This document shows, one piece after another, positions 1 to 45,301 of a DNA stretch of 45,301 nucleotides. The translations under genes were made by a program, and so were the position numbers. The first letter of the stretch is position 1, and every line of letters begins with the position of its first letter. This DNA comes from Candidatus Gastranaerophilales bacterium (GTDB lineage Bacteria > Cyanobacteriota > Vampirovibrionia > Gastranaerophilales > Gastranaerophilaceae), in assembly GCA_944325885.1 (NCBI GenBank), contig CALVBT010000012.1, forward strand, positions 1 through 45,301, written 5' to 3'. Under the pieces are notes generated by a model, which saw only the letters and a list, made by a program, of their open reading frames with translations, ran no database searches and had not been told where the DNA came from.

Positions 1-1022
1 CCGATTTTCATTGCCATTTTATTTGATAATTCAGGATAAACTTGAGAGCATAAAATATCGTATGCAGGTGCAAATTTTATTTCTCCATTGTCATAATGCA
101 GTATAGAAAAATTTTTGCCATGGGCATCATTATTTCCTATCAAGTAATTAAAAATCATTAATTGAATAAACTGGTTAATTGCAACTGCAGGCTGCGATGC
201 GGCTCTTAAGATTTCGAAACATCTTTTAAAATCAACACCGCCCTCAGCTTGATATTTGTATGCGCTTGGAATGTTGGATGCCTGACAAAAATCTTCTTGA
301 TGGATTCTTTTTATTTTGTTATTAATTATTTCTCTATCATATCTTTGAATTAAAAAGTATTTTATCTTATTTGCATAACCGATTTTGACATCGGGAACAT
401 TTATGCCCAAAACTTTCGCGGTTTTTATGCATATAAATTCATTTTCAATAGTTTCATTAAATCCGTTTATTGCCGGTTTTAAAATATGGCTTGTCGGTAC
501 GTTATCTTTTGGAATTCCTATTTGCCCGTCAACAACAATCACAGATGTTTTATCCTGTGCGCCGGCTAAAGATAGCCGCATATCTTCAACTCCTGTTGCC
601 AATGGTTTTTGTGGAAGTTCATTTATAAATTTTTCAAGTTCATTTTCTGACAATGGTGTATAGTCAATTTCATAAGTTTCTTGCAAGTATTTTGAAGGTG
701 TTTGCTCATCATAACTATCAAAAAATGAAACAGCACCCGCACAATCATAACCTATTGCTTGCAAAATTGAAAAATCGTTTTTGGGATTAATCCCGTATTT
801 TTTCCCGATAACAATTCTTGTATGTTCGCTTTCCGGAAGCAAACCGTTAAAGAATCCTCTGCATTGTTTATTATCAAAAGGGGCTTTTTGAATTGGCAAA
901 CTCAAAGATAAGATTCTATCAGCATTGGTCGAATATTGAAAAATTATGCCGCCATTGCCGTCTTTTTCTAATATTCCGATATGTTTATCATTCAAAAATA
1001 CATTCAAAGAATTACCCAACAT
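1..1022 (-). CDS. hipA: HipA family serine/threonine kinase toxin (3' end cut by window edge)
   Basis: This is a HipA-type toxin kinase. In characterised members such as E. coli HipA the kinase phosphorylates glutamyl-tRNA synthetase and causes growth arrest. The reverse strand is open from ATG at 1022 to the window edge, giving 340 residues; E. coli HipA has about 440, so the C-terminus is missing. Visible motifs, in order, are NGLLPE (59-64), SLAGAQDK (151-158), RYDR (227-230), HQEDFCQA (241-248), GNNDAHGKN (296-304, the catalytic Asp loop) and APAYD (318-322, metal-binding Asp). The start lies 7 nt after the hipB stop, and the ribosome binding site AGAGGT overlaps that stop, so the two genes are translationally linked. 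The target in this organism is unknown. Confidence 0.93.
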   Translation of the reverse strand, partial: MLGNSLNVFLNDKHIGILEKDGNGGIIFQYSTNADRILSLSLPIQKAPFDNKQCRGFFNGLLPESEHTRIVIGKKYGINPKNDFSILQAIGYDCAGAVSFFDSYDEQTPSKYLQETYEIDYTPLSENELEKFINELPQKPLATGVEDMRLSLAGAQDKTSVIVVDGQIGIPKDNVPTSHILKPAINGFNETIENEFICIKTAKVLGINVPDVKIGYANKIKYFLIQRYDREIINNKIKRIHQEDFCQASNIPSAYKYQAEGGVDFKRCFEILRAASQPAVAINQFIQLMIFNYLIGNNDAHGKNFSILHYDNGEIKFAPAYDILCSQVYPELSNKMAMKI

Positions 1023-1029
1023 TTACCTC

Positions 1030-1251
1030 TTAAATTTTTTCATAAGGAGATTTTACATCTATTGTAATCCCCAAGGCGCGACAAACATTTATGACTTTTC
1101 CAATTTGTGCGGTTTCTTTCCCGTTTTCAAGGTCAACAAGAAATCTTATCCCGACATTAGCAGCAATCGCCAAATCCGCTTGTGTAAGATGTTGTTCCTT
1201 GCGGGCATTTTTAATATATGTTCCCAGTTTTTTAGTATCTGTTATATTCAT
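1030..1251 (-). CDS. hipB: HipB-like XRE family antitoxin
   Basis: This 73-residue protein is one helix-turn-helix domain of the Cro/C1 (XRE) type. The HTH core is LTQADLAIAANVGIRFLVDL at about residues 22-41, followed by ENGKETAQIG. It directly precedes hipA, the standard antitoxin position, and should both neutralise HipA and repress the operon. Three TTTACC-N4-GGTAAA palindromes upstream are its likely operators. The ATG at 1251 is preceded by TAGGTAAAAA, so the Shine-Dalgarno-like AGGT falls inside the nearest operator. The protein is at the small end for HipB and has little beyond the DNA-binding domain. Confidence 0.93.
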   Translation of the reverse strand: MNITDTKKLGTYIKNARKEQHLTQADLAIAANVGIRFLVDLENGKETAQIGKVINVCRALGITIDVKSPYEKI

Positions 1252-1252
1252 T

Positions 1253-1372
1253 TTTTACCTATCGGTAAAATTTTACATTATTTTTATCTAAAAATCAATG
1301 ATTTTTACCGAACGGTAAAAATCACGTACTTGGAAACAAATTTTATTAAAAAATTTACCGTACGGTAAATTT
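1253..1372. promoter_or_regulatory. Three HipB operator palindromes at exact 50-bp spacing
   Basis: Three copies of TTTACC-N4-GGTAAA lie upstream of hipB. They are at 1253-1270 (spacer TATC), 1303-1320 (spacer GAAC) and 1351-1372 (a perfect 22-bp palindrome centred on GTAC). Their centres, 1261.5, 1311.5 and 1361.5, are exactly 50 bp apart. One overlaps the predicted start site, one abuts the -35 box and one lies further upstream. This fits cooperative autoregulation by HipBA. That HipB binds here is inferred. Confidence 0.75.
1270..1298 (-). promoter_or_regulatory. Predicted sigma-70 promoter of hipBA
   Basis: Read on the minus strand, TTGATT (1293-1298) and TAAAAT (1270-1275) are separated by exactly 17 bp. 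The predicted start site, around 1263, falls inside the operator next to hipB, and a second operator ends just upstream of the -35 box. Repressor bound at either site should block RNA polymerase. This is sequence inference only. Confidence 0.6.
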
Positions 1373-1471
1373 CAACTTTTTGAAATCAATCTTTTCTTAT
1401 TGTGTTTTGAATCTTATAATGATAGTTTATTTATACTTGAAATTGGATTTTTTGTACAAACTATAAATTCT

Positions 1472-1999
1472 TTAGTCGGCAAAATTCAATATCGGCCCGT
1501 TCCAACGTTCTAAAAATTCTTTGTTAGTTGCGTTTGGAAACTTTAGACCGTTGATTCTGCCGCAGATATATTCCGCACAAAATTCGGCAGGGCTTTTTGT
1601 TGCATAGGCCGAAACTTTTGCTGTAATGGATTTTCCAAAGTCATTGTATATTTTTTCTCCGCTGGAAAACGCAGATTCTGTTGTTCCGAATCGCTGCGGA
1701 TTACCTTTAAAATCGAGCCAGTGGCAGAGTTCGTGGGTTATTACGTCTTTCGGGTTTGCTGTTGGATGATGACCGTCTTCGTAATCTTTTAACGCAAATT
1801 TTTGGTTGCTTTTCCAATTGTAGGCGGGGTTTATATACAGTGTAGCTTCTCCTGTATCTTTATTCCAGTGCAGAGATGCTTTTGTAGAGTTGTTGGAAAA
1901 TTTTGATGCATCTGTTTTTATTGTCAGTCCGTTAAAATAATTTTTGCTGCCGGTGAGTTTGGACAAATCGTCCGCACTGCCTGCAATGAGGTTTGCCAT
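1472..1999 (-). CDS. Zincin-like metallopeptidase domain (C-terminal piece of the broken gene)
   Basis: This open segment, 175 residues from ATG at 1999, carries the zinc-binding motif HELCH near residue 89 and a downstream glutamate motif, SPAEFCAEYICG, near 135. That arrangement fits a zinc-dependent peptidase fold. The frame stays open upstream to the TAA at 2144, and that extra sequence (FKTGSLHKFKSIEDANKYL) looks coding, so the ATG is probably not the original start. No ribosome binding site decides the start. Whether the fragment is expressed is unknown. Confidence 0.5.
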   Translation of the reverse strand: MANLIAGSADDLSKLTGSKNYFNGLTIKTDASKFSNNSTKASLHWNKDTGEATLYINPAYNWKSNQKFALKDYEDGHHPTANPKDVITHELCHWLDFKGNPQRFGTTESAFSSGEKIYNDFGKSITAKVSAYATKSPAEFCAEYICGRINGLKFPNATNKEFLERWNGPILNFAD

Positions 2000-2143
2000 T
2001 GCTGTTGTTTCTACATCCGCTGTTATGCCGTAATTTTTAGAAAGATATTTGTTTGCATCTTCGATTGATTTAAATTTGTGGAGGCTGCCTGTTTTGAAAT
2101 TTTCTGCTACCGGTTTTGGGAATTTTATGTCAGTGTTTCCGTT

Positions 2144-2515
2144 TTATTCTTCAAAAAAAGTTTTTAATGATTTTGGCAATTGTTTTTTTGACATTCTTGC
2201 CGCAATATAATGACTGTTAAATTCTGAGATGTTCACAGAATCTGAAATCCTTCTCGCAATATCTGCAGAAGTATTACAGAACTCTCTGTTAATGCTCATT
2301 TGGTATGCATAAGGATTATATTTTAAGTTTAAAAATTCGCCCAAATCTTTATAAATCAAGTAGGAGGGATGATTTGAAGCAATTTGTCCATGATTGTACA
2401 TTTCATTGGTTATTTTATTCAGTTCTTTCCAGTTAAAATTTTCATTGAAACAGATACTAAATTCATTTTTGTCTGCATTAAAGTTTATTTTTGATATAGA
2501 TGATGAATTATCCAT
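2144..2515 (-). CDS. Degenerate peptidase-like domain (middle piece of the broken gene)
   Basis: This 123-residue piece resembles the metallopeptidase segment downstream. NENFNWKEL matches NPAYNWKS, and EFNSHYIAARMSKKQLP matches EFCAEYICGRINGLKFP. However, HELCH is replaced by LIYKD, so the zinc site is absent. It looks like the inactive first half of a duplicated-domain protein. It ends in a TAA, and the same frame continues coherently beyond it. The internal ATG at 2515 is not a convincing start, because coding similarity extends upstream to about 2794. Confidence 0.4.
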   Translation of the reverse strand: MDNSSSISKINFNADKNEFSICFNENFNWKELNKITNEMYNHGQIASNHPSYLIYKDLGEFLNLKYNPYAYQMSINREFCNTSADIARRISDSVNISEFNSHYIAARMSKKQLPKSLKTFFEE

Positions 2516-2910
2516 AGGGGCAGATGTGATTTTCAGACCGGAAAATAAATTATTTTTTTTGTTGATATTGCAGAAATCTTCGACTGCTTCATATGCTTTT
2601 CGTGATATTAAAGGGTCTTGAATTTGAGCATCAATTTTATAAAAATCTTTTAGCTGTTTATTAAAAATATTGCTGCATTTGCTGCTTAATACAACTGTGT
2701 CAGCCGCAAGCTGCGGAGCATATTTTATGCTGCTTGTATCAAGATTTTTTATAATTCGGGGTTTTATCGGGCCGAAAATATTTCTACATCCGTTTTATTG
2801 ATGTTTTTATAATACTGATTGACAAAGCCAATGTTTCTCCTTTATAGTCTAACCTTATATTAATAAAAACAAATGATTATTAAAATTGACTGTATTGTTT
2901 AGTGATTTTG

Positions 2911-4200
2911 CTAAATATATTCTACGAGTAATTTTTTAATTCTTCTTCCTTTAAATTCAATCACTTTGATTTTCAAATTATCAATTTTTATTTCATCATT
3001 GATTTTTGCCAGTCTTCCAAGTCTTTTTTGCAGGAGACCTGCAATTGTTTCGACTTCTTCTTTCTGTTGATTTATTTTAAAATATTTAAAAAATTCATCA
3101 ACTCTTAAAAGTCCGTTAACAATATACTTGTTTTCTGCTATTTTTTTAATATCATTTTCTTCTTCATCAAATTCGTCTTGAACATCACCAAAAATTTCCT
3201 CGAGAACATCTTCCAGAGTAATAATTCCCGAAACTCCTCCGAATTCATCTATAACTACCGCAATTTCGGTATGATTGTTTTTGAAATTTTGCAAAAGCAT
3301 GTCGGTCGTCATTGTTTCAGTTACAAGCAGTGGTTTTCTTAAACAATTACGAAGTTCAAAGTTTTCGTTTTTCATTTTGCAGGAATATAAATCTTTTACG
3401 TGTAATATTCCGATAATGTTGTCTATATTGTTTTCATATACTGGATATCTTGTATATTGATTTTCCAGTATGATTTTTTCCAGATTATTAAATTCTATGT
3501 CTATTGGAATTGCTGTTACATCACATCTCGGTATCATTATTTGTTTTGCAGTTAAATCTGTAAATTTCAAAGAATTTTTGAGCAAAAGACTTTCTGTTTC
3601 ATTAAGAACACCTCCTTTGTAGCTGGCGTCAATAATCATATCCAGCTCTTCTTCTGTATGTACTGAATGAGATGGATGAGCAGGCGGTATATTCATAAGT
3701 TTTAAACAAAAGTTTCCAAATCCGTTTAACAAAAAGATAAATGGTGTAAAAAGTTTTGCGACAAATACAAGTGGTCTTGTAATAAACAGTGTTGTTTTTT
3801 CAGGATATTGCAGAGCAATAGATTTTGGCATTAATTCGCCTATTACGACATGCAAAAAAGTAATTAAAGCAAAGGCAATAGCAATGGCAATAGCATGTGA
3901 CGCAATTGTATTTGAAACATGAGGTAAAAAATCAAGCAGCGGACTGATAATTCTTGCAAGGGTGGCTTCACCTACCCACCCAAGACCAATACTGGCAATT
4001 GTAATGCCAAGCTGTGTTGCTGCTATATATCTGTCCAGTTCTTTTAATGCATTGACAGTTATTTTTGCGGTATTGTTTCCTTCATTTGCCAGCTGATTAA
4101 TTCTTGTTTGGCGGACACTGACCAATGCAAATTCAGACGCAACAAAAAAACCGTTTGCCAATAATAAAAATGTGATAATTAATAAATTTACTAAAATCAT
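2911..4200 (-). CDS. CorC/HlyC family membrane protein (DUF21-CBS-CorC_HlyC)
   Basis: This 429-residue inner-membrane protein belongs to the hemolysin C/CorB family, linked in other bacteria to magnesium and cobalt efflux or resistance. The N-terminal half is a DUF21 domain with about four membrane helices (LIITFLLLANGFFVASEF at the start, later IAIAIAFALITFLHVVIGEL). Two CBS domains follow at about 205-330 (IMIPRCDVTAIPI and VIDEFGGVSGIITLEDVLEEIFGD). The C-terminal CorC_HlyC domain ends in GRRIKKLLVEYI. Length and architecture are complete. It sits between two broken paralogues of an unrelated peptidase-like gene and appears intact. The transported ion cannot be read from the sequence. Confidence 0.92.
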   Translation of the reverse strand: MILVNLLIITFLLLANGFFVASEFALVSVRQTRINQLANEGNNTAKITVNALKELDRYIAATQLGITIASIGLGWVGEATLARIISPLLDFLPHVSNTIASHAIAIAIAFALITFLHVVIGELMPKSIALQYPEKTTLFITRPLVFVAKLFTPFIFLLNGFGNFCLKLMNIPPAHPSHSVHTEEELDMIIDASYKGGVLNETESLLLKNSLKFTDLTAKQIMIPRCDVTAIPIDIEFNNLEKIILENQYTRYPVYENNIDNIIGILHVKDLYSCKMKNENFELRNCLRKPLLVTETMTTDMLLQNFKNNHTEIAVVIDEFGGVSGIITLEDVLEEIFGDVQDEFDEEENDIKKIAENKYIVNGLLRVDEFFKYFKINQQKEEVETIAGLLQKRLGRLAKINDEIKIDNLKIKVIEFKGRRIKKLLVEYI

Positions 4201-4288
4201 ATAACCTCAATTTTATAGATATTTTAAACTATAATTATACAGTAGGTTGTATGTTTCACAAATTAGTTAACATTATTTGGATCTATTT

Positions 4289-4735
4289 TTATGAGTTTAA
4301 TTTTTCATTAATCTCATAAATCTTAATTTTGCCAAGTTCTTTCCAGTTGAAGTTTTCGTTAAAATAAAGATTGAAATCTTTTGTTGCAGTATCAAAACTT
4401 GCATAGCCCGTAGAGTTGTTTAAGGGTTCTGTATTGATTTTCAGACCGGAGAACAATTTGTCTTTTTTGTTGATTTTGCAAAAATCGCTCACAGCATCGA
4501 TGGTTTTTCTTGCCAGAGCAGGGTCTTTTATATTCGAATCAATATTGTACAAATTTTTTAACTGTTTGTTAAAATAAGTGCTGCTGTTTTTGCTAAAGAC
4601 AATGGTGTCTGCGGCCGGCCCCGGCGTGTATTTTATTGAACCGGTATTAATTTGAATTGTTTACGGTTTAATTGGTGCAAATATATTTCTGCAATTGTTG
4701 ACAGAGCTTTTTAAAACACCTATTGAAAAAACCAT
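4289..4735 (-). pseudogene. Broken peptidase-like gene, copy 2 (internal stop, truncated)
   Basis: From ATG at 4735 the reverse strand reads MVFSIGVLKSSVNNCRNIFA then PIKP, and meets an in-frame TAA. The same frame continues as TIQINTGSIKYTPGPAADTI and through FSGLKINTEPLNN to FNENFNWKELGKI, ending at 4289. Residue for residue this matches the first third of the broken gene at 1472-2831, including the RNIF-PIKP segment and INKK(D/N)-LFSGLKI. The copy stops right after NENFNWKEL, so the whole metallopeptidase part is missing. Similarity extends into the upstream DNA (both share an AATATAAGGTTAG-like stretch), which points to duplication of a larger segment. Only the part downstream of the TAA forms a sizeable open frame. 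Confidence 0.7.
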
Positions 4736-4810
4736 AGAATTTTACCTGTAAAAACTAACCTTATATATATAAAAACTTTTTACCGATAAAAATTGCCATG
4801 TTTTGAGTTT

Positions 4811-5623
4811 TTATTCAGAGGCAATCTGGGATTTTGTTTCAATAAACAGATTCATAAGCTCAATGTCGTCATAGTCTACATAAGCGTGCTGGAAGAGGTT
4901 CTTGCCGGATTTTATCGTGAGCTGGTTGTCAGAATTCGGCTTTAAAAGGCTGCGAGGGATTTTTACCTGCTGGTTGTCGCCGTTGAGGTTGAGTTCTGCT
5001 ATCAGGTTCCCGTTAAAGTAAATCTGAGGAGCAGAGGCAAAGGTCGTTGTCACCTTGGATTGGCCCATATCTCTGGCCATTTTTGTGTCTATGCCTATAA
5101 CAGAGCCTATGACAAGGTAGACGTCTTCGTTGGGCGGGATTGCGCCGATTTTAAAGTTTTTTGTGTAAAACGGGCCTATGGCTTTTATCCTGAACTCAAC
5201 AGCATTCGCTGATGTGGCAGAGTAGTTGTCATCGCCTATGTGGTAGAGGTCTTTGTCTATGATTATGTCGTGGGGGTTTGTTTTTTCAATGCCTATAACG
5301 AGCGGTTTTGATACGGAATTTCCGTCAATGGTCAGAGAAAATGGCTTGTAGCCTTCTTTTTCTACGGACATTATGGTTGGCGCATCTATTTTTGCTCCGA
5401 GTGAGAATCTTCCCTGCCCGTCCGTGCGGGTTTTGTAGCCTTTGGATGGGAGCATTACATCTGCCTGCGAAATAGGAGATTGGGTCTGTGAGTCTATTAC
5501 TCTGTTGGAGTTGCCTTCTTCTGTTTTTTCGACATTGCCGTTTATTGCGCAAAAAGCACTGCTGTAACCTACAGCGAGCGTGATAATGGCAAGGTATATG
5601 CCAAAAAGTTTCAGCCTGTTCAT
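4811..5623 (-). CDS. Exported protein with carboxypeptidase-regulatory-like domain
   Basis: This 270-residue protein is predicted to be exported. A signal peptide is visible (MNRLKLFGIYLAIITLAVGY, cleavage near residue 25-27). Residues about 38-110 match the carboxypeptidase regulatory-like beta-sandwich: SQTQSPISQADVMLPSKGYK, then TRTDGQGRFSLG and VEKEGYKPFSLTI. The rest, about 115-270, is beta-rich with no motif I recognise; it may bind ligands or the cell surface. There is no catalytic domain, so the function stays unknown. The ATG at 5623 is preceded by GGGGAAG. It stands alone: downstream lies the broken peptidase copy, upstream a repeat-rich gap. Confidence 0.75.
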   Translation of the reverse strand: MNRLKLFGIYLAIITLAVGYSSAFCAINGNVEKTEEGNSNRVIDSQTQSPISQADVMLPSKGYKTRTDGQGRFSLGAKIDAPTIMSVEKEGYKPFSLTIDGNSVSKPLVIGIEKTNPHDIIIDKDLYHIGDDNYSATSANAVEFRIKAIGPFYTKNFKIGAIPPNEDVYLVIGSVIGIDTKMARDMGQSKVTTTFASAPQIYFNGNLIAELNLNGDNQQVKIPRSLLKPNSDNQLTIKSGKNLFQHAYVDYDDIELMNLFIETKSQIASE

Positions 5624-5742
5624 TTTTCTTCCCCTGTTGATTAAAAATTGCTTATAAATATCATATAAAATTCTGCAATTTTATCTATGCCCGAGTCAGG
5701 CAATACAGTCGGGGAAGAAGGCTGTGTTAAGAAAATATGTGA

Positions 5743-5782
5743 ACATATAAACATATAAACATATAAACATATAAATATATAA
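5743..5782. repeat. Five tandem 8-bp units (ACATATAA)
   Basis: Four exact ACATATAA units and one ATATATAA unit run head to tail, immediately left of the palindromic element at 5791-6005. Such simple repeats can vary in copy number by slippage. Nothing shows a function. Confidence 0.85.
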
Positions 5783-5790
5783 ATATATAT

Positions 5791-6005
5791 AAATGCAAAT
5801 GAATATAAAAATAACATTGTGTAATGAATTACAGAAAGTTATATAAACAATTACAAACGAGGTATTGTTCGAGGCACGGGGAAATTATTTGAACCACAGA
5901 TAATATTTGTACTTTAGCAATTTTGACGTGCCGAGTTGCCGAGACAGGTTTATATTACTTTCTGTTTGAATGGAACTACAGTTATTTTTATATTCATTTG
6001 CATTT
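5791..6005. repeat. Palindromic intergenic element D, copy 1
   Basis: The outer arms, 5791-5815 and 5981-6005, are perfect 25-bp inverted repeats. Inside lies a second inverted pair, 5831-5848 with 5948-5965 (17 of 18 pairs), beginning ACAGAAAGT and ending ACTTTCTGT. A third pair, GGCACG with CGTGCC, lies deeper. The interior motifs (ACGAGGTATTGTTCGAGG and TGACGTGCCGAGTTGCCGAG) recur almost unchanged at 27180-27397, but the arms there differ while still pairing. It fills most of the gap between ribD and the exported protein gene. No coding capacity is evident. Confidence 0.85.
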
Positions 6006-6020
6006 ATTTATTATATGAAT

Positions 6021-7139
6021 TTAAGAATACGTGACCAAAATGTCGGGGTCGAAGTTCTGTACGGATTGGATTTTGAAGGTCTTGCCCTGCGAAATTTCCG
6101 CAACATCAAACCCTCTAACGAACCCCATTGCATCGTCATCTCCGAGGATTTTTGGTGCAATGAACTGGTAAACTTTGTCCGCAAGCCCTGCTTTTAAAAA
6201 CGCTCCGTTCAGGTATCCTCCGGCTTCTACAAGCAGACTGCAGCAGCCTCTCTCATAAAGAAACGCAGTCAGCTTTTTTAAGTCCAATTTGCCTGTGGCC
6301 GCGTCAATAGAGCATTTTAGAATTTCAACATTTGGCGGATATTTAGAAATTTTTTCGTCTTCAATGTTTTCACAAACAGCAAGAATCACTTTTGTTCCGT
6401 CGTCAGCAAAAATTTTTGCGTTTGGGTCTGTTTTTGCATTGGAGTCTACTATGACACGTATCGGGTTGCGGCCGCAGATGCCGTCTTCTTCCATAGTCAG
6501 CCGGCATGTCATAGACGGGTCGTCAGCAATTATCGTGCCTGAGCCTGTAATGATTGCATCAAATTTGTTTCTGAGCCTGTGAACCTGCTTTCTGGCTTTT
6601 TCAGCGGTTATCCATTTTGAAGAGCCTGTCTTTGTTGCGATTTTTCCATCCAGAGTGGTAGCTGTTTTTATAGCAACAAAGGGAGCTTTTTGCAGCTGGT
6701 TTTTTATAAAAATTTCGTTTAGCGTTTTGCATTCTTCTTCAAGAACCCCTGAAATTACTTCTATGCCTGCGGCTTTTAGTTTTTCTATGCCTTTGCCGGC
6801 AACTTTCGGGTTCGGGTCTGTGCATCCTATTATTACTTTTTTAAACCCTTTTGATATTATCAAATCAGCGCAGGGCGGAGTTTTTCCGTAGTGGCAGCAG
6901 GGTTCAAGACTTACAAAAATCGTACCGCCTTTGCAGTCAAAGCCGTTTTGTTCTGCGTTTTTTATTGCATTAGGCTCTGCGTGAGGCTCTCCGTATTTTT
7001 GGTGCCAGCCGCTTCCGGCAAAATTGCCGTTTTTGTCCAGCACAACCGCTCCGACAAGAGGGTTGGGCGAAACATGTCCCTCGCCGTTTTTTGCAAGCTC
7101 TATACACTGTTTTATATATATTTTGTAAAGTTCTTCCAC
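6021..7139 (-). CDS. ribD: Bifunctional riboflavin biosynthesis deaminase/reductase RibD
   Basis: RibD catalyses two cytosolic steps of riboflavin synthesis, deamination of the pyrimidine released from GTP and reduction of its ribosyl side chain. The N-terminal deaminase shows HAE at 53-55 and PCCHYGKTPPC at 80-90, giving zinc ligands H53, C81 and C90. The C-terminal reductase begins near residue 150 (TTLDGKIATKTGSSKWIT) and includes NPIRVIVDSN and LLVEAGGYLNGAFL. At 372 residues it has the normal full length. It lies 7 nt downstream of the pilin-like gene. No other rib gene and no FMN riboswitch are visible nearby. Confidence 0.96.
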   Translation of the reverse strand: MEELYKIYIKQCIELAKNGEGHVSPNPLVGAVVLDKNGNFAGSGWHQKYGEPHAEPNAIKNAEQNGFDCKGGTIFVSLEPCCHYGKTPPCADLIISKGFKKVIIGCTDPNPKVAGKGIEKLKAAGIEVISGVLEEECKTLNEIFIKNQLQKAPFVAIKTATTLDGKIATKTGSSKWITAEKARKQVHRLRNKFDAIITGSGTIIADDPSMTCRLTMEEDGICGRNPIRVIVDSNAKTDPNAKIFADDGTKVILAVCENIEDEKISKYPPNVEILKCSIDAATGKLDLKKLTAFLYERGCCSLLVEAGGYLNGAFLKAGLADKVYQFIAPKILGDDDAMGFVRGFDVAEISQGKTFKIQSVQNFDPDILVTYS

Positions 7140-7146
7140 GATTTGT

Positions 7147-7842
7147 TTATTTCAACAAGCAGCTTCTTATTTTGCAAGGCGGGTGCTGGCACCACTGCTG
7201 CTGGTATGATGTAATATCTTTAACTTCACCGGCTGCATTATCGCCGATTGCATTGTATGGCGCAAGTGATACAGGCTCGCCATTATATCCGTTAGTTGCT
7301 TCTCTTACACCGTCTTTTGTTACGGGTACAAAATACCATCTGTCTTTGCCGTAGTGATTTGGCCCTTTAAAACCGTTTATGTCAACCAGCAAAATGTTTT
7401 CATTGTTTGCATAAAGTGACCAAGCCATGCCTGAAGAATCAACGAAGGCCAGCATTGAAGCTGTCGGCTGAGAGTTGTATAGCTTTTCTCCCGTAGCATC
7501 CCAGCATTCTCCGTTGTTGTTGTTAAAACATTGTTTTGAAACATTAAAATAGGTTGAAAAATTTTTAAAATTTTGCATAACAGTAGCCTGATTAGAGGCT
7601 TCTTGTCTTGTTTGCAGTGTTGTATATTTGTTGTCCAGTATCTGCTGTTCAATAGCGGCAGAGCCGACAGACAGAGCCTTTTTGTATCCTGCACAGTATT
7701 CTGCGTCGTTTGCCGAGTTGACAAGGTTCGGTATAGTCATAACAGCGATTACCCCTATAATAGTCAGAGCAATAAGAACCTCTGCAAGGGTAAAAGCGGT
7801 TTTTGATGTGAGGGAAAATGTTTTTTTGTTAGTATCGTTCAT
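7147..7842 (-). CDS. Type IV pilin-like / type II secretion pseudopilin-like protein
   Basis: A prepilin-type N-terminus is clear: a short leader, then TAFTLAEVLIALTIIGVIAV, with the conserved Glu at position 5 after the predicted cut and a hydrophobic assembly helix. The residue before the cut is Ala instead of the usual Gly. The rest is a globular domain with cysteines and an aromatic motif (RWYFVPVTKDG), a pattern common among Gastranaerophilales minor pilin-like proteins. I chose ATG at 7842, leaving a leader of about 16 residues. The frame is open to a TTG at 7899 that overlaps the fliI stop by 11 nt, and an ATG at 7860 is also possible. No pilus assembly genes lie nearby. Confidence 0.8.
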   Translation of the reverse strand: MNDTNKKTFSLTSKTAFTLAEVLIALTIIGVIAVMTIPNLVNSANDAEYCAGYKKALSVGSAAIEQQILDNKYTTLQTRQEASNQATVMQNFKNFSTYFNVSKQCFNNNNGECWDATGEKLYNSQPTASMLAFVDSSGMAWSLYANNENILLVDINGFKGPNHYGKDRWYFVPVTKDGVREATNGYNGEPVSLAPYNAIGDNAAGEVKDITSYQQQWCQHPPCKIRSCLLK

Positions 7843-7888
7843 ATATAAATTATATGCCATGTTTTGGCTGTTGTAAACTGCCTGAGGG

Positions 7889-9238
7889 TTAGATATCAAC
7901 AGGAGCCATCATCTGAATGAGCGTGCTTATAGTTGTTTCCATACTGACAGAATCCGAAACCCTCTGCTGCAAAAAAGCATTAATCTGAGGCATCATCTCT
8001 ATAGCAATATCGAGTTTGGGGTTTGAGCCTGCAACATACATCCCTACATCGATAAGGTCTTTGTTCTCACGATAAAGAGCCATTGCACGGCGCATTTTTG
8101 CGGCAGCTTCTTTGTGTTCGGGTGTTGCAATAGCTGACATAAGACGGGAAATACTTCCAAGAATATCAATAGCCGGATAGTGGTTCATCTCCGCAACTTT
8201 ACGGCTCAAGAAAATGTGACCGTCCGTGATACCTCTTACCGTGTCAACAATCGGGTCGTTGATATCGTCGCCTTCCATAAGCACGGTATACAGTGCAGTG
8301 ATAGAACCTTTGGGGCTGTTGCCCGCACGTTCGAGAACTTTTTGCAGCCATGAAAATATAGAAGGCGGATAACCTTTCATTGTAGGCGGCTCACCGATAG
8401 ACAGCCCTACCTCACGGCCTGCCATTGCACAACGGGTAACGGTATCTGTCATAAGAAAGACCTTTTTGCCCTGATCTCTAAAATATTCACAAACAGAGGT
8501 CGCTGCCTGCAGGCATTTTTGACGAATCAAAGGCGGCTGGTCGCCTGTGGAGCAGACAAGCACTGATTTTCTCATACCCTCTTCGCCAAGAGAGTCTTCA
8601 ATAAACTCTTTTACCTCTCTTCCACGTTCTCCTATCAGCGCAACAACGTTTACGTCCGCATCAGAGTTTCTTGCAATCATACCCAGCATGGTGCTTTTAC
8701 CTACTCCGGAACCAGCAAACAGCCCCATACGCTGACCAGCACCCATTGTGAGTGTCGCATCTATTGCCCTTACTCCTGTTGAAAACATTGTATTGATAAT
8801 CGGCCTGTCAAAAGGACTCGGCGCCGGCCCGTCAATGGAAACAAACTGGGCATTTGTTGTATCCAGAGGTTTTCCGTCAATCGGCTCTCCCATCGGACTG
8901 ATTAAACGGCCGAGAAGAAAATCCCCCACAGGCAGCATGATAGGGGTTCCTGTGGTAGAAACAAGACTGCCCTGCCCTATTCCTGCGCCGTCATACAATA
9001 GCAAAAGCTGGGCTGTGTCGCCTTTGAAGGCAACAACCTCTGCGGGCTTTTTTTCGCCCTGATAAGTTTCTATAAAGCAAAGGTCGCCTATCTTAAGACC
9101 CGGAAGTTTTACCTCTACCGTAAGACCGAGAAGCTTTGATACCGAGCCTTTGTACTGATACATAGGGGTGGAGTCTATGATTTCGTAAGCTCGTTTTTTC
9201 ATATATTCTATTGAACGTTCTGTTGATTGCTCTAGCAT
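7889..9238 (-). CDS. fliI: Flagellar export ATPase FliI
   Basis: FliI is the hexameric ATPase of the flagellar type III export apparatus, related to F1 beta subunits. At 449 residues it is full length. The Walker A loop is GSGVGKST at about 176-183, followed by VALIGERGREVKEF and the Walker B region VFLMTDTVTRCAMAGREVGL. The conserved GEPPTMKGYPPSIFSWLQKVLERAG and DDINDPIVDTVRGITDGHI regions are intact. It is the last recognisable flagellar gene of the operon. No fliJ follows; a pilin-like gene comes next. Non-flagellar type III ATPases are related, but FlhA and FliF next door favour the flagellar role. Confidence 0.95.
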   Translation of the reverse strand: MLEQSTERSIEYMKKRAYEIIDSTPMYQYKGSVSKLLGLTVEVKLPGLKIGDLCFIETYQGEKKPAEVVAFKGDTAQLLLLYDGAGIGQGSLVSTTGTPIMLPVGDFLLGRLISPMGEPIDGKPLDTTNAQFVSIDGPAPSPFDRPIINTMFSTGVRAIDATLTMGAGQRMGLFAGSGVGKSTMLGMIARNSDADVNVVALIGERGREVKEFIEDSLGEEGMRKSVLVCSTGDQPPLIRQKCLQAATSVCEYFRDQGKKVFLMTDTVTRCAMAGREVGLSIGEPPTMKGYPPSIFSWLQKVLERAGNSPKGSITALYTVLMEGDDINDPIVDTVRGITDGHIFLSRKVAEMNHYPAIDILGSISRLMSAIATPEHKEAAAKMRRAMALYRENKDLIDVGMYVAGSNPKLDIAIEMMPQINAFLQQRVSDSVSMETTISTLIQMMAPVDI

Positions 9239-9278
9239 TGTTTTTTCCTGCTTTGTTGATTATTGTTGTCGGCCTGCA

Positions 9279-9338
9279 CAGCCTCAGACACACTCGCCTT
9301 GGTGTTGTTTCGCTTAGTTGTTGTACAAATTTCCGTAT
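9279..9338. repeat. Dispersed repeat B, copy 1 (between flhA and fliI)
   Basis: The stretch CAGCCTCAGACACACTCGCC followed by TTGG-GTTGTTTCG and GTTGTTGTACAAATTTCCGTAT recurs at 34642-34703 with few differences. It occupies part of the gap inside the flagellar operon, so it is transcribed with it. Its CCTCAGAC end is the reverse complement of the GTCTGAGG end of repeat family A. Confidence 0.65.
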
Positions 9339-9386
9339 ATGTTCTCAAAATCAGAATATCCTTTAATCTTTTTTGTTTCGAACTGC

Positions 9387-11486
9387 TTATTGATAATCAG
9401 GTGCATAAACATCGCCGATTGTGTCTACAGCCTCTACCTTGATATCCGTAATCAATTCGCTGTAAGAAATAACAACGATTGTTGGGATATGTCTTTCAAG
9501 CAGCTGATACAAAGGCAGTCTGATTCTCGGAGAACACAAAATAACAGGCTGTCTGCCCACTGTCTGGTGTGCTCTCATCAAGGTCGAAGCAGTTGTTTCT
9601 ATCAGTTCCTGCACCTGCATCGGGTTCAAGAGGAACATTGTACCCAGCTCTGTTCTCTGACAGCTGTCGTCCAGTGTCTTTTCCCATTCGCTGGAGAGTG
9701 TGAGCGCATAAAGCACCTTGTCCTCTGTAGAATTTGTCAAACAAATCTGTCTGCCCAGTGCTGCTCTTATACGTTCTGACAGGATATCAGGCTCTTTGGA
9801 GAACCTTGCATAATCGCAAAGTCTTTCAAAAATAAATATAATATCCTTGATAGAAACTTTTTCTCTGATAAGGTTAACAAAGATTTTGCGCAAATCGCTC
9901 GTGGAGATAATAGCCGGCACAAGGTCGTTGACCAGAGTCGGGTCTTGAGATTTTACAAGCTCCATAAGCTTCAGCACATCGGTTTTTGTCATTACTTCGT
10001 CAACATATTTTCTTACGCACTCCTGCAGGTGAGTAACTATTACATCTACGGAATCAACAGCAGTGAGGTGGTCGTTTTCGTCAATTTGTGACGGGTCTAC
10101 CCAGTAGGCCTGAGCCTGATATGTCGGGTCAATGTTGACAATGGAATCGGCAGGAGTAGGTTTGCCCGTAGCATCCCACTGGTCTGCAATGACCATGAGT
10201 TTTCCGGGGTAAACAAACCCTGTTGCCACCTTGTTGCCTCTGATAGAAATCAAATACTCGTTGGCATCAAGGGCAGAAGAGTCCATGATTCTGATATTCG
10301 GGATGATATAGCCGAGTTCGTCTGTTACACGTTGACGCAGTGCGGCAATTTTTGCGAGCAATTGACCTTCCTGATCAGGGTCTGCAATAGGCAAAAGCCC
10401 TGAACCTACCTGCAGGCTCAATACGTCTACGCCCAGACGTTCGTACATTTTGTTCGGGTTAACAAGGTCTTGCATGTTCTGTTTAACATTTTCCAGCTGT
10501 CCGAGCTGTGCCTGTACATCCTGATTGACCAGTACGGAAAATGCCGCAATCAAAATTACAATTGCAAAGAAGGTGAAAGGCAGCCATGGCAAGCCTGTCC
10601 AGTGGCTGGACACCGCAATCAATATCAAGAACCCTACAGCGCAGAACAAACTCATCGGCTTGCTCAAAATCTGGCCAGCAACATCAGATGCCAAGCTCGG
10701 GCTTGCTGCAGAAGCACGGGTCATTACGATACCGGCAGAAACAGCCATCAAAAGCGACGGAACCTGTGAGGACAAACCGTCACCGATTGTCAGGATAGTG
10801 TATTTGGAAACAGCATCAGCAGCCGACATACCCTGCTGCAATATACCGATACACAACCCGCCTACGATGTTGATTATTACAATGATGATACCGGCCATGG
10901 TATCACCTTTTACAAACTTCATGGCACCATCCATTGAACCGAACAGAGCAGATTCTCTTTGCAGGTCTTCACGCCTTTTTACTGCTTCGTCCGGAGAAAT
11001 CAACCCTGCGTTGAAGTCAGCGTCAATGGTCATCTGTTTACCCGGCATGGCGTCTAATGCAAACCTTGCCGAAACCTCTGCGATACGTTCCGCACCTTTT
11101 GTGATTACCATAAACTGTACAACCGTTATGATAATAAAGATTACGCCGCCGACGACCATGTTACCGCCGGTTACAAAGGTTCCGAAGGCGTGAATTACCT
11201 CGCCTGCCTCACCTTTTGCAAGGATTAGCCTTGTTGATGCAATCCCCAGCACCAGTCTGAACATTGTACCGATAAGGATGATTGACGGAAATGCTGCCAG
11301 TTCCAGAGGTTTTTGGATATACAGAGATATCATCAGCAGCACGATACCAAGTGTTATATTCAATGAAATAGAAAAGTTTATGACCCAGTTTGGCACCTCA
11401 ATGAGCAGTATAAGTATCAAACATACTACAAATACTGCCAGAGATATTTCGCTTATTGGATTTGAGTTTGGTGCTGCGCCTGCCAC
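9387..11486 (-). CDS. flhA: Flagellar export gate protein FlhA
   Basis: FlhA forms the nonameric ring of the type III export gate in the membrane, and its cytosolic domain docks export substrates and chaperones. The 699-residue length is normal. About eight membrane helices occupy residues 15-330 (IPNWVINFSISLNITLGIV region, then FPSIILIGTMFRLVLGIAST). The conserved cytosolic FHIPEP-type signature is visible as KGAERIAEVSARFALDAMPG followed by KQMTIDADFNAGLI. The C-terminal domain begins near residue 350 and includes LGVDVLSLQVGSGLLP. It lies 34 nt after fliH and 148 nt before fliI. Confidence 0.96.
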   Translation of the reverse strand: MAGAAPNSNPISEISLAVFVVCLILILLIEVPNWVINFSISLNITLGIVLLMISLYIQKPLELAAFPSIILIGTMFRLVLGIASTRLILAKGEAGEVIHAFGTFVTGGNMVVGGVIFIIITVVQFMVITKGAERIAEVSARFALDAMPGKQMTIDADFNAGLISPDEAVKRREDLQRESALFGSMDGAMKFVKGDTMAGIIIVIINIVGGLCIGILQQGMSAADAVSKYTILTIGDGLSSQVPSLLMAVSAGIVMTRASAASPSLASDVAGQILSKPMSLFCAVGFLILIAVSSHWTGLPWLPFTFFAIVILIAAFSVLVNQDVQAQLGQLENVKQNMQDLVNPNKMYERLGVDVLSLQVGSGLLPIADPDQEGQLLAKIAALRQRVTDELGYIIPNIRIMDSSALDANEYLISIRGNKVATGFVYPGKLMVIADQWDATGKPTPADSIVNIDPTYQAQAYWVDPSQIDENDHLTAVDSVDVIVTHLQECVRKYVDEVMTKTDVLKLMELVKSQDPTLVNDLVPAIISTSDLRKIFVNLIREKVSIKDIIFIFERLCDYARFSKEPDILSERIRAALGRQICLTNSTEDKVLYALTLSSEWEKTLDDSCQRTELGTMFLLNPMQVQELIETTASTLMRAHQTVGRQPVILCSPRIRLPLYQLLERHIPTIVVISYSELITDIKVEAVDTIGDVYAPDYQ

Positions 11487-11520
11487 TGTACTTCCTTCTT
11501 ATCGTTCTTTGATATTAATA

Positions 11521-12288
11521 TCAAATTTGTTTGAACGCTTCTTTTATCAATTCGAGCTGGGTGCTTATGTTTGCGTCAATGATACCGTTTGAGGTTTCGA
11601 TGACGGCTGACCCTTCTTCTACCTCTTTGTTGCCCGTAACAAAGATTTTAGCTTCAAATTGTCCCGAAGACAAAAGCTTTGGTACAATTTCTTTTGTATA
11701 TTCGACATCGGTCGGATTTACTTTAAGTATAATTTTATTTTCGTCTTTAGCAAGACTTTTCAGTGCATCGTGAACAATTGCATCCAGCACGGATTTGTCT
11801 GTCTGCACTTCTTTTTTTATGATTTTTTCTGCAACTTTTAGTGATATGTCGAGGATATCCTCAGATACTTTTTGAAAGATTTTTTCCTTGTATTCAAAAT
11901 ATTCTTCCAACGAATCTTTTAAATCGTTCACGGCTGCGTGAGCTTCTTCCAGCCCTCTTTCAAACCCTTCTTTTGAGGCCTGTTCTTTTATTGCAATAGC
12001 TTCTTGCTGCGCACGTGAGATGAGGTTTCTGTCATCGATTCTGCGGTAGCCTCTGCGCCTGTCGCCACGGCGTCTTTCTGCTCTCTGGCTGAAATCTATC
12101 TCATCAAAATTGAACCCTGCAAAAATATCCGAGGTGTCCTCTTTTATTTTTTGTTGAGTTTCTTCGGTAACGGCTTCGGCTGCAGGTTCATTCTCCGCAG
12201 CTGTCTGCGGCTCTTGCTGCGGCACGGGTTCCTGTATTTCAGGCTCCTGTTTTTTTATTCTTTTTTGTGTGTATTTTTTTATTATCAT
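11521..12288 (-). CDS. fliH: Flagellar assembly protein FliH
   Basis: FliH binds and regulates the FliI ATPase and links it to the C-ring. This 255-residue protein has a disordered, acidic and Gln/Pro-rich N-terminus (EPEIQEPVPQQEPQTAAENE), a short very basic patch (RAERRRGDRRRGYRRIDD, about 69-87), then a long helical stalk with regularly spaced small residues (about 95-150). The C-terminal FliH/V-ATPase-E-like domain follows (VAEKIIKKEVQTDKSVLDAI, then IILKVNPTDVEYTKEIV). The position just after the FliG-position gene and before flhA agrees. The arginine-rich patch is unusual in density and might contact the C-ring or nucleic acid. Confidence 0.85.
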   Translation of the reverse strand: MIIKKYTQKRIKKQEPEIQEPVPQQEPQTAAENEPAAEAVTEETQQKIKEDTSDIFAGFNFDEIDFSQRAERRRGDRRRGYRRIDDRNLISRAQQEAIAIKEQASKEGFERGLEEAHAAVNDLKDSLEEYFEYKEKIFQKVSEDILDISLKVAEKIIKKEVQTDKSVLDAIVHDALKSLAKDENKIILKVNPTDVEYTKEIVPKLLSSGQFEAKIFVTGNKEVEEGSAVIETSNGIIDANISTQLELIKEAFKQI

Positions 12289-12309
12289 CCGCTATTTTTT
12301 CCTGCAGGT

Positions 12310-13305
12310 TTAGCGTGTAAGTTTTTCTTCCAGATGTGTGCAGATAATATCCGCTATCCTCGGTGTTATATCAGAGTTTTTTCCGCCTGATGAAGCTGCG
12401 GAAACAAAGTTCTTCACAGCCTGTCTTTCTTTTCCAATGATATTCGATATTTTGGAAATGTCCGAATTCTTAACAATATTATATAATCTTTGGTAAATCC
12501 TGTTCGTATTGAGCTTTTTGGGTTCGGGCAGAGTCTTTTTGATTTCGGAAAGACATTTTGAAACAACATTCGGGTCGAGTTTGTGTTCCAAATCGTCCAT
12601 ACTTATGTAATCACGCAGAATCTGTGCATCCTGCGGGTTGAACTTTTGCAAAAGTCCTTCTCTTTTTTCAGGCGGAAGGTGTCTTAAAACTATTGCAAAA
12701 GATGCAAGTTTCAAAATTTTGTTGTCGCTGACCTGATTTACATATTCGTCGCCGGCGTTTTGTGCGCCTGCTGCCTGTGCTGTGGCCTGCTGCATTTGTT
12801 CCGTTTCTGCAGCCTGCTGAGCCATTTCGTCTATATTAGAGTGGCTCTGGGCTTCTTTGACCTGATCTTCTGTCAGCACGCCTCTGTTTTTCAGTTCGTC
12901 CAGTGCTTCCGTATAGGCTTTTTTTACGTGAAACTCTACGACAGCAATCATATCAGACTGCGCCATGTTCTTTATTATTGCTGTTTTTGCTATTTCAAAG
13001 ACGGTAAAGGCTATTTTTTGCATTATTCCGTCACGAAACTGCGGGTCTATGTGGCTTCGGATAAGGTCAATAGCCTTGTGAAACGCCCACTCGCCGATAA
13101 ACTGGGTCACGATACATGCCTGATCGGCGTTAAAGTTTATTGTTGTATCGTTGGCAAGAGCCTCGCCCGCCATGTAGCAGAAATTGTGGACGATATTTAT
13201 TATGTACTGTTTATCCGCATCGGGTATATCGGCAGGAAGAGCCGGCCCTACCTGTTCGGCAAGGTTTTTTGCAAATGCTTTAAAATCAAATCCTTCTATA
13301 GGCAA
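12310..13305 (-). CDS. FliG-position protein, probably a very divergent FliG
   Basis: The gene sits where fliG normally is, between fliF and fliH, and its 331 residues equal the usual FliG length. The sequence is hard to recognise. Residues about 205-260 (ILKLASFAIVLRHLPPEKRE then GLLQKFNPQDAQILRDYI) resemble the FliG middle-domain pattern ALILSxLPPEKAAxxL. The C-terminal helix ADIICTHLEEKL resembles the FliG end (IVxIARRLEEEG). The first 190 residues and the Gln/Ala-rich linker (ETEQMQQATAQAAGAQNAGD) match nothing I know, and the EHPQ motif and charged torque helix are not evident. FliG couples FliF to torque generation. Identity as FliG is inferred mainly from position and length. Confidence 0.5.
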   Translation of the reverse strand: MPIEGFDFKAFAKNLAEQVGPALPADIPDADKQYIINIVHNFCYMAGEALANDTTINFNADQACIVTQFIGEWAFHKAIDLIRSHIDPQFRDGIMQKIAFTVFEIAKTAIIKNMAQSDMIAVVEFHVKKAYTEALDELKNRGVLTEDQVKEAQSHSNIDEMAQQAAETEQMQQATAQAAGAQNAGDEYVNQVSDNKILKLASFAIVLRHLPPEKREGLLQKFNPQDAQILRDYISMDDLEHKLDPNVVSKCLSEIKKTLPEPKKLNTNRIYQRLYNIVKNSDISKISNIIGKERQAVKNFVSAASSGGKNSDITPRIADIICTHLEEKLTR

Positions 13306-13628
13306 TTTCTATCTCCCCTGTTTTGTTTCACTTTCATCACCGACTGAGCGTCGCCTCTGAAAGTTTCACACCGGCTTACGCCTTTTTTGCTCCTGTGGGC
13401 TTCGGACATTCGTCCTGCAGTCCTACGTCGCCATCGTTCAGTTTCGCCCTTTCCGCTTCGACCTTCGTCGAACCGTATCGGGCTTCACCTCGGCTTACGC
13501 CTTTTTTCCGCCTGGCAAATCTTAGATTTGTCCGCTCCGGCAACTTTGCTGCCTTCGCAACGGCGGTCACTTACGGTTACAAATTGAATGTCTTTCACTT
13601 CTGAAAGCCATTCAATTTTTCACACAAG
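13306..13628. repeat. Palindrome-rich insertion between fliF and the FliG-position gene
   Basis: This 323-bp gap in an otherwise tight operon holds no convincing gene. It has a direct repeat (GGCTTACGCCTTTTTT at about 13373 and again at 13491), a perfect palindrome CAAATCTTAGATTTG (13517-13531), and a hairpin just after fliF, TTGAATG...CATTCAA with inner CTTTC/GAAAG (13584-13615), flanked by T5 on the plus strand. Several frames stay open by composition, including a 64-codon minus frame (13376-13570). It is more GC-rich than its surroundings. It may modulate expression of the genes downstream of fliF. Confidence 0.7.
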
Positions 13629-15260
13629 CTAACTTTTTTCAATCCAGCTTTTTACGTGTTCAGCCAGATCGTCATTGTCCAGACCTTCCATCTCTGCTGC
13701 AATGTCTGACAATGTTGAGTTCAGCTCAGGAATCGGCCTTGCAGCAGCCTGCTTTTGCTCCAGCATACCCTGTGCCAGCTGGGTCTGTCTTTCGATGAGT
13801 TCTGCTGCTTTGAGATTTACATCTCTGATTTGTTTTTCCTGATCTTGAGATTTTTCTCTGAGTCGTTCAATTTCTGCTCTCTGGTGTTCTTGAGCAGATT
13901 TTACTCTGTCAGAGAGGAATTTTAACCCTACGCCCAGCCCGATGAGCAGCAAGGCTATTGCTATCCACCACGGGTTGCCTGTAGAATCAGGTTTTGGCAG
14001 GGATTCCGGTTTGTCACCCGCAAGGAACGGGTCAACAGAATCTGAAAACGCAATTTCTACATTCTCAGCTGTTGCTTTTGGCGAAGCTGCGTGCGCAATA
14101 AGCTCTTTCAATTCTTCCAGCGTCATATTCGCAGGTATTGCGCTTTCCTCTAAAGTTACTGCGATAGAGATTTCTTCGATTGTTCCCGGTTTTACAAGCT
14201 CGCTTGTCTGAACTTTCGGTACACCGTACTGTGATTCTCTCGCTGTTCTTGAGTAGCTTCTGTTCTGTGCAGAATCAGCATTGTTGGCAGGAAGCCCGTT
14301 GGGCAGGTATACACTGACTGCACTTATACCTTTGTTTGTATCACGTGTCTGGTCGCCCAGCCCTTCGGAAAATGTTTGTTCTGTCAGAGAGGTTTTCTTT
14401 GTCGGGTCAAAATCTATTGCATCTCTTTGCATTGGTGACTGCCTTAAATATGTGCTGACAGTGACCGCATAGTTGCCCTTGCCTATCAATTTATCCAGCT
14501 GGGTTTTGACTTTTGCCTGCATATACTGGTCGTTTTCTTCGAGTTTTGCCAGCATATCGTCATCAGCAGACGCTATAGAGTCATAGACGTTGCCGTTTGT
14601 GTCCGTGATAGATATATTCTCTGCCTCGAGTCCGTTTACCGAACCCAAAAGCAGGTTTCTTATAGCTTTTACCTTCATGTTGTCGAGCTTTTCACCGCTG
14701 GGCATAACGATTTGAACCGTTGCTGTGATTGGCTTTTGGTCTTGCTCAAACATTACCTGCTCCGGTATGGAAACAAATACAGATGCGTTTTCAATAGGCG
14801 GAATTTTTCTTATCAAACGTGACAACTCACCGTTGATTGCTCTTGTCAGACGGATTCTTTTGTCTTCTTTTGTAGAGGTAAAATCGCCTTTGTCAAAAAT
14901 TTCAAGACCTATATTCTGGTCCATAAGCCCGCTTTTTACAATAGCAAGCAAAGCTCTGTCCCTTTGTGACATTGTGTATTTTTTAAGATAAAGTGTGGAC
15001 TTTTGACCGTCCAGACGTCTTTCTATAGTGATGCCTTCTCTTGCCAGAAGAGCCTGAATCTCTATCGCTTTGCCGAGGTTTTCAGTAGTCAAAAGGTCGA
15101 GAGGCTGGTCGATTACTTTTTCTTTTACGGCTTTTGGCGCACCCGAGTTGTTGGAAGACACGACAATGCCCACTGTTACAAACAGTGCCAGCACGACTAC
15201 AAGTCCCCCTATTATCCCATACAGTAATGGCTTATTTTCGAGTATCTTTTGAAAATCCAT
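13629..15260 (-). CDS. fliF: Flagellar MS-ring protein FliF
   Basis: FliF forms the membrane MS ring on which the flagellar motor is built. The 543-residue length is usual. A first membrane helix is at about 13-34 (LLYGIIGGLVVVLALFVTVG) and a second near 433-452 (WWIAIALLLIGLGVGLKFLS). Between them are the ring-building domains, including ALLAREGITIER, SVFVSIPEQVMFEQDQKPIT and the RNLLLGSVNGLEAENISITD segment. The cytosolic tail is a coiled coil ending in LAEHVKSWIEKS, the region that binds FliG in other bacteria. It is the first gene of the operon, with AGGCAGGA upstream of the ATG. fliE and flgBC are not upstream here. Confidence 0.95.
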   Translation of the reverse strand: MDFQKILENKPLLYGIIGGLVVVLALFVTVGIVVSSNNSGAPKAVKEKVIDQPLDLLTTENLGKAIEIQALLAREGITIERRLDGQKSTLYLKKYTMSQRDRALLAIVKSGLMDQNIGLEIFDKGDFTSTKEDKRIRLTRAINGELSRLIRKIPPIENASVFVSIPEQVMFEQDQKPITATVQIVMPSGEKLDNMKVKAIRNLLLGSVNGLEAENISITDTNGNVYDSIASADDDMLAKLEENDQYMQAKVKTQLDKLIGKGNYAVTVSTYLRQSPMQRDAIDFDPTKKTSLTEQTFSEGLGDQTRDTNKGISAVSVYLPNGLPANNADSAQNRSYSRTARESQYGVPKVQTSELVKPGTIEEISIAVTLEESAIPANMTLEELKELIAHAASPKATAENVEIAFSDSVDPFLAGDKPESLPKPDSTGNPWWIAIALLLIGLGVGLKFLSDRVKSAQEHQRAEIERLREKSQDQEKQIRDVNLKAAELIERQTQLAQGMLEQKQAAARPIPELNSTLSDIAAEMEGLDNDDLAEHVKSWIEKS

Positions 15261-15290
15261 CTAAAAATTTTTCCTGCCTCGCTACTTAAG

Positions 15291-15319
15291 ATTATACTAT
15301 CAATTACGGTAGAAGTTAA
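15291..15319 (-). promoter_or_regulatory. Predicted promoter of the flagellar operon
   Basis: On the minus strand a perfect -10 box TATAAT (15291-15296) lies 17 bp from TTAACT (15314-15319, four of six consensus bases), 31 bp upstream of the fliF ATG. It looks like a vegetative sigma-70 promoter. I saw no sigma-28 or sigma-54 flagellar promoter in this gap. Confidence 0.55.
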
Positions 15320-15499
15320 CCGCCGATGAATGATTTCGCACAAATTTTCATCCATCTGGGGGATAAAATCCACTCCTCTAAATTAATGATTTTTTTTCTT
15401 AAGTCATGTTCACGGAAAAATAATATACTTCTTATATTAAAAATATTTACATTAAAAGTATGATTTTTTTATAAAACATAGTGCATTTTAAAATCTATG

Positions 15500-15508
15500 T
15501 GCTATAAT
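15500..15508 (+). promoter_or_regulatory. Extended -10 promoter for the small lipoprotein
   Basis: TGCTATAAT is a perfect extended -10 element (TGN-TATAAT), 108 bp upstream of the lipoprotein start and divergent from the flagellar promoter. No good -35 box accompanies it, as is usual for extended -10 promoters. The rest of the 15261-15615 gap is AT-rich with nothing else I can name. Confidence 0.5.
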
Positions 15509-15615
15509 AGTAGTAGCAGAAATATCCCTTCTGCTGTATAGTAATATACAAAGTGTGTTTACAAAACGGGTCAATGGCGGCACAGCTTTGGCCGGCTTTG
15601 ATACAGGTGATAAAA

Positions 15616-15900
15616 ATGAAATGGATGAACTATAGTTTAATCTGTTTGTTTTGCGGACTGTTGATAGTGACAGCAGGGTGTCAAAAGACACAATCGTCTG
15701 TTGTAAACACAAAAAGCGGCGTTGTTATCCACAGCAGTGATTTTACAGGCGGGTTCAAAGAAAGGTCTGCCACCTACGAACAAAACAAAAACAAGGCCTT
15801 TGCTCCAAAGCCAAAAACCACTGGCAACGTTATACATCTCGGTGACGGGTACGAAAAAATCGAACTCAGTCCGCTTTTTGATGACGCAGAAAAAATGTAA
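15616..15900 (+). CDS. Small lipoprotein
   Basis: This 94-residue protein has a lipoprotein signal peptide, MKWMNYSLICLFCGLLIVTA followed by GC, with lipobox VTAGC, so it should be lipid-anchored after cleavage. The mature part is short and polar, with no domain I recognise (SGVVIHSSDFTGGFKERSAT then KNKAFAPKPKTTGNVIHLGD). I chose ATG at 15616 because AGGTGA lies 6 nt upstream and it gives a normal signal peptide; the frame is open back to 15553. It runs divergently from the flagellar operon. A link to the motor is possible from position but nothing in the sequence shows it. Confidence 0.72.
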   Translation: MKWMNYSLICLFCGLLIVTAGCQKTQSSVVNTKSGVVIHSSDFTGGFKERSATYEQNKNKAFAPKPKTTGNVIHLGDGYEKIELSPLFDDAEKM

Positions 15901-16064
15901 TTAAAATTTATATTATATAAAAGCTTTTTCTAATGCGAATATATTATTGTTTTAATTTCTTTTCTTTTATATTACTATAAGTGTAATTGTCAGACTGTTT
16001 GAAAAAATTTCAGCAGAAGACTAAAGATGACACTAGATTGTAGATTAATAAAAAAGGAACCAAA

Positions 16065-16433
16065 ATGAACTATACTCACGGAAGTCTTGAAAACGAAATA
16101 CTCAAAACCATCTGGATGCTCGAAGAGATTGACGAATCTGATGTCTCGGTAAACGATGTTCAAGAAGTAATAAACAGAAATTCATCAAGCAAACGTGCTT
16201 ATACTACAGTAAAAACAGTCATGGACAGATTGGTGGAAAAAAACATGCTCGTGAGATACAAACAGGGCAAAAAATTCTACTACAAAACAGTTTCTTCCCG
16301 TGATGAAATGGCTCAACAGGCTATCAAAAAATTGGCCAGCCAGTATTTTAACAACGACATGAACTCTCTGGCTGATACAATCAGAAGCATGAGTGCAAGC
16401 GTAAAAGAATGCAGAAAAGCAGAATTAGTATAA
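16065..16433 (+). CDS. BlaI/MecI family transcriptional repressor
   Basis: A 122-residue winged-helix protein of the BlaI/MecI/CopY family, DNA-binding repressors that dimerise and are often inactivated by cleavage. Typical features are LENEILKTIWMLEE, AYTTVKTVMDRLVEKNMLVR (the recognition and wing region) and the C-terminal dimerisation helices (AQQAIKKLASQYFNNDMNSL). AAAAAGGAACC precedes the ATG. No BlaR-type sensor protease or beta-lactamase is nearby, so the signal and targets are unknown; in this family an orphan repressor may control other operons. The downstream gene overlaps its end by 25 nt. Confidence 0.9.
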   Translation: MNYTHGSLENEILKTIWMLEEIDESDVSVNDVQEVINRNSSSKRAYTTVKTVMDRLVEKNMLVRYKQGKKFYYKTVSSRDEMAQQAIKKLASQYFNNDMNSLADTIRSMSASVKECRKAELV

Positions 16434-16888
16434 TTTTTTCTAACTTATTTTATAAATTAAAAGAATTAGTAAAAGAAAAATTCATATCACTTAAAAAAAG
16501 CAGGCTCGAAAATACAGAAAACGAGCCTGATTTTACTAAACAAAGGCAGTATGTGGGCAATATAATTATCTCTGTGCTGACAGAGGCAATCAGCGTGAGA
16601 AAGGGATTGCTGCTGTTCCCTCAGGGGTGCGAGGACCCTTCTATCCATGCTGCGTGGCATGCTCTTTGTCATTATGAGGCTGACGAGGATATAAAAGCCC
16701 GTGATATCGAGTATAACAACCAGCAGATAGAGCTGTTGGAGATGATAGCGTTTGAGTTCAAGGACGGAAACCCGCTTCCGCAGAATATTATTGATGCGTA
16801 CAAGCCCTATTACCATGACGACCCTATTTCTTATGAAAAAGGGCTGAAGGGTGTTGTAAAAAAACTGTTCAGGTTTTTGAATATTTAA
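16409..16888 (+). CDS. Hypothetical protein coupled to the BlaI-like repressor
   Basis: I do not recognise this 159-residue protein. It starts inside the end of the repressor gene, so the two are probably translated together. A short amphipathic N-terminus (SRISIIFSNLFYKLKELVKE) is followed by a charged helical body, including FTKQRQYVGNIIISVLTEAI, a conserved-looking SIHAAWHALCHYEADEDIK stretch and NPLPQNIIDAYKPYYHDD. There is no membrane helix. The His/Cys/Glu-rich HAAWHALCHYEADED segment could bind metal, but this is speculation. The gene ends 14 nt before a family A palindromic element. Confidence 0.7.
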   Translation: MQKSRISIIFSNLFYKLKELVKEKFISLKKSRLENTENEPDFTKQRQYVGNIIISVLTEAISVRKGLLLFPQGCEDPSIHAAWHALCHYEADEDIKARDIEYNNQQIELLEMIAFEFKDGNPLPQNIIDAYKPYYHDDPISYEKGLKGVVKKLFRFLNI

Positions 16889-16901
16889 GTATGTTAAAAT
16901 A

Positions 16902-17113
16902 ATATCTGAGGCGGCTTCGCTTGTAGAAGAGTACACTCTCTGCCGAGTAAATATGCCAGTGGCATATTTGCGAGAGGTAGCGAGGACGCAAAAGTATAAA
17001 TTTTGCGGAAGTGACCACATGCACTTGTTGCCTGTGCCGGACTTATTGAACAAAACGGACTTGGCAATTGCACAGGTTCAACAAGTAGTCGGAGTCAGTT
17101 GACTATATGAAAT
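16902..17113 (+). repeat. Palindromic element A, copy 1, containing hairpin module H
   Basis: The left end TCTGAGGCGGCTTCGCTTGT and the right end GAGTCAGTTGACTATATGAAAT recur at 29240-29375 (reversed), 35411-35476, 37304-37383 and 44111-44245, with degenerate copies at 34796-34839 and 41940-41998. Between them are CCTGTGC and GCACAGG, which can pair. This copy also contains the H hairpin at 16938-16977. It lies between two co-directional genes, and the right end is 16 nt from the next start. Confidence 0.85.
16938..16977 (+). repeat. Hairpin module H, copy 1
   Basis: The fixed flanks CTCTGCCGAG and CGAGAGG enclose a 9-bp perfect stem, AAATATGCC (16949-16957) with GGCATATTT (16961-16969). Other copies keep the flanks but have unrelated stems that also pair. 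Confidence 0.8.
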
Positions 17114-17129
17114 AGTGCGAAGGGGCGTT

Positions 17130-18905
17130 ATGGAGTTTTTGAAAAGTATAAAAAGAGAATACAAATACCTGATTTTGATATTTGTTTTGTTTTTGCTCAA
17201 CATTGTTCTTTTTAACAACAAAATGACAAACCTGCACACAGACCTCGGCCGTGAATTGTATTATTCAAAGTTCGTATCCGAGGGTGGAGTCTTGTACAGG
17301 GATATGTTCAACACATTTTTGTGTCCGTTTTCTTATCTTTTTAACGGTCTTGTTTTGAAGTTTTTTTCTGCAAAGTTTTCTACATTTTATGCCCTCGGTG
17401 CTGTTAATACACTGGTCATTTTGACTTGTGTATTTTTTATTTGCAAAAAGTTCTTAAGCAGCTTTTTGTCCTGCGCTGTTACTGTTTTTGTAATGTATTA
17501 TTGCTGTTTTTATGCAGGGCTTATGAACTATTTTTTGCCGTATTCTTATGCCATGGTCTACGGGCTGGGTGCGTGTTTTGTTTCTGTATTTTTGATGCTG
17601 GAGTATTTGGATTTTTGCTCTGGCAGGGCTGCGGATTGTGAGGCAAAAAATTTATCTTTAACTTCAACCGGTAAATCTGCAAATCAATCACACGCAAAAG
17701 GTAAAAATCTTTTTTTGTACGGTGCGTTTTTCTTTGGCGGCATAGCGTTTTCTAACAAGTATGAATTTGCTTTTTATGCTGTTTTGCTGTTTTTGGTTCT
17801 GTTTTTGAACAGAGAAAAGTTTTTGAAAATAATTTATTGCGCATTGAGTTTTCTTTTTGTGCCGGCAATCTGCTTTTTTGCGTTGATTTTTCAGGGACTC
17901 GGACTGTCTGATTTTTACAATTACTTTTTGATTTTCAGGGAATTTGTTCATCAGCCGTATTTGAAACAGGTTTATGCAACGACATTTTTCTTTGAGCCTG
18001 CGTCTGTTTTGTTTTTGTTAAAGACTTTTGCTGTTTCTCTTGTGGTGTTTTATGTGCTTTACAAATTCTTTGACACTGCTTCAAAAAAAACAATACTTTC
18101 AAAAGCAGGGTTCTGGATTTTGTGTGCAGTGCTTTTGTTTAGTGCTGTGTTTTCTTTCAGGGCAATGAATTTTTGGTGTTATGACTTTTTCAGTTATTTG
18201 CCGTTGTTTTTGGCTGCACTTTTGATTTTCAAAATCAAGGAGATAAAAAAAGATAAGGGGCTTTTGTTTTTGGGTGCTGCGGCTGTTTTGACCTCGTTAA
18301 AATCCTTCTGGCTTTTGAGTACAAATTTTTACGGAAGATATTTTTTGCCTCTTGTACTGATAGCGGCAATAGTTGTTTTAAAAAGAGTTTTGTATGGCGA
18401 AATTCCTTCTGACACTAAAAATACAGAGGCTTTTGACAGGGCTGTATGTTTTGTTTTGATATTTTTGTCGTTTGCGGCTTTCAGGCTCAATGCAGTTGCG
18501 CTTGTTTTGAAAAACACTCCTCTAAAAACTCCTGCAGGCACTGTTATGACTACAAAAACCGAGGCAGGAACTTACAAAAAACTGGCTGATTACATCAGCA
18601 AAAACACAAAAAATTCTGAAAAAATCGTAGTGCTTTCTGCTTCTCCAATGCTCAATTTTATGACGGACAGAGAGTCTTTAAACTTCTACAGCTATTTTGA
18701 CGAGGCTGTTGCAGGGGCTTATACTGCAGAAAGAATTATCAAAAAATTTGAACAAACAGTGCCAAATTATTTTGTGGTGTTTGATTCTTCAAAGGAAAAA
18801 AATGCTTATTGCGGCGGATACGGAAAAGAAATCTGCAAATGGCTTGAAAAAAATTGTACACTTGAAAAAAATATAGATGGAATACTTATATATGCTGGAA
18901 AATAA
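17130..18905 (+). CDS. Polytopic membrane protein, GT-C glycosyltransferase-like (paralogue 1)
   Basis: This 591-residue membrane protein has about 11 to 12 hydrophobic helices and a C-terminal soluble region of about 130 residues. The first loop after helix 1 has NLHTDLGRELYYSKF (Asp at about 38), the position of the catalytic Asp in GT-C enzymes of the ArnT/PMT type, which move sugars from polyprenyl-phosphate carriers. Similar chemistry is plausible but unproven. I chose ATG at 17130 because AAGGGG precedes it; the frame also allows GTG at 17115. A paralogue starts at its end with the same order of motifs (SEGGVLYRDMF versus LDGGVIYKDLL). Codon use is T-rich. Confidence 0.75.
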   Translation: MEFLKSIKREYKYLILIFVLFLLNIVLFNNKMTNLHTDLGRELYYSKFVSEGGVLYRDMFNTFLCPFSYLFNGLVLKFFSAKFSTFYALGAVNTLVILTCVFFICKKFLSSFLSCAVTVFVMYYCCFYAGLMNYFLPYSYAMVYGLGACFVSVFLMLEYLDFCSGRAADCEAKNLSLTSTGKSANQSHAKGKNLFLYGAFFFGGIAFSNKYEFAFYAVLLFLVLFLNREKFLKIIYCALSFLFVPAICFFALIFQGLGLSDFYNYFLIFREFVHQPYLKQVYATTFFFEPASVLFLLKTFAVSLVVFYVLYKFFDTASKKTILSKAGFWILCAVLLFSAVFSFRAMNFWCYDFFSYLPLFLAALLIFKIKEIKKDKGLLFLGAAAVLTSLKSFWLLSTNFYGRYFLPLVLIAAIVVLKRVLYGEIPSDTKNTEAFDRAVCFVLIFLSFAAFRLNAVALVLKNTPLKTPAGTVMTTKTEAGTYKKLADYISKNTKNSEKIVVLSASPMLNFMTDRESLNFYSYFDEAVAGAYTAERIIKKFEQTVPNYFVVFDSSKEKNAYCGGYGKEICKWLEKNCTLEKNIDGILIYAGK

Positions 18906-18906
18906 A

Positions 18907-20619
18907 ATGCAAACCGTTAAATCGAACATAAAACAGGTTTTTGAAACAGTAAAAAACCGGGTCATACAGGAACACAGACCTTTGTTGATTTTGACTCTGT
19001 TATTTTTGGTGAACGTATTTTTGTTCAAATACAAAATGACAGAACTCTATATGGATTTTGGCAAAGAGGCATATCTCTCTAAAGCTGTGCTGGACGGCGG
19101 GGTGATATACAAGGATTTGCTCCCTTTGTTCGGGCCGTTTGCTTATCTTCTTAATGCTGTTGTGATGAAGATTTTTGGCGTCCACCTGACAGTGCTGTAT
19201 CTGGCAGGTGCGCTCAATGCGTATTTTCTTATGGTGCTTTTGTACATTATTTCAAGAAACTTTTTGTCAAAAACAATAAGCACGCTGATTTGTATATTTG
19301 TTTTGTACAACTGCGCTTTTGTTCCTCATTTGATGAACTATCTGACACCGTATTCTTACGGCGTTGTTTACGGGATGAGTGCAGTAATGCTGTCTGTGGT
19401 TTTGTTTTTGAATTATCTCAAAACAAATAACAAAGCTCCTATGTACCTGTCGCTTTTGTTTGCGGGTGTTGCTGCTGCAAACAAGTATGATTTTTTTGTT
19501 TACGGTGCATTTGTACTTTTTTATTGCGTTTTTAAAAACAGAAACCCAAAGACCGTTGCCCTGTCCGTATTGAGCCTTGCTGCTGTGCCTTTAATAATCA
19601 CGGCTGTTCTTTTTATGCAGGGGCTTACGTTCACGGAATTTTTTAATTATGTTGTTTTCTGGCTGAAGTTTGCTTCTTCTTCAGACATAAAGGATTATTA
19701 CACGGGGACGTTTTATTTTTCTTCAAAATATTTTTTGATAATGTTGAAATCTCTGGGCATTTCAGCGGTTTTGTTTGCTGCTGTTTTTTATGCGGCAATG
19801 CTTTTTGAAAAGATAAAAAATGCAAAGCTGAAATATAGTGCCTATGCTTTGCTTTGCGGCGGGCTTTATTATCTTTTTTACACATACAATATATTTGTTT
19901 TAATGTGTGTTCCAAACTCTCTGACATTTGTTGTGAGTATTTTATTGATTGTAAAAATAAAAGATATTATTAAAAACGAGGCTGTATTTTTCCTTTGTGC
20001 ATCGGCGATTCTTGTCGGGATAAAAACGTATTTTTATCTTTTGATGAACCAGTACGGAAGATATTTTTTGCCGCTTTTGCTGGTGAGTTTGCTGGTTGTT
20101 CTTTTTGATTTTTATTTTAAAGAAAAGACAAAGCCGTATTTAAAAAACACAGTAATAATAATGCTTGTGTTAATGTCTGTATTGAGGCTGGTTGTGAGCA
20201 ACGAGCTTTTTGAAGTGCGTACGGCAAAAATACAGACGGATACTGGGATAGTGCTGAGAGAAGGGCCGGAAGCACAGGTGTATAACAGTATTATCAGGAC
20301 AATAGACCTTATCACGGATAAAAACGACACTGTTGTTGCGCTGCCCGAGGCTCCGTTGATAAACTTTTTGACTGGACGAAAATCCGATACTTACAACTAT
20401 CTTATCCCAGTGTTAGTAAGGCTCTACGGTGAGCAGAATATTATAAATCATTACAAAAATGCTGCACCGGAGGCGTTTGTGATTTTGACGGATGAAAATG
20501 ATCAGGGTGCGTTCTGTCGTTCGTGGGGAACGGGGATTTGCAGCTGGGTTGGGCAGAATTACAGGATTGTGCAAACCATAAAAGCTGAAAAGCTTATTTT
20601 GATATTGCAAAAAATTTGA
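18907..20619 (+). CDS. Polytopic membrane protein, GT-C glycosyltransferase-like (paralogue 2)
   Basis: This 570-residue protein is the tandem paralogue of the gene before it. Both have FLxNVxLFxxKMT helix 1, an acidic loop (LYMDFGKEAYLSKA, Asp about 50), LMNYLTPYSYGVVYG where paralogue 1 has LMNYFLPYSYAMVYG, AANKYDFFVYG, QYGRYFLPLLL and a C-terminal domain with LINFLTGRKSDTYNY. About 11 membrane helices are visible. It could move a glycosyl group to a lipid or cell-surface polymer. Possible starts are 18877 and 18892 (overlapping the previous gene) and 18907; I prefer 18907 because TGGAA lies at a suitable distance. Confidence 0.75.
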   Translation: MQTVKSNIKQVFETVKNRVIQEHRPLLILTLLFLVNVFLFKYKMTELYMDFGKEAYLSKAVLDGGVIYKDLLPLFGPFAYLLNAVVMKIFGVHLTVLYLAGALNAYFLMVLLYIISRNFLSKTISTLICIFVLYNCAFVPHLMNYLTPYSYGVVYGMSAVMLSVVLFLNYLKTNNKAPMYLSLLFAGVAAANKYDFFVYGAFVLFYCVFKNRNPKTVALSVLSLAAVPLIITAVLFMQGLTFTEFFNYVVFWLKFASSSDIKDYYTGTFYFSSKYFLIMLKSLGISAVLFAAVFYAAMLFEKIKNAKLKYSAYALLCGGLYYLFYTYNIFVLMCVPNSLTFVVSILLIVKIKDIIKNEAVFFLCASAILVGIKTYFYLLMNQYGRYFLPLLLVSLLVVLFDFYFKEKTKPYLKNTVIIMLVLMSVLRLVVSNELFEVRTAKIQTDTGIVLREGPEAQVYNSIIRTIDLITDKNDTVVALPEAPLINFLTGRKSDTYNYLIPVLVRLYGEQNIINHYKNAAPEAFVILTDENDQGAFCRSWGTGICSWVGQNYRIVQTIKAEKLILILQKI

Positions 20620-20650
20620 GTTTAAACCTCTTACGCCTTTTTATTTATTA

Positions 20651-20976
20651 GTTCAAGCAGTGAAATTTAATTTTTCAACCTGAAAACAATAAACAAATAA
20701 AAAAAGATTATTTTCTTTGATTGTTCATTTCTTTTCTTTTTTTGCGACGAAAAAGAAAAGAAACGAACCAAAGAAAAGAAAAAGGACGCTGATTAAAACA
20801 GACTCTAATATATTTATCTCCAAAATTTTCTAAACGCTTACGCTAACGAAAATTTTGTTCGTAAATACAAAGAGTCTGTAACCATAGTCACAACGGCAGA
20901 GCCGTAAAACACTTTCGTGCGCAGCTTCGCTGCATATAATATAAGGTTTCTAAATCAAATTTCACTGCATGAATAA
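20651..20976. repeat. Inverted repeat pair around the polypurine hairpin
   Basis: TTCAAGCAGTGAAATTTAAT (from 20651) is the inverse, with few changes, of AAATTTCACTGCATGAA (about 20957-20973). The pair encloses the polypurine hairpin and overlaps the left part of the element at 20911-21202. It looks like one palindromic element interrupted by others. Confidence 0.55.
20713..20776. repeat. Polypurine/polypyrimidine hairpin
   Basis: TTCTTTG..TTC.TTTCTTTTCTTTTT on the left pairs with AAAAAGAAAAGAAACGAACC then AAAGAA on the right around the loop TTTGCGACG. The stem is about 25 bp with a small bulge. It lies shortly after paralogue 2 and could stop transcription, though no clean T-run terminator is present. 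The strongly one-sided purine content stands out. Confidence 0.65.
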
Positions 20977-21202
20977 AGAGAGGTGTAAGATGTTTGCTTC
21001 GGAGTGACTGCGTAACTCTGCCGAGCAAAACAATCCGGTGAATTGTTTTGCGAGAGGTCAGACGACGAAGTCGGAACGAAGAAGTAAATATCTTATACCT
21101 CTTATTTTGTATTACACTTTCTGTATGAATGGCGCAGCAGGTCTGATTTTTAATAATTATCTGTAACAAATATTATAAAGAGCGAAGCTGCACACGAAAG
21201 TA
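20911..21202 (+). repeat. Long inverted-repeat element E with module H inside
   Basis: The outer arms are ACTTTCGTGCGCAGCTTCGC (from 20911) and GCGAAGCTGCACACGAAAGT (21183-21202), with one mismatch. An inner 22-bp arm, 20979-21000, pairs with 21081-21102; its only three imperfect positions are G-U pairs in plus-strand RNA. The centre holds hairpin H (21016-21057). The right part (CACTTTCTGTATGAATGG and CAGCAGGTC....AATTATCTGTA) matches the right side of element D at 27348-27397. No gene lies in 20620-21297. Confidence 0.8.
21016..21057 (+). repeat. Hairpin module H, copy 2
   Basis: CTCTGCCGAG, stem CAAAACAAT (21026-21034) with ATTGTTTTG (21042-21050), then CGAGAGG. The flanks equal the other copies and the stem does not. 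Confidence 0.8.
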
Positions 21203-21297
21203 AAATTAAGCGTAGTGTTTTGGACAGCAAGGGTGACATTTGTCGAAAAATTTGATATATTTTATATTTAAAAGAAATAAAAATGAGGCCTTAAAAA

Positions 21298-21969
21298 ATG
21301 AGATTGTCAAAAACCCATGATTTGCCGGGTACATTGATATGTGTGGAAGGAATAGACGGCTCGGGGAAATCTACCCAGCTGGCTATTTTGAGAGATTGGC
21401 TAAAGAGCAAAAACCTTGATGTAATCTTTACTGAGTGGAACTCTTCGGATTTGATTTCTCAAACAACAAAAAAAGCAAAAAAGAAAAACCTGCTGAGTCC
21501 GAGGACTTTTAGCCTGCTGCACGCAGTGGATTTTGCCGACAGGCTCGAGCAGATTATTATCCCCGCACTAAAGGCAGGGTTTATCGTGCTGGCTGACAGA
21601 TATGTCTATACTGCCTTTGCCCGTGACGTTGCCAGAGGCGTGGATAAAGACTGGGTCAGAAACATGTACGGCTTTGCCATAAAACCTGATTTGGCTCTGT
21701 ATTATAGTATCTCTGCAGAAATTTCTCTTGAGCGTATCTGCGCAAACCGTGCGCCGTCGTTTTATGAGGCAGGCATGGATTTAAAACTCAGCAACAACCC
21801 GTATAAAAGCTATGTTATTTTCCAAAACAGAGTGAACGAAGAATACTCCAACATGGTAGACGAATTCGGGCTGGTAAAAATCGATGCAAACAATACTATC
21901 CACTCAAAACAGGTGTTGTTAAGAAAGTACGTGACAGAACTTTTAAGCAAAAAAGGAATTAATATCTGA
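21298..21969 (+). CDS. Thymidylate-kinase-like P-loop protein, paralogue 1
   Basis: This 223-residue P-loop kinase belongs to the thymidylate kinase family, which phosphorylates dTMP with ATP. Walker A is GIDGSGKST (18-26). SLLHAVDFADRLEQIIIPAL and the ADRYVYTAFARDVARGVDKD motif (DRY at about 99-101) follow. The segment RAPSFYEAGMDLKLSNNPYK replaces the usual lid. This sub-type differs from the housekeeping Tmk (which has DRYxxSSxAYQG), so the substrate could be different. The stop overlaps the start of the second copy by one base (TGATG), and the two proteins keep the same motif order. ATG at 21298 follows a weak site. Confidence 0.85.
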   Translation: MRLSKTHDLPGTLICVEGIDGSGKSTQLAILRDWLKSKNLDVIFTEWNSSDLISQTTKKAKKKNLLSPRTFSLLHAVDFADRLEQIIIPALKAGFIVLADRYVYTAFARDVARGVDKDWVRNMYGFAIKPDLALYYSISAEISLERICANRAPSFYEAGMDLKLSNNPYKSYVIFQNRVNEEYSNMVDEFGLVKIDANNTIHSKQVLLRKYVTELLSKKGINI

Positions 21970-22640
21970 TGGAAAGCTGCAAAAACGGACATAACCACAA
22001 GGGTTTGTTAATAGTAATAGAAGGCACCGACGGCTCTGGAAAATCTACCCAGATAGAAAAACTGCGCCGCTGGATAGAGGACAAAAGCTACGGGTGTATG
22101 GTTTCCGAATGGAAAACCAGCAGATTGATAGCCAATGTAATAGACGACGCAAAAGACCGCAACCTCCTGAACGCTACGACTTTTAGTCTTTTGTATGCTG
22201 CGGATTTTGCCGACAGACTCGAAAACACAATCATCCCTGCGCTGGATTCCGGATTTGTTGTGCTTTTGGACAGATATACTTATACGGCTTTTGCCCGTGA
22301 CGTGGTCAGAGGACTGGACATAGACTGGGTCAAAAAGCTTTACAACTATGCCCCGCAGCCTGATTTGGTATTTTATCTTGATATGCCTATTGATGTGCTT
22401 TTAAAAAGAGTAATAGGTACAACAGGGCTGGATTACTGGGAGTCTGGCAGAGATATCGGGCTGAGTACGGATTTTTATGAGAGCTTTAAAATTTATCAGG
22501 CAAAGTGTCTTGAGGAATACAATAAAATGAAGCCGATGTACAACTTTGTCAGCATAGACGGTACTTTGCCCAGAGAAGAGATTCACAATCTTATGATAGA
22601 GCATGTGGAAAAACTGCTTAATACGGGCAAGCTGGACTAG
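21969..22640 (+). CDS. Thymidylate-kinase-like P-loop protein, paralogue 2
   Basis: This is a 223-residue tandem paralogue, exactly the same length as the preceding copy and translated from an overlapping TGATG. Walker A is GTDGSGKST (19-27). SLLYAADFADRLENTIIPAL and LDRYTYTAFARDVVRGLDID correspond closely to copy 1, as does TTGLDYWESGRDIGLSTDFY. The N-terminus MESCKNGHNHKG differs from that of copy 1. Both keep the catalytic motifs, so neither looks dead. The pair may form a heterodimer or use different nucleotides; the sequence does not decide. Tandem repeats follow 10 nt after its stop. Confidence 0.85.
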   Translation: MESCKNGHNHKGLLIVIEGTDGSGKSTQIEKLRRWIEDKSYGCMVSEWKTSRLIANVIDDAKDRNLLNATTFSLLYAADFADRLENTIIPALDSGFVVLLDRYTYTAFARDVVRGLDIDWVKKLYNYAPQPDLVFYLDMPIDVLLKRVIGTTGLDYWESGRDIGLSTDFYESFKIYQAKCLEEYNKMKPMYNFVSIDGTLPREEIHNLMIEHVEKLLNTGKLD

Positions 22641-22650
22641 ACGGTGTTAC

Positions 22651-22725
22651 GTAAACGTAACATTACGTTTGTGTAACATTACATTTGTGAAATATTACAT
22701 CTATGAAATATTACATAAACGTAAC
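22651..22725. repeat. 16-bp tandem repeats (4.7 units)
   Basis: Units begin at 22651, 22667, 22683, 22699 and 22715 and follow the pattern RTNNRTGWAAYATTAC, for example ATTTGTGAAATATTAC. The array begins inside the palindrome GTTACGTAAACGTAAC. It separates the kinase pair from the cysteine cluster gene. It could be an iteron-like protein-binding array or simple tandem expansion. Confidence 0.85.
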
Positions 22726-22765
22726 GGGCGTCCAAAGTAAGTTGCACATATAAAATTATAAAATT

Positions 22766-23167
22766 ATGAAAATAATAGATTTTATAAAATCCATATACAA
22801 TGAAGCACTTTCGTATTTTGTACCGGAAAAAATAGAGTACAAAATCACGGGCGAGTGCAAAAAATGCGGAAAATGCTGCAATTATATGTACAGCTTTGAT
22901 ACCTATACACCCAAAGAGTTTAAAATAATGCAGTTTTTCTACCCCGCATACAGACGTTTTTATATAAAAGGCAAGGACAGCGAGGGCAACCTGATATTTG
23001 CGTGCAAATATGTGACAAAAGAGGGATTGTGTTCTGTATATGACAAAAGGCTGCCTATGTGCAAAAGATATCCGCTGCCAAAAATTTCTTACCCCGCAAA
23101 ACTGCACGAGGGCTGCGGCTATACCGTGCAGGAAATAAAATTCAGTGATTATCTAAAAAATGTCTGA
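22766..23167 (+). CDS. YkgJ family cysteine cluster protein
   Basis: This 133-residue cytosolic protein has the zinc- or iron-binding cysteine cluster of the YkgJ/UPF0153 family: CKKCGKCCNYMY (about 32-43), FACKY, LCSVYDKRLPMCKRYPLP and the later GCGY. The role of the family is not established; a metal-binding or redox function is inferred. The length is typical. The ATG at 22766 follows the 16-bp repeat array with a weak binding site. The stop codon, TGA at 23165-23167, is part of the TGTCTGAGG left end of a family A element, so the element defines the present C-terminus. Confidence 0.85.
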   Translation: MKIIDFIKSIYNEALSYFVPEKIEYKITGECKKCGKCCNYMYSFDTYTPKEFKIMQFFYPAYRRFYIKGKDSEGNLIFACKYVTKEGLCSVYDKRLPMCKRYPLPKISYPAKLHEGCGYTVQEIKFSDYLKNV

Positions 23168-23293
23168 GGCGGCTTCGCTTGTAATTTGTAAAGTGACCCC
23201 ATGCACTGTCTTGAAATCAGACGCTTCGTCCCCCTGAACGTGGGACTGCGCATGGGGCAAAGCCCCGTCTGATTCCGCTTGTTGCAGTGCTTG
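23160..23293 (+). repeat. Element A, copy 2, interrupted by a family C hairpin
   Basis: The left half of family A (TGTCTGAGGCGGCTTCGCTT through GACCCCATGCACT) is interrupted by about 70 bp and resumes as TTGTTGCAGTGC. The insert contains GAAATCAGACG and CGTCTGATTCC arms around GGGGCAAAGCCCC, matching the family C repeats at 27573-27838 but with different arm bases. The right end of family A is missing. A -10-like TATAAT follows at 23324-23329. Confidence 0.65.
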
Positions 23294-23359
23294 CATTTTT
23301 GGCGATTTTTATTCATGATTGTTCTATAATTTAATGTCCTCATAATTATCTCATATATT

Positions 23360-24127
23360 ATGTTCAACAAAAAAAATAAAAAAACAGAACAGGTTAGACT
23401 CAACAAATTCATAGCCGCATCAGGACTGTGTTCCAGACGCAAAGCCGATGAACTCATCGAGCAGGGTGTTGTAAAGGTCAACGGTGCGGTAGTAAAGGAA
23501 CTTGGCTTTGTGGTCAGCACAAAAGACAGAGTGATGGTCAACGGGCAGCCACTCAAAAAGACAGCACCTGTTTATATAAAATACTACAAACCGGCAGGCT
23601 ATATCACGACAATGAGTGATGAAAAAGGCAGAAAAACTATCTATGACCTTCTGCCCGAAGAATTGAAAGACCTGAAACCTGTCGGCAGACTGGATAAAGA
23701 TTCCACAGGGCTGTTGATACTGACAAACGACGGCGATTTTATAAACAAAATGACCCATCCGTCAATCAAACTGCCAAAGGTTTACAGAGTGTGCGCACAG
23801 GGCAGAATGAACAACGAACACCTTTTGAAAATGGCAAAAGGTATAGAAATCGAACCCGGAAAAATCGCCTATGCAGACTCAATGATAGTGGAGTACGAAG
23901 GCACAAACACAGTGCTGCAGGTGGTTTTGTATCAGGGGATGAACAGACAGATTAGAAAAATGCTCGATTTTCTGGGCTATCCCGTTGTGTCATTAAAGAG
24001 GATATCGCACGGCACAATCAGCCTGCAGGGCTTGAAAAAAGGCCAGTTTAAATATATAAAACCGAGAGAAATCAACGATTTGAAAAAACAGTTGAAAAAA
24101 CTGGAATCACAAAGTAAGGATAAGTAA
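23360..24127 (+). CDS. rluB: RluB/RsuA family pseudouridine synthase
   Basis: The enzyme converts a uridine to pseudouridine in ribosomal RNA; RluB acts on 23S rRNA near position 2605 in E. coli. An S4 RNA-binding domain occupies about 13-60 (RLNKFIAASGLCSRRKADEL). The catalytic domain has PVGRLDKDSTGLLILTNDGD, with the catalytic Asp in RLDKDS near 118, and GMNRQIRKMLDFLGYPV. The lysine-rich ends are usual. At 255 residues it is complete. bioD starts 6 nt after its stop, so they are likely one operon. RluB and RsuA are hard to separate by eye; RluB is the likelier name. Confidence 0.9.
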   Translation: MFNKKNKKTEQVRLNKFIAASGLCSRRKADELIEQGVVKVNGAVVKELGFVVSTKDRVMVNGQPLKKTAPVYIKYYKPAGYITTMSDEKGRKTIYDLLPEELKDLKPVGRLDKDSTGLLILTNDGDFINKMTHPSIKLPKVYRVCAQGRMNNEHLLKMAKGIEIEPGKIAYADSMIVEYEGTNTVLQVVLYQGMNRQIRKMLDFLGYPVVSLKRISHGTISLQGLKKGQFKYIKPREINDLKKQLKKLESQSKDK

Positions 24128-24133
24128 GCAAAA

Positions 24134-24856
24134 ATGCAGCTTTTTGTTACAGGAACAGATACAGATGTAGGCAAAACCGTTGTGACAGCAGGACTTGCTG
24201 CGGTTATGCAGTCGCTCGGGTACAAGTCCGGAGTGTACAAACCTTTTCAAAGCGGTGCTGAAGAAAAGAACGGTTTTTTGATATCACCTGATTTGTCCTA
24301 TGTAAAAAAGCTGGATTTTTATATAGAAACGCTCTGCACATACCTTTTGAAAGCCCCGACAGCTCCTTATATAGCAGCGGAGCTGGAGAACGTAAACATA
24401 AATCTTTCTGCTGTTGCAAGAGAGTATCAGTCGTTGAAACAGACCTGTGACGTGGTGCTGGTAGAAGGGGCAGGCGGGCTGCTTGTGCCGGTTACAAAAG
24501 ATGCCTTGATGATAGATGCAGCAAAGATGCTGGACTTGCCTCTGCTGATAGTCGCAAGACCGAACCTCGGCACGATAAACCACACACTCCTTACCATAAA
24601 TCAGGCAAAAATAGCTGGTCTGGACATTGCGGGCGTTGTAATCAACAGATACCCTCAGGACACGGACGACATTGCAATAAAAACAGCCCCGCGGCTCATT
24701 GAAGAATACACGGATGTTAATATACTCGGGATTGTGCCGGATATAGGGGATTTGGACAGCACAAAACCCGGCACTATTATAAATGTTTTTATAAACAGTG
24801 TGGATATTGAAAAAATATTCAGAATAAAGATTCCAAAACTTGACCTTTCGCTGTAG
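24134..24856 (+). CDS. bioD: Dethiobiotin synthetase BioD
   Basis: BioD closes the ureido ring of dethiobiotin from 7,8-diaminopelargonate, CO2 and ATP in biotin synthesis. The P-loop is GTDTDVGKT (7-15). KPFQSGAEE, APTAPYIAAELENV (the usual SPHLA region) and VVLVEGAGGLLVPVTKDALM follow, then VARPNLGTINHTLLTINQAK. The 240-residue length is normal. It lies 6 nt after rluB and 55 nt before alr. No other biotin gene is in the window. Confidence 0.95.
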   Translation: MQLFVTGTDTDVGKTVVTAGLAAVMQSLGYKSGVYKPFQSGAEEKNGFLISPDLSYVKKLDFYIETLCTYLLKAPTAPYIAAELENVNINLSAVAREYQSLKQTCDVVLVEGAGGLLVPVTKDALMIDAAKMLDLPLLIVARPNLGTINHTLLTINQAKIAGLDIAGVVINRYPQDTDDIAIKTAPRLIEEYTDVNILGIVPDIGDLDSTKPGTIINVFINSVDIEKIFRIKIPKLDLSL

Positions 24857-24911
24857 TATATTGTCTGTGGCACTACCGGCCGTGACAGATAAATGAAAAA
24901 AGGATAGAATC

Positions 24912-26051
24912 GTGAAACTAAACAGAAGCTCTTTTCTCAACACGCACAGAGATGCATGGGTAGAGGTAAATCTGGACAATATAGAACACAATATTCTGGA
25001 ATTTAAAAAGATTTTAAAATCACACAACAAAGACTCAAAGCTCTTTGCTGTTGTAAAAGCCGATGCCTACGGGCATGGTGCGGTGATGATTGCGCCTGTG
25101 CTTCTGGCCAGCGGTGTGGATTTTCTCGGCGTTTCGTCCATTGATGAGGGGCTGCAGCTTAGAGAAAACGATATCAACGCACCCATTCTTGTGCTGGGGG
25201 CTGTGCCTGTCTGGTCTTTTGACCGTGCCGCTCAAAACAATATTTCTATTTCCGTATTCTCCGACGAACACATAGAAGCCTGCCGCCAGACTTTTGAAAA
25301 ACTTAAAATAAAACCAAAAGTCCATGTGAAAATAGATACCGGCATGAATCGTATCGGTGTAAGACCGGATAATGCGGTTGATTTTATCAAAAAACTGCAG
25401 GCATGTGACTTTGTAGAGCTTGAGGGGATATTTACCCACTTTGCCACTGCAGAAACGGAATCCTACGCACTCGACCAGTACAAAAAATTCCGCTCCGTTG
25501 TCGACAATGTGGACACAACAGGGCTTTTGATACATTGCTGCAACACTGCTGCCGTTGTGTGTTATGACAATTTTAAATTCAACATGGCTCGTGTGGGCAT
25601 AGGCATCTACGGGCTTCAGCCGGATTTGACGGAAGGGACTGTCCCTCCTGACATAAAACCCGCAATGTCTTTAAGAGGCAGGATTACAAACATCCATACG
25701 GCAGGCTCCGGCGAAGGCGTCAGCTACAGCCACACTTTTGAAACACAAAGACCCGTCAAAATAGCGACAATCCCTATCGGCTACGCAGACGGTGTTTTTC
25801 GTGGGCTGTCAAACAAGATTTACGGACTTGTCAACGGCAAAAAGGTAAAACAAATCGGCAACATCACCATGGACCAGATGATGTTTGACATAACCGACTG
25901 TGATGCCAAAGAAGGCGATATAATCACGCTTCTGGGCGAGGACAACGGTGCTTTTATCGGCATTGACGAGTGGGCAAAAATTCTGAACACAATCCATTAC
26001 GAACTCACCTGCGCACTGCGTGTGCGTTTGCCAAGGGTTTATACGAGGTAG
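24912..26051 (+). CDS. alr: Alanine racemase
   Basis: This PLP enzyme converts L-alanine to D-alanine for peptidoglycan. The PLP lysine is in VVKADAYGHG (K49). The second catalytic residue, a Tyr, is in GVSYSHTF (about 273). The PLP-binding barrel includes HVKIDTGMNRIGV and NMARVGIGIYGLQP, and the C-terminal beta domain includes IPIGYADGVFRGLSN and GNITMDQMMFDIT. It is full length at 379 residues. The start is GTG at 24912, preceded by AAAGGAT at a good distance. ispG follows after 9 nt, so the two are co-transcribed. Confidence 0.96.
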   Translation: MKLNRSSFLNTHRDAWVEVNLDNIEHNILEFKKILKSHNKDSKLFAVVKADAYGHGAVMIAPVLLASGVDFLGVSSIDEGLQLRENDINAPILVLGAVPVWSFDRAAQNNISISVFSDEHIEACRQTFEKLKIKPKVHVKIDTGMNRIGVRPDNAVDFIKKLQACDFVELEGIFTHFATAETESYALDQYKKFRSVVDNVDTTGLLIHCCNTAAVVCYDNFKFNMARVGIGIYGLQPDLTEGTVPPDIKPAMSLRGRITNIHTAGSGEGVSYSHTFETQRPVKIATIPIGYADGVFRGLSNKIYGLVNGKKVKQIGNITMDQMMFDITDCDAKEGDIITLLGEDNGAFIGIDEWAKILNTIHYELTCALRVRLPRVYTR

Positions 26052-26060
26052 GAGAAAACT

Positions 26061-27116
26061 ATGATTAAAAGAAGAATCTCAAAACAAATACAAATAGGCA
26101 ACGTAAAAATCGGCGGCGATGCACCTGTGAGTGTCCAATCCATGTGCAACACGGACACACGTGATGTCAAAGCAACACTTGCACAAATACAGGAACTGGA
26201 AGACGCAGGCTGCGAAATCGTAAGGCTGGCCGTGCTGAACAAAGATGCGGCCTCTGCAATAAAAGAGATTAAAAAACACGCAAAAATCCCTGTGATTGCG
26301 GATATTCATTTTGACTACAGGCTGGCTATCCAGTGTATTGAAAACGGAATCGACGCTCTGAGGCTGAACCCCGGAAACATTGGCAAAGACGAAAATGTAA
26401 AAAAAGTTGTTGCTCTGGCAAAGACAAACAATGTCCCGATTAGAATCGGCATAAACGCCGGCTCGCTGGAAAAAGAGCTGGCAGCGCTGGACATTCCTCT
26501 GCACGAAAAAATGGTAAAAAGTGCAATGCACCATGTGAAAATCCTTGAGGACAACGATTTTGACAGGATAAAAATCTCGCTGAAATCAAGCAGCGTTCCG
26601 ACAACAATAGAGGCCTACCGTATGATAGCCAAAATGGTGGATTATCCCCTGCATCTGGGTGTTACTGAGGCAGGCACGCTGAAAGGCGGGCTGATAAAGT
26701 CTTCTGTGGGCTTGGGAACGCTTCTTTCAGAAGGCATTGGCGACACTATCAGGGTATCTCTCACTGAAAACCCCGTGGAAGAGGTACATGCCGGTTTCGG
26801 GATTTTAAAATCGCTGGAACTCAGACAAAAGGGTATAAATTTTGTTTCCTGCCCTACATGCGGCAGATGCCAGATAGACCTTATCGGGCTGGCAAAAAGG
26901 GTGGAGGAAGCTCTCAAAGACATTGACAAACCTTTGACAGTGGCTGTAATGGGTTGTCCTGTTAACGGCCCGGGCGAGGCAAAACATGCTGATTACGGCG
27001 TGGCAGGCGCAATTAAAGAGGGTTATATTTTTAAAAAAGGCGAAATCATAAAGCGTGTGCCTGAGGCTGACCTTATGGACGAGCTTTTGAACATGATTAA
27101 GTCAGAAAACGCCTGA
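26061..27116 (+). CDS. ispG: 4-hydroxy-3-methylbut-2-en-1-yl diphosphate synthase IspG
   Basis: IspG (GcpE) is an iron-sulfur enzyme of the MEP isoprenoid pathway; it reduces the cyclic diphosphate to HMBPP. The N-terminal TIM barrel shows VSVQSMCNTDTRDVKATLAQ, IPVIADIHFDYRLA and GIDALRLNPGNIG. The cluster-binding cysteines are in VSCPTCGRCQ (about 268-275) and MGCPVNGPGEAKHADYG (about 306). The 351-residue length is the standard bacterial form. AGGAGAAAACT precedes the ATG. It ends the rluB-bioD-alr-ispG run, and a repeat-rich gap follows. Confidence 0.97.
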   Translation: MIKRRISKQIQIGNVKIGGDAPVSVQSMCNTDTRDVKATLAQIQELEDAGCEIVRLAVLNKDAASAIKEIKKHAKIPVIADIHFDYRLAIQCIENGIDALRLNPGNIGKDENVKKVVALAKTNNVPIRIGINAGSLEKELAALDIPLHEKMVKSAMHHVKILEDNDFDRIKISLKSSSVPTTIEAYRMIAKMVDYPLHLGVTEAGTLKGGLIKSSVGLGTLLSEGIGDTIRVSLTENPVEEVHAGFGILKSLELRQKGINFVSCPTCGRCQIDLIGLAKRVEEALKDIDKPLTVAVMGCPVNGPGEAKHADYGVAGAIKEGYIFKKGEIIKRVPEADLMDELLNMIKSENA

Positions 27117-27179
27117 TATTAGTCAGGTGACTATAGGATATTTTTTGTAAAATTGCAGCTTCGCTGCTTGTAATATTTG

Positions 27180-27397
27180 ATACAGATAATTGTTAAAAAA
27201 AGACCTTTGCGTAGTGAATTACAGAAAGTTGCATATACAACATCAAACGAGGTACTGTCCGAGGCACGGGGAAATAATAACTCAAGACTATAAATATTTT
27301 TATTAAAGCAATTTTGACGTGCCGAGTTGCCGAGACAGGTATATGCTACTTTCTGTTTGAACAAAGCAGCAGGTCGACTTTTAACAATTATCTGTAT
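27180..27397. repeat. Palindromic intergenic element D, copy 2
   Basis: The outer arms, 27180-27198 and 27379-27397, are perfect 19-bp inverted repeats, followed inwards by GACCT/AGGTC. The core, 27221-27356, matches element D copy 1 (5831-5965): ACAGAAAGT to ACTTTCTGT with ACGAGGTACTGTCCGAGG and GACGTGCCGAGTTGCCGAGA inside. Next to the ACAGAAAGT end the arm reads GCATATAC/GTATATGC here and ATATAAAC/GTTTATAT in copy 1, so both partners changed together. Confidence 0.85.
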
Positions 27398-27488
27398 AAA
27401 TTTTTTGTCGAATTTGTATATCCGCCTTGTTTTGCTGTTTCAAATAAACTCACAACAGGGGCGTGCCGCCCACGTACCCCCTGCAACA

Positions 27489-27526
27489 TAAAAAGAAAGC
27501 CGCGATACATTTAACTGATACGCGGC
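27489..27526 (-). terminator. Predicted terminator downstream of sepF (minus strand)
   Basis: On the minus strand GCCGCG (27521-27526) and CGCGGC (27499-27504) form a stem, extended by TAT/ATA, followed by CTTTCTTTTT. It would end transcripts that pass through sepF and the family C repeats. Confidence 0.6.
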
Positions 27527-27572
27527 AATATCCCCAACTATTCTTGTTTGTTGATTATGAATGTATTTTTTT

Positions 27573-27838
27573 GCTGTCGGGCAAAGCCCCGACAGATTTC
27601 GCTCTCTTGAAATCTGTCGTTCGTGAAAACTGAACGTTTCCACTCACATTGGCACTGGGGGCTGCGCCCATGGCGTGCCAGTCAGATTTCGCTCTCTTGA
27701 AATCTGTCGTTCGTGCACTTCGTAAGGACAGGCTCACTACTGCTCACTTTGTTGCGCGTGTTCGCTTTGTCAAAACTGAACGTTTCCACTCACATTGGCA
27801 CTGGGGGCTGCGCCCACGGCGTGCCAGACAGATTTCGC
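27573..27838. repeat. Family C repeats ending at the sepF stop
   Basis: Two interleaved units recur. CAGATTTCGCTCTCTTGAAA through CTGTCGTTCGTG occurs at 27593-27625 and 27683-27715, and AAAACTGAACGTTTCCACTC through GGGGGCTGCGCCCA at 27626-27670 and 27772-27816. Each holds a hairpin (CGACAGATTTC/GAAATCTGTCG and GGCAC-GGGC/GCCC-GTGCC). The last partial unit abuts the sepF stop codon. A reversed copy of the second unit lies at 44895-44934 beside tRNA-Leu, and a relative interrupts element A at 23160. Confidence 0.8.
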
Positions 27839-28323
27839 TACTGCGGTTGGTTCCACAAAGCATCTCTGATGAATTTGCTCTTTTGAGATTCAGAACTCAA
27901 GGCAACATTGCTGGGAGTGAAAATAAATACACTGTCGCCGATTTTTTGCTGATTGCCGTTCAATGCGTGAGTAGCACCGCAAAGAAAATCAACAATTCTC
28001 AAAGCCTGCTCTTTGTCGAGCAAATGCAAATTCAAAATAACTGTTTTTCTGTCTTTCAGCTGTTTTACGATAGAAACAGATTCTTCGTAAGAACGTGGTT
28101 CTGAAACAACAACCTCATAACCTTTAAAACCAGGATGGCTTACAACATTAGATGAAGGTGTTTGTTGCTGTTTTGAAGAATACATAGGCTCCAATGCGAG
28201 ATTGTCAGAAACCGGATACTCATCCATTTCTGATGCCATATCTTCAAATATATCATCTCTGTTTTCAAATCCTGATGTTAAAAAACCAACTATTGATTTA
28301 ATTTTGTCTGAAACGCCTGCCAA
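27838..28323 (-). CDS. sepF: Cell division protein SepF
   Basis: SepF binds FtsZ and the membrane and helps assemble the division septum in Firmicutes, Actinobacteria and Cyanobacteria. The 161-residue protein has the N-terminal amphipathic membrane anchor (about 1-20), a variable acidic linker, and the C-terminal SepF fold from about 65: VSEPRSYEESVSIVKQLKDR, then TVILNLHLLDKEQALRIVDF, LCGATHALNG and GDSVFIFTPSNV. It lies 18 nt downstream of yggS, the usual arrangement in Cyanobacteria and Firmicutes. Its stop is directly bordered by family C repeats, and the last residues (DALWNQPQ) may be affected by the insertion. Confidence 0.93.
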   Translation of the reverse strand: MAGVSDKIKSIVGFLTSGFENRDDIFEDMASEMDEYPVSDNLALEPMYSSKQQQTPSSNVVSHPGFKGYEVVVSEPRSYEESVSIVKQLKDRKTVILNLHLLDKEQALRIVDFLCGATHALNGNQQKIGDSVFIFTPSNVALSSESQKSKFIRDALWNQPQ

Positions 28324-28341
28324 TTTTTTCTCCTCCCGATA

Positions 28342-28998
28342 TTACGTAAATAATTTTCTTCCGATTCTTATCATAGTTGCGCCGTACTCTAAAGCTATCT
28401 TATAATCGCCGCTCATCCCCATGGACAACTCTTTAAGCGGATAGGAAAAAGCCTCTTCAAGCTCGAGCTTTAGCTCCCTCATCCCTTTAAAAAGCCGTCT
28501 GAGTTCTTGCTCCGGTGCGATAGGAGCTATGTTCATAAGCCCCGCTACCTCGATACCTTTTAAAGAAACAATCTCTTTAAAATCCCTTTTTAAGTCTTCA
28601 ACGCAAAAACCTGACTTTGCCTCTTCGTTTGCATTGTTGACCTGAAGCAGTATCTTTTGCACAATACCTTTTTCAATAGCGTGTTCACTCACTGATTTTG
28701 CCAGTTTTAGAGAATCTATTGAATGGATATAATCAAAGTTCCCCACGGCCTTTTTGACTTTGTTCGACTGAAGATGCCCTATCAGATGAAAACGGGAGTT
28801 TGCCTTTATTTCTTCAGGCAAAGAGCCGAATTTTTCCAGCGCATCCTGCACTCTGTTTTCCCCAAAATCTCTAAGCCCGTCATTGTAGGCCTCGATGAGT
28901 TTGTCCGCACCAAAGTATTTTGTGACAGCAATTATTGTAGGTTTATAAGGTACAATCTCTTTTCTCAAGTCAGACAAGTTATCTTCAACTGTACTCAT
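28342..28998 (-). CDS. YggS/PLPBP family pyridoxal-phosphate homeostasis protein
   Basis: This PLP-binding, alanine-racemase-fold protein of the YggS/PROSC family controls cellular PLP levels and is not known to be a racemase. The PLP lysine is in IIAVTKYFGADKL (about residue 28). FGENRVQDALEKF, HLIGHLQSNKVKKAVG, SIDSLKLAKSV, LSMGMSGDYKIALEYGATMI and the terminal RIGRKLF are all typical. I chose ATG at 28998 (218 residues) because GAAGAGGG lies upstream; an ATG at 29031 in the same frame would add 11 residues. It precedes sepF by 18 nt. Confidence 0.92.
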   Translation of the reverse strand: MSTVEDNLSDLRKEIVPYKPTIIAVTKYFGADKLIEAYNDGLRDFGENRVQDALEKFGSLPEEIKANSRFHLIGHLQSNKVKKAVGNFDYIHSIDSLKLAKSVSEHAIEKGIVQKILLQVNNANEEAKSGFCVEDLKRDFKEIVSLKGIEVAGLMNIAPIAPEQELRRLFKGMRELKLELEEAFSYPLKELSMGMSGDYKIALEYGATMIRIGRKLFT

Positions 28999-29239
28999 TT
29001 GAACCGTAACCCTCTTCCCAAGAAAATACATATCAGCAACGCTAATATTCTTTAATTATAAAGCATGTCAACACCCAGCACAAATTATTGTGTTTTTGTC
29101 AAAATTTTGTTTTTTCTCCTAACGCCGAAACTCATGCATGCCATGGTTTTTGACATGTTTTGAGGGGTATAAAAAACACTTAACATTTCTTAACAATTGG
29201 TTAAAAACGCCGTTTTTCGCTCTACTCCATTTATATGAT

Positions 29240-29375
29240 ATTTCATATAGTCAACTGACTCCGACTGCTTTTTGAACCTGTGCAATTGGCAAGTCCGTTT
29301 TGTTAAACAAGTCCGGCACAGGCAAAAAGTCCATGGGGTCACTTCACAAGCTACAAGCGAAGCAACCTCAGACAA
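29240..29375 (-). repeat. Palindromic element A, copy 3 (reversed)
   Basis: Reading on the minus strand, TTGTCTGAGG is followed by TTGCTTCGCTTGTAGCTTGT, GTGACCCCATGGACTTTTTG, CCTGTGCCGGACTTG, TTGCACAGG and GGAGTCAGTTGACTATATGA. The element lies in the 28999-29470 gap, with its right end towards yggS. The remainder of that gap is AT-rich and shows nothing else. Confidence 0.85.
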
Positions 29376-29403
29376 TTTTGTCCGTACAGCGGTATCATGC
29401 ACA

Positions 29404-29447
29404 AAAAAATACCGGCTCGCAATTTTAAAACGGAACCGGTATTTTTT
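29404..29447 (-). terminator. Terminator after the small exported protein
   Basis: AAAAATACCGG (29405-29415) pairs with CCGGTATTTTT (29436-29446), with T-runs on both strands. On the minus strand it follows the small exported protein gene by 24 nt, so it should end that transcript. It could work in both directions. Confidence 0.75.
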
Positions 29448-29470
29448 AATTCTTTGTTGTTATTTACAGA

Positions 29471-29776
29471 TTATAGGTCGTCGACTGTTGTTCTGTCAAA
29501 GCGTGTATTGTGGTCAACAAAACGGCCTTCTCTTGTCCATGTCGGGTCAACTGTCTGCAAAACTTCCCAGCCGAATTTTTTCCATACAGAGTCTTTTTCT
29601 GCAGGTATCGGTGTAACTGGGTCTTTTGTCTTTACATCGATGATTCTTGATACTTCGCTGGAATAGCCCTGATTGTGGATAAATTCAGGTGAAACTGTAT
29701 CTTTAACAGAAATTTCTGCATTTGCACAGGCAGGAACCAGTGCCAACAATCCTAACAAAACAGCATATTTTTTCAT
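29471..29776 (-). CDS. Small exported hypothetical protein
   Basis: This 101-residue protein has a clear signal peptide, MKKYAVLLGLLALVPACANA, with cleavage after ANA at about 20; the VPAC stretch also slightly resembles a lipobox. The mature 80 residues are polar with no known domain. They include VSPEFIHNQGYSSEVSRIID and KKFGWEVLQTVDPTWTREGR. It has its own terminator and a good binding site (GTGAGGA), so it is probably a monocistronic gene. The function is unknown; an envelope location is inferred. Confidence 0.78.
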   Translation of the reverse strand: MKKYAVLLGLLALVPACANAEISVKDTVSPEFIHNQGYSSEVSRIIDVKTKDPVTPIPAEKDSVWKKFGWEVLQTVDPTWTREGRFVDHNTRFDRTTVDDL

Positions 29777-29908
29777 GAAAAATCCTCACTTTAAATTTAT
29801 ATAAATATATTATATTATTTTCAAAATTTAGGCAAATCATATATTTTTACTATATTTTTTGCACTTGTGTTTTTTTTATACAAAAAACCGCAGACAAACA
29901 GCGAAAGA

Positions 29909-31561
29909 TTACTCTTCTTCCGGTCTGGGGATAAGTGTACAGCCTGTGTTTGGGTTGTATTCACAGATACAGTTTTTGCCGTTGTTTTTGGCATTGTACA
30001 GAGCAACGTCCGCAAGCTCAATCAATGTCTGCTCATCCAGAGCGCAAGACGGATACTCGCTCATCCCGATACTCACTGTCGGGCAGATGTACACTCCGTC
30101 TTTGACAGCAATTTTGATTTTGCTGATATTTTTTCTTATACGTTCTGCAATGATTTTTGAGTCATTGATGTTAGTTTCCGGCAAAATTACCGTAAACTCT
30201 TCGCCGCCGTAACGGGAAGCAATATCTATTTTTCTCACGGTCTGCTGGATACAGCTGGCTATCTCTCTTAGCACCTGGTCGCCCACAGGGTGGCCGTATG
30301 TATCGTTGACGCTTTTGAAATTGTCTATATCCATCATCAGCAGGGTCATTTCGTGATTGTATCTCGAAGAACGTTTGATTTCGTTTTCGAGCAGTGTATA
30401 GAAATGTCTGTAGATATAAAGTTTTGTCAAACCGTCTTTTGTCGCAAGTTCGTAGAGTTTTGCGTTGTCTATGGCGATTGCGGCCTGATTTGCCAGAGCT
30501 TCTATAAACTCCAAGTCCTGTTTGTTAAACAGTTTTCCGTTGAGTTTGTTTGTTATATTGATTACGCCTATAGGCTCGCCTTTTGCTATCAAAGGTACGC
30601 AAAGCAGCGAGTTTACGTTCAGTTCCTGACCGTTGTCCAAAAATCTCGGGTCGTTCTGACCGAGGTTTGAGATAATAGATTTTTTCTCTACAAAAACAGT
30701 ACCTGCGATGCCTTCGCCGACTTTGATTTTAGAACACTCGATAAGCCCGTTGTTTATTTCGGTTTCGAGGTTTTTGTCGGCAAGACCGTACACGACTTTC
30801 GTTTGCAGCACGTTTTCCGCAAAATTGTAAAGCATCAAAGAGCCTTTTTCTGCGTCGATTGTTTCCAGTGCTTTGTTCAAAATTACTCTCAAAAGACGTT
30901 TTAAATCGTCAATAAAGTTCACTGCCTGAGAAATATTGTACAAAATAGAAATGTTGTGCAGTGATTTTTGCAGTTTTTTCAGGTCATTTTCTTGGTCACG
31001 TCTTTTGATATATTTTATCAGTATCGGCCCGATGTAGTTAAAGACTTTGTTCAGATAGTGCAAATCTTCTGACGTAAATTCGGTATCATCGAGCTTTTTG
31101 CCCACAGAGCAGATAAAATACGGGATAGAATCTTTTTGAAAGAGTTTGAAATAATAACTGTCCAGATTCTGAAGGTCATATTTTTCCCAGAAAGAGCGGT
31201 AAATCGGGTTTCCGTTGCGGTCTGCCACACGGATAAACTCGTTTTTGTTCAAAACTTCCCAGAAGCCTTCTTCGTCGTTTTCAAACTGAAAAAACTCGTT
31301 GTCCTCGCTGTTGTGCGAGGCAACCATGTAGTACACTCTGTCATGATTGATAAAAAATCTTACGTTCTTTAGCCCCATAGCCTCTGTGACAAAAGTCGTA
31401 ACCTTGTCTATCAAATCCTCTATGGAATCCGCCTGTGTAGCGATAATGCTCAATTCGAACAAGCTGTTAAGGTCGTAAAAATTCTTTTGAAGTGTAGAAA
31501 TTTTTTCAGAAAGATTTTTTTCCATAGTAATTATTTTATTAGAATTTTCAATAGAATTCAA
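29909..31561 (-). CDS. Diguanylate cyclase with GAF domain
   Basis: A 550-residue soluble signalling protein that should make cyclic di-GMP from two GTP. Residues 1-30 are a short coiled coil. Residues about 30-180 look like a divergent GAF-like sensor, and 205-365 a clear GAF domain (SLLCVPLIAKGEPIGVINIT, then EFIEALANQAAIAIDNAKLY). The GGDEF domain starts near 370 (ATKDGLTKLYIYRHF) and has the active-site motif GGEEF at about 452-456. The product-inhibition I-site RxxD (RKID) lies upstream at the right spacing. No EAL domain is present. It may act on motility together with the flagellar genes, but no link is visible. Confidence 0.93.
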   Translation of the reverse strand: MNSIENSNKIITMEKNLSEKISTLQKNFYDLNSLFELSIIATQADSIEDLIDKVTTFVTEAMGLKNVRFFINHDRVYYMVASHNSEDNEFFQFENDEEGFWEVLNKNEFIRVADRNGNPIYRSFWEKYDLQNLDSYYFKLFQKDSIPYFICSVGKKLDDTEFTSEDLHYLNKVFNYIGPILIKYIKRRDQENDLKKLQKSLHNISILYNISQAVNFIDDLKRLLRVILNKALETIDAEKGSLMLYNFAENVLQTKVVYGLADKNLETEINNGLIECSKIKVGEGIAGTVFVEKKSIISNLGQNDPRFLDNGQELNVNSLLCVPLIAKGEPIGVINITNKLNGKLFNKQDLEFIEALANQAAIAIDNAKLYELATKDGLTKLYIYRHFYTLLENEIKRSSRYNHEMTLLMMDIDNFKSVNDTYGHPVGDQVLREIASCIQQTVRKIDIASRYGGEEFTVILPETNINDSKIIAERIRKNISKIKIAVKDGVYICPTVSIGMSEYPSCALDEQTLIELADVALYNAKNNGKNCICEYNPNTGCTLIPRPEEE

Positions 31562-31636
31562 TCCGCCTTTTGGTATAGCTTCTTTATTGCAATGGAGCTT
31601 AGTTTTTCAATCTGATACTAAGGCGACCTTTTCTTG

Positions 31637-34348
31637 CTAAATCATCTGGAGTTCTTTTTCTACAGTAGCAAGGACTTTGTCGAGGTTAGCGGCATTGGAG
31701 CCTGCGCCTTGAGCAAAATTCGGTCTGCCGCCGCCTTTGCCTTCTGTTGCAGCAGCGATTTCGCCTACGATTTTGCCTGCGTTAACACCTTTTTGTACAA
31801 AGTTGTCGGAAACTTTGACCATGATGAACACGCCGCCGTCTTTTTTAACCGAACCTACAACAATAATGCTGTTGCCGAGTTTGTCGGACAATTTTTCCAC
31901 AAACTCTTTTACCATAGGCGGTTCAAAGTCTTCTATTTTTGAAATAAACAGTTTTCCGCCAACAATCTCCTGTGTTTTGCTTAAAAACGTAGAGAATTTA
32001 GCGTTTGCAATTTCTTTTTGCAGTTCTACCGTGCGTTTTGTCAGAGTTTTGTTTGTTTCTATAAGCTTGTCTACTCTTTCGCCGATTTCATTAACCTGAG
32101 ATTTGAACAGGTGAGCGAGTTTTTCGGCTTCTTTTGCTCTTTCGTTCAAGAATTTGAACGCAGCATCAGCAACAACCACCTCTATACGTCTGGAGCCTGC
32201 TGAGATGGCAGATTCCTGCACAACTTTTGCCAGTCTGATTTCTGCTGTGTTGTTGACGTGGGTGCCGCCGCAGAGTTCTCTGGAAACAAAATTGCCTGCG
32301 TTGTCTTTTATTCCGACTACACGCACTTTGTCGCCGTATTTTTCGCCGAACAATGCCATTGCGCCGCATTTTTTTGCTTCTTCCGCATCCATAATGTCTG
32401 TATGCTGTGTTAAACCTTGAGAAATCCATTCATTCATAAGGATTTCGACCTGTTCGATTTCGGCAGGAGTCATTGCTCTGTCAAAAGAAAAGTCAAAACG
32501 TGTCTTGTCGGGTTCAACCTGAGAACCTGCCTGTTTTACGCCGTCACCGAGAACTTTTCTCAAAGCTGACTGCAAAAGGTGCGCTGTTGTGTGGTGAGCG
32601 GTTATTTGTTTTCTTCTGTACTCATCAATAGCTGCGCAGACTTCGTCCTGTGGTTTTACGCTGCCTTCTGTGATTTCGGCTCTGTGGGCGTAGAGGTTGT
32701 CTACTTTAAAGGTATTTAAGACTCTTGCTTTAAAGTTTTTGCCTTCTATTACGCCGGAATCGCCGACCTGACCGCCGCATTCTGCGTAAAACGGTGTTGT
32801 ATCAAGGACTATATCAACGATTTCGCCTTCTTCTGCAGTTTCGATTTTCTTTGCATCCTGCACCAGTGCAACGACTTTTGCTTCGGCGCACGATTTTTCG
32901 TATCCGACAAAGTTTGTTTCGCCGAATTCTTTTTCTATATCGATATAGATAAGGTCATCTGTTAAGATAATCTTTTGTGCAGCGGCTTTAGCACGTTCTT
33001 TTTGTGCCTGCATGCAGGATTTGAATCCTTCTTCGTCAACAGAGATACCTTTTTCCTGTGCGATTTCAACAGTCAATTCCAGAGGGAATCCGTAAGTATC
33101 GTAGAGTTTGAAGGCATTTTCGCCGCTTATTTCTTTAAAAGCCTGCTGTCCGTCAGTGCCTGCTGCAGCGTTGAGCAGGTCATCGAGGAGTTTTTGGCCT
33201 CTGTCCAAAGTTTGTTTGAATTTTTCTTCTTCTTTTTTGATTACGTCTTTGATTTTTTGACGGTTTTCTTCAAGCTCAGGATAAGCCTCTTTGTAGTTGT
33301 CCACAACAGTATCAACAATGTTGTACAAAAACGGAAGCTCAAGACCGAGCATTTTTCCGTGTCTTAATGCACGGCGCATAATCATACGAAGAACATAGTT
33401 TCTGCCTTCGTTGCCGGGGACGATTCCGTCAGAAATCATAAAGGTTACGCATCTTGCGTGGTCTGTGATGATTCTTAAAGAGATATCTGTTTTGTTATCT
33501 TTTTTGTACTCTTTGCCTGTCATTTCGCAGACTTTGTTCAAAATCGGGGTCAACAGGTCTGTTTCAAAGGTAGAAGTCTTGCCCTGAACGACCATTGCGA
33601 TTCTTTCCAGACCCATGCCTGTATCAACATTTTTCTTTTCGAGCGGGGTATAGTTGCCTTCTTTGTCTTTAAAGAGTTCTGTAAATACAAGGTTCCAGAT
33701 TTCGACCCATCTGTCGCACTCGCAGGTGGCAACAGAACAGTCGTCAGAACATTTCAGCTCTTCGCCGAGGTCATAGTGGATTTCAGAGCAGGGGCCGCAG
33801 GAGCCTACATCTGACACAGGACCCCAGAAGTTGTCTTTTTTGCCTTTTCTAAAGATTTTTTCTGCAGGGATACCCACCTTGTTATGCCAGATATCAAAGG
33901 CCTCATCATCATCTTTGTAGATAGTGATATAGAGTCTGTTGGGGTCAAGGTGAAGGTAATTTGTGACAAAATCCCATGCCCAGGGGATAACTTCTTCTTT
34001 GTAATAATCGCCGAAAGAGAAGTTTCCGAGCATTTCAAAAAATGTATGGTGTCTTGGTGTTCTGCCCACGTTTTCGATGTCAGAGTCTTTTCCGCCTGCA
34101 CGTGCGCATTTTTGGCAGGTTGTGATTCTTTTCGGGTCGTAGGGGCATTCTTCATACCCGAGAAAATACGGCACAAACTGCAGCATACCGGCTGTTGTCA
34201 ACAGCACTGTCGGGTTGTCCGGCACGAGCGATGAGCTTTTTACTATTGTTGACTGATGTTTTTCAGCAAAGAATTTTAAAAATGCTTCTCTTATTTGTGC
34301 GCCTGTGAGCGGTTTTGTTGTTTTTGTATTATCAACTGTTTCTGACAT
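31637..34348 (-). CDS. alaS: Alanyl-tRNA synthetase
   Basis: AlaRS charges tRNA-Ala. At 903 residues it is full length. The catalytic domain starts with AQIREAFLKFFAEKHQ and has TTAGMLQFVPYFLG, GRTPRHHTFFEMLGNFSFGD and NVDTGMGLERIAMVVQ. The editing domain carries the zinc/editing motifs HHTTAHLLQ (usually HHTAAHLL) and LCGGTHV. The C-terminal DHHA1 domain ends with GGGRPNFAQGAGSNAANLDK. A cysteine cluster, CQKCARAGGKDSD, lies near residue 75. It is transcribed leftwards towards the GGDEF gene, with a 75-bp gap. Confidence 0.98.
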   Translation of the reverse strand: MSETVDNTKTTKPLTGAQIREAFLKFFAEKHQSTIVKSSSLVPDNPTVLLTTAGMLQFVPYFLGYEECPYDPKRITTCQKCARAGGKDSDIENVGRTPRHHTFFEMLGNFSFGDYYKEEVIPWAWDFVTNYLHLDPNRLYITIYKDDDEAFDIWHNKVGIPAEKIFRKGKKDNFWGPVSDVGSCGPCSEIHYDLGEELKCSDDCSVATCECDRWVEIWNLVFTELFKDKEGNYTPLEKKNVDTGMGLERIAMVVQGKTSTFETDLLTPILNKVCEMTGKEYKKDNKTDISLRIITDHARCVTFMISDGIVPGNEGRNYVLRMIMRRALRHGKMLGLELPFLYNIVDTVVDNYKEAYPELEENRQKIKDVIKKEEEKFKQTLDRGQKLLDDLLNAAAGTDGQQAFKEISGENAFKLYDTYGFPLELTVEIAQEKGISVDEEGFKSCMQAQKERAKAAAQKIILTDDLIYIDIEKEFGETNFVGYEKSCAEAKVVALVQDAKKIETAEEGEIVDIVLDTTPFYAECGGQVGDSGVIEGKNFKARVLNTFKVDNLYAHRAEITEGSVKPQDEVCAAIDEYRRKQITAHHTTAHLLQSALRKVLGDGVKQAGSQVEPDKTRFDFSFDRAMTPAEIEQVEILMNEWISQGLTQHTDIMDAEEAKKCGAMALFGEKYGDKVRVVGIKDNAGNFVSRELCGGTHVNNTAEIRLAKVVQESAISAGSRRIEVVVADAAFKFLNERAKEAEKLAHLFKSQVNEIGERVDKLIETNKTLTKRTVELQKEIANAKFSTFLSKTQEIVGGKLFISKIEDFEPPMVKEFVEKLSDKLGNSIIVVGSVKKDGGVFIMVKVSDNFVQKGVNAGKIVGEIAAATEGKGGGRPNFAQGAGSNAANLDKVLATVEKELQMI

Positions 34349-34506
34349 AATATTTACCTTTATTTATCCCTTTTATCCTTCAACTCTGCCGCAAAATATT
34401 GCCCGAAAATTTTATCGGATATCACGACCGAGCCTGTCACTATAATATTTTACTATAAAAATAATTATGTACATTTAAAGTATGTAAATAAACTGTATGT
34501 AAGTAA

Positions 34507-34734
34507 AATTGCATGGAAAGTATATTTGTTCAAAATCTCGATACTGCGCTTTTAAAACAACTAATCTCAACTAAAGGCTCGCAACTCGGGCTGTCAAAAT
34601 TGCTGTTCTAACAAAAACTATAGTGTTAGTTATAATTCCCCAGCCCTCAGACACACTCGCCTTGCAGTTGTTTCAATAAGTTGTTCTACAAAGCTCCGTA
34701 TAGGATTTTTCACAAACATACTTTCCATTTAATT
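34507..34734. repeat. Palindromic element containing repeat B, copy 2
   Basis: The arms 34507-34529 and 34712-34734 are inverted repeats with about 20 of 23 positions paired (core GGAAAGTATATTTGT/ACAAACATACTTTCC). Inside, 34642-34703 repeats the B sequence found between flhA and fliI (CAGACACACTCGCCTT to TCCGTATA). This element fills most of the 34349-34855 gap; the rest is AT-rich and includes the possible alaS promoter region, which I could not resolve. Confidence 0.7.
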
Positions 34735-34795
34735 TTGTTGTTAGGGCGCAAAAAAATTTCTTTTCGGGTTTTGGTAAAAATACATCCCCAAATAA

Positions 34796-34839
34796 TGTTG
34801 TCTGAGGCGTAGTCAAAATCAATTGACTATAAGAAATAA
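34796..34839 (+). repeat. Internally deleted element A, copy 4
   Basis: TTGTCTGAGGCG is joined almost directly to CAATTGACTATAAGAAATA, so the middle of the family A element is missing. It ends 16 nt before the start of the following gene. Confidence 0.6.
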
Positions 34840-34855
34840 GAAAAGGATATTAAAA

Positions 34856-35398
34856 ATGGTAAAAGTACTTCCCCAATCAATTGCCGCAGCAGGTGCAAAT
34901 CGCCCTGTTACATCTATGCAACACCCTAAAACACCCGCCTTCAAAGGCAGAGAATATGACCCGATTGTTTCTGTTTTTTCCAAAAAAGCAAAAACATATA
35001 TAAAACTCGTAGAAGATATTATTGAAGAAAAAGCAAAACAGGTCAGAAAAAAAAGAGGAATCCCCGCTCTGGACTCAGTTTTGTACGCACGCTCACACGA
35101 TAAAAAAGCAGAAATCACCCTGCGCCCGCTCAACAAAGATTACGAATCCTCCTATCTCTTAGAGGTCAAAAAGGGTTACTTTACGGAAAAAATAAACATC
35201 AACAAAAGAAATCCGGAAAAATTCACCTATGAAAGGCTAAGACCTACAGGATACGGCTCTGCTGTTGTAAGACACTATAACAGTACAAAAGAGAAAAATA
35301 TTGAATTAAACGAAAGAGTAAACGGCATGATAGAAGAATATCTCCCGCTGTTTTTCCCGAAAAAATCCGCTTTATTCAAAAAGTACATTATGTCATAA
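34856..35398 (+). CDS. Hypothetical protein
   Basis: I do not recognise this 180-residue basic protein. Residues 1-35 are low-complexity (PQSIAAAGANRPVTSMQHPK then TPAFKGREYDP), a style frequent at the start of Gastranaerophilales proteins. A helical, lysine-rich segment follows (SKKAKTYIKLVEDIIEEKAK), then a probable beta-rich part (ITLRPLNKDYESSYLLEVKK) and a C-terminal helix (RVNGMIEEYLPLFFPKK). There is no signal peptide or membrane helix. I chose ATG at 34856 because AAAAGGAT precedes it; the frame is open to 34823. Family A elements border it on both sides. Confidence 0.7.
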   Translation: MVKVLPQSIAAAGANRPVTSMQHPKTPAFKGREYDPIVSVFSKKAKTYIKLVEDIIEEKAKQVRKKRGIPALDSVLYARSHDKKAEITLRPLNKDYESSYLLEVKKGYFTEKININKRNPEKFTYERLRPTGYGSAVVRHYNSTKEKNIELNERVNGMIEEYLPLFFPKKSALFKKYIMS

Positions 35399-35410
35399 TG
35401 CTATAGGAAA

Positions 35411-35476
35411 TTGTCTGATGCGGCTTCGCTTGCAGCTTGTGCAGAAGCGGCCGGAGTCAGCAGGCTATATGAAATA
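35411..35476 (+). repeat. Element A, copy 5 (short)
   Basis: TTGTCTGATGCGGCTTCGCT at the left and CGGAGTCAG, CTATATGAAATAATA at the right, with most of the middle missing. It ends 16 nt before the tlyA start. Confidence 0.75.
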
Positions 35477-35492
35477 ATAACGGAGAAATTCC

Positions 35493-36308
35493 TTGGCAAA
35501 AAACAAAGAAAGACTGGATAAAATACTTGTGGACAAAGGCTTTTTTGAAACAAAAAGCAAAGCTCAGGGTGCAATCATGGCAGGCGATGTAAAAATCAAC
35601 GACGAGGTGATTACAAAAGCCGGCTACCAGCTGGAGCTGAAGGAAAACACAAGGATAGAAATAAAATCGCTCCCGTTTGTGTCAAGAGGCGGGCTGAAAT
35701 TGGACAAAGCTGTACACGCATTTGACCTTGACCTCAACGGCAGAATCTGTCTGGATGCAGGTGCTTCTACAGGCGGGTTTACGGACTGCATGCTCCAAAA
35801 CGGCGCAAAATACGTTTATGCAGTGGATGTGGGCTACGGCCAAATCGCCTGGAAACTCAGAAGCGACAGCAGAGTAAAGGTCGTTGAGCGCACCAATATA
35901 AAAAACTGCGCTGCCTCGGAGATTTATGCCGAAAATGATATCCTGCCTGATTTTTGCGCAATGGATTTGTCTTTTATTTCCATTACAAAGGTGCTGGAGA
36001 ATATCAAAAAACTGATGAATCCCCAAAAACAGGAGATTGTTTCTTTGATAAAACCGCAGTTTGAGGCGGGCAAAGAGCTTGTGGGCAAAAACGGCGTTGT
36101 CAGAGAAAAAAGCACCCACAAAAAAGTTATCACAGAGGTTATAGAATACGCACAGACACTCGGGCTGTACCCGAAAAAGCTTACATTTTCGCCCATAAAA
36201 GGCCCTGCGGGGAACATAGAATATCTGGTGCAGCTCACCAACGACAAGTCGGATTTTGATATGGCTTTTATTGATACAATAGTTGAGGAGACTAACAATT
36301 TTATATAG
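35493..36308 (+). CDS. tlyA: TlyA family rRNA 2'-O-methyltransferase
   Basis: TlyA proteins methylate the 2'-O of cytidines in 16S and/or 23S rRNA. This 271-residue protein has an N-terminal S4 RNA-binding domain (RLDKILVDKGFFETKSKAQG, about 5-65) and an FtsJ-like methyltransferase domain. The SAM-binding region is CLDAGASTGGFTDCMLQNGA. Candidate catalytic residues lie in SRGGLKLDKA (K), CAMDLSFIS (D) and SLIKPQFEAG (K). The start is TTG at 35493 with CGGAG 8 nt upstream; no ATG gives a full S4 domain. The metallophosphoesterase gene follows after 30 nt. Confidence 0.93.
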   Translation: MAKNKERLDKILVDKGFFETKSKAQGAIMAGDVKINDEVITKAGYQLELKENTRIEIKSLPFVSRGGLKLDKAVHAFDLDLNGRICLDAGASTGGFTDCMLQNGAKYVYAVDVGYGQIAWKLRSDSRVKVVERTNIKNCAASEIYAENDILPDFCAMDLSFISITKVLENIKKLMNPQKQEIVSLIKPQFEAGKELVGKNGVVREKSTHKKVITEVIEYAQTLGLYPKKLTFSPIKGPAGNIEYLVQLTNDKSDFDMAFIDTIVEETNNFI

Positions 36309-36338
36309 TCGTTGGCAAAATCAACAAGAGGAGTAAAG

Positions 36339-37289
36339 ATGAAACATAATTTCATAAAACTAATTATTTTAGCACTGCTGGCTGTTGGAATTTACTTTGG
36401 CGCAGGCACCTTGTCTTATGCCCAGACACTCAAGTTTGCTCACATTTCAGATGTTCATCTTTCGGACAAAAAGGTAGACACCAGCTACAAACTGCTTTCG
36501 CACACAAAAGAGCTTTTTAAAGACGAAATTGACCAGATAAACGAAGAACCGGATATTGATTTTGTAATAGTTACCGGCGATTTGATAGACAAGCCCAAAA
36601 AAGAACTCCTAAACGATGCCTGCTCTCAGATGAACAAGCTGAAAGCCCCGTGGTATTTCGCTTTCGGAAACCATGATGCGGCTGTCGGGAGTGACTTTAA
36701 AAAGGACAAGTACTTTGAGTTCTTGAAGAAGAAAAACAAATCCATAAAATCCGATACCTTCTATTACTCATTTGTGCCGAAAAAGGGTTTTGTTGCAATA
36801 GTGCTGGACGGTTCAATAGATACAAGGATTACCGCAAACGGAGAAATTTCCAAAGAACAGCTGCAATGGCTGGACAAACAGCTTGAAAAAGCCAGAGATA
36901 ACGGCCAGATTCCGCTGATATTTTTGCATTTCCCTTTGCAGGAGCCTTTCCCGAGCTTTCATCACAGGATAATAAATGCGCAGGAGTTTCGCTCCGTGCT
37001 GTCAAAATATGACATGCCTGCAGCGATTTTTTCCGGACACTATCACGCTGCCAAAATCACAAAAGAGGGCAAACTGCTCCATGTCAGCACACCTTCTCTG
37101 GCCAGCTATCCCAATGCTTTTCGCATAGTTACGGTAAAAAATTACAAAGACAGAGTTGAGTTCAAAATCGATTTTAAAGAAACAAGACTAAAAGACCTGC
37201 AAAAAAAGGCAAAAATCCTGACCTTCTCTTCTAATACGCTAAAAGGAGAAGAATCAGACCAAAGCACGATTGTGGTAATTGAAAAATAG
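36339..37289 (+). CDS. Exported calcineurin-like metallophosphoesterase
   Basis: This 316-residue phosphoesterase has a signal peptide or N-terminal anchor (IKLIILALLAVGIYFGAGTL, about 6-25, then SYAQ). The two-metal active-site motifs are in order: ISDVHLS, VTGDLIDK, FGNHDA, LIFLHFP and SGHYHAA. It should act in the periplasm or at the outer face of the membrane; the substrate (nucleotides, lipids or phosphodiesters) is not evident. I chose ATG at 36339 because AAGAGGAG precedes it; the frame is open to 36312. It is co-directional with tlyA and probably in its operon. Confidence 0.88.
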   Translation: MKHNFIKLIILALLAVGIYFGAGTLSYAQTLKFAHISDVHLSDKKVDTSYKLLSHTKELFKDEIDQINEEPDIDFVIVTGDLIDKPKKELLNDACSQMNKLKAPWYFAFGNHDAAVGSDFKKDKYFEFLKKKNKSIKSDTFYYSFVPKKGFVAIVLDGSIDTRITANGEISKEQLQWLDKQLEKARDNGQIPLIFLHFPLQEPFPSFHHRIINAQEFRSVLSKYDMPAAIFSGHYHAAKITKEGKLLHVSTPSLASYPNAFRIVTVKNYKDRVEFKIDFKETRLKDLQKKAKILTFSSNTLKGEESDQSTIVVIEK

Positions 37290-37303
37290 GGTATAATAAA
37301 AGA

Positions 37304-37383
37304 TGTCTGAGGCGGCTTCGCTTGCAGCTTGTGAAGTGACCCCAAGCACTTATATAGTCGGAGTCAGTTGACTATATGAAATA
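37304..37383 (+). repeat. Element A, copy 6
   Basis: TGTCTGAGGCGGCTTCGCTT at the left and GTCGGAGTCAGTTGACTATA at the right, with a shortened middle (GTGACCCCAAGCACTTATAT). It occupies the gap between the phosphoesterase and the MBL hydrolase gene, ending 17 nt before the latter. Confidence 0.85.
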
Positions 37384-37400
37384 CAGGAGTTTATGGCATA

Positions 37401-38333
37401 ATGCGTGAATCAAAAGGCAAATTTTTTGTAAAATTCAGAGGTGTGCGAGGCAGCCACCCGACACCGGATTTCAATTTTTTGGAATACGGCGGGAACACTG
37501 CCTGTGTCGAGGTCAATGTCAACGGCCATTTGATTATTCTTGACGCAGGGACAGGCATCATTAAATGCGGCAACGAGCTGATGAAAGACTATGTTGCACA
37601 GTTTCATAAAGAGCCTGTTAAAGCTACTATTCTTTTGAGCCACGTTCACAACGACCATATTCAGGGGCTTCCGTTTTTCAAACCCGTCCACATGAACAAT
37701 GCAAAAATCAATATAGTAGGCTTTTCCAACTACGAACAGGGGCTGGACGAGGTTATTTCCACTCTTGTTTTTGACAAGTCTTTCCCTTTGGGGCTAAATG
37801 ACCTGAACGCAAAACTCAGCTTTTATGACATAAACGACAGCTACGCACTTGTCTTGAACGATGACGACGACGAGCCTGAAATGATAAAAATCGAAAACGA
37901 CGAGGACTGCATTCCTCAGGGCGAAGAAGTTATTATAAGCTGCCTGAAATCAAACTCCCATCCAAAAGACGGTGTAATGATTTATAAAATCGCCTACCGT
38001 GATAAATCGCTCGTATACGCTACAGACACAGAGGGCTTTGTCGGAGCGAACAAAAAACTCGTACTCTTTGCACGTGATACAGACCTTTTGATACACGACT
38101 CGCAATACACCAGCGAAGAATACCTCAACGCCTGTTTCTCAAAACAGGGCTACGGGCATTCGACCTTTGATATGGCTCTGGAAACCTTCTCTCAGGCAAA
38201 GGCAAAATCACTGGCATTTTTCCACTTTGACCCGAATTACAGCGATGAATTTTTACTTGAGATAGAAAATCATTATACTGAAAACTGTAAGAGTTGTTTT
38301 GTACCAAAAGAAGGTCAGGAAATTGTACTGTAA
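37401..38333 (+). CDS. MBL-fold metallo-hydrolase
   Basis: This 310-residue cytosolic metallo-beta-lactamase-fold enzyme has the metal motif SHVHNDHIQG (H81, H83, D85, H86), preceded by GGNTACVEV and ILDAGTGI. Further ligands are likely in YATDTEGFV and GHSTFDMAL. The N-terminal RGVRGSHPTPD is typical of PhnP/RNase Z-like hydrolases, which cut phosphodiesters. An acidic patch in the middle (NDDDDEPEMIKIENDEDCIP, about 154-173) is unusual. The TPR gene begins inside its last codons. The substrate is unknown. Confidence 0.88.
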   Translation: MRESKGKFFVKFRGVRGSHPTPDFNFLEYGGNTACVEVNVNGHLIILDAGTGIIKCGNELMKDYVAQFHKEPVKATILLSHVHNDHIQGLPFFKPVHMNNAKINIVGFSNYEQGLDEVISTLVFDKSFPLGLNDLNAKLSFYDINDSYALVLNDDDDEPEMIKIENDEDCIPQGEEVIISCLKSNSHPKDGVMIYKIAYRDKSLVYATDTEGFVGANKKLVLFARDTDLLIHDSQYTSEEYLNACFSKQGYGHSTFDMALETFSQAKAKSLAFFHFDPNYSDEFLLEIENHYTENCKSCFVPKEGQEIVL

Positions 38334-38886
38334 AAAAATTGTTTTGCTTTTAATATTTTTGGCGCTCCCTCTTGCCGCACAGGCAAAAATGGAGGTCTAC
38401 AACATTGATGCGCAAAAAAACGCAGTTGACCACAACAACCGTGGTGTAATTTACATGCAAGACCGCTACTATGCCGCTGCTATCAAAGAATTCCAGATGG
38501 CTGTGCTGTTAGACCCCACCACACAGGCCAGTGCAATTTATTATTCAAACCTTGCAAACTGCTATATGAAAATAGGCTATCCTGCTCTGGCGCAAGACAC
38601 TCTGCAAAGAGCGTTAAAGCTCTTCCCTATGAATTTTACATATTATCAGGACCTTGCCGTTGTTTACAAAAGGATGAAGATTCTGCCACAAAAACTCAGG
38701 TATTACGAAAAAGACAGCGCAAAAAATCCGCTTTCGCAGGTTATGGTGGGGATGATACTGATGGAACAGGGCAAAACCGATGCTGCTCTTGCAAAGCTGC
38801 AGGAGTTTGTCTATACGGAGCCTGATTTGATTATCACAAACGGGGTGAAAAAATATATTGAACAGCACTCTGCCGTGCGGTTTTGA
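38323..38886 (+). CDS. Exported TPR-repeat protein
   Basis: A 187-residue protein with a signal peptide (LLLIFLALPLAAQAK) and about three tetratricopeptide repeats: AVDHNNRGVIYMQDRYYAAA, ASAIYYSNLANCYMKIGYPA and FTYYQDLAVVYKRMKI. TPR domains mediate protein-protein contacts, here outside the cytoplasm. I chose TTG at 38323 because AGGTCAGGA lies just upstream and the signal peptide length is then normal; it overlaps the MBL gene by 11 nt, implying coupled translation. The frame also allows a TTG at 38299. The C-terminus (KKYIEQHSAVRF) has no further domain. Confidence 0.8.
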   Translation: MYCKKIVLLLIFLALPLAAQAKMEVYNIDAQKNAVDHNNRGVIYMQDRYYAAAIKEFQMAVLLDPTTQASAIYYSNLANCYMKIGYPALAQDTLQRALKLFPMNFTYYQDLAVVYKRMKILPQKLRYYEKDSAKNPLSQVMVGMILMEQGKTDAALAKLQEFVYTEPDLIITNGVKKYIEQHSAVRF

Positions 38887-38945
38887 TACTTTGTCAGATT
38901 GTGCTATGATTTTATACACAGAGGGAGAAGCACAGGGGAATAGCT

Positions 38946-40055
38946 ATGGAAATGATTATAGGTCTTTTTATATTTTTAATCGGAGCTGCACTGGGTGCAG
39001 GCATGACCTTTTTTGTTATGAAAAATCTATCGCAAAAGCAGGCACAATCGGTTGCTGACAGTTACAAAGATATCTACGAAAAAATGCAGCTGCAGTTTGA
39101 AAACCTGTCTAATAAAATATTTAAAGAAACAACACAGGACTTTTCAAATACATCAAAAGAGCGTATCGCAGAGATTTTGGAACCGTTTAAAGAAAAGTTT
39201 GAAGAACTCAAAAAACAATCCACCTACAACATTGAGCAGAGCGCAAAACTCGATATGCACATAAAAGAAGTAATCGAAACAGGTGCAAAAATTTCCAATG
39301 ACACAAACACCCTTGCCTCTGCACTCAAAGGCGATAATATGAAACAGGGCAGATGGGGCGAACTTATCCTTGAAAAAGTGCTGGAATTATCAGGATTGAG
39401 AAAAGGCGAAGAATACGAAACCCAGACAGCCTACGGCTCAAAAAAACCGGATGCAACAATATTTTTGCCTGACAACAAGGCTATTTTTATCGATGCAAAA
39501 ACCTCGCTTGCTGCTTATGACGCATATATAAATGCTCAGAGTGAAGAAGAAGCCCAAACAGCCATGAAGCAGTTTAAAGATTCCGTAAAAACTCATATTT
39601 CAGGGCTTTCAAAACGTGAATACTTTGAAATCGAGGACTTTACCTCACCTGAGTATGTGCTTATGTTCATCCCGATAGAGAGCTGTTATGTCATGCTTTT
39701 TGCCGACAATGCAGAACTGTGGGAACTCGCATGGAAAAACAGAATCATGCCTGTATCTCCGTCTACGCTGCTTGCTGCGTTAAAAATCATCAACAGCTTT
39801 AATATGGTGAACAGACAGAACAAAAACGCACAGGAGATAGCTACTCTGGCAGGAAAAATGATAGACAAGTTTGCGGATATGGTAAAAGACCTTAACGGCG
39901 TGCAAACAAACCTCTCAAAAGCCATGACAAAGCTCACGGGCAGAGATAACGTGATAAGACAGTGCGAAAGACTGACAGAACTGGGCGCAAAAAACGCAAA
40001 ACAAATCCCTGCTCCTGCGCTAAATGAAGAAAATCAGCAAACTACGCTTGTGTAA
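38946..40055 (+). CDS. rmuC: DNA recombination protein RmuC
   Basis: RmuC limits recombination at inverted repeats in E. coli and has a nuclease-related fold. This 369-residue protein starts with a membrane anchor (MIIGLFIFLIGAALGAGMTF), then a coiled coil (about 30-125), then the RmuC domain (about 135-345): GRWGELILEKVLELSGL, KPDATIFLPDNKAIFIDAKT (the D..K nuclease-like pair), YVLMFIPIESCYVMLFADNA and ATLAGKMIDKFADMVKDL. ATG at 38946 follows GGGGAATAGCT. Given the many palindromic elements in this genome, its presence is notable, but no functional link is shown. Confidence 0.94.
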   Translation: MEMIIGLFIFLIGAALGAGMTFFVMKNLSQKQAQSVADSYKDIYEKMQLQFENLSNKIFKETTQDFSNTSKERIAEILEPFKEKFEELKKQSTYNIEQSAKLDMHIKEVIETGAKISNDTNTLASALKGDNMKQGRWGELILEKVLELSGLRKGEEYETQTAYGSKKPDATIFLPDNKAIFIDAKTSLAAYDAYINAQSEEEAQTAMKQFKDSVKTHISGLSKREYFEIEDFTSPEYVLMFIPIESCYVMLFADNAELWELAWKNRIMPVSPSTLLAALKIINSFNMVNRQNKNAQEIATLAGKMIDKFADMVKDLNGVQTNLSKAMTKLTGRDNVIRQCERLTELGAKNAKQIPAPALNEENQQTTLV

Positions 40056-40097
40056 ACGGCAGTGGCTGGCTCAGACAATTTAATTATATGATACCGG

Positions 40098-40928
40098 CTA
40101 GAGGCTCTGGTAATATTCCTTCAGCAGAACGGCATCTTCTTCCATAATCGGGCTTTCGCAAACCACAACACCTTTTACGCCGAATTCTTTAAATGCTTTC
40201 ATCAAATCTTTGTAGTTCATGTCGCTTTCTTTTAGCATAAGGTGCTTTTTCTCGCCTTTTTCGCCGTATTCTATGCCTGCTATGTGCGCATGGAAATTTT
40301 CTATGGCATTGCTGCCGAGTTCTTTTGCAATGTGGTCAAAAATAGCGCAAAATTCGTCATAGGTGTTATATTTTCCGTTTGTGCGGGCATGAAGATGCGA
40401 AAAATCCACACACGGCAAAACCTGCTCAAAAGTCTTTGATAGCTTGACGATTTCTTCGAGATTTCCCCATTGTGTGCCTTTGCCGGTTGTTTCGGGGCGC
40501 ACCCAGATTGTGTTGCCTTCTTCTGCGAGGGTTGCGCACACTCTGGCCATTGATTCTTCCACTTTTTTGTAGACTGCGTCTTGTGGCATGCCCATATAAA
40601 ATGCAGCATGGAACGTGATTGAATATGCCCCGAGTTCACTGCCTATGCGGGCTGTGTCCAGCACCCTTGTTATGCTTGCTTCTATTTTTTCTTCTTCTTT
40701 GGAGTTCAAATTTATATAATAAGGCCCGTGCGCTGTCAGCACCATGTTTTTTTCTGCAGCACATTTTTTGACCAGCTCTCTGTTTTGAGCCGTCATCCTT
40801 ACCCCGTGGACAAACTCCAGCTCCAGCCCGTCGAGTTTTAGTTTTTCGAGTATATTAAAGGCGTTTTCGTACCCGGCAGAACCGTTACAAATAGGCTGAC
40901 CGGCTGTTACAAATTTTAGTTCGTTCAT
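40098..40928 (-). CDS. Endonuclease IV-like TIM-barrel protein (AP endonuclease family 2)
   Basis: This 276-residue TIM barrel resembles deoxyribonuclease IV (Nfo), the zinc-dependent AP endonuclease of base-excision repair. Motifs that carry metal ligands in that family are present: TAHGPYYINL, TFHAAFYMG, WVRPETTGKGTQWGNLEEIV, PCVDFSHLHAR, NFHAHIAGIEYG and VVVCESP. Sugar isomerases share the fold, but the ETTGKGTQWG and HAHIAGIEY pattern favours the nuclease branch. The start codon overlaps the stop of the formyltransferase gene (ATGA), so the two are translationally coupled. Confidence 0.85.
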   Translation of the reverse strand: MNELKFVTAGQPICNGSAGYENAFNILEKLKLDGLELEFVHGVRMTAQNRELVKKCAAEKNMVLTAHGPYYINLNSKEEEKIEASITRVLDTARIGSELGAYSITFHAAFYMGMPQDAVYKKVEESMARVCATLAEEGNTIWVRPETTGKGTQWGNLEEIVKLSKTFEQVLPCVDFSHLHARTNGKYNTYDEFCAIFDHIAKELGSNAIENFHAHIAGIEYGEKGEKKHLMLKESDMNYKDLMKAFKEFGVKGVVVCESPIMEEDAVLLKEYYQSL

Positions 40929-41866
40929 TTTCCGAGTGTTTCCCCGATTTGCGGTTTAAATTTTTCTATAAATTCCTTTGCATCGGCTATCATGTATGAG
41001 CCGAACTGCAAAGATTTAATATACAAAATTCCCTGACCTGTTGCAACCCCCAGCGTATCTTTTACGGAACAAATAGTTCCGGGAGCGTATTTTGTCTTTT
41101 TGTCGGAGTAGTCTGCCGTGTAGATTTTTAAAAACACGCCTCTAAAATTTGTCATCGCACTGACAAAAGGGTTCAATGCCCTGACAAAACGCTCTATGTA
41201 CGCTGCATCTTTGCTCCAGTCAATAAAATTTTTGAAATTTCTGGAGTCAATGGACGGTGCTTTTTTGAATTCGCCGTTTGGCTGCGGAATAGACTCTATG
41301 TCGCTGTTCAGTTCATAACCTTTAAGAAATCCTGTCAGCATTTGTGCGCACAGATAGTTCTGCCTGTTGAACAGAGTACCCATTGTTTCCTTTTTATCAA
41401 TATGGATTTTTTTCTGTATGATAATGTTGCCCGTATCAAAGTTTTCGTCCATAAAATGAAGAGTGACGCCTGTTTCTTGCTCATTGTTAATCAAAACATT
41501 GCTGTAGGGGTTTGCACCTCTGTAGTTTGGCAAAAGCGACGGATGACAGTTTACAAAACCGCCTTTTACGCTTTTCAAGAGTTCCGGCGGAAATTTTTTG
41601 TTGTAAGAACAGACGATGGCAATATCAGCTTCGAGCTGTCTTATTTTGTGCAAAAAGTCGATTTCGTCGAGTCTTTTTTCATACGTAATCAAAGGGAGCC
41701 TGAGGCTGTTCACAAAATTGCACATCAAACCGTATGTTCCCTCGCTGCTGTGCGGCGGAACAACACCCACAATATTGAACCCTTCGGCTACCAGTGCGGA
41801 CAAACACACCAGAGCCATATCCGGCATCCCTAAAAAAAGGATTCTCTTTTTATACTTTGTTTCCAC
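40925..41866 (-). CDS. Formyltransferase family protein (Fmt-like)
   Basis: This 313-residue protein belongs to the formyl-THF-dependent transferase family. The N-terminal Rossmann domain has RILFLGMPDMALVCLSALVA and the catalytic signature VNCHPSLLPNYRGANPY (Asn-x-x-His), followed by TGVTLHFMDENFDTGNIIIQ (Asp). The C-terminal domain (about 205-310) resembles the Fmt/ArnA C-domain (ALNPFVSAMTNFRGVFLKIY). It could be the methionyl-tRNA formyltransferase or a sugar formyltransferase of surface polysaccharide synthesis. No def gene adjoins it to settle this. It is coupled to the endonuclease-IV-like gene by ATGA. Confidence 0.85.
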   Translation of the reverse strand: METKYKKRILFLGMPDMALVCLSALVAEGFNIVGVVPPHSSEGTYGLMCNFVNSLRLPLITYEKRLDEIDFLHKIRQLEADIAIVCSYNKKFPPELLKSVKGGFVNCHPSLLPNYRGANPYSNVLINNEQETGVTLHFMDENFDTGNIIIQKKIHIDKKETMGTLFNRQNYLCAQMLTGFLKGYELNSDIESIPQPNGEFKKAPSIDSRNFKNFIDWSKDAAYIERFVRALNPFVSAMTNFRGVFLKIYTADYSDKKTKYAPGTICSVKDTLGVATGQGILYIKSLQFGSYMIADAKEFIEKFKPQIGETLGK

Positions 41867-41939
41867 AACAAACTCCTGATTGTGACACCGATTATTATAC
41901 CTGTTTTTTGCTCAATTTACTATACATTATACTATGTAG

Positions 41940-41998
41940 ACTGTTTGAGGCTGCCTTGTTTGTAGATGTGGCGGGCGTCAGTCGTCTATATGAAATGG
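41940..41998 (+). repeat. Diverged element A, copy 7
   Basis: GACTGTTTGAGGCTGCCTTG at the left and CGTCAGTCGTCTATATGAAA at the right match family A loosely, with no middle. The right end is followed directly by the promoter of the TPM gene. Confidence 0.5.
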
Positions 41999-42002
41999 TT
42001 AG

Positions 42003-42030
42003 TTGTAATAAAAAATAAATTCGCTATAAT
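42003..42030 (+). promoter_or_regulatory. Predicted promoter of the TPM gene, giving a leaderless mRNA
   Basis: TTGTAA (42003-42008), a 16-bp spacer, then a perfect TATAAT (42025-42030). The chosen ATG lies only 7 bp after the -10 box, where transcription would start, and no Shine-Dalgarno sequence precedes it. Leaderless translation is inferred. Confidence 0.5.
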
Positions 42031-42037
42031 AATTTTT

Positions 42038-42760
42038 ATGTTAAAAAAACTGCTCTTCGTAATATTTTTTAGCCTTATATTCTGTTTTGGACAGAGTGCC
42101 TTTTGTGACAGCGTGTATAATTTTGATGGATTTATAAGCGACAACGCAGGGGTTTTAAACAGCAGAGCAAAAGCATCAATAAATGCATTGATGTGGGATT
42201 TGCAAAAAAAGACCGGAGCGGATGTCGCTGTTGTGACGGTAAAGAGCCTTGATGGCAGAAGCGTTGAAGAAACAGCCCTGAACATCGGACGTAAATATAA
42301 AATAGGCAAAAAAGGCGAGGACACGGGTGCAGTAATACTAGTAGCCCCTAATGACAGAAAATTGAGAATTGAAATCGGCTATGGACTGGAAGGAATCATA
42401 ACCGACGGAAAAGCAGGCAGAATCCGTGATGAAGAGATGCTCCCGTATTTTAAAAAAGGAGATTATGAAAGCGGAATCTGGCGAGGCAGCTATGCTCTGG
42501 CTCAAAATATTGCAAAAGGCTACGGCGTAACGCTGTCTGACACGGGGCCTGTGCCAAAAGCTCCCTCAAAAAGCGAAGACAATGCGTTTTTTGTTCTGTT
42601 TGTTATCATATTTTTGTGTATAAGATTCAATATTTTCCCGATATTTATACCGTTTGGCGGTTATGGCAGCCGGTATGATTCCGGCTTTGGCGGTGGAGGC
42701 TTCGGCGGATTCGGCGGCGGGGGCGGCTTTGGCGGCGGCGGTGCGTCAGGCGGCTGGTAA
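42038..42760 (+). CDS. TPM domain protein (YgcG family) with Gly-rich tail
   Basis: A 240-residue exported membrane protein. A signal peptide (LLFVIFFSLIFCFGQSAFCD) leads into the TPM_phosphatase domain (about 28-165): FDGFISDNAGVLNSRAKASI, TGADVAVVTVKSLDGRSVEE and LRIEIGYGLEGIITDGKAGR. A membrane helix (FFVLFVIIFLCIRFNIFPIF) and a glycine-phenylalanine tail (FGGGGFGGFGGGGGFGGGGA) follow. The family is often next to LemA, as here, and its role in the envelope is unsettled. I chose ATG at 42038, which begins the signal peptide; the frame is open to 41966. Confidence 0.88.
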   Translation: MLKKLLFVIFFSLIFCFGQSAFCDSVYNFDGFISDNAGVLNSRAKASINALMWDLQKKTGADVAVVTVKSLDGRSVEETALNIGRKYKIGKKGEDTGAVILVAPNDRKLRIEIGYGLEGIITDGKAGRIRDEEMLPYFKKGDYESGIWRGSYALAQNIAKGYGVTLSDTGPVPKAPSKSEDNAFFVLFVIIFLCIRFNIFPIFIPFGGYGSRYDSGFGGGGFGGFGGGGGFGGGGASGGW

Positions 42761-42782
42761 ATTTAGATTAAAAGGACTTTTT

Positions 42783-43502
42783 ATGAAAAAACTCGATGTG
42801 TTTATAAAAGAATTAACAGAAATTTTTGGTAATAGGCTCAAGAGCGTATTTATTTATGGCTCAACAGCGAAACTGGCAGACTCGGAGCTTTGTGACAACG
42901 TAAACCTTATGGTTATAACGGATGTGCTGGCGGGTGAGGACTTGAAAAAAGTTTCTGCTTCAGCAAAAAAATGGTGCGGCGGCAGTTTGTTCGACAGGAG
43001 CAGAAATCCCGAACCCTTGTTTATGGGCGAAGAGGAATGGGCAAATTCCGCTGACGTGTATGCAATGGAATACGCTGATATCAAAGAAAATCACAGGGTA
43101 GTGTACGGCGAAGACCCTGTCTGTTACATAAATGTAACAGGCGAGAACCTGCGCCTGCAATGCGAAAGAGAAACAAAGAATCTTTTGATGAGGTTTCGCT
43201 CGCATTATTTGCTTTTTGCAAACGATTACAGAAAACTGCAAACAAGCATTGTTCCTGTGATAAAGAGCTGCAACGCTATTTTCAAAACTGTCTTGAGGTT
43301 AAAAGGGATTGCTATCCCTTCTTCACCCTATGAGGTGCTGGACAAAATCCATGACCTGACACCTGTAGACAAAGATTTTTATGAAAAACTGCTCTGCCGC
43401 AAAGAAAAACACTGCAAAATGAACAGGAAAGAAACATATGAAATTGCGGACAAGACAGTGCAAGAACTGGACAAACTTTTGAAATACATAAATAATTTAT
43501 AA
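42783..43502 (+). CDS. Nucleotidyltransferase-fold protein with lost catalytic Asp residues
   Basis: This 239-residue protein starts like a pol-beta/KNTase nucleotidyltransferase: FIYGSTAKLADSELCDNVNL with G26-S27, then the strand NVNLMVI where active enzymes have DxDLLV. Both catalytic aspartates appear to be Asn (N39, N41), so it may be inactive. Residues 110-239 are helical with KSCNAIFKTVLRLKGI and a HEPN-like end (EIADKTVQELDKLLKYINNL). It lies between TPM and LemA genes, 22 nt and 21 nt away. I chose ATG at 42783, with AAAAGGAC upstream; the frame is open to 42654 but that overlaps the Gly-rich tail. Confidence 0.75.
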   Translation: MKKLDVFIKELTEIFGNRLKSVFIYGSTAKLADSELCDNVNLMVITDVLAGEDLKKVSASAKKWCGGSLFDRSRNPEPLFMGEEEWANSADVYAMEYADIKENHRVVYGEDPVCYINVTGENLRLQCERETKNLLMRFRSHYLLFANDYRKLQTSIVPVIKSCNAIFKTVLRLKGIAIPSSPYEVLDKIHDLTPVDKDFYEKLLCRKEKHCKMNRKETYEIADKTVQELDKLLKYINNL

Positions 43503-43523
43503 TTGATGAATGGAGAAAAAACT

Positions 43524-44099
43524 ATGAAAAAAACAGGATGGATTATTTTGGCGGTAGTGCTGCTACTTGTGGTAATGCTGTTTGGGGCATTTATCGGAAC
43601 ATACAACAGCCTGCAGCTGATGGATGAAAACGTAAATTCAAAATGGGCGCAGGTCGACAACCAGCTGAAAAGACGTAACGACCTTATCCCGAACCTTGTT
43701 GCAACGGTTAAGGGCTATGCCGCACACGAAAAAGAAGTGTTTACCCAAATCGCTGATGCCCGCTCAAAACTCGGCGGTGCTATGGATAAAAACGATATGA
43801 AAGGGATTCAGCAGAGCAACAGCGACCTCTCAAATGCTTTGTCCAGACTGCTTTTAATCGTTGAAAGATACCCTGATTTGAAAGCTGACAAACAGTTCAT
43901 CAATCTGCAGGACGAGCTGGCCGGCACAGAAAACAGGCTCGCTGTCGCAAGAAAAGATTACAACGATTCTGTTCAGCAGCTCAATGCCAGAATCAGAACT
44001 TTCCCGACCTCGATAATCGCAGGCATGATTGGGATAAAAGCAAGGGAATACTTTAACACTCCCGATGCAGAAAAAAAGGCTCCGGAAGTTAAGTTCTAA
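43524..44099 (+). CDS. lemA: LemA family protein
   Basis: A 191-residue membrane-anchored, helical protein of the LemA family, with unknown function. An N-terminal anchor (TGWIILAVVLLLVVMLFGAF) is followed by the diagnostic VNSKWAQVDNQLKRRNDLIP, NLVATVKGYAAHEKEVFTQI and LLIVERYPDLKADKQFINLQ, then ARKDYNDSVQQLNARIRTFP. I chose ATG at 43524, with TGGAG 8 nt upstream; an earlier ATG at 43503 is possible. It ends the TPM-nucleotidyltransferase-LemA run and is followed by a family A element and a terminator. Confidence 0.94.
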   Translation: MKKTGWIILAVVLLLVVMLFGAFIGTYNSLQLMDENVNSKWAQVDNQLKRRNDLIPNLVATVKGYAAHEKEVFTQIADARSKLGGAMDKNDMKGIQQSNSDLSNALSRLLLIVERYPDLKADKQFINLQDELAGTENRLAVARKDYNDSVQQLNARIRTFPTSIIAGMIGIKAREYFNTPDAEKKAPEVKF

Positions 44100-44110
44100 A
44101 TTTGGAATAA

Positions 44111-44245
44111 TGTCTGAGGCGGCTTAGCTTGTAACTTGTGAAGTGACCCCATGCACTTGTTGCCTGTGCCGGACTTGTTTAACAAAACGGACTTACCAAT
44201 TGCACAGGTTCTACAAGTAGTCGGAGTCAGTTGACTATATGAAAT
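44111..44245 (+). repeat. Element A, copy 8 (complete)
   Basis: TGTCTGAGGCGGCTTAGCTT, GTGACCCCATGCACTTGTTG, CCTGTGCCGGACTTG, CGGACTTACCAATTGCACAG and GGAGTCAGTTGACTATATGA are all present, making it the best full-length reference copy without module H. It lies between lemA and its terminator. Confidence 0.85.
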
Positions 44246-44247
44246 TG

Positions 44248-44283
44248 TCCCGCCCTTATTTATCAGGGGCGGGATTTGTTTTT
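44248..44283 (+). terminator. Terminator after lemA
   Basis: TCCCGCCC (44248-44255) pairs with GGGCGGGA (44267-44274), followed by TTTGTTTTT. It follows the lemA gene and the element A copy, so the element is transcribed with lemA. Confidence 0.85.
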
Positions 44284-44389
44284 GGTATCTTAAGAAATCA
44301 GCCTGCGGCGAGGGCAGCTGACTATAGTTGACTATATAAAATAATGCTTGCAAAAAATTATTATTGATTTTATTATAGTTGTACTTTGT

Positions 44390-44719
44390 TATTTGAACAT
44401 TGGACTTCGCCATAGAGGCGCAATGATTGAACATTGAAAGCGGATTTTGCGTAGGCTGACCGAGTGAAACGAGGGAACGCTGAAGTAGCACCGAAATAAT
44501 GAGCGGATGTTTTGTTTACAAAACAGAGCGAATGACTTGAAGGTGTGAAGCAATAATCCAAGACTGATTGAACTTTGAAAGATAATTTGGACTTTGCCGA
44601 TGTGGCACTCTGCCGAGAAAAACGATTAAGTATCGTTTTTCGAGAGGCGTACGAACGGAAGTGAGTACCTTCGCCATTGAGGCGCAATGATTGAACATTG
44701 TAAACTTAATTTGGACTTT
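44390..44719. repeat. Tandemly duplicated leader region of tRNA-Leu(CAG)
   Basis: GAGGCGCAATGATTGAACAT occurs at about 44416 and again at about 44682, and a related GACTGATTGAACTTTGAAAG lies at about 44564. AATTTGGACTTTGCCGATGT occurs at 44584 and 44708, each reaching into the first bases of a tRNA-Leu. So the 5' region and first 11 nt of the tRNA are duplicated. No gene is supported in 44284-44719. Confidence 0.7.
44608..44647 (+). repeat. Hairpin module H, copy 3, after a tRNA-Leu 5' fragment
   Basis: CTCTGCCGAG, stem AAAAACGAT (44618-44626) with ATCGTTTTT (44632-44640), then CGAGAGG. It begins one base after GCCGATGTGGC (44596-44606), the first 11 nt of the tRNA-Leu(CAG) downstream. Confidence 0.8.
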
Positions 44720-44800
44720 GCCGATGTGGCGAAATGGTAGACGCACACGCTTCAGGTGCGTGCGAGGAAACTCATGGGGGTTCGAGTCCCTTCATCGGCA
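44720..44800 (+). tRNA. tRNA-Leu (CAG anticodon)
   Basis: The acceptor arms GCCGATG and CATCGGC pair perfectly with discriminator A at 44800. The anticodon stem CACGC/GCGTG encloses TTCAGGT with anticodon CAG. A long variable arm (CGAGGAAACTCATG region) and T-arm GGGGTTCGAGTCCC fit a class II tRNA-Leu. The CCA end is not encoded. Confidence 0.95.
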
Positions 44801-44859
44801 GATTTTTTACAAAAATTATATTTGTGATAATATAATTTTATTGACAATTAAATACTGAT

Positions 44860-45053
44860 GTCGACGTGGCACTCTGCCGAATGGATTTTGTGCAGGCACG
44901 CCGTGGGCGTAAGCCCCCAGTGCCTATGTGAGTAAGGTTGATGTAATGTAGAATTTTTAGAATGAAAATTCGAAATGTAATTCAAAACCTTATGAACGCC
45001 AACAATCTAAGAGAACGATTAAGTATCGTTTTTCGAGAGGGGAGGTATACGCG
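44860..45053 (+). repeat. tRNA-Leu(GAG) 5' fragment disrupted by split hairpin H
   Basis: GTCGACGTGGC (44860-44870) equals nt 1-11 of the tRNA at 45069. It is followed at once by ACTCTGCCGA, the left part of module H. The right part of H resumes at 45011-45040 (GAGAACGATTAAGTATCGTT then CGAGAGG), after 130 bp that include a reversed family C unit (44895-44934). GGTATACGCG (45044-45053) then repeats the tRNA D-arm. The original appears to be a partial tRNA copy with H inserted in its D-arm and further DNA inserted into H. Confidence 0.7.
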
Positions 45054-45068
45054 ACAAATGACACTGAT

Positions 45069-45153
45069 GTCGACGTGGCGGAATCGGTATACGCGCACGT
45101 TTGAGGGGCGTGTGGGGAAACCCGTGCGGGTTCAAGTCCCGCCGTCGACACCA
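45069..45153 (+). tRNA. tRNA-Leu (GAG anticodon)
   Basis: The acceptor arms GTCGACG and CGTCGAC pair, with discriminator A and an encoded CCA (45151-45153). The anticodon stem CACGT/GCGTG encloses TTGAGGG with anticodon GAG. The long variable arm (TGGGGAAACCCGTG) and T-arm GCGGGTTCAAGTCCCGC confirm a class II leucine tRNA. Confidence 0.95.
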
Positions 45154-45157
45154 TTTT

Positions 45158-45181
45158 AAGACTCCGTAAGGAGTCTTTTTT
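45158..45181 (+). terminator. Terminator after tRNA-Leu(GAG)
   Basis: AAGACTCC (45158-45165), loop GTAA, GGAGTCTT (45170-45177), then a T-run. It is a classic intrinsic terminator 5 nt after the CCA. Confidence 0.92.
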
Positions 45182-45283
45182 AATGCGGACTTTTCACCCG
45201 AATTGTTTCTGTCGAAACAATCGCGGGTTTACCCTTACGAGCATCCTGCACTGTACGGCTCATTCTTCGCCTACATTGCAAGA

Positions 45284-45301
45284 CAAGTCCCGCCGTCGAC
45301 A
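45284..45301 (+). repeat. Duplicate of the tRNA-Leu(GAG) 3' end at the window edge
   Basis: CAAGTCCCGCCGTCGACA is identical to 45133-45150, the 3' end of the tRNA, and lies 151 bp downstream. Between them are the terminator and a hairpin (ATTGTTTC/GAAACAAT, about 45200-45219). It could be an attachment site scar or another partial tRNA copy continuing past the window. Confidence 0.75.

Follow-up and report, generated by a model that had tools for sequence, protein, structure and literature searches.

Module H, a hairpin with constant feet and variable stems, in fold-back units at tRNA gene ends of Gastranaerophilales

A stretch of 45,301 nucleotides (the window) from the genome of a Candidatus Gastranaerophilales bacterium (gut Melainabacteria, bacteria related to cyanobacteria) carries several copies of a short sequence, designated module H, in which constant flanks enclose stems that pair within each copy and differ between copies. 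The locus raises the question of how both arms of a hairpin can change and remain complementary, and of what process placed the same hairpin at tRNA genes and in dispersed elements. The original prediction of module copies inside element A, inside element E and at tRNA fragments was confirmed, and the exact limits of the copies were determined (Table 1). The predicted split copy is also real; its right part was placed correctly, and its left part lies at 44871-44880 rather than 44872-44880. Within the window, CTCTGCCGAG with up to one mismatch occurred six times, compared to a mean of 1.24 in shuffled sequences, none of 100 of which reached six. In the whole host genome, CTCTGCCGAG-N10-40-CGAGAGG had 16 matches, and the reversed control had none.

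Table 1. Module H copies and associated features in the window
Feature	Position	Strand	Remark
Element A, start TCTGAGGCGG.., end ..AGTTGACTATATGAAAT	16905..17113	+	Five own-genome copies aligned; outer limits approximate
Module H, stem TAAATATGCC/GGCATATTT, inside dispersed element A	16938..16977	+	
Element E, arms GGTGTAAGATGTTTGCTTC.. and ..GAAGTAAATATCTTATACC around module	20979..21102	+	Copies aligned
Module H, stem CAAAACAAT/ATTGTTTTG, inside dispersed element E	21016..21057	+	
Truncated tRNA-Leu(CAG) copy, nt 1-11 (GCCGATGTGGC)	44596..44606	+	Copy and flank repeat at 44708-44730
Module H, stem AAAAACGAT/ATCGTTTTT, in unit before tRNA-Leu(CAG)	44608..44647	+	
TTCGCCA, 7-nt inverted copy of tRNA-Leu(CAG) arm	44670..44676	+	Spans module-displaced bases; 7 nt may be chance
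Intact tRNA-Leu(CAG)	44719..44801	+	
Truncated tRNA-Leu(GAG) copy, nt 1-11 (GTCGACGTGGC)	44860..44870	+	
Left foot of split module H	44871..44880	+	Halves ~130 nt apart
Right part of split module H	45011..45040	+	
Intact tRNA-Leu(GAG)	45069..45153	+	
tRNA-Leu(GAG) 3'-end copy	45284..45301	-	3'-side unit with different insert, cut by contig end

Constant feet and co-varying arms

The constant part of module H is A-CTCTGCC-GA, stem, GA-GAGG, with the feet ACTCTGCCGA and GAGAGG, which pair only in part. The expectation of fixed flanks therefore held for the feet but not for CGAGAGG as a whole, the first base of which varies (CGAGAGG, TGAGAGG, GGAGAGG, AGAGAGG). The stems are interchangeable, as had been proposed, with 224 distinct stem-loops among 389 modules; the further claim that, apart from the two tRNA-linked copies, none resembles another failed genome-wide, where the stem-loops fall into a few loop families.

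Complementarity of the arms, predicted to exceed chance across the genome, did so: the enclosed segments of 234 modules were on average 85% paired (G-T counted), compared to 41% after each segment was shuffled. In the largest stem family 779 of 924 cells were Watson-Crick, compared to 550 on average (maximum, 578) after 1000 column shuffles. When two stem-loops differed at exactly two stem positions, these were partner positions in 70 cases and lay elsewhere in 38, and 58 of the 70 partner-position differences were Watson-Crick in both stem-loops; by our estimate random placement would put about 1/20 of double differences at partners, with the caveat that the pairs are non-independent.

The original prediction had held that either a mechanism rewriting one arm from the other or strong selection on the fold was needed, and that the arms at one locus might change together. 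Same-locus comparisons revealed 16 single-arm versus 7 double differences (3 of the 7 Watson-Crick in both). G-T intermediates outnumbered A-C (34 versus 8, four families), and GA/GA and G.G mismatches were retained at recurrent sites, which speaks against arm copying because copying would erase them. The single-arm changes and retained purine mismatches thus favor selection for folding over the rewriting of arms. For module H, strong selection of this kind is supported, also by the partner-position changes, and rewriting is superfluous given the single-arm differences, the G-T intermediates and the retained mismatches.

Units at the ends of tRNA genes

A relaxed module H motif was detected in 82 of 88 genomes of the host's family (26 modules in the host genome) and in 4 of 22 genomes from other families of the order, and in none of 36 genomes elsewhere in the class. 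The strict motif was found in 45 of 99 genomes, all of one family, an apparent limit that is partly due to the strictness of the motif, since the relaxed motif adds two families. Viral contigs gave at least 120 pattern matches; among the matches listed, five were at least 70% paired and one (L210) was a real module by eye.

Among 142 modules that were not selected for tRNAs, 93 were embedded in a partial repeat of a tRNA end, truncated and entered from the outer flank inward. The terminus copy (at least 9 nt) was on the ACTCTG side in these 93 and on the opposite side in 0 of the 142; the other 49 had no recognizable terminus copy. The corresponding counts in a larger set, which its selection had enriched for tRNA sites, were 267 and 0 of 386. 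In the host's own genome 12 of 25 modules passed the cutoff of at least 9 nt, a low rate that is explained in part by fMet copies of 8 nt. The tRNA termini as the main home of the module, its fixed polarity and the inverted tRNA copies had escaped the original prediction.

Within a unit, the first flank is followed by a copy of the outer tRNA portion, the insert, often an inverted copy of the same tRNA arm, a second flank and the intact tRNA. Module H is one of several insert types in these fold-back units of Gastranaerophilales, and it replaces about 5 native nt of the tRNA copy, which reaches as far as the D arm in 5' units and the T arm in 3' units. Units are often tandem. The inserted DNA usually measures about 100 nt (period, 78 to 288; median, 112; 231 units), and whole units have direct repeats of very variable length, 10 to 213 nt. 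An inverted copy of at least 8 nt of the same tRNA arm was present in 49 of 133 units (3.1% with other tRNAs) and one of at least 10 nt in 24 of 133 (0.4% with other tRNAs), whereas 84 of the 133 had no inverted copy of at least 8 nt; some rows of the repeat and inverted-copy sets that were scored as having the intact gene next actually precede another module (e.g., L026, L088 and L167). In 26 of the 49 units the inverted copy included the bases displaced by the module. Units with module H or other inserts flanked 27 of 43 tRNA genes in the host; the corresponding counts were 14 of 31 in one relative, 17 of 30 in another and 0 of 30 outside the order.

Filled and empty sites were seen at tRNA-Met orthologues, at element A and at 15 element copies in one genome (G106). 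They differed by the replacement of about 5 nt, with no short duplication at the module itself. An AT motif (TTGAMAATTRAATA) is located on the second flank of 5'-side units and is missing from empty tRNA-Met loci, a difference that simple duplication of the flank leaves unexplained.

Tandem inversion duplications have a parent-inverse-parent order, and the units share it. The units might accordingly be ordinary duplications of this kind at tRNA genes, altered by drift, with the hairpin as a passive by-product; the very variable length of the direct repeats would fit. Such an origin does not explain the constant feet, the few inserts recurring at many tRNAs, the constant place and polarity, the copies in dispersed elements away from tRNAs or the absence outside the order. 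Furthermore, the units recur at one gene class and have a conserved cassette at the first junction. We give this explanation the least credence of those considered.

Integron gene cassettes are arranged in tandem, and their attC sites fold as single strands and include a variable segment; the tRNA-end units, if they fold as proposed, are comparable in these respects. DNA inserted by integrative elements is bounded by a partial and a complete tRNA copy (PMC9897764), and partial and complete copies likewise flank the inserted DNA here. The units could be mini integrative elements with a single-strand fold in which the stem mimics a tRNA arm (compare attC and the CTX phage attP), placed into D and T arms by a tyrosine recombinase. 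Unit junctions in the D and T arms at both gene ends, the fixed polarity, the terminus copy with its inverted copy, one unit of 1.2 kb with a 250-codon frame and four tyrosine recombinase matches in the host genome (PF00589, a level that is not IntI-specific) are consistent with this. However, none of the four is linked to a unit, and the 3' flanks look by eye like copies of each tRNA's own terminator rather than element-borne DNA. The 1.2-kb unit, which has no integrase, is the only one above 260 nt among the loci examined, most of which are 3 kb or shorter, so that longer inserts may be missed; the other units are about 100 nt. Unlike integrated remnants, the units occur on both the 5' and 3' sides and have inverted arm copies, and unlike attC they have tRNA arms as sites and cargo only once. 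Recombination at folded sites seems quite unlikely.

Strand of the fold and a possible mechanism

In 51 modules antisense to seven tRNA species (28 distinct stems, with sides assigned by hand-set words), purine-purine mismatches numbered 15 and pyrimidine-pyrimidine mismatches 0. An automatic split into 5' and 3' modules gave 53 and 44 but misassigned the side of at least four tRNA-Pro rows. The fold is a property of a single strand, even in modules that run antisense to a tRNA. On this module strand the arms remain complementary, with purine mismatches, regardless of which way the tRNA is oriented.

The units might instead act as leader or trailer RNAs that fold beside the pre-tRNA and serve tRNA processing or regulation. 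Module H would be one arm of a three-way junction with a kink-turn-like foot, and stems would co-vary because the RNA fold is selected. Consistent with this, 5' units are located between promoter and tRNA, and tandem GA is present. The excess of G.T over A.C and the G.A mismatches would fit RNA as well. A kink-turn consensus joins two helices through a 3-nt bulge and, after it, tandem sheared G.A pairs; from its sequence, the foot as RNA reads CUC-UGCC-GA / GA-GAG with a 4-nt bulge, or has CUCU/AGAG paired. However, the 3' units antisense to the tRNA have their mismatch asymmetry on the module strand, and modules also occur in dispersed elements. Rfam detected only the two tRNAs in the window at gathering score, and in five loci (E up to 5) only tRNAs and irrelevant matches far below the cutoff. 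A structured RNA is also considered unlikely, if the most credible of the rivals.

Further structures were evaluated. A closing acceptor stem between tRNA nt 1-7 and the segment after the module is not a general feature: at least 6 of 7 pairs could form in 58% of 113 units, compared to 50% after shuffling and 38% after swapping. When the duplex test was widened (14 nt against the first 70 nt of the post-module segment, 171 units), the value was -8.7, versus -6.9 for shuffled and -7.3 for swapped sequences, and 72 of the 171 units fell more than 2 below their own shuffles. GNA triloops are typical of DNA hairpins, and triloop hairpins behind modules were GNA in 44 of 58 cases and TNC in none. 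This evidence was set aside given that some derive from the tRNA itself, that c-GNA-g was found in 0 of 43 triloop hairpins in the window plus locus L506, and that the 3' side of 70 units of three genomes had 4 GNA, 2 TNC and 15 others.

The explanation that we favor, at a probability of roughly 45%, takes module H for an exchangeable cassette of about 40 to 50 nt that forms a single-strand DNA hairpin in tRNA-end fold-back units. A unit would arise during DNA replication or repair through fold-back or template switching of a strand within the outermost hairpin arm of a tRNA gene, giving the parent-inverse-parent order. The cassette would be placed at the turning point or swapped there later, possibly assisted by short common flanking words (GTGGC, GGTAGC, GAACC). 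Recognition of the foot and a continuous helix by a putative enzyme or the replication machinery would leave the stem free to vary, and the host would survive through the intact tRNA copy. The 84 units without an inverted copy of at least 8 nt, the 49 modules without a recognizable terminus copy and the AT motif of the second flank weigh against this explanation. Module H appears to be part of an undescribed DNA process decorating many tRNA genes. Somewhat more tentatively, Gastranaerophilales may run a dedicated process in which their own tRNA ends are copied in fold-back fashion and exchangeable cassettes (module H and other insert types) are docked in the additional copy, within its D or T arm, at the tRNA genes counted above.

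Known hairpin elements and biological meaning

Double hairpin elements of mitochondria are likewise hairpins of mobile appearance that lack their own enzyme. Rickettsia palindromic elements insert in RNA genes and are, like module H, short dispersed palindromes; module H differs in having terminus copies and polarity and in lacking the CGTC tag. The RPE is mentioned with a CGTC end (PMC3733652). Repetitive hairpin-forming elements of mitochondria also look mobile without their own enzyme (PMC2800124). Those of sponges have conserved stems and variable loops (PMC2800124), whereas module H mostly has the reverse pattern and resides at bacterial tRNA gene ends. MITEs have terminal inverted repeats and a short target duplication of constant length; at module H, the feet pair only partly, filled and empty sites show the ~5-nt replacement, and whole units have the variable direct repeats.

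REPs and REPINs with RAYT are short palindromes forming mismatched single-strand hairpins, with many extragenic copies and tandem pairs (PMC3733652; PMC3116915). Module H, a short imperfect palindrome with many scattered copies, could be a REP-like element mobilized by a RAYT-group tyrosine (Y1) transposase that is now partly lost. Y1 genes (PF01797) were detected in 8 of 23 genomes of the genus, but modules are in all 23, and neither the host's own genome (G000, 96.75% complete) nor 14 others have a match. The foot lacks a GTAG or CGTC tag (GTAG follows the right foot in some copies only), and the location at tRNA termini, with terminus and inverted copies and stems free to change, is unlike REPs. 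This origin is highly improbable. No account of such tRNA-end units was found in the literature searched, with most subscription journals and preprints outside the search.

Because their feet are constant and their stems vary freely, these natural hairpins, which number in the hundreds, allow a direct test between selection on the fold and arm copying. If the favored explanation is true, they also suggest that an enzyme acts on single-strand hairpins at tRNA genes, and tRNA fragments in these genomes are not necessarily scars of phage integration. A bacterial order would then have a directed way to add structured DNA at tRNA ends with the gene left unbroken. Such a tRNA-anchored mobile or capture system would form a new class and might occasionally carry a protein gene.

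Occurrence of the hairpin and co-variation of its arms

The three intact modules and one split module of the original prediction were confirmed at their positions in the window. Module H is a hairpin of about 40 to 50 nt with constant feet and exchangeable stems. The genome assembly from which the window comes (G000; 19 contigs totalling 2.17 Mb, of which the window is contig 12) contained 16 modules with the strict motif, which ends in CGAGAGG, and none with the reversed control. A scan of named genomes for the tRNA-type variant yielded at least 114 stretches; Candidatus Gastranaerophilales or Melainabacteria predominated among the 80 titles listed, alongside bacteria of gut or rumen origin and some unexpected names, including Fusobacterium sp. 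CAG:439 and an Acinetobacter bin. The relaxed pattern ACTCTGCCGA-N12-40-GAGAGG was present in 86 of the 146 genomes surveyed, by our count in 82 of 88 from the family Gastranaerophilaceae, 4 of 22 from other families of the order (three from f6, one from f7), and 0 of 36 from elsewhere in the class; its reversed control was absent from each of the 146. Relaxed module counts were highest in G013 (86), with 26 in G000. One contig classified as viral also carried a real module H. Contig breaks are frequent within unit arrays or the dispersed element A (e.g., at the starts of C4 and C11 and the end of C7 in G000), and the lengths of arrays in these assemblies are therefore likely to be underestimates.

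The 389 modules analysed had 224 distinct enclosed segments, in which the largest loop families were ACTAAATGT (112) and ATTRAGTAT-like (58), followed by CCNGTGA (17), GCC-NGT-GGC (12), two families of 5 each, and 15 others. Watson-Crick pairs made up 1847 of the 2109 cells in the four symmetric families, and the largest family had every one of the four pairs at pair 5 (AT 40, GC 30, TA 20, CG 17, others 2). Neither column shuffles nor whole-arm swaps ever reached the observed pairing (1000 trials for each of four sets). Because shuffles take no account of relatedness, stems differing at two positions were also compared; 70 such cases involved partner positions and 38 did not, and a further 49 stem differences were confined to one position. 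Comparison within the same locus gave 16 single versus 7 double differences. These sequence comparisons indicate that the module arms follow one another stepwise.

Copies of tRNA termini and inverted arms

In a sample unselected for tRNAs (the 16 strict modules of G000 plus fetched places from the genome survey), 97 of 151 strict modules scored ≥9 against a tRNA terminus. With sufficient flank, 93 of 142 had an exact terminus match; none of the 142 had the copy on the module's other side, and 49 had it on neither side. The exact-match cut was passed by 12 of 25 modules in G000, where fMet copies match over just 8 nt and nine copies lie in element A or element E. Of 145 same-strand cases from a GTGGC-enriched set of sites, 136 had the module after tRNA nucleotide 11 or 12. 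By eye, the module, often together with TA or AA, replaces native bases such as GGAAT, GAAAT, GCAGC, GCAGT, GGAGT, GGAGC, and similar.

Four of the 21 tRNA-Met loci shown from the genus were empty (L352-L355), 16 had one to three units, some decayed (L335-L348, L350, L351), and L349 had a remnant without a hairpin; the loci were gathered by similarity search with a filled locus, and these proportions are not frequencies. The first module-bearing copy in L346 lies, by eye, at about the same distance from the promoter as the tRNA in the empty L352. A crude AT motif, TTGAMAATTRAATA, preceded the intact tRNA of 5' units at 68 of 97 tRNAs with a module versus 8 of 68 without.

An inverted copy of the unit's own tRNA arm was detected in 49 of 133 distinct units at ≥8 nt (3.1% with other tRNAs as the control) and in 24 at ≥10 nt (control, 0.4%). 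Examples include Leu-UAA (15 nt, L094 and L166), Lys (16 nt, L017), and Gln on the 3' side (16 nt, L033). In 84 of the 133 units a copy of ≥8 nt was absent, whether lost or never present. The inverted copy included bases that the module had displaced on the other arm in 26 of the 49, and it therefore derives from the native arm, not a module-bearing arm.

Other inserts, dispersed elements, and possible cargo

Truncated copies of the gene's own terminus lay within 400 nt of 27 of the 43 tRNA genes of G000 (18 on the 5' side, 14 on the 3' side). Module H was within 330 nt of nine tRNA genes; in addition, Leu(GAG) had the split module, and Phe had one at a distance of 1.2 kb. The remaining genes had other structured inserts of at least four types, grouped by eye, and the GGACTCC..GGAGG type had the same exchangeable stems as module H on different feet. 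Terminus copies with other structured inserts were seen at many tRNA genes of G000 without module H (L470-L505). Examples are CTTGAGCTGTTGGCGAGC.. inserts on the 3' sides of Val, Arg(CCU), and Gln(CUG); on the 5' sides of Asp and Leu(CAA) the inserts are of the ..GATTAA(G) kind. One module in the window is interrupted by about 130 nt belonging to a different palindromic element (ATGTGAGTAAGGTTGATG..AACCTTATGAACGCCAAC), and a similar sequence precedes tRNA-Arg(ACG) in L487.

The test for terminus copies was repeated in three further genomes on the loci of their 30 best-scoring tRNAs (out of 38 in G030, 35 in G064, and 42 in G082), with any tRNA inside those loci included. Copies were present at 14 of 31 tRNA genes in G030, which is of the same family, and at 17 of 30 in G064, from another family within the order. 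In G082, of the same class but a different order, the result was 0 of 30, a thin control of one genome outside the order. With termini of other tRNAs, the control gave 2 of 481 in G000, 5 of 352 in G030, 1 of 344 in G064, and 1 of 334 in G082.

Each of the two sites of element A is occupied in some copies but not in others. In another genome, G106, with 61 relaxed modules, the 14 module regions fetched contained one tRNA-Pro unit and 15 copies of another two-site element. By our reading, both sites were filled in five copies, only the second in seven, and only the first in one; in two copies the outer flanks of the two sites enclosed one module. The first site reads GAGTGGC-GTATTA-GACAGC when empty versus GAGTGGC-[H]-TAGACAGC when filled. 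Many of the 61 modules are in pairs 51 nt apart within a dispersed element. The module expansion in G106 looks recent.

The tRNA-Phe unit on the 3' side in G000 was the only one longer than 260 nt among the loci examined, which were mostly short; about 1.2 kb, including a 250-codon frame, separates its module from the tRNA. The frame's sole Pfam match, to ADP-ribosyltransferase, was weak and below the cut-off, and NCBIfam gave no match. A gene for a 273-amino-acid CheR-type methyltransferase lies beside it. The frame is possibly cargo of this unit.

Coordinates of features associated with module H
Feature	Sequence	Position
250-codon frame in 3' unit of tRNA-Phe	L003 (G000, contig 2)	1545-2790
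Palindromic element splitting a module	Window	44881-45010
Module H on contig classed as viral	L210 (IMGVR_UViG_3300011008_000426)	around 3450

Strand of the fold and likely mechanism

Mismatches on the module strand were more often G-T (34) than A-C (8), and the commonest were GA/AG (147) and GG (47). If the hairpin served in the tRNA transcript, modules antisense to the tRNA would be expected to have the opposite bias. Such modules at the 3' ends of Leu(CAA), Met, Gln, Arg, Glu, His, and Phe genes (51 modules, 29 distinct, 28 used) had 15 purine-purine and no pyrimidine-pyrimidine mismatches, with one G-T and no A-C. These small counts suggest that the constraint remains with the module strand even antisense to the tRNA, a pattern that fits single-stranded DNA better than RNA of the tRNA operon; an independent transcript of the module strand could also account for it.

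The fold is bound to one strand, with constant feet and free stems, and replaces about five bases; the units have terminus copies of one polarity, with inverted copies in more than one-third, and are spread within the order. Most likely, the tRNA end would be copied with fold-back, linked to replication or repair, and a hairpin cassette would be placed or exchanged at the turning point. Alternatively, the units may act as RNA, or may be products of recombination at a folded site.

In at least one tested feature, this system differs from REP/RAYT palindromes, from Rfam families, and from ordinary tRNA-integrated elements; the behaviour of mitochondrial hairpin elements is partly alike. Taken alone, the hairpin would represent a new form of mobile palindrome; against the part of the literature covered, we rate the tRNA-end system as categorically new.

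Follow-up and report, generated by a model that had tools for sequence, protein, structure and literature searches.

Small structured modules at duplicated tRNA gene ends in the Gastranaerophilales

The window, that is, the whole 45,301-nt stretch of DNA analysed here, is one complete contig from the 2.17 Mb genome of a Candidatus Gastranaerophilales bacterium, and the genes for tRNA-Leu(CAG) and tRNA-Leu(GAG) lie at the contig end. The Gastranaerophilales are gut bacteria and non-photosynthetic relatives of cyanobacteria. Upstream of the intact tRNA-Leu(CAG) (44720–44800, forward strand, as are all features below unless stated) is a first copy of its leader and of tRNA nucleotides 1–11 (44568–44606), the tRNA part being GCCGATGTGGC (44596–44606). 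The duplication is longer than these 11 nt: the leader ATTTGGACTTT that precedes the fragment recurs at 44709–44719. Directly after the fragment comes an intact copy of a module referred to here as H (44607–44647; 62 bits), composed of ACTCTGCCGA, a stem-loop and GAGAGG. The spacer that follows (S, 44648–44708) contains a small hairpin (GTAC..GTAC, 44649–44668) and the motif TTCGCCA (44670–44676), which is antisense to the tRNA across the break, and leads to the second leader.

At tRNA-Leu(GAG) (intact gene at 45069–45150) there is likewise a first copy of the leader and tRNA nucleotides 1–11 (44844–44870, with GTCGACGTGGC at 44860–44870). It is adjoined by the first 10 nt of a second H (44871–44880), which is interrupted by a nested repeat of ~130 bp (44881–45012), a mosaic matching other repeats of the genome. 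The 3′ part of this H occupies about 45013–45040, and a copy of the D-arm segment GGTATACGCG stands after it at 45044–45053. Beyond the intact gene, a 3′-end module of a type that we call K (45160–45283, reverse strand) separates it from a broken copy of the tRNA-Leu(GAG) 3′ end (CAAGTCCCGCCGTCGACA, 45284–45301), inside which the contig stops. The first-pass annotation had described an 11-nt copy followed at once by H at both genes, the D-arm sequence resuming after H at the GAG gene and a duplicated tRNA 3′ end at 45284. All of this is borne out, except that H at the GAG gene is not whole but split.

The GAG-locus H is uninterrupted in several other genomes of the genus, so its interruption here is secondary. 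The nested repeat, found also at loci L409 and L414, starts with GGATTTTG, ends near AATC(C/T)AAG and sits after ACTCTGCCG of H. Similar interruptions occur at the same point of H in other genomes, and H is therefore itself targeted by another repeat. Two further copies of H in the window, at 16937–16977 and 21015–21057, have no tRNA beside them; the former lies in a dispersed repeat and the latter in another, palindromic one. The 26-nt core of H has two occurrences, against zero expected by chance. A dispersed repeat of the form TCTGAGGCGGCTT..GACCCCATGCAC..GTCGGAGTCAGTTGACTATATGAAAT is present in versions with and without H (window 44108–44250 versus 16880–17100). We also note that many different tRNAs, as well as their broken copies, are preceded at a distance of about 20 nt by a common leader close to TTGAMAATTTAATA (L503, L510 and window 44844–44859).

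H is a non-coding structured module of 37–45 nt. The pattern CTCTGCCGA-N10-40-GAGAG has 28 matches in the whole of its own genome and the reversed pattern none; such exact-pattern counts miss copies with altered ends. All 22 genomes examined from the same genus have matches, from 7 to 87 each. Based on a covariance model, H is present in 127 of the 130 genomes sampled from the family (Gastranaerophilales) and in a single genome from a further family of the order; the remaining 161 genomes sampled across the phylum gave no match. Many of the compared genomes are metagenome assemblies. A few matches to the exact pattern also came from two other families of the order when relatives were first sampled. 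As far as sampled, H is confined to the Gastranaerophilales. A scan of H against Rfam 15 gave nothing above the gathering score and only weak chance matches (E up to 5). Those matches in viral contigs that were checked for a stem looked like chance, and no clear viral carrier was found.

The sequence of the H stem varies widely while its pairing is kept, with 12 of 12 stem pairs changed on both sides. The covariation score is 0.42, compared with 0.14 for shuffled and at most 0.12 for slid alignments. The base stem (CTCT/AGAG) is constant and the upper stem covaries, but the constant ends are imposed by the search pattern, and therefore only the stem covariation counts as independent. The covarying stem suggests that H is recognised as a single-stranded hairpin. 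Two other structural ideas were dropped: a three-way junction with a general helix closing H was not significant against shuffles, and a GTAG-tagged REP was rejected because the GTAG after H derives from tRNA sequence and is not constant.

In the genome from which the window comes, about 60% of the exact H copies (17 of 28) are at tRNA loci and 11 are outside them. The loci are those of Gln, Pro, Glu, Lys, Met, initiator Met, Val, Leu-TAG and Leu-CAG, and one copy stands beside what is left of a Phe 3′ end. With the split Leu-GAG copy included, H is within ~250 nt of 10 of the 43 tRNA genes. Among the candidates listed across genomes, 55 distinct units have one order: flank and tRNA-end fragment, H, spacer, flank again and intact tRNA. 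These units occur at tRNAs for Leu, Val, Lys, Met, Pro, Thr, Gln, Glu, His, Phe and Arg, joined by Ile in a held-out set, and those examined are ~80–130 bp long and non-coding. The break lies after nucleotide 7–8, 11–12 or 17–20 where H reads with the tRNA, and at nucleotide 40, 61–66 or 70–76 where H reads against it. The forward tRNA copy usually resumes ~5 nt past the break, such that ~5 nt are replaced by H.

The held-out set of 80 H copies from other genomes reveals a strict polarity. A tRNA lies within 300 nt on the 3′ side of H in 49 copies and on the 5′ side in four, with tRNAs on both sides in three of these four; with one-sided cases only, the counts are 46 and 1. The tRNAs are on either strand relative to H (36 plus, 13 minus). 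Thus, H points from outside towards the intact gene, at either tRNA end. It occurs singly or in direct tandem, not as an inverted pair, and at the Lys locus forms tandem arrays with a period of 86–87 bp. The earlier suggestion of insertion targeted to nucleotide 11 is upheld in that the placement of H at tRNA ends, where the end is duplicated, is not random, but nucleotide 11 is only one of several break positions. An element particular to tRNA-Leu is not what we find, given the many tRNA types with H and the several unrelated modules in the same kind of break (below). The counter-scenario given with that suggestion, simple tandem duplication with H elsewhere at random positions, is contradicted by the strongly non-random polarity and position.

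H cores are more alike by locus or target across species than by genome, from which it follows that most, or at least many, of the tRNA units are old and inherited. Homogenisation within genomes is weakly indicated: identical cores at different targets are about three-fold above permutation, with a permutation maximum that exceeds the observed value. At H copies away from tRNAs, flank duplication was not significant for nearly all copies tested; together with the 11 copies outside tRNA loci, this indicates that flank duplication is not obligatory.

Many units hold, in addition, the reverse complement of the intact target tRNA across the break. Examples are Leu-CAA nucleotides 6–22 (17 nt), Asp nucleotides 7–21 (15 nt) and Met nucleotides 10–20 (11 nt), all ~40 nt upstream of the gene; T-arm antisense is found 13–42 nt downstream of other tRNA genes. 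The distance is nearly constant, with the antisense about 40 nt upstream of the gene or 35 nt downstream of it. In the window's genome, antisense of at least 8 nt is present on the 5′ side of 8 of 43 tRNA genes (3% in controls; p = 5e-5) and on the 3′ side of 9 of 42 (6% in controls; p = 5e-4), and no antisense of the own tRNA was found in two control genomes without H. Across H units, antisense of at least 7 nt is present in 44%, compared with 7% for mismatched targets, and often spans the break. Since it often contains nucleotides missing from the broken copy, it was probably copied from an intact tRNA. Some units (Leu-TAG, Lys and some Val) have no antisense piece.

One could take these features to mean that the units function as RNA within tRNA leaders and trailers, in processing, in attenuation or as decoys, with the fragment pairing with the antisense piece and so protecting the tRNA. 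The strongly conserved structure of H, its near-universal presence in the family and the nearly constant position of the antisense would all fit. At 3′ ends, however, H is on the antisense strand and the RNA would be the complement of H; moreover, 17 of the 43 tRNAs in the window's genome are without a unit, and H also occurs in dispersed repeats without a tRNA. The identical polarity of H at either tRNA end argues for a process at the level of DNA over a function of the transcript, and we consider the RNA-element explanation improbable.

We compared tRNA ends in three genomes, scoring exact copies of the own end (5′ of at least 10 nt or 3′ of at least 11 nt) within 420 nt of each tRNA gene. 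Across the regions retrieved from the genome of the window, broken 5′ or 3′ copies are found at 26 of 43 tRNA genes, with a control rate, based on the flanks of other tRNAs, of about 1% per flank or less. In a genome of the same family in which no H was found the count is 0 of 31 tRNAs, and in a genome of another family (G046), also without H, 3 of 32, on the 3′ side only (26/43 versus 3/63 in the two combined; Fisher p = 2e-9). About ten of the tRNAs with own-end copies have H, and the others have modules that we call P, G, D or K. In G046 the three 3′-end copies lie 74–173 nt downstream of their tRNAs with other inserts (L537, L548), and 3′-end copies may thus be older or wider than H.

This comparison bears on an account in which duplication comes first: tRNA ends would duplicate by slippage or microhomology (for example between TTGAC of the leader and of the anticodon arm), and modules would settle later in the dispensable, tolerated and hairpin-rich copy. 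The joints of the Lys and Val units do fall at TTGAC/TTGACA microhomology, and at L409 there is an upstream end fragment that has no recognised module. Yet end copies are absent, or nearly so, from the two genomes without H, and slippage alone predicts neither the uniform inward polarity of the modules nor the antisense pieces. We therefore leave duplication first a limited, though not negligible, chance of being correct.

The relation of different modules to one site is seen at the Leu-CAG locus, where the earlier proposal to look for empty sites in related genomes proved productive. The locus is empty in one genome (L401), carries H in most and, in four genomes, has its break after nucleotide 11 occupied by another module (AGGAACC..GCAAAAACAATTGAGTATTGTTTTTGC..). 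Module P consists of AAGGACTCCG, a hairpin with the same loop type as H and TGGAGG, and is in the break of tRNA-Pro 5′ copies (L489, L501; Pro-TGG and Pro-CGG in the window's genome). Module D comprises short hairpins, then AGATTAA or AAATTAAAGGC, then 11–17 nt of tRNA antisense (L496, L503, L510; Met, Asp and Leu-CAA in the window's genome). Module K, at tRNA 3′ ends, reads GAGCATCCTG..GTACGGCTC..CGCCTAC.. (window 45160–45301; L404, L498, L501, L509, L511, L519), and is accompanied by 12–21-nt copies of the tRNA 3′ end, with a tandem arrangement at some loci. Tandem 3′ units similar to module K are present at a Tyr locus and a Ser locus.

We also searched for enzymes that might move such modules. 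The Y1 transposase (PF01797) was not found in the window's genome nor in several H-rich relatives, the reverse transcriptase (PF00078) was not found in the window's genome, most genomes of the genus and several H-rich relatives, and the integron integrase (TIGR02249) was above the cut-off in 0 of 59 genomes. None of these enzymes is required, and no enzyme moving the modules emerged from the searches. That H and its kin are mobilised, as non-autonomous elements, by a classical transposase or recombinase (IS200/IS605-RAYT, integron-like or a tRNA-specific integrase) is accordingly very unlikely in our view, although recognition of a single-stranded hairpin would account for the covariation and the duplicated tRNA ends are like the att repeats of integrative elements. 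Nor is it to be expected that a single integrase acts at a dozen or more different tRNAs.

The reading that we favour, and to which we give about an even chance, is that H, P, G, D and K form a family of tiny structured modules specific to this clade, and that they enter the ends of tRNA genes together with a short duplication of the flank that spares the tRNA. We infer the movement itself from the arrangement of the units. Modules would enter a few nucleotides inside either end of the gene, and each event would leave, reading inward, the duplicated flank with a tRNA-end fragment, the module, often a short repetition of the following tRNA segment, its reverse complement or both, the flank again and the intact tRNA. 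The event would act on DNA, with a break or strand end 7–21 nt inside the tRNA being linked to a module copy from another site or extended along it. Extension next on the opposite strand of the tRNA would give the antisense piece, and the strand would then rejoin beyond the tRNA, thereby duplicating both flank and fragment and leaving the gene whole; the TTGAC joints of the Lys and Val units are compatible with such template switching. Selection would retain only outcomes with an intact tRNA, and it is presumably for this reason that intact tRNAs are preserved. Tandem arrays would follow from the direct repeats within units, growing by recombination between them, and contigs end in such arrays. 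A more specific version, which we regard as doubtful, is that of protein-free, target-templated mini-elements: the segment beside the module, copied from the target tRNA and complementary to it across the insertion point, would guide later insertions at tRNA ends of the same kind and be renewed from the target each time.

Small structured repeats as such are already known. In the literature, as covered by open papers only, we found no description of a family that sits at the ends of the majority of a genome's tRNA genes, with one polarity, several interchangeable modules and both copies and antisense of the gene itself. The modules look like very small genetic elements that target tRNAs and form a class not yet described. 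With them, the movement of the smallest mobile repeats becomes directly testable, each tRNA being a natural trap that records the joints. They also affect the annotation and assembly of Gastranaerophilales gut bacteria, in which arrays break contigs, as at the end of the window.

Integrative elements at tRNA genes duplicate the tRNA end and restore the gene. H units are like them in that a duplicated tRNA end flanks the insert, but are unlike them in being ~80–130 bp long, non-coding and too short for an integrase, and in occurring at either end and at most of the tRNAs. With integron attC cassettes H has in common a conserved base stem and a variable terminal stem-loop, the ends being fixed by the search pattern, but no integron integrase passes the cut-off; for a retroelement, the reverse transcriptase is lacking in the genome. 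REP/REPIN elements with RAYT transposases are short palindromic intergenic repeats of high copy number (PMC3116915). H differs from these in that the genome has no RAYT/Y1 gene, in its single or direct tandem rather than inverted paired arrangement and in its preference for tRNA ends. The palindromic elements of Rickettsia enter genes, including the RNA genes for tmRNA and M1 RNA, are 105–146 bp long and are in many cases in-frame in protein genes (PMC2229807). No flank duplication that rebuilds the gene, such as that of H units, is described for them in PMC2229807. The mitochondrial hairpin elements DHE/RHE are dispersed near many tRNA genes and have spread without a known enzyme, and those of Allomyces are reported without flanking duplications (PMC2800124). 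Both these elements and H are hairpins near many tRNAs, DHE/RHE being mitochondrial. The small dispersed repeats (SDR) of Nostoc, reportedly described by Elhai et al. 2008, are said to be tiny structured repeats of 21–27 nt with compensatory changes, nested in other repeats. We know of no enzyme for the SDR, and they are not known to have, on their flanks, broken tRNA ends showing polarity and antisense. In form, and going by that description, H is like the SDR in being tiny, structured, subject to compensatory changes (as found here), nested in repeats and from the same phylum. Lacking some defining features of REP/REPIN, of integron cassettes and of retroelements, H resembles a small structured repeat that is kin in form to the SDR.
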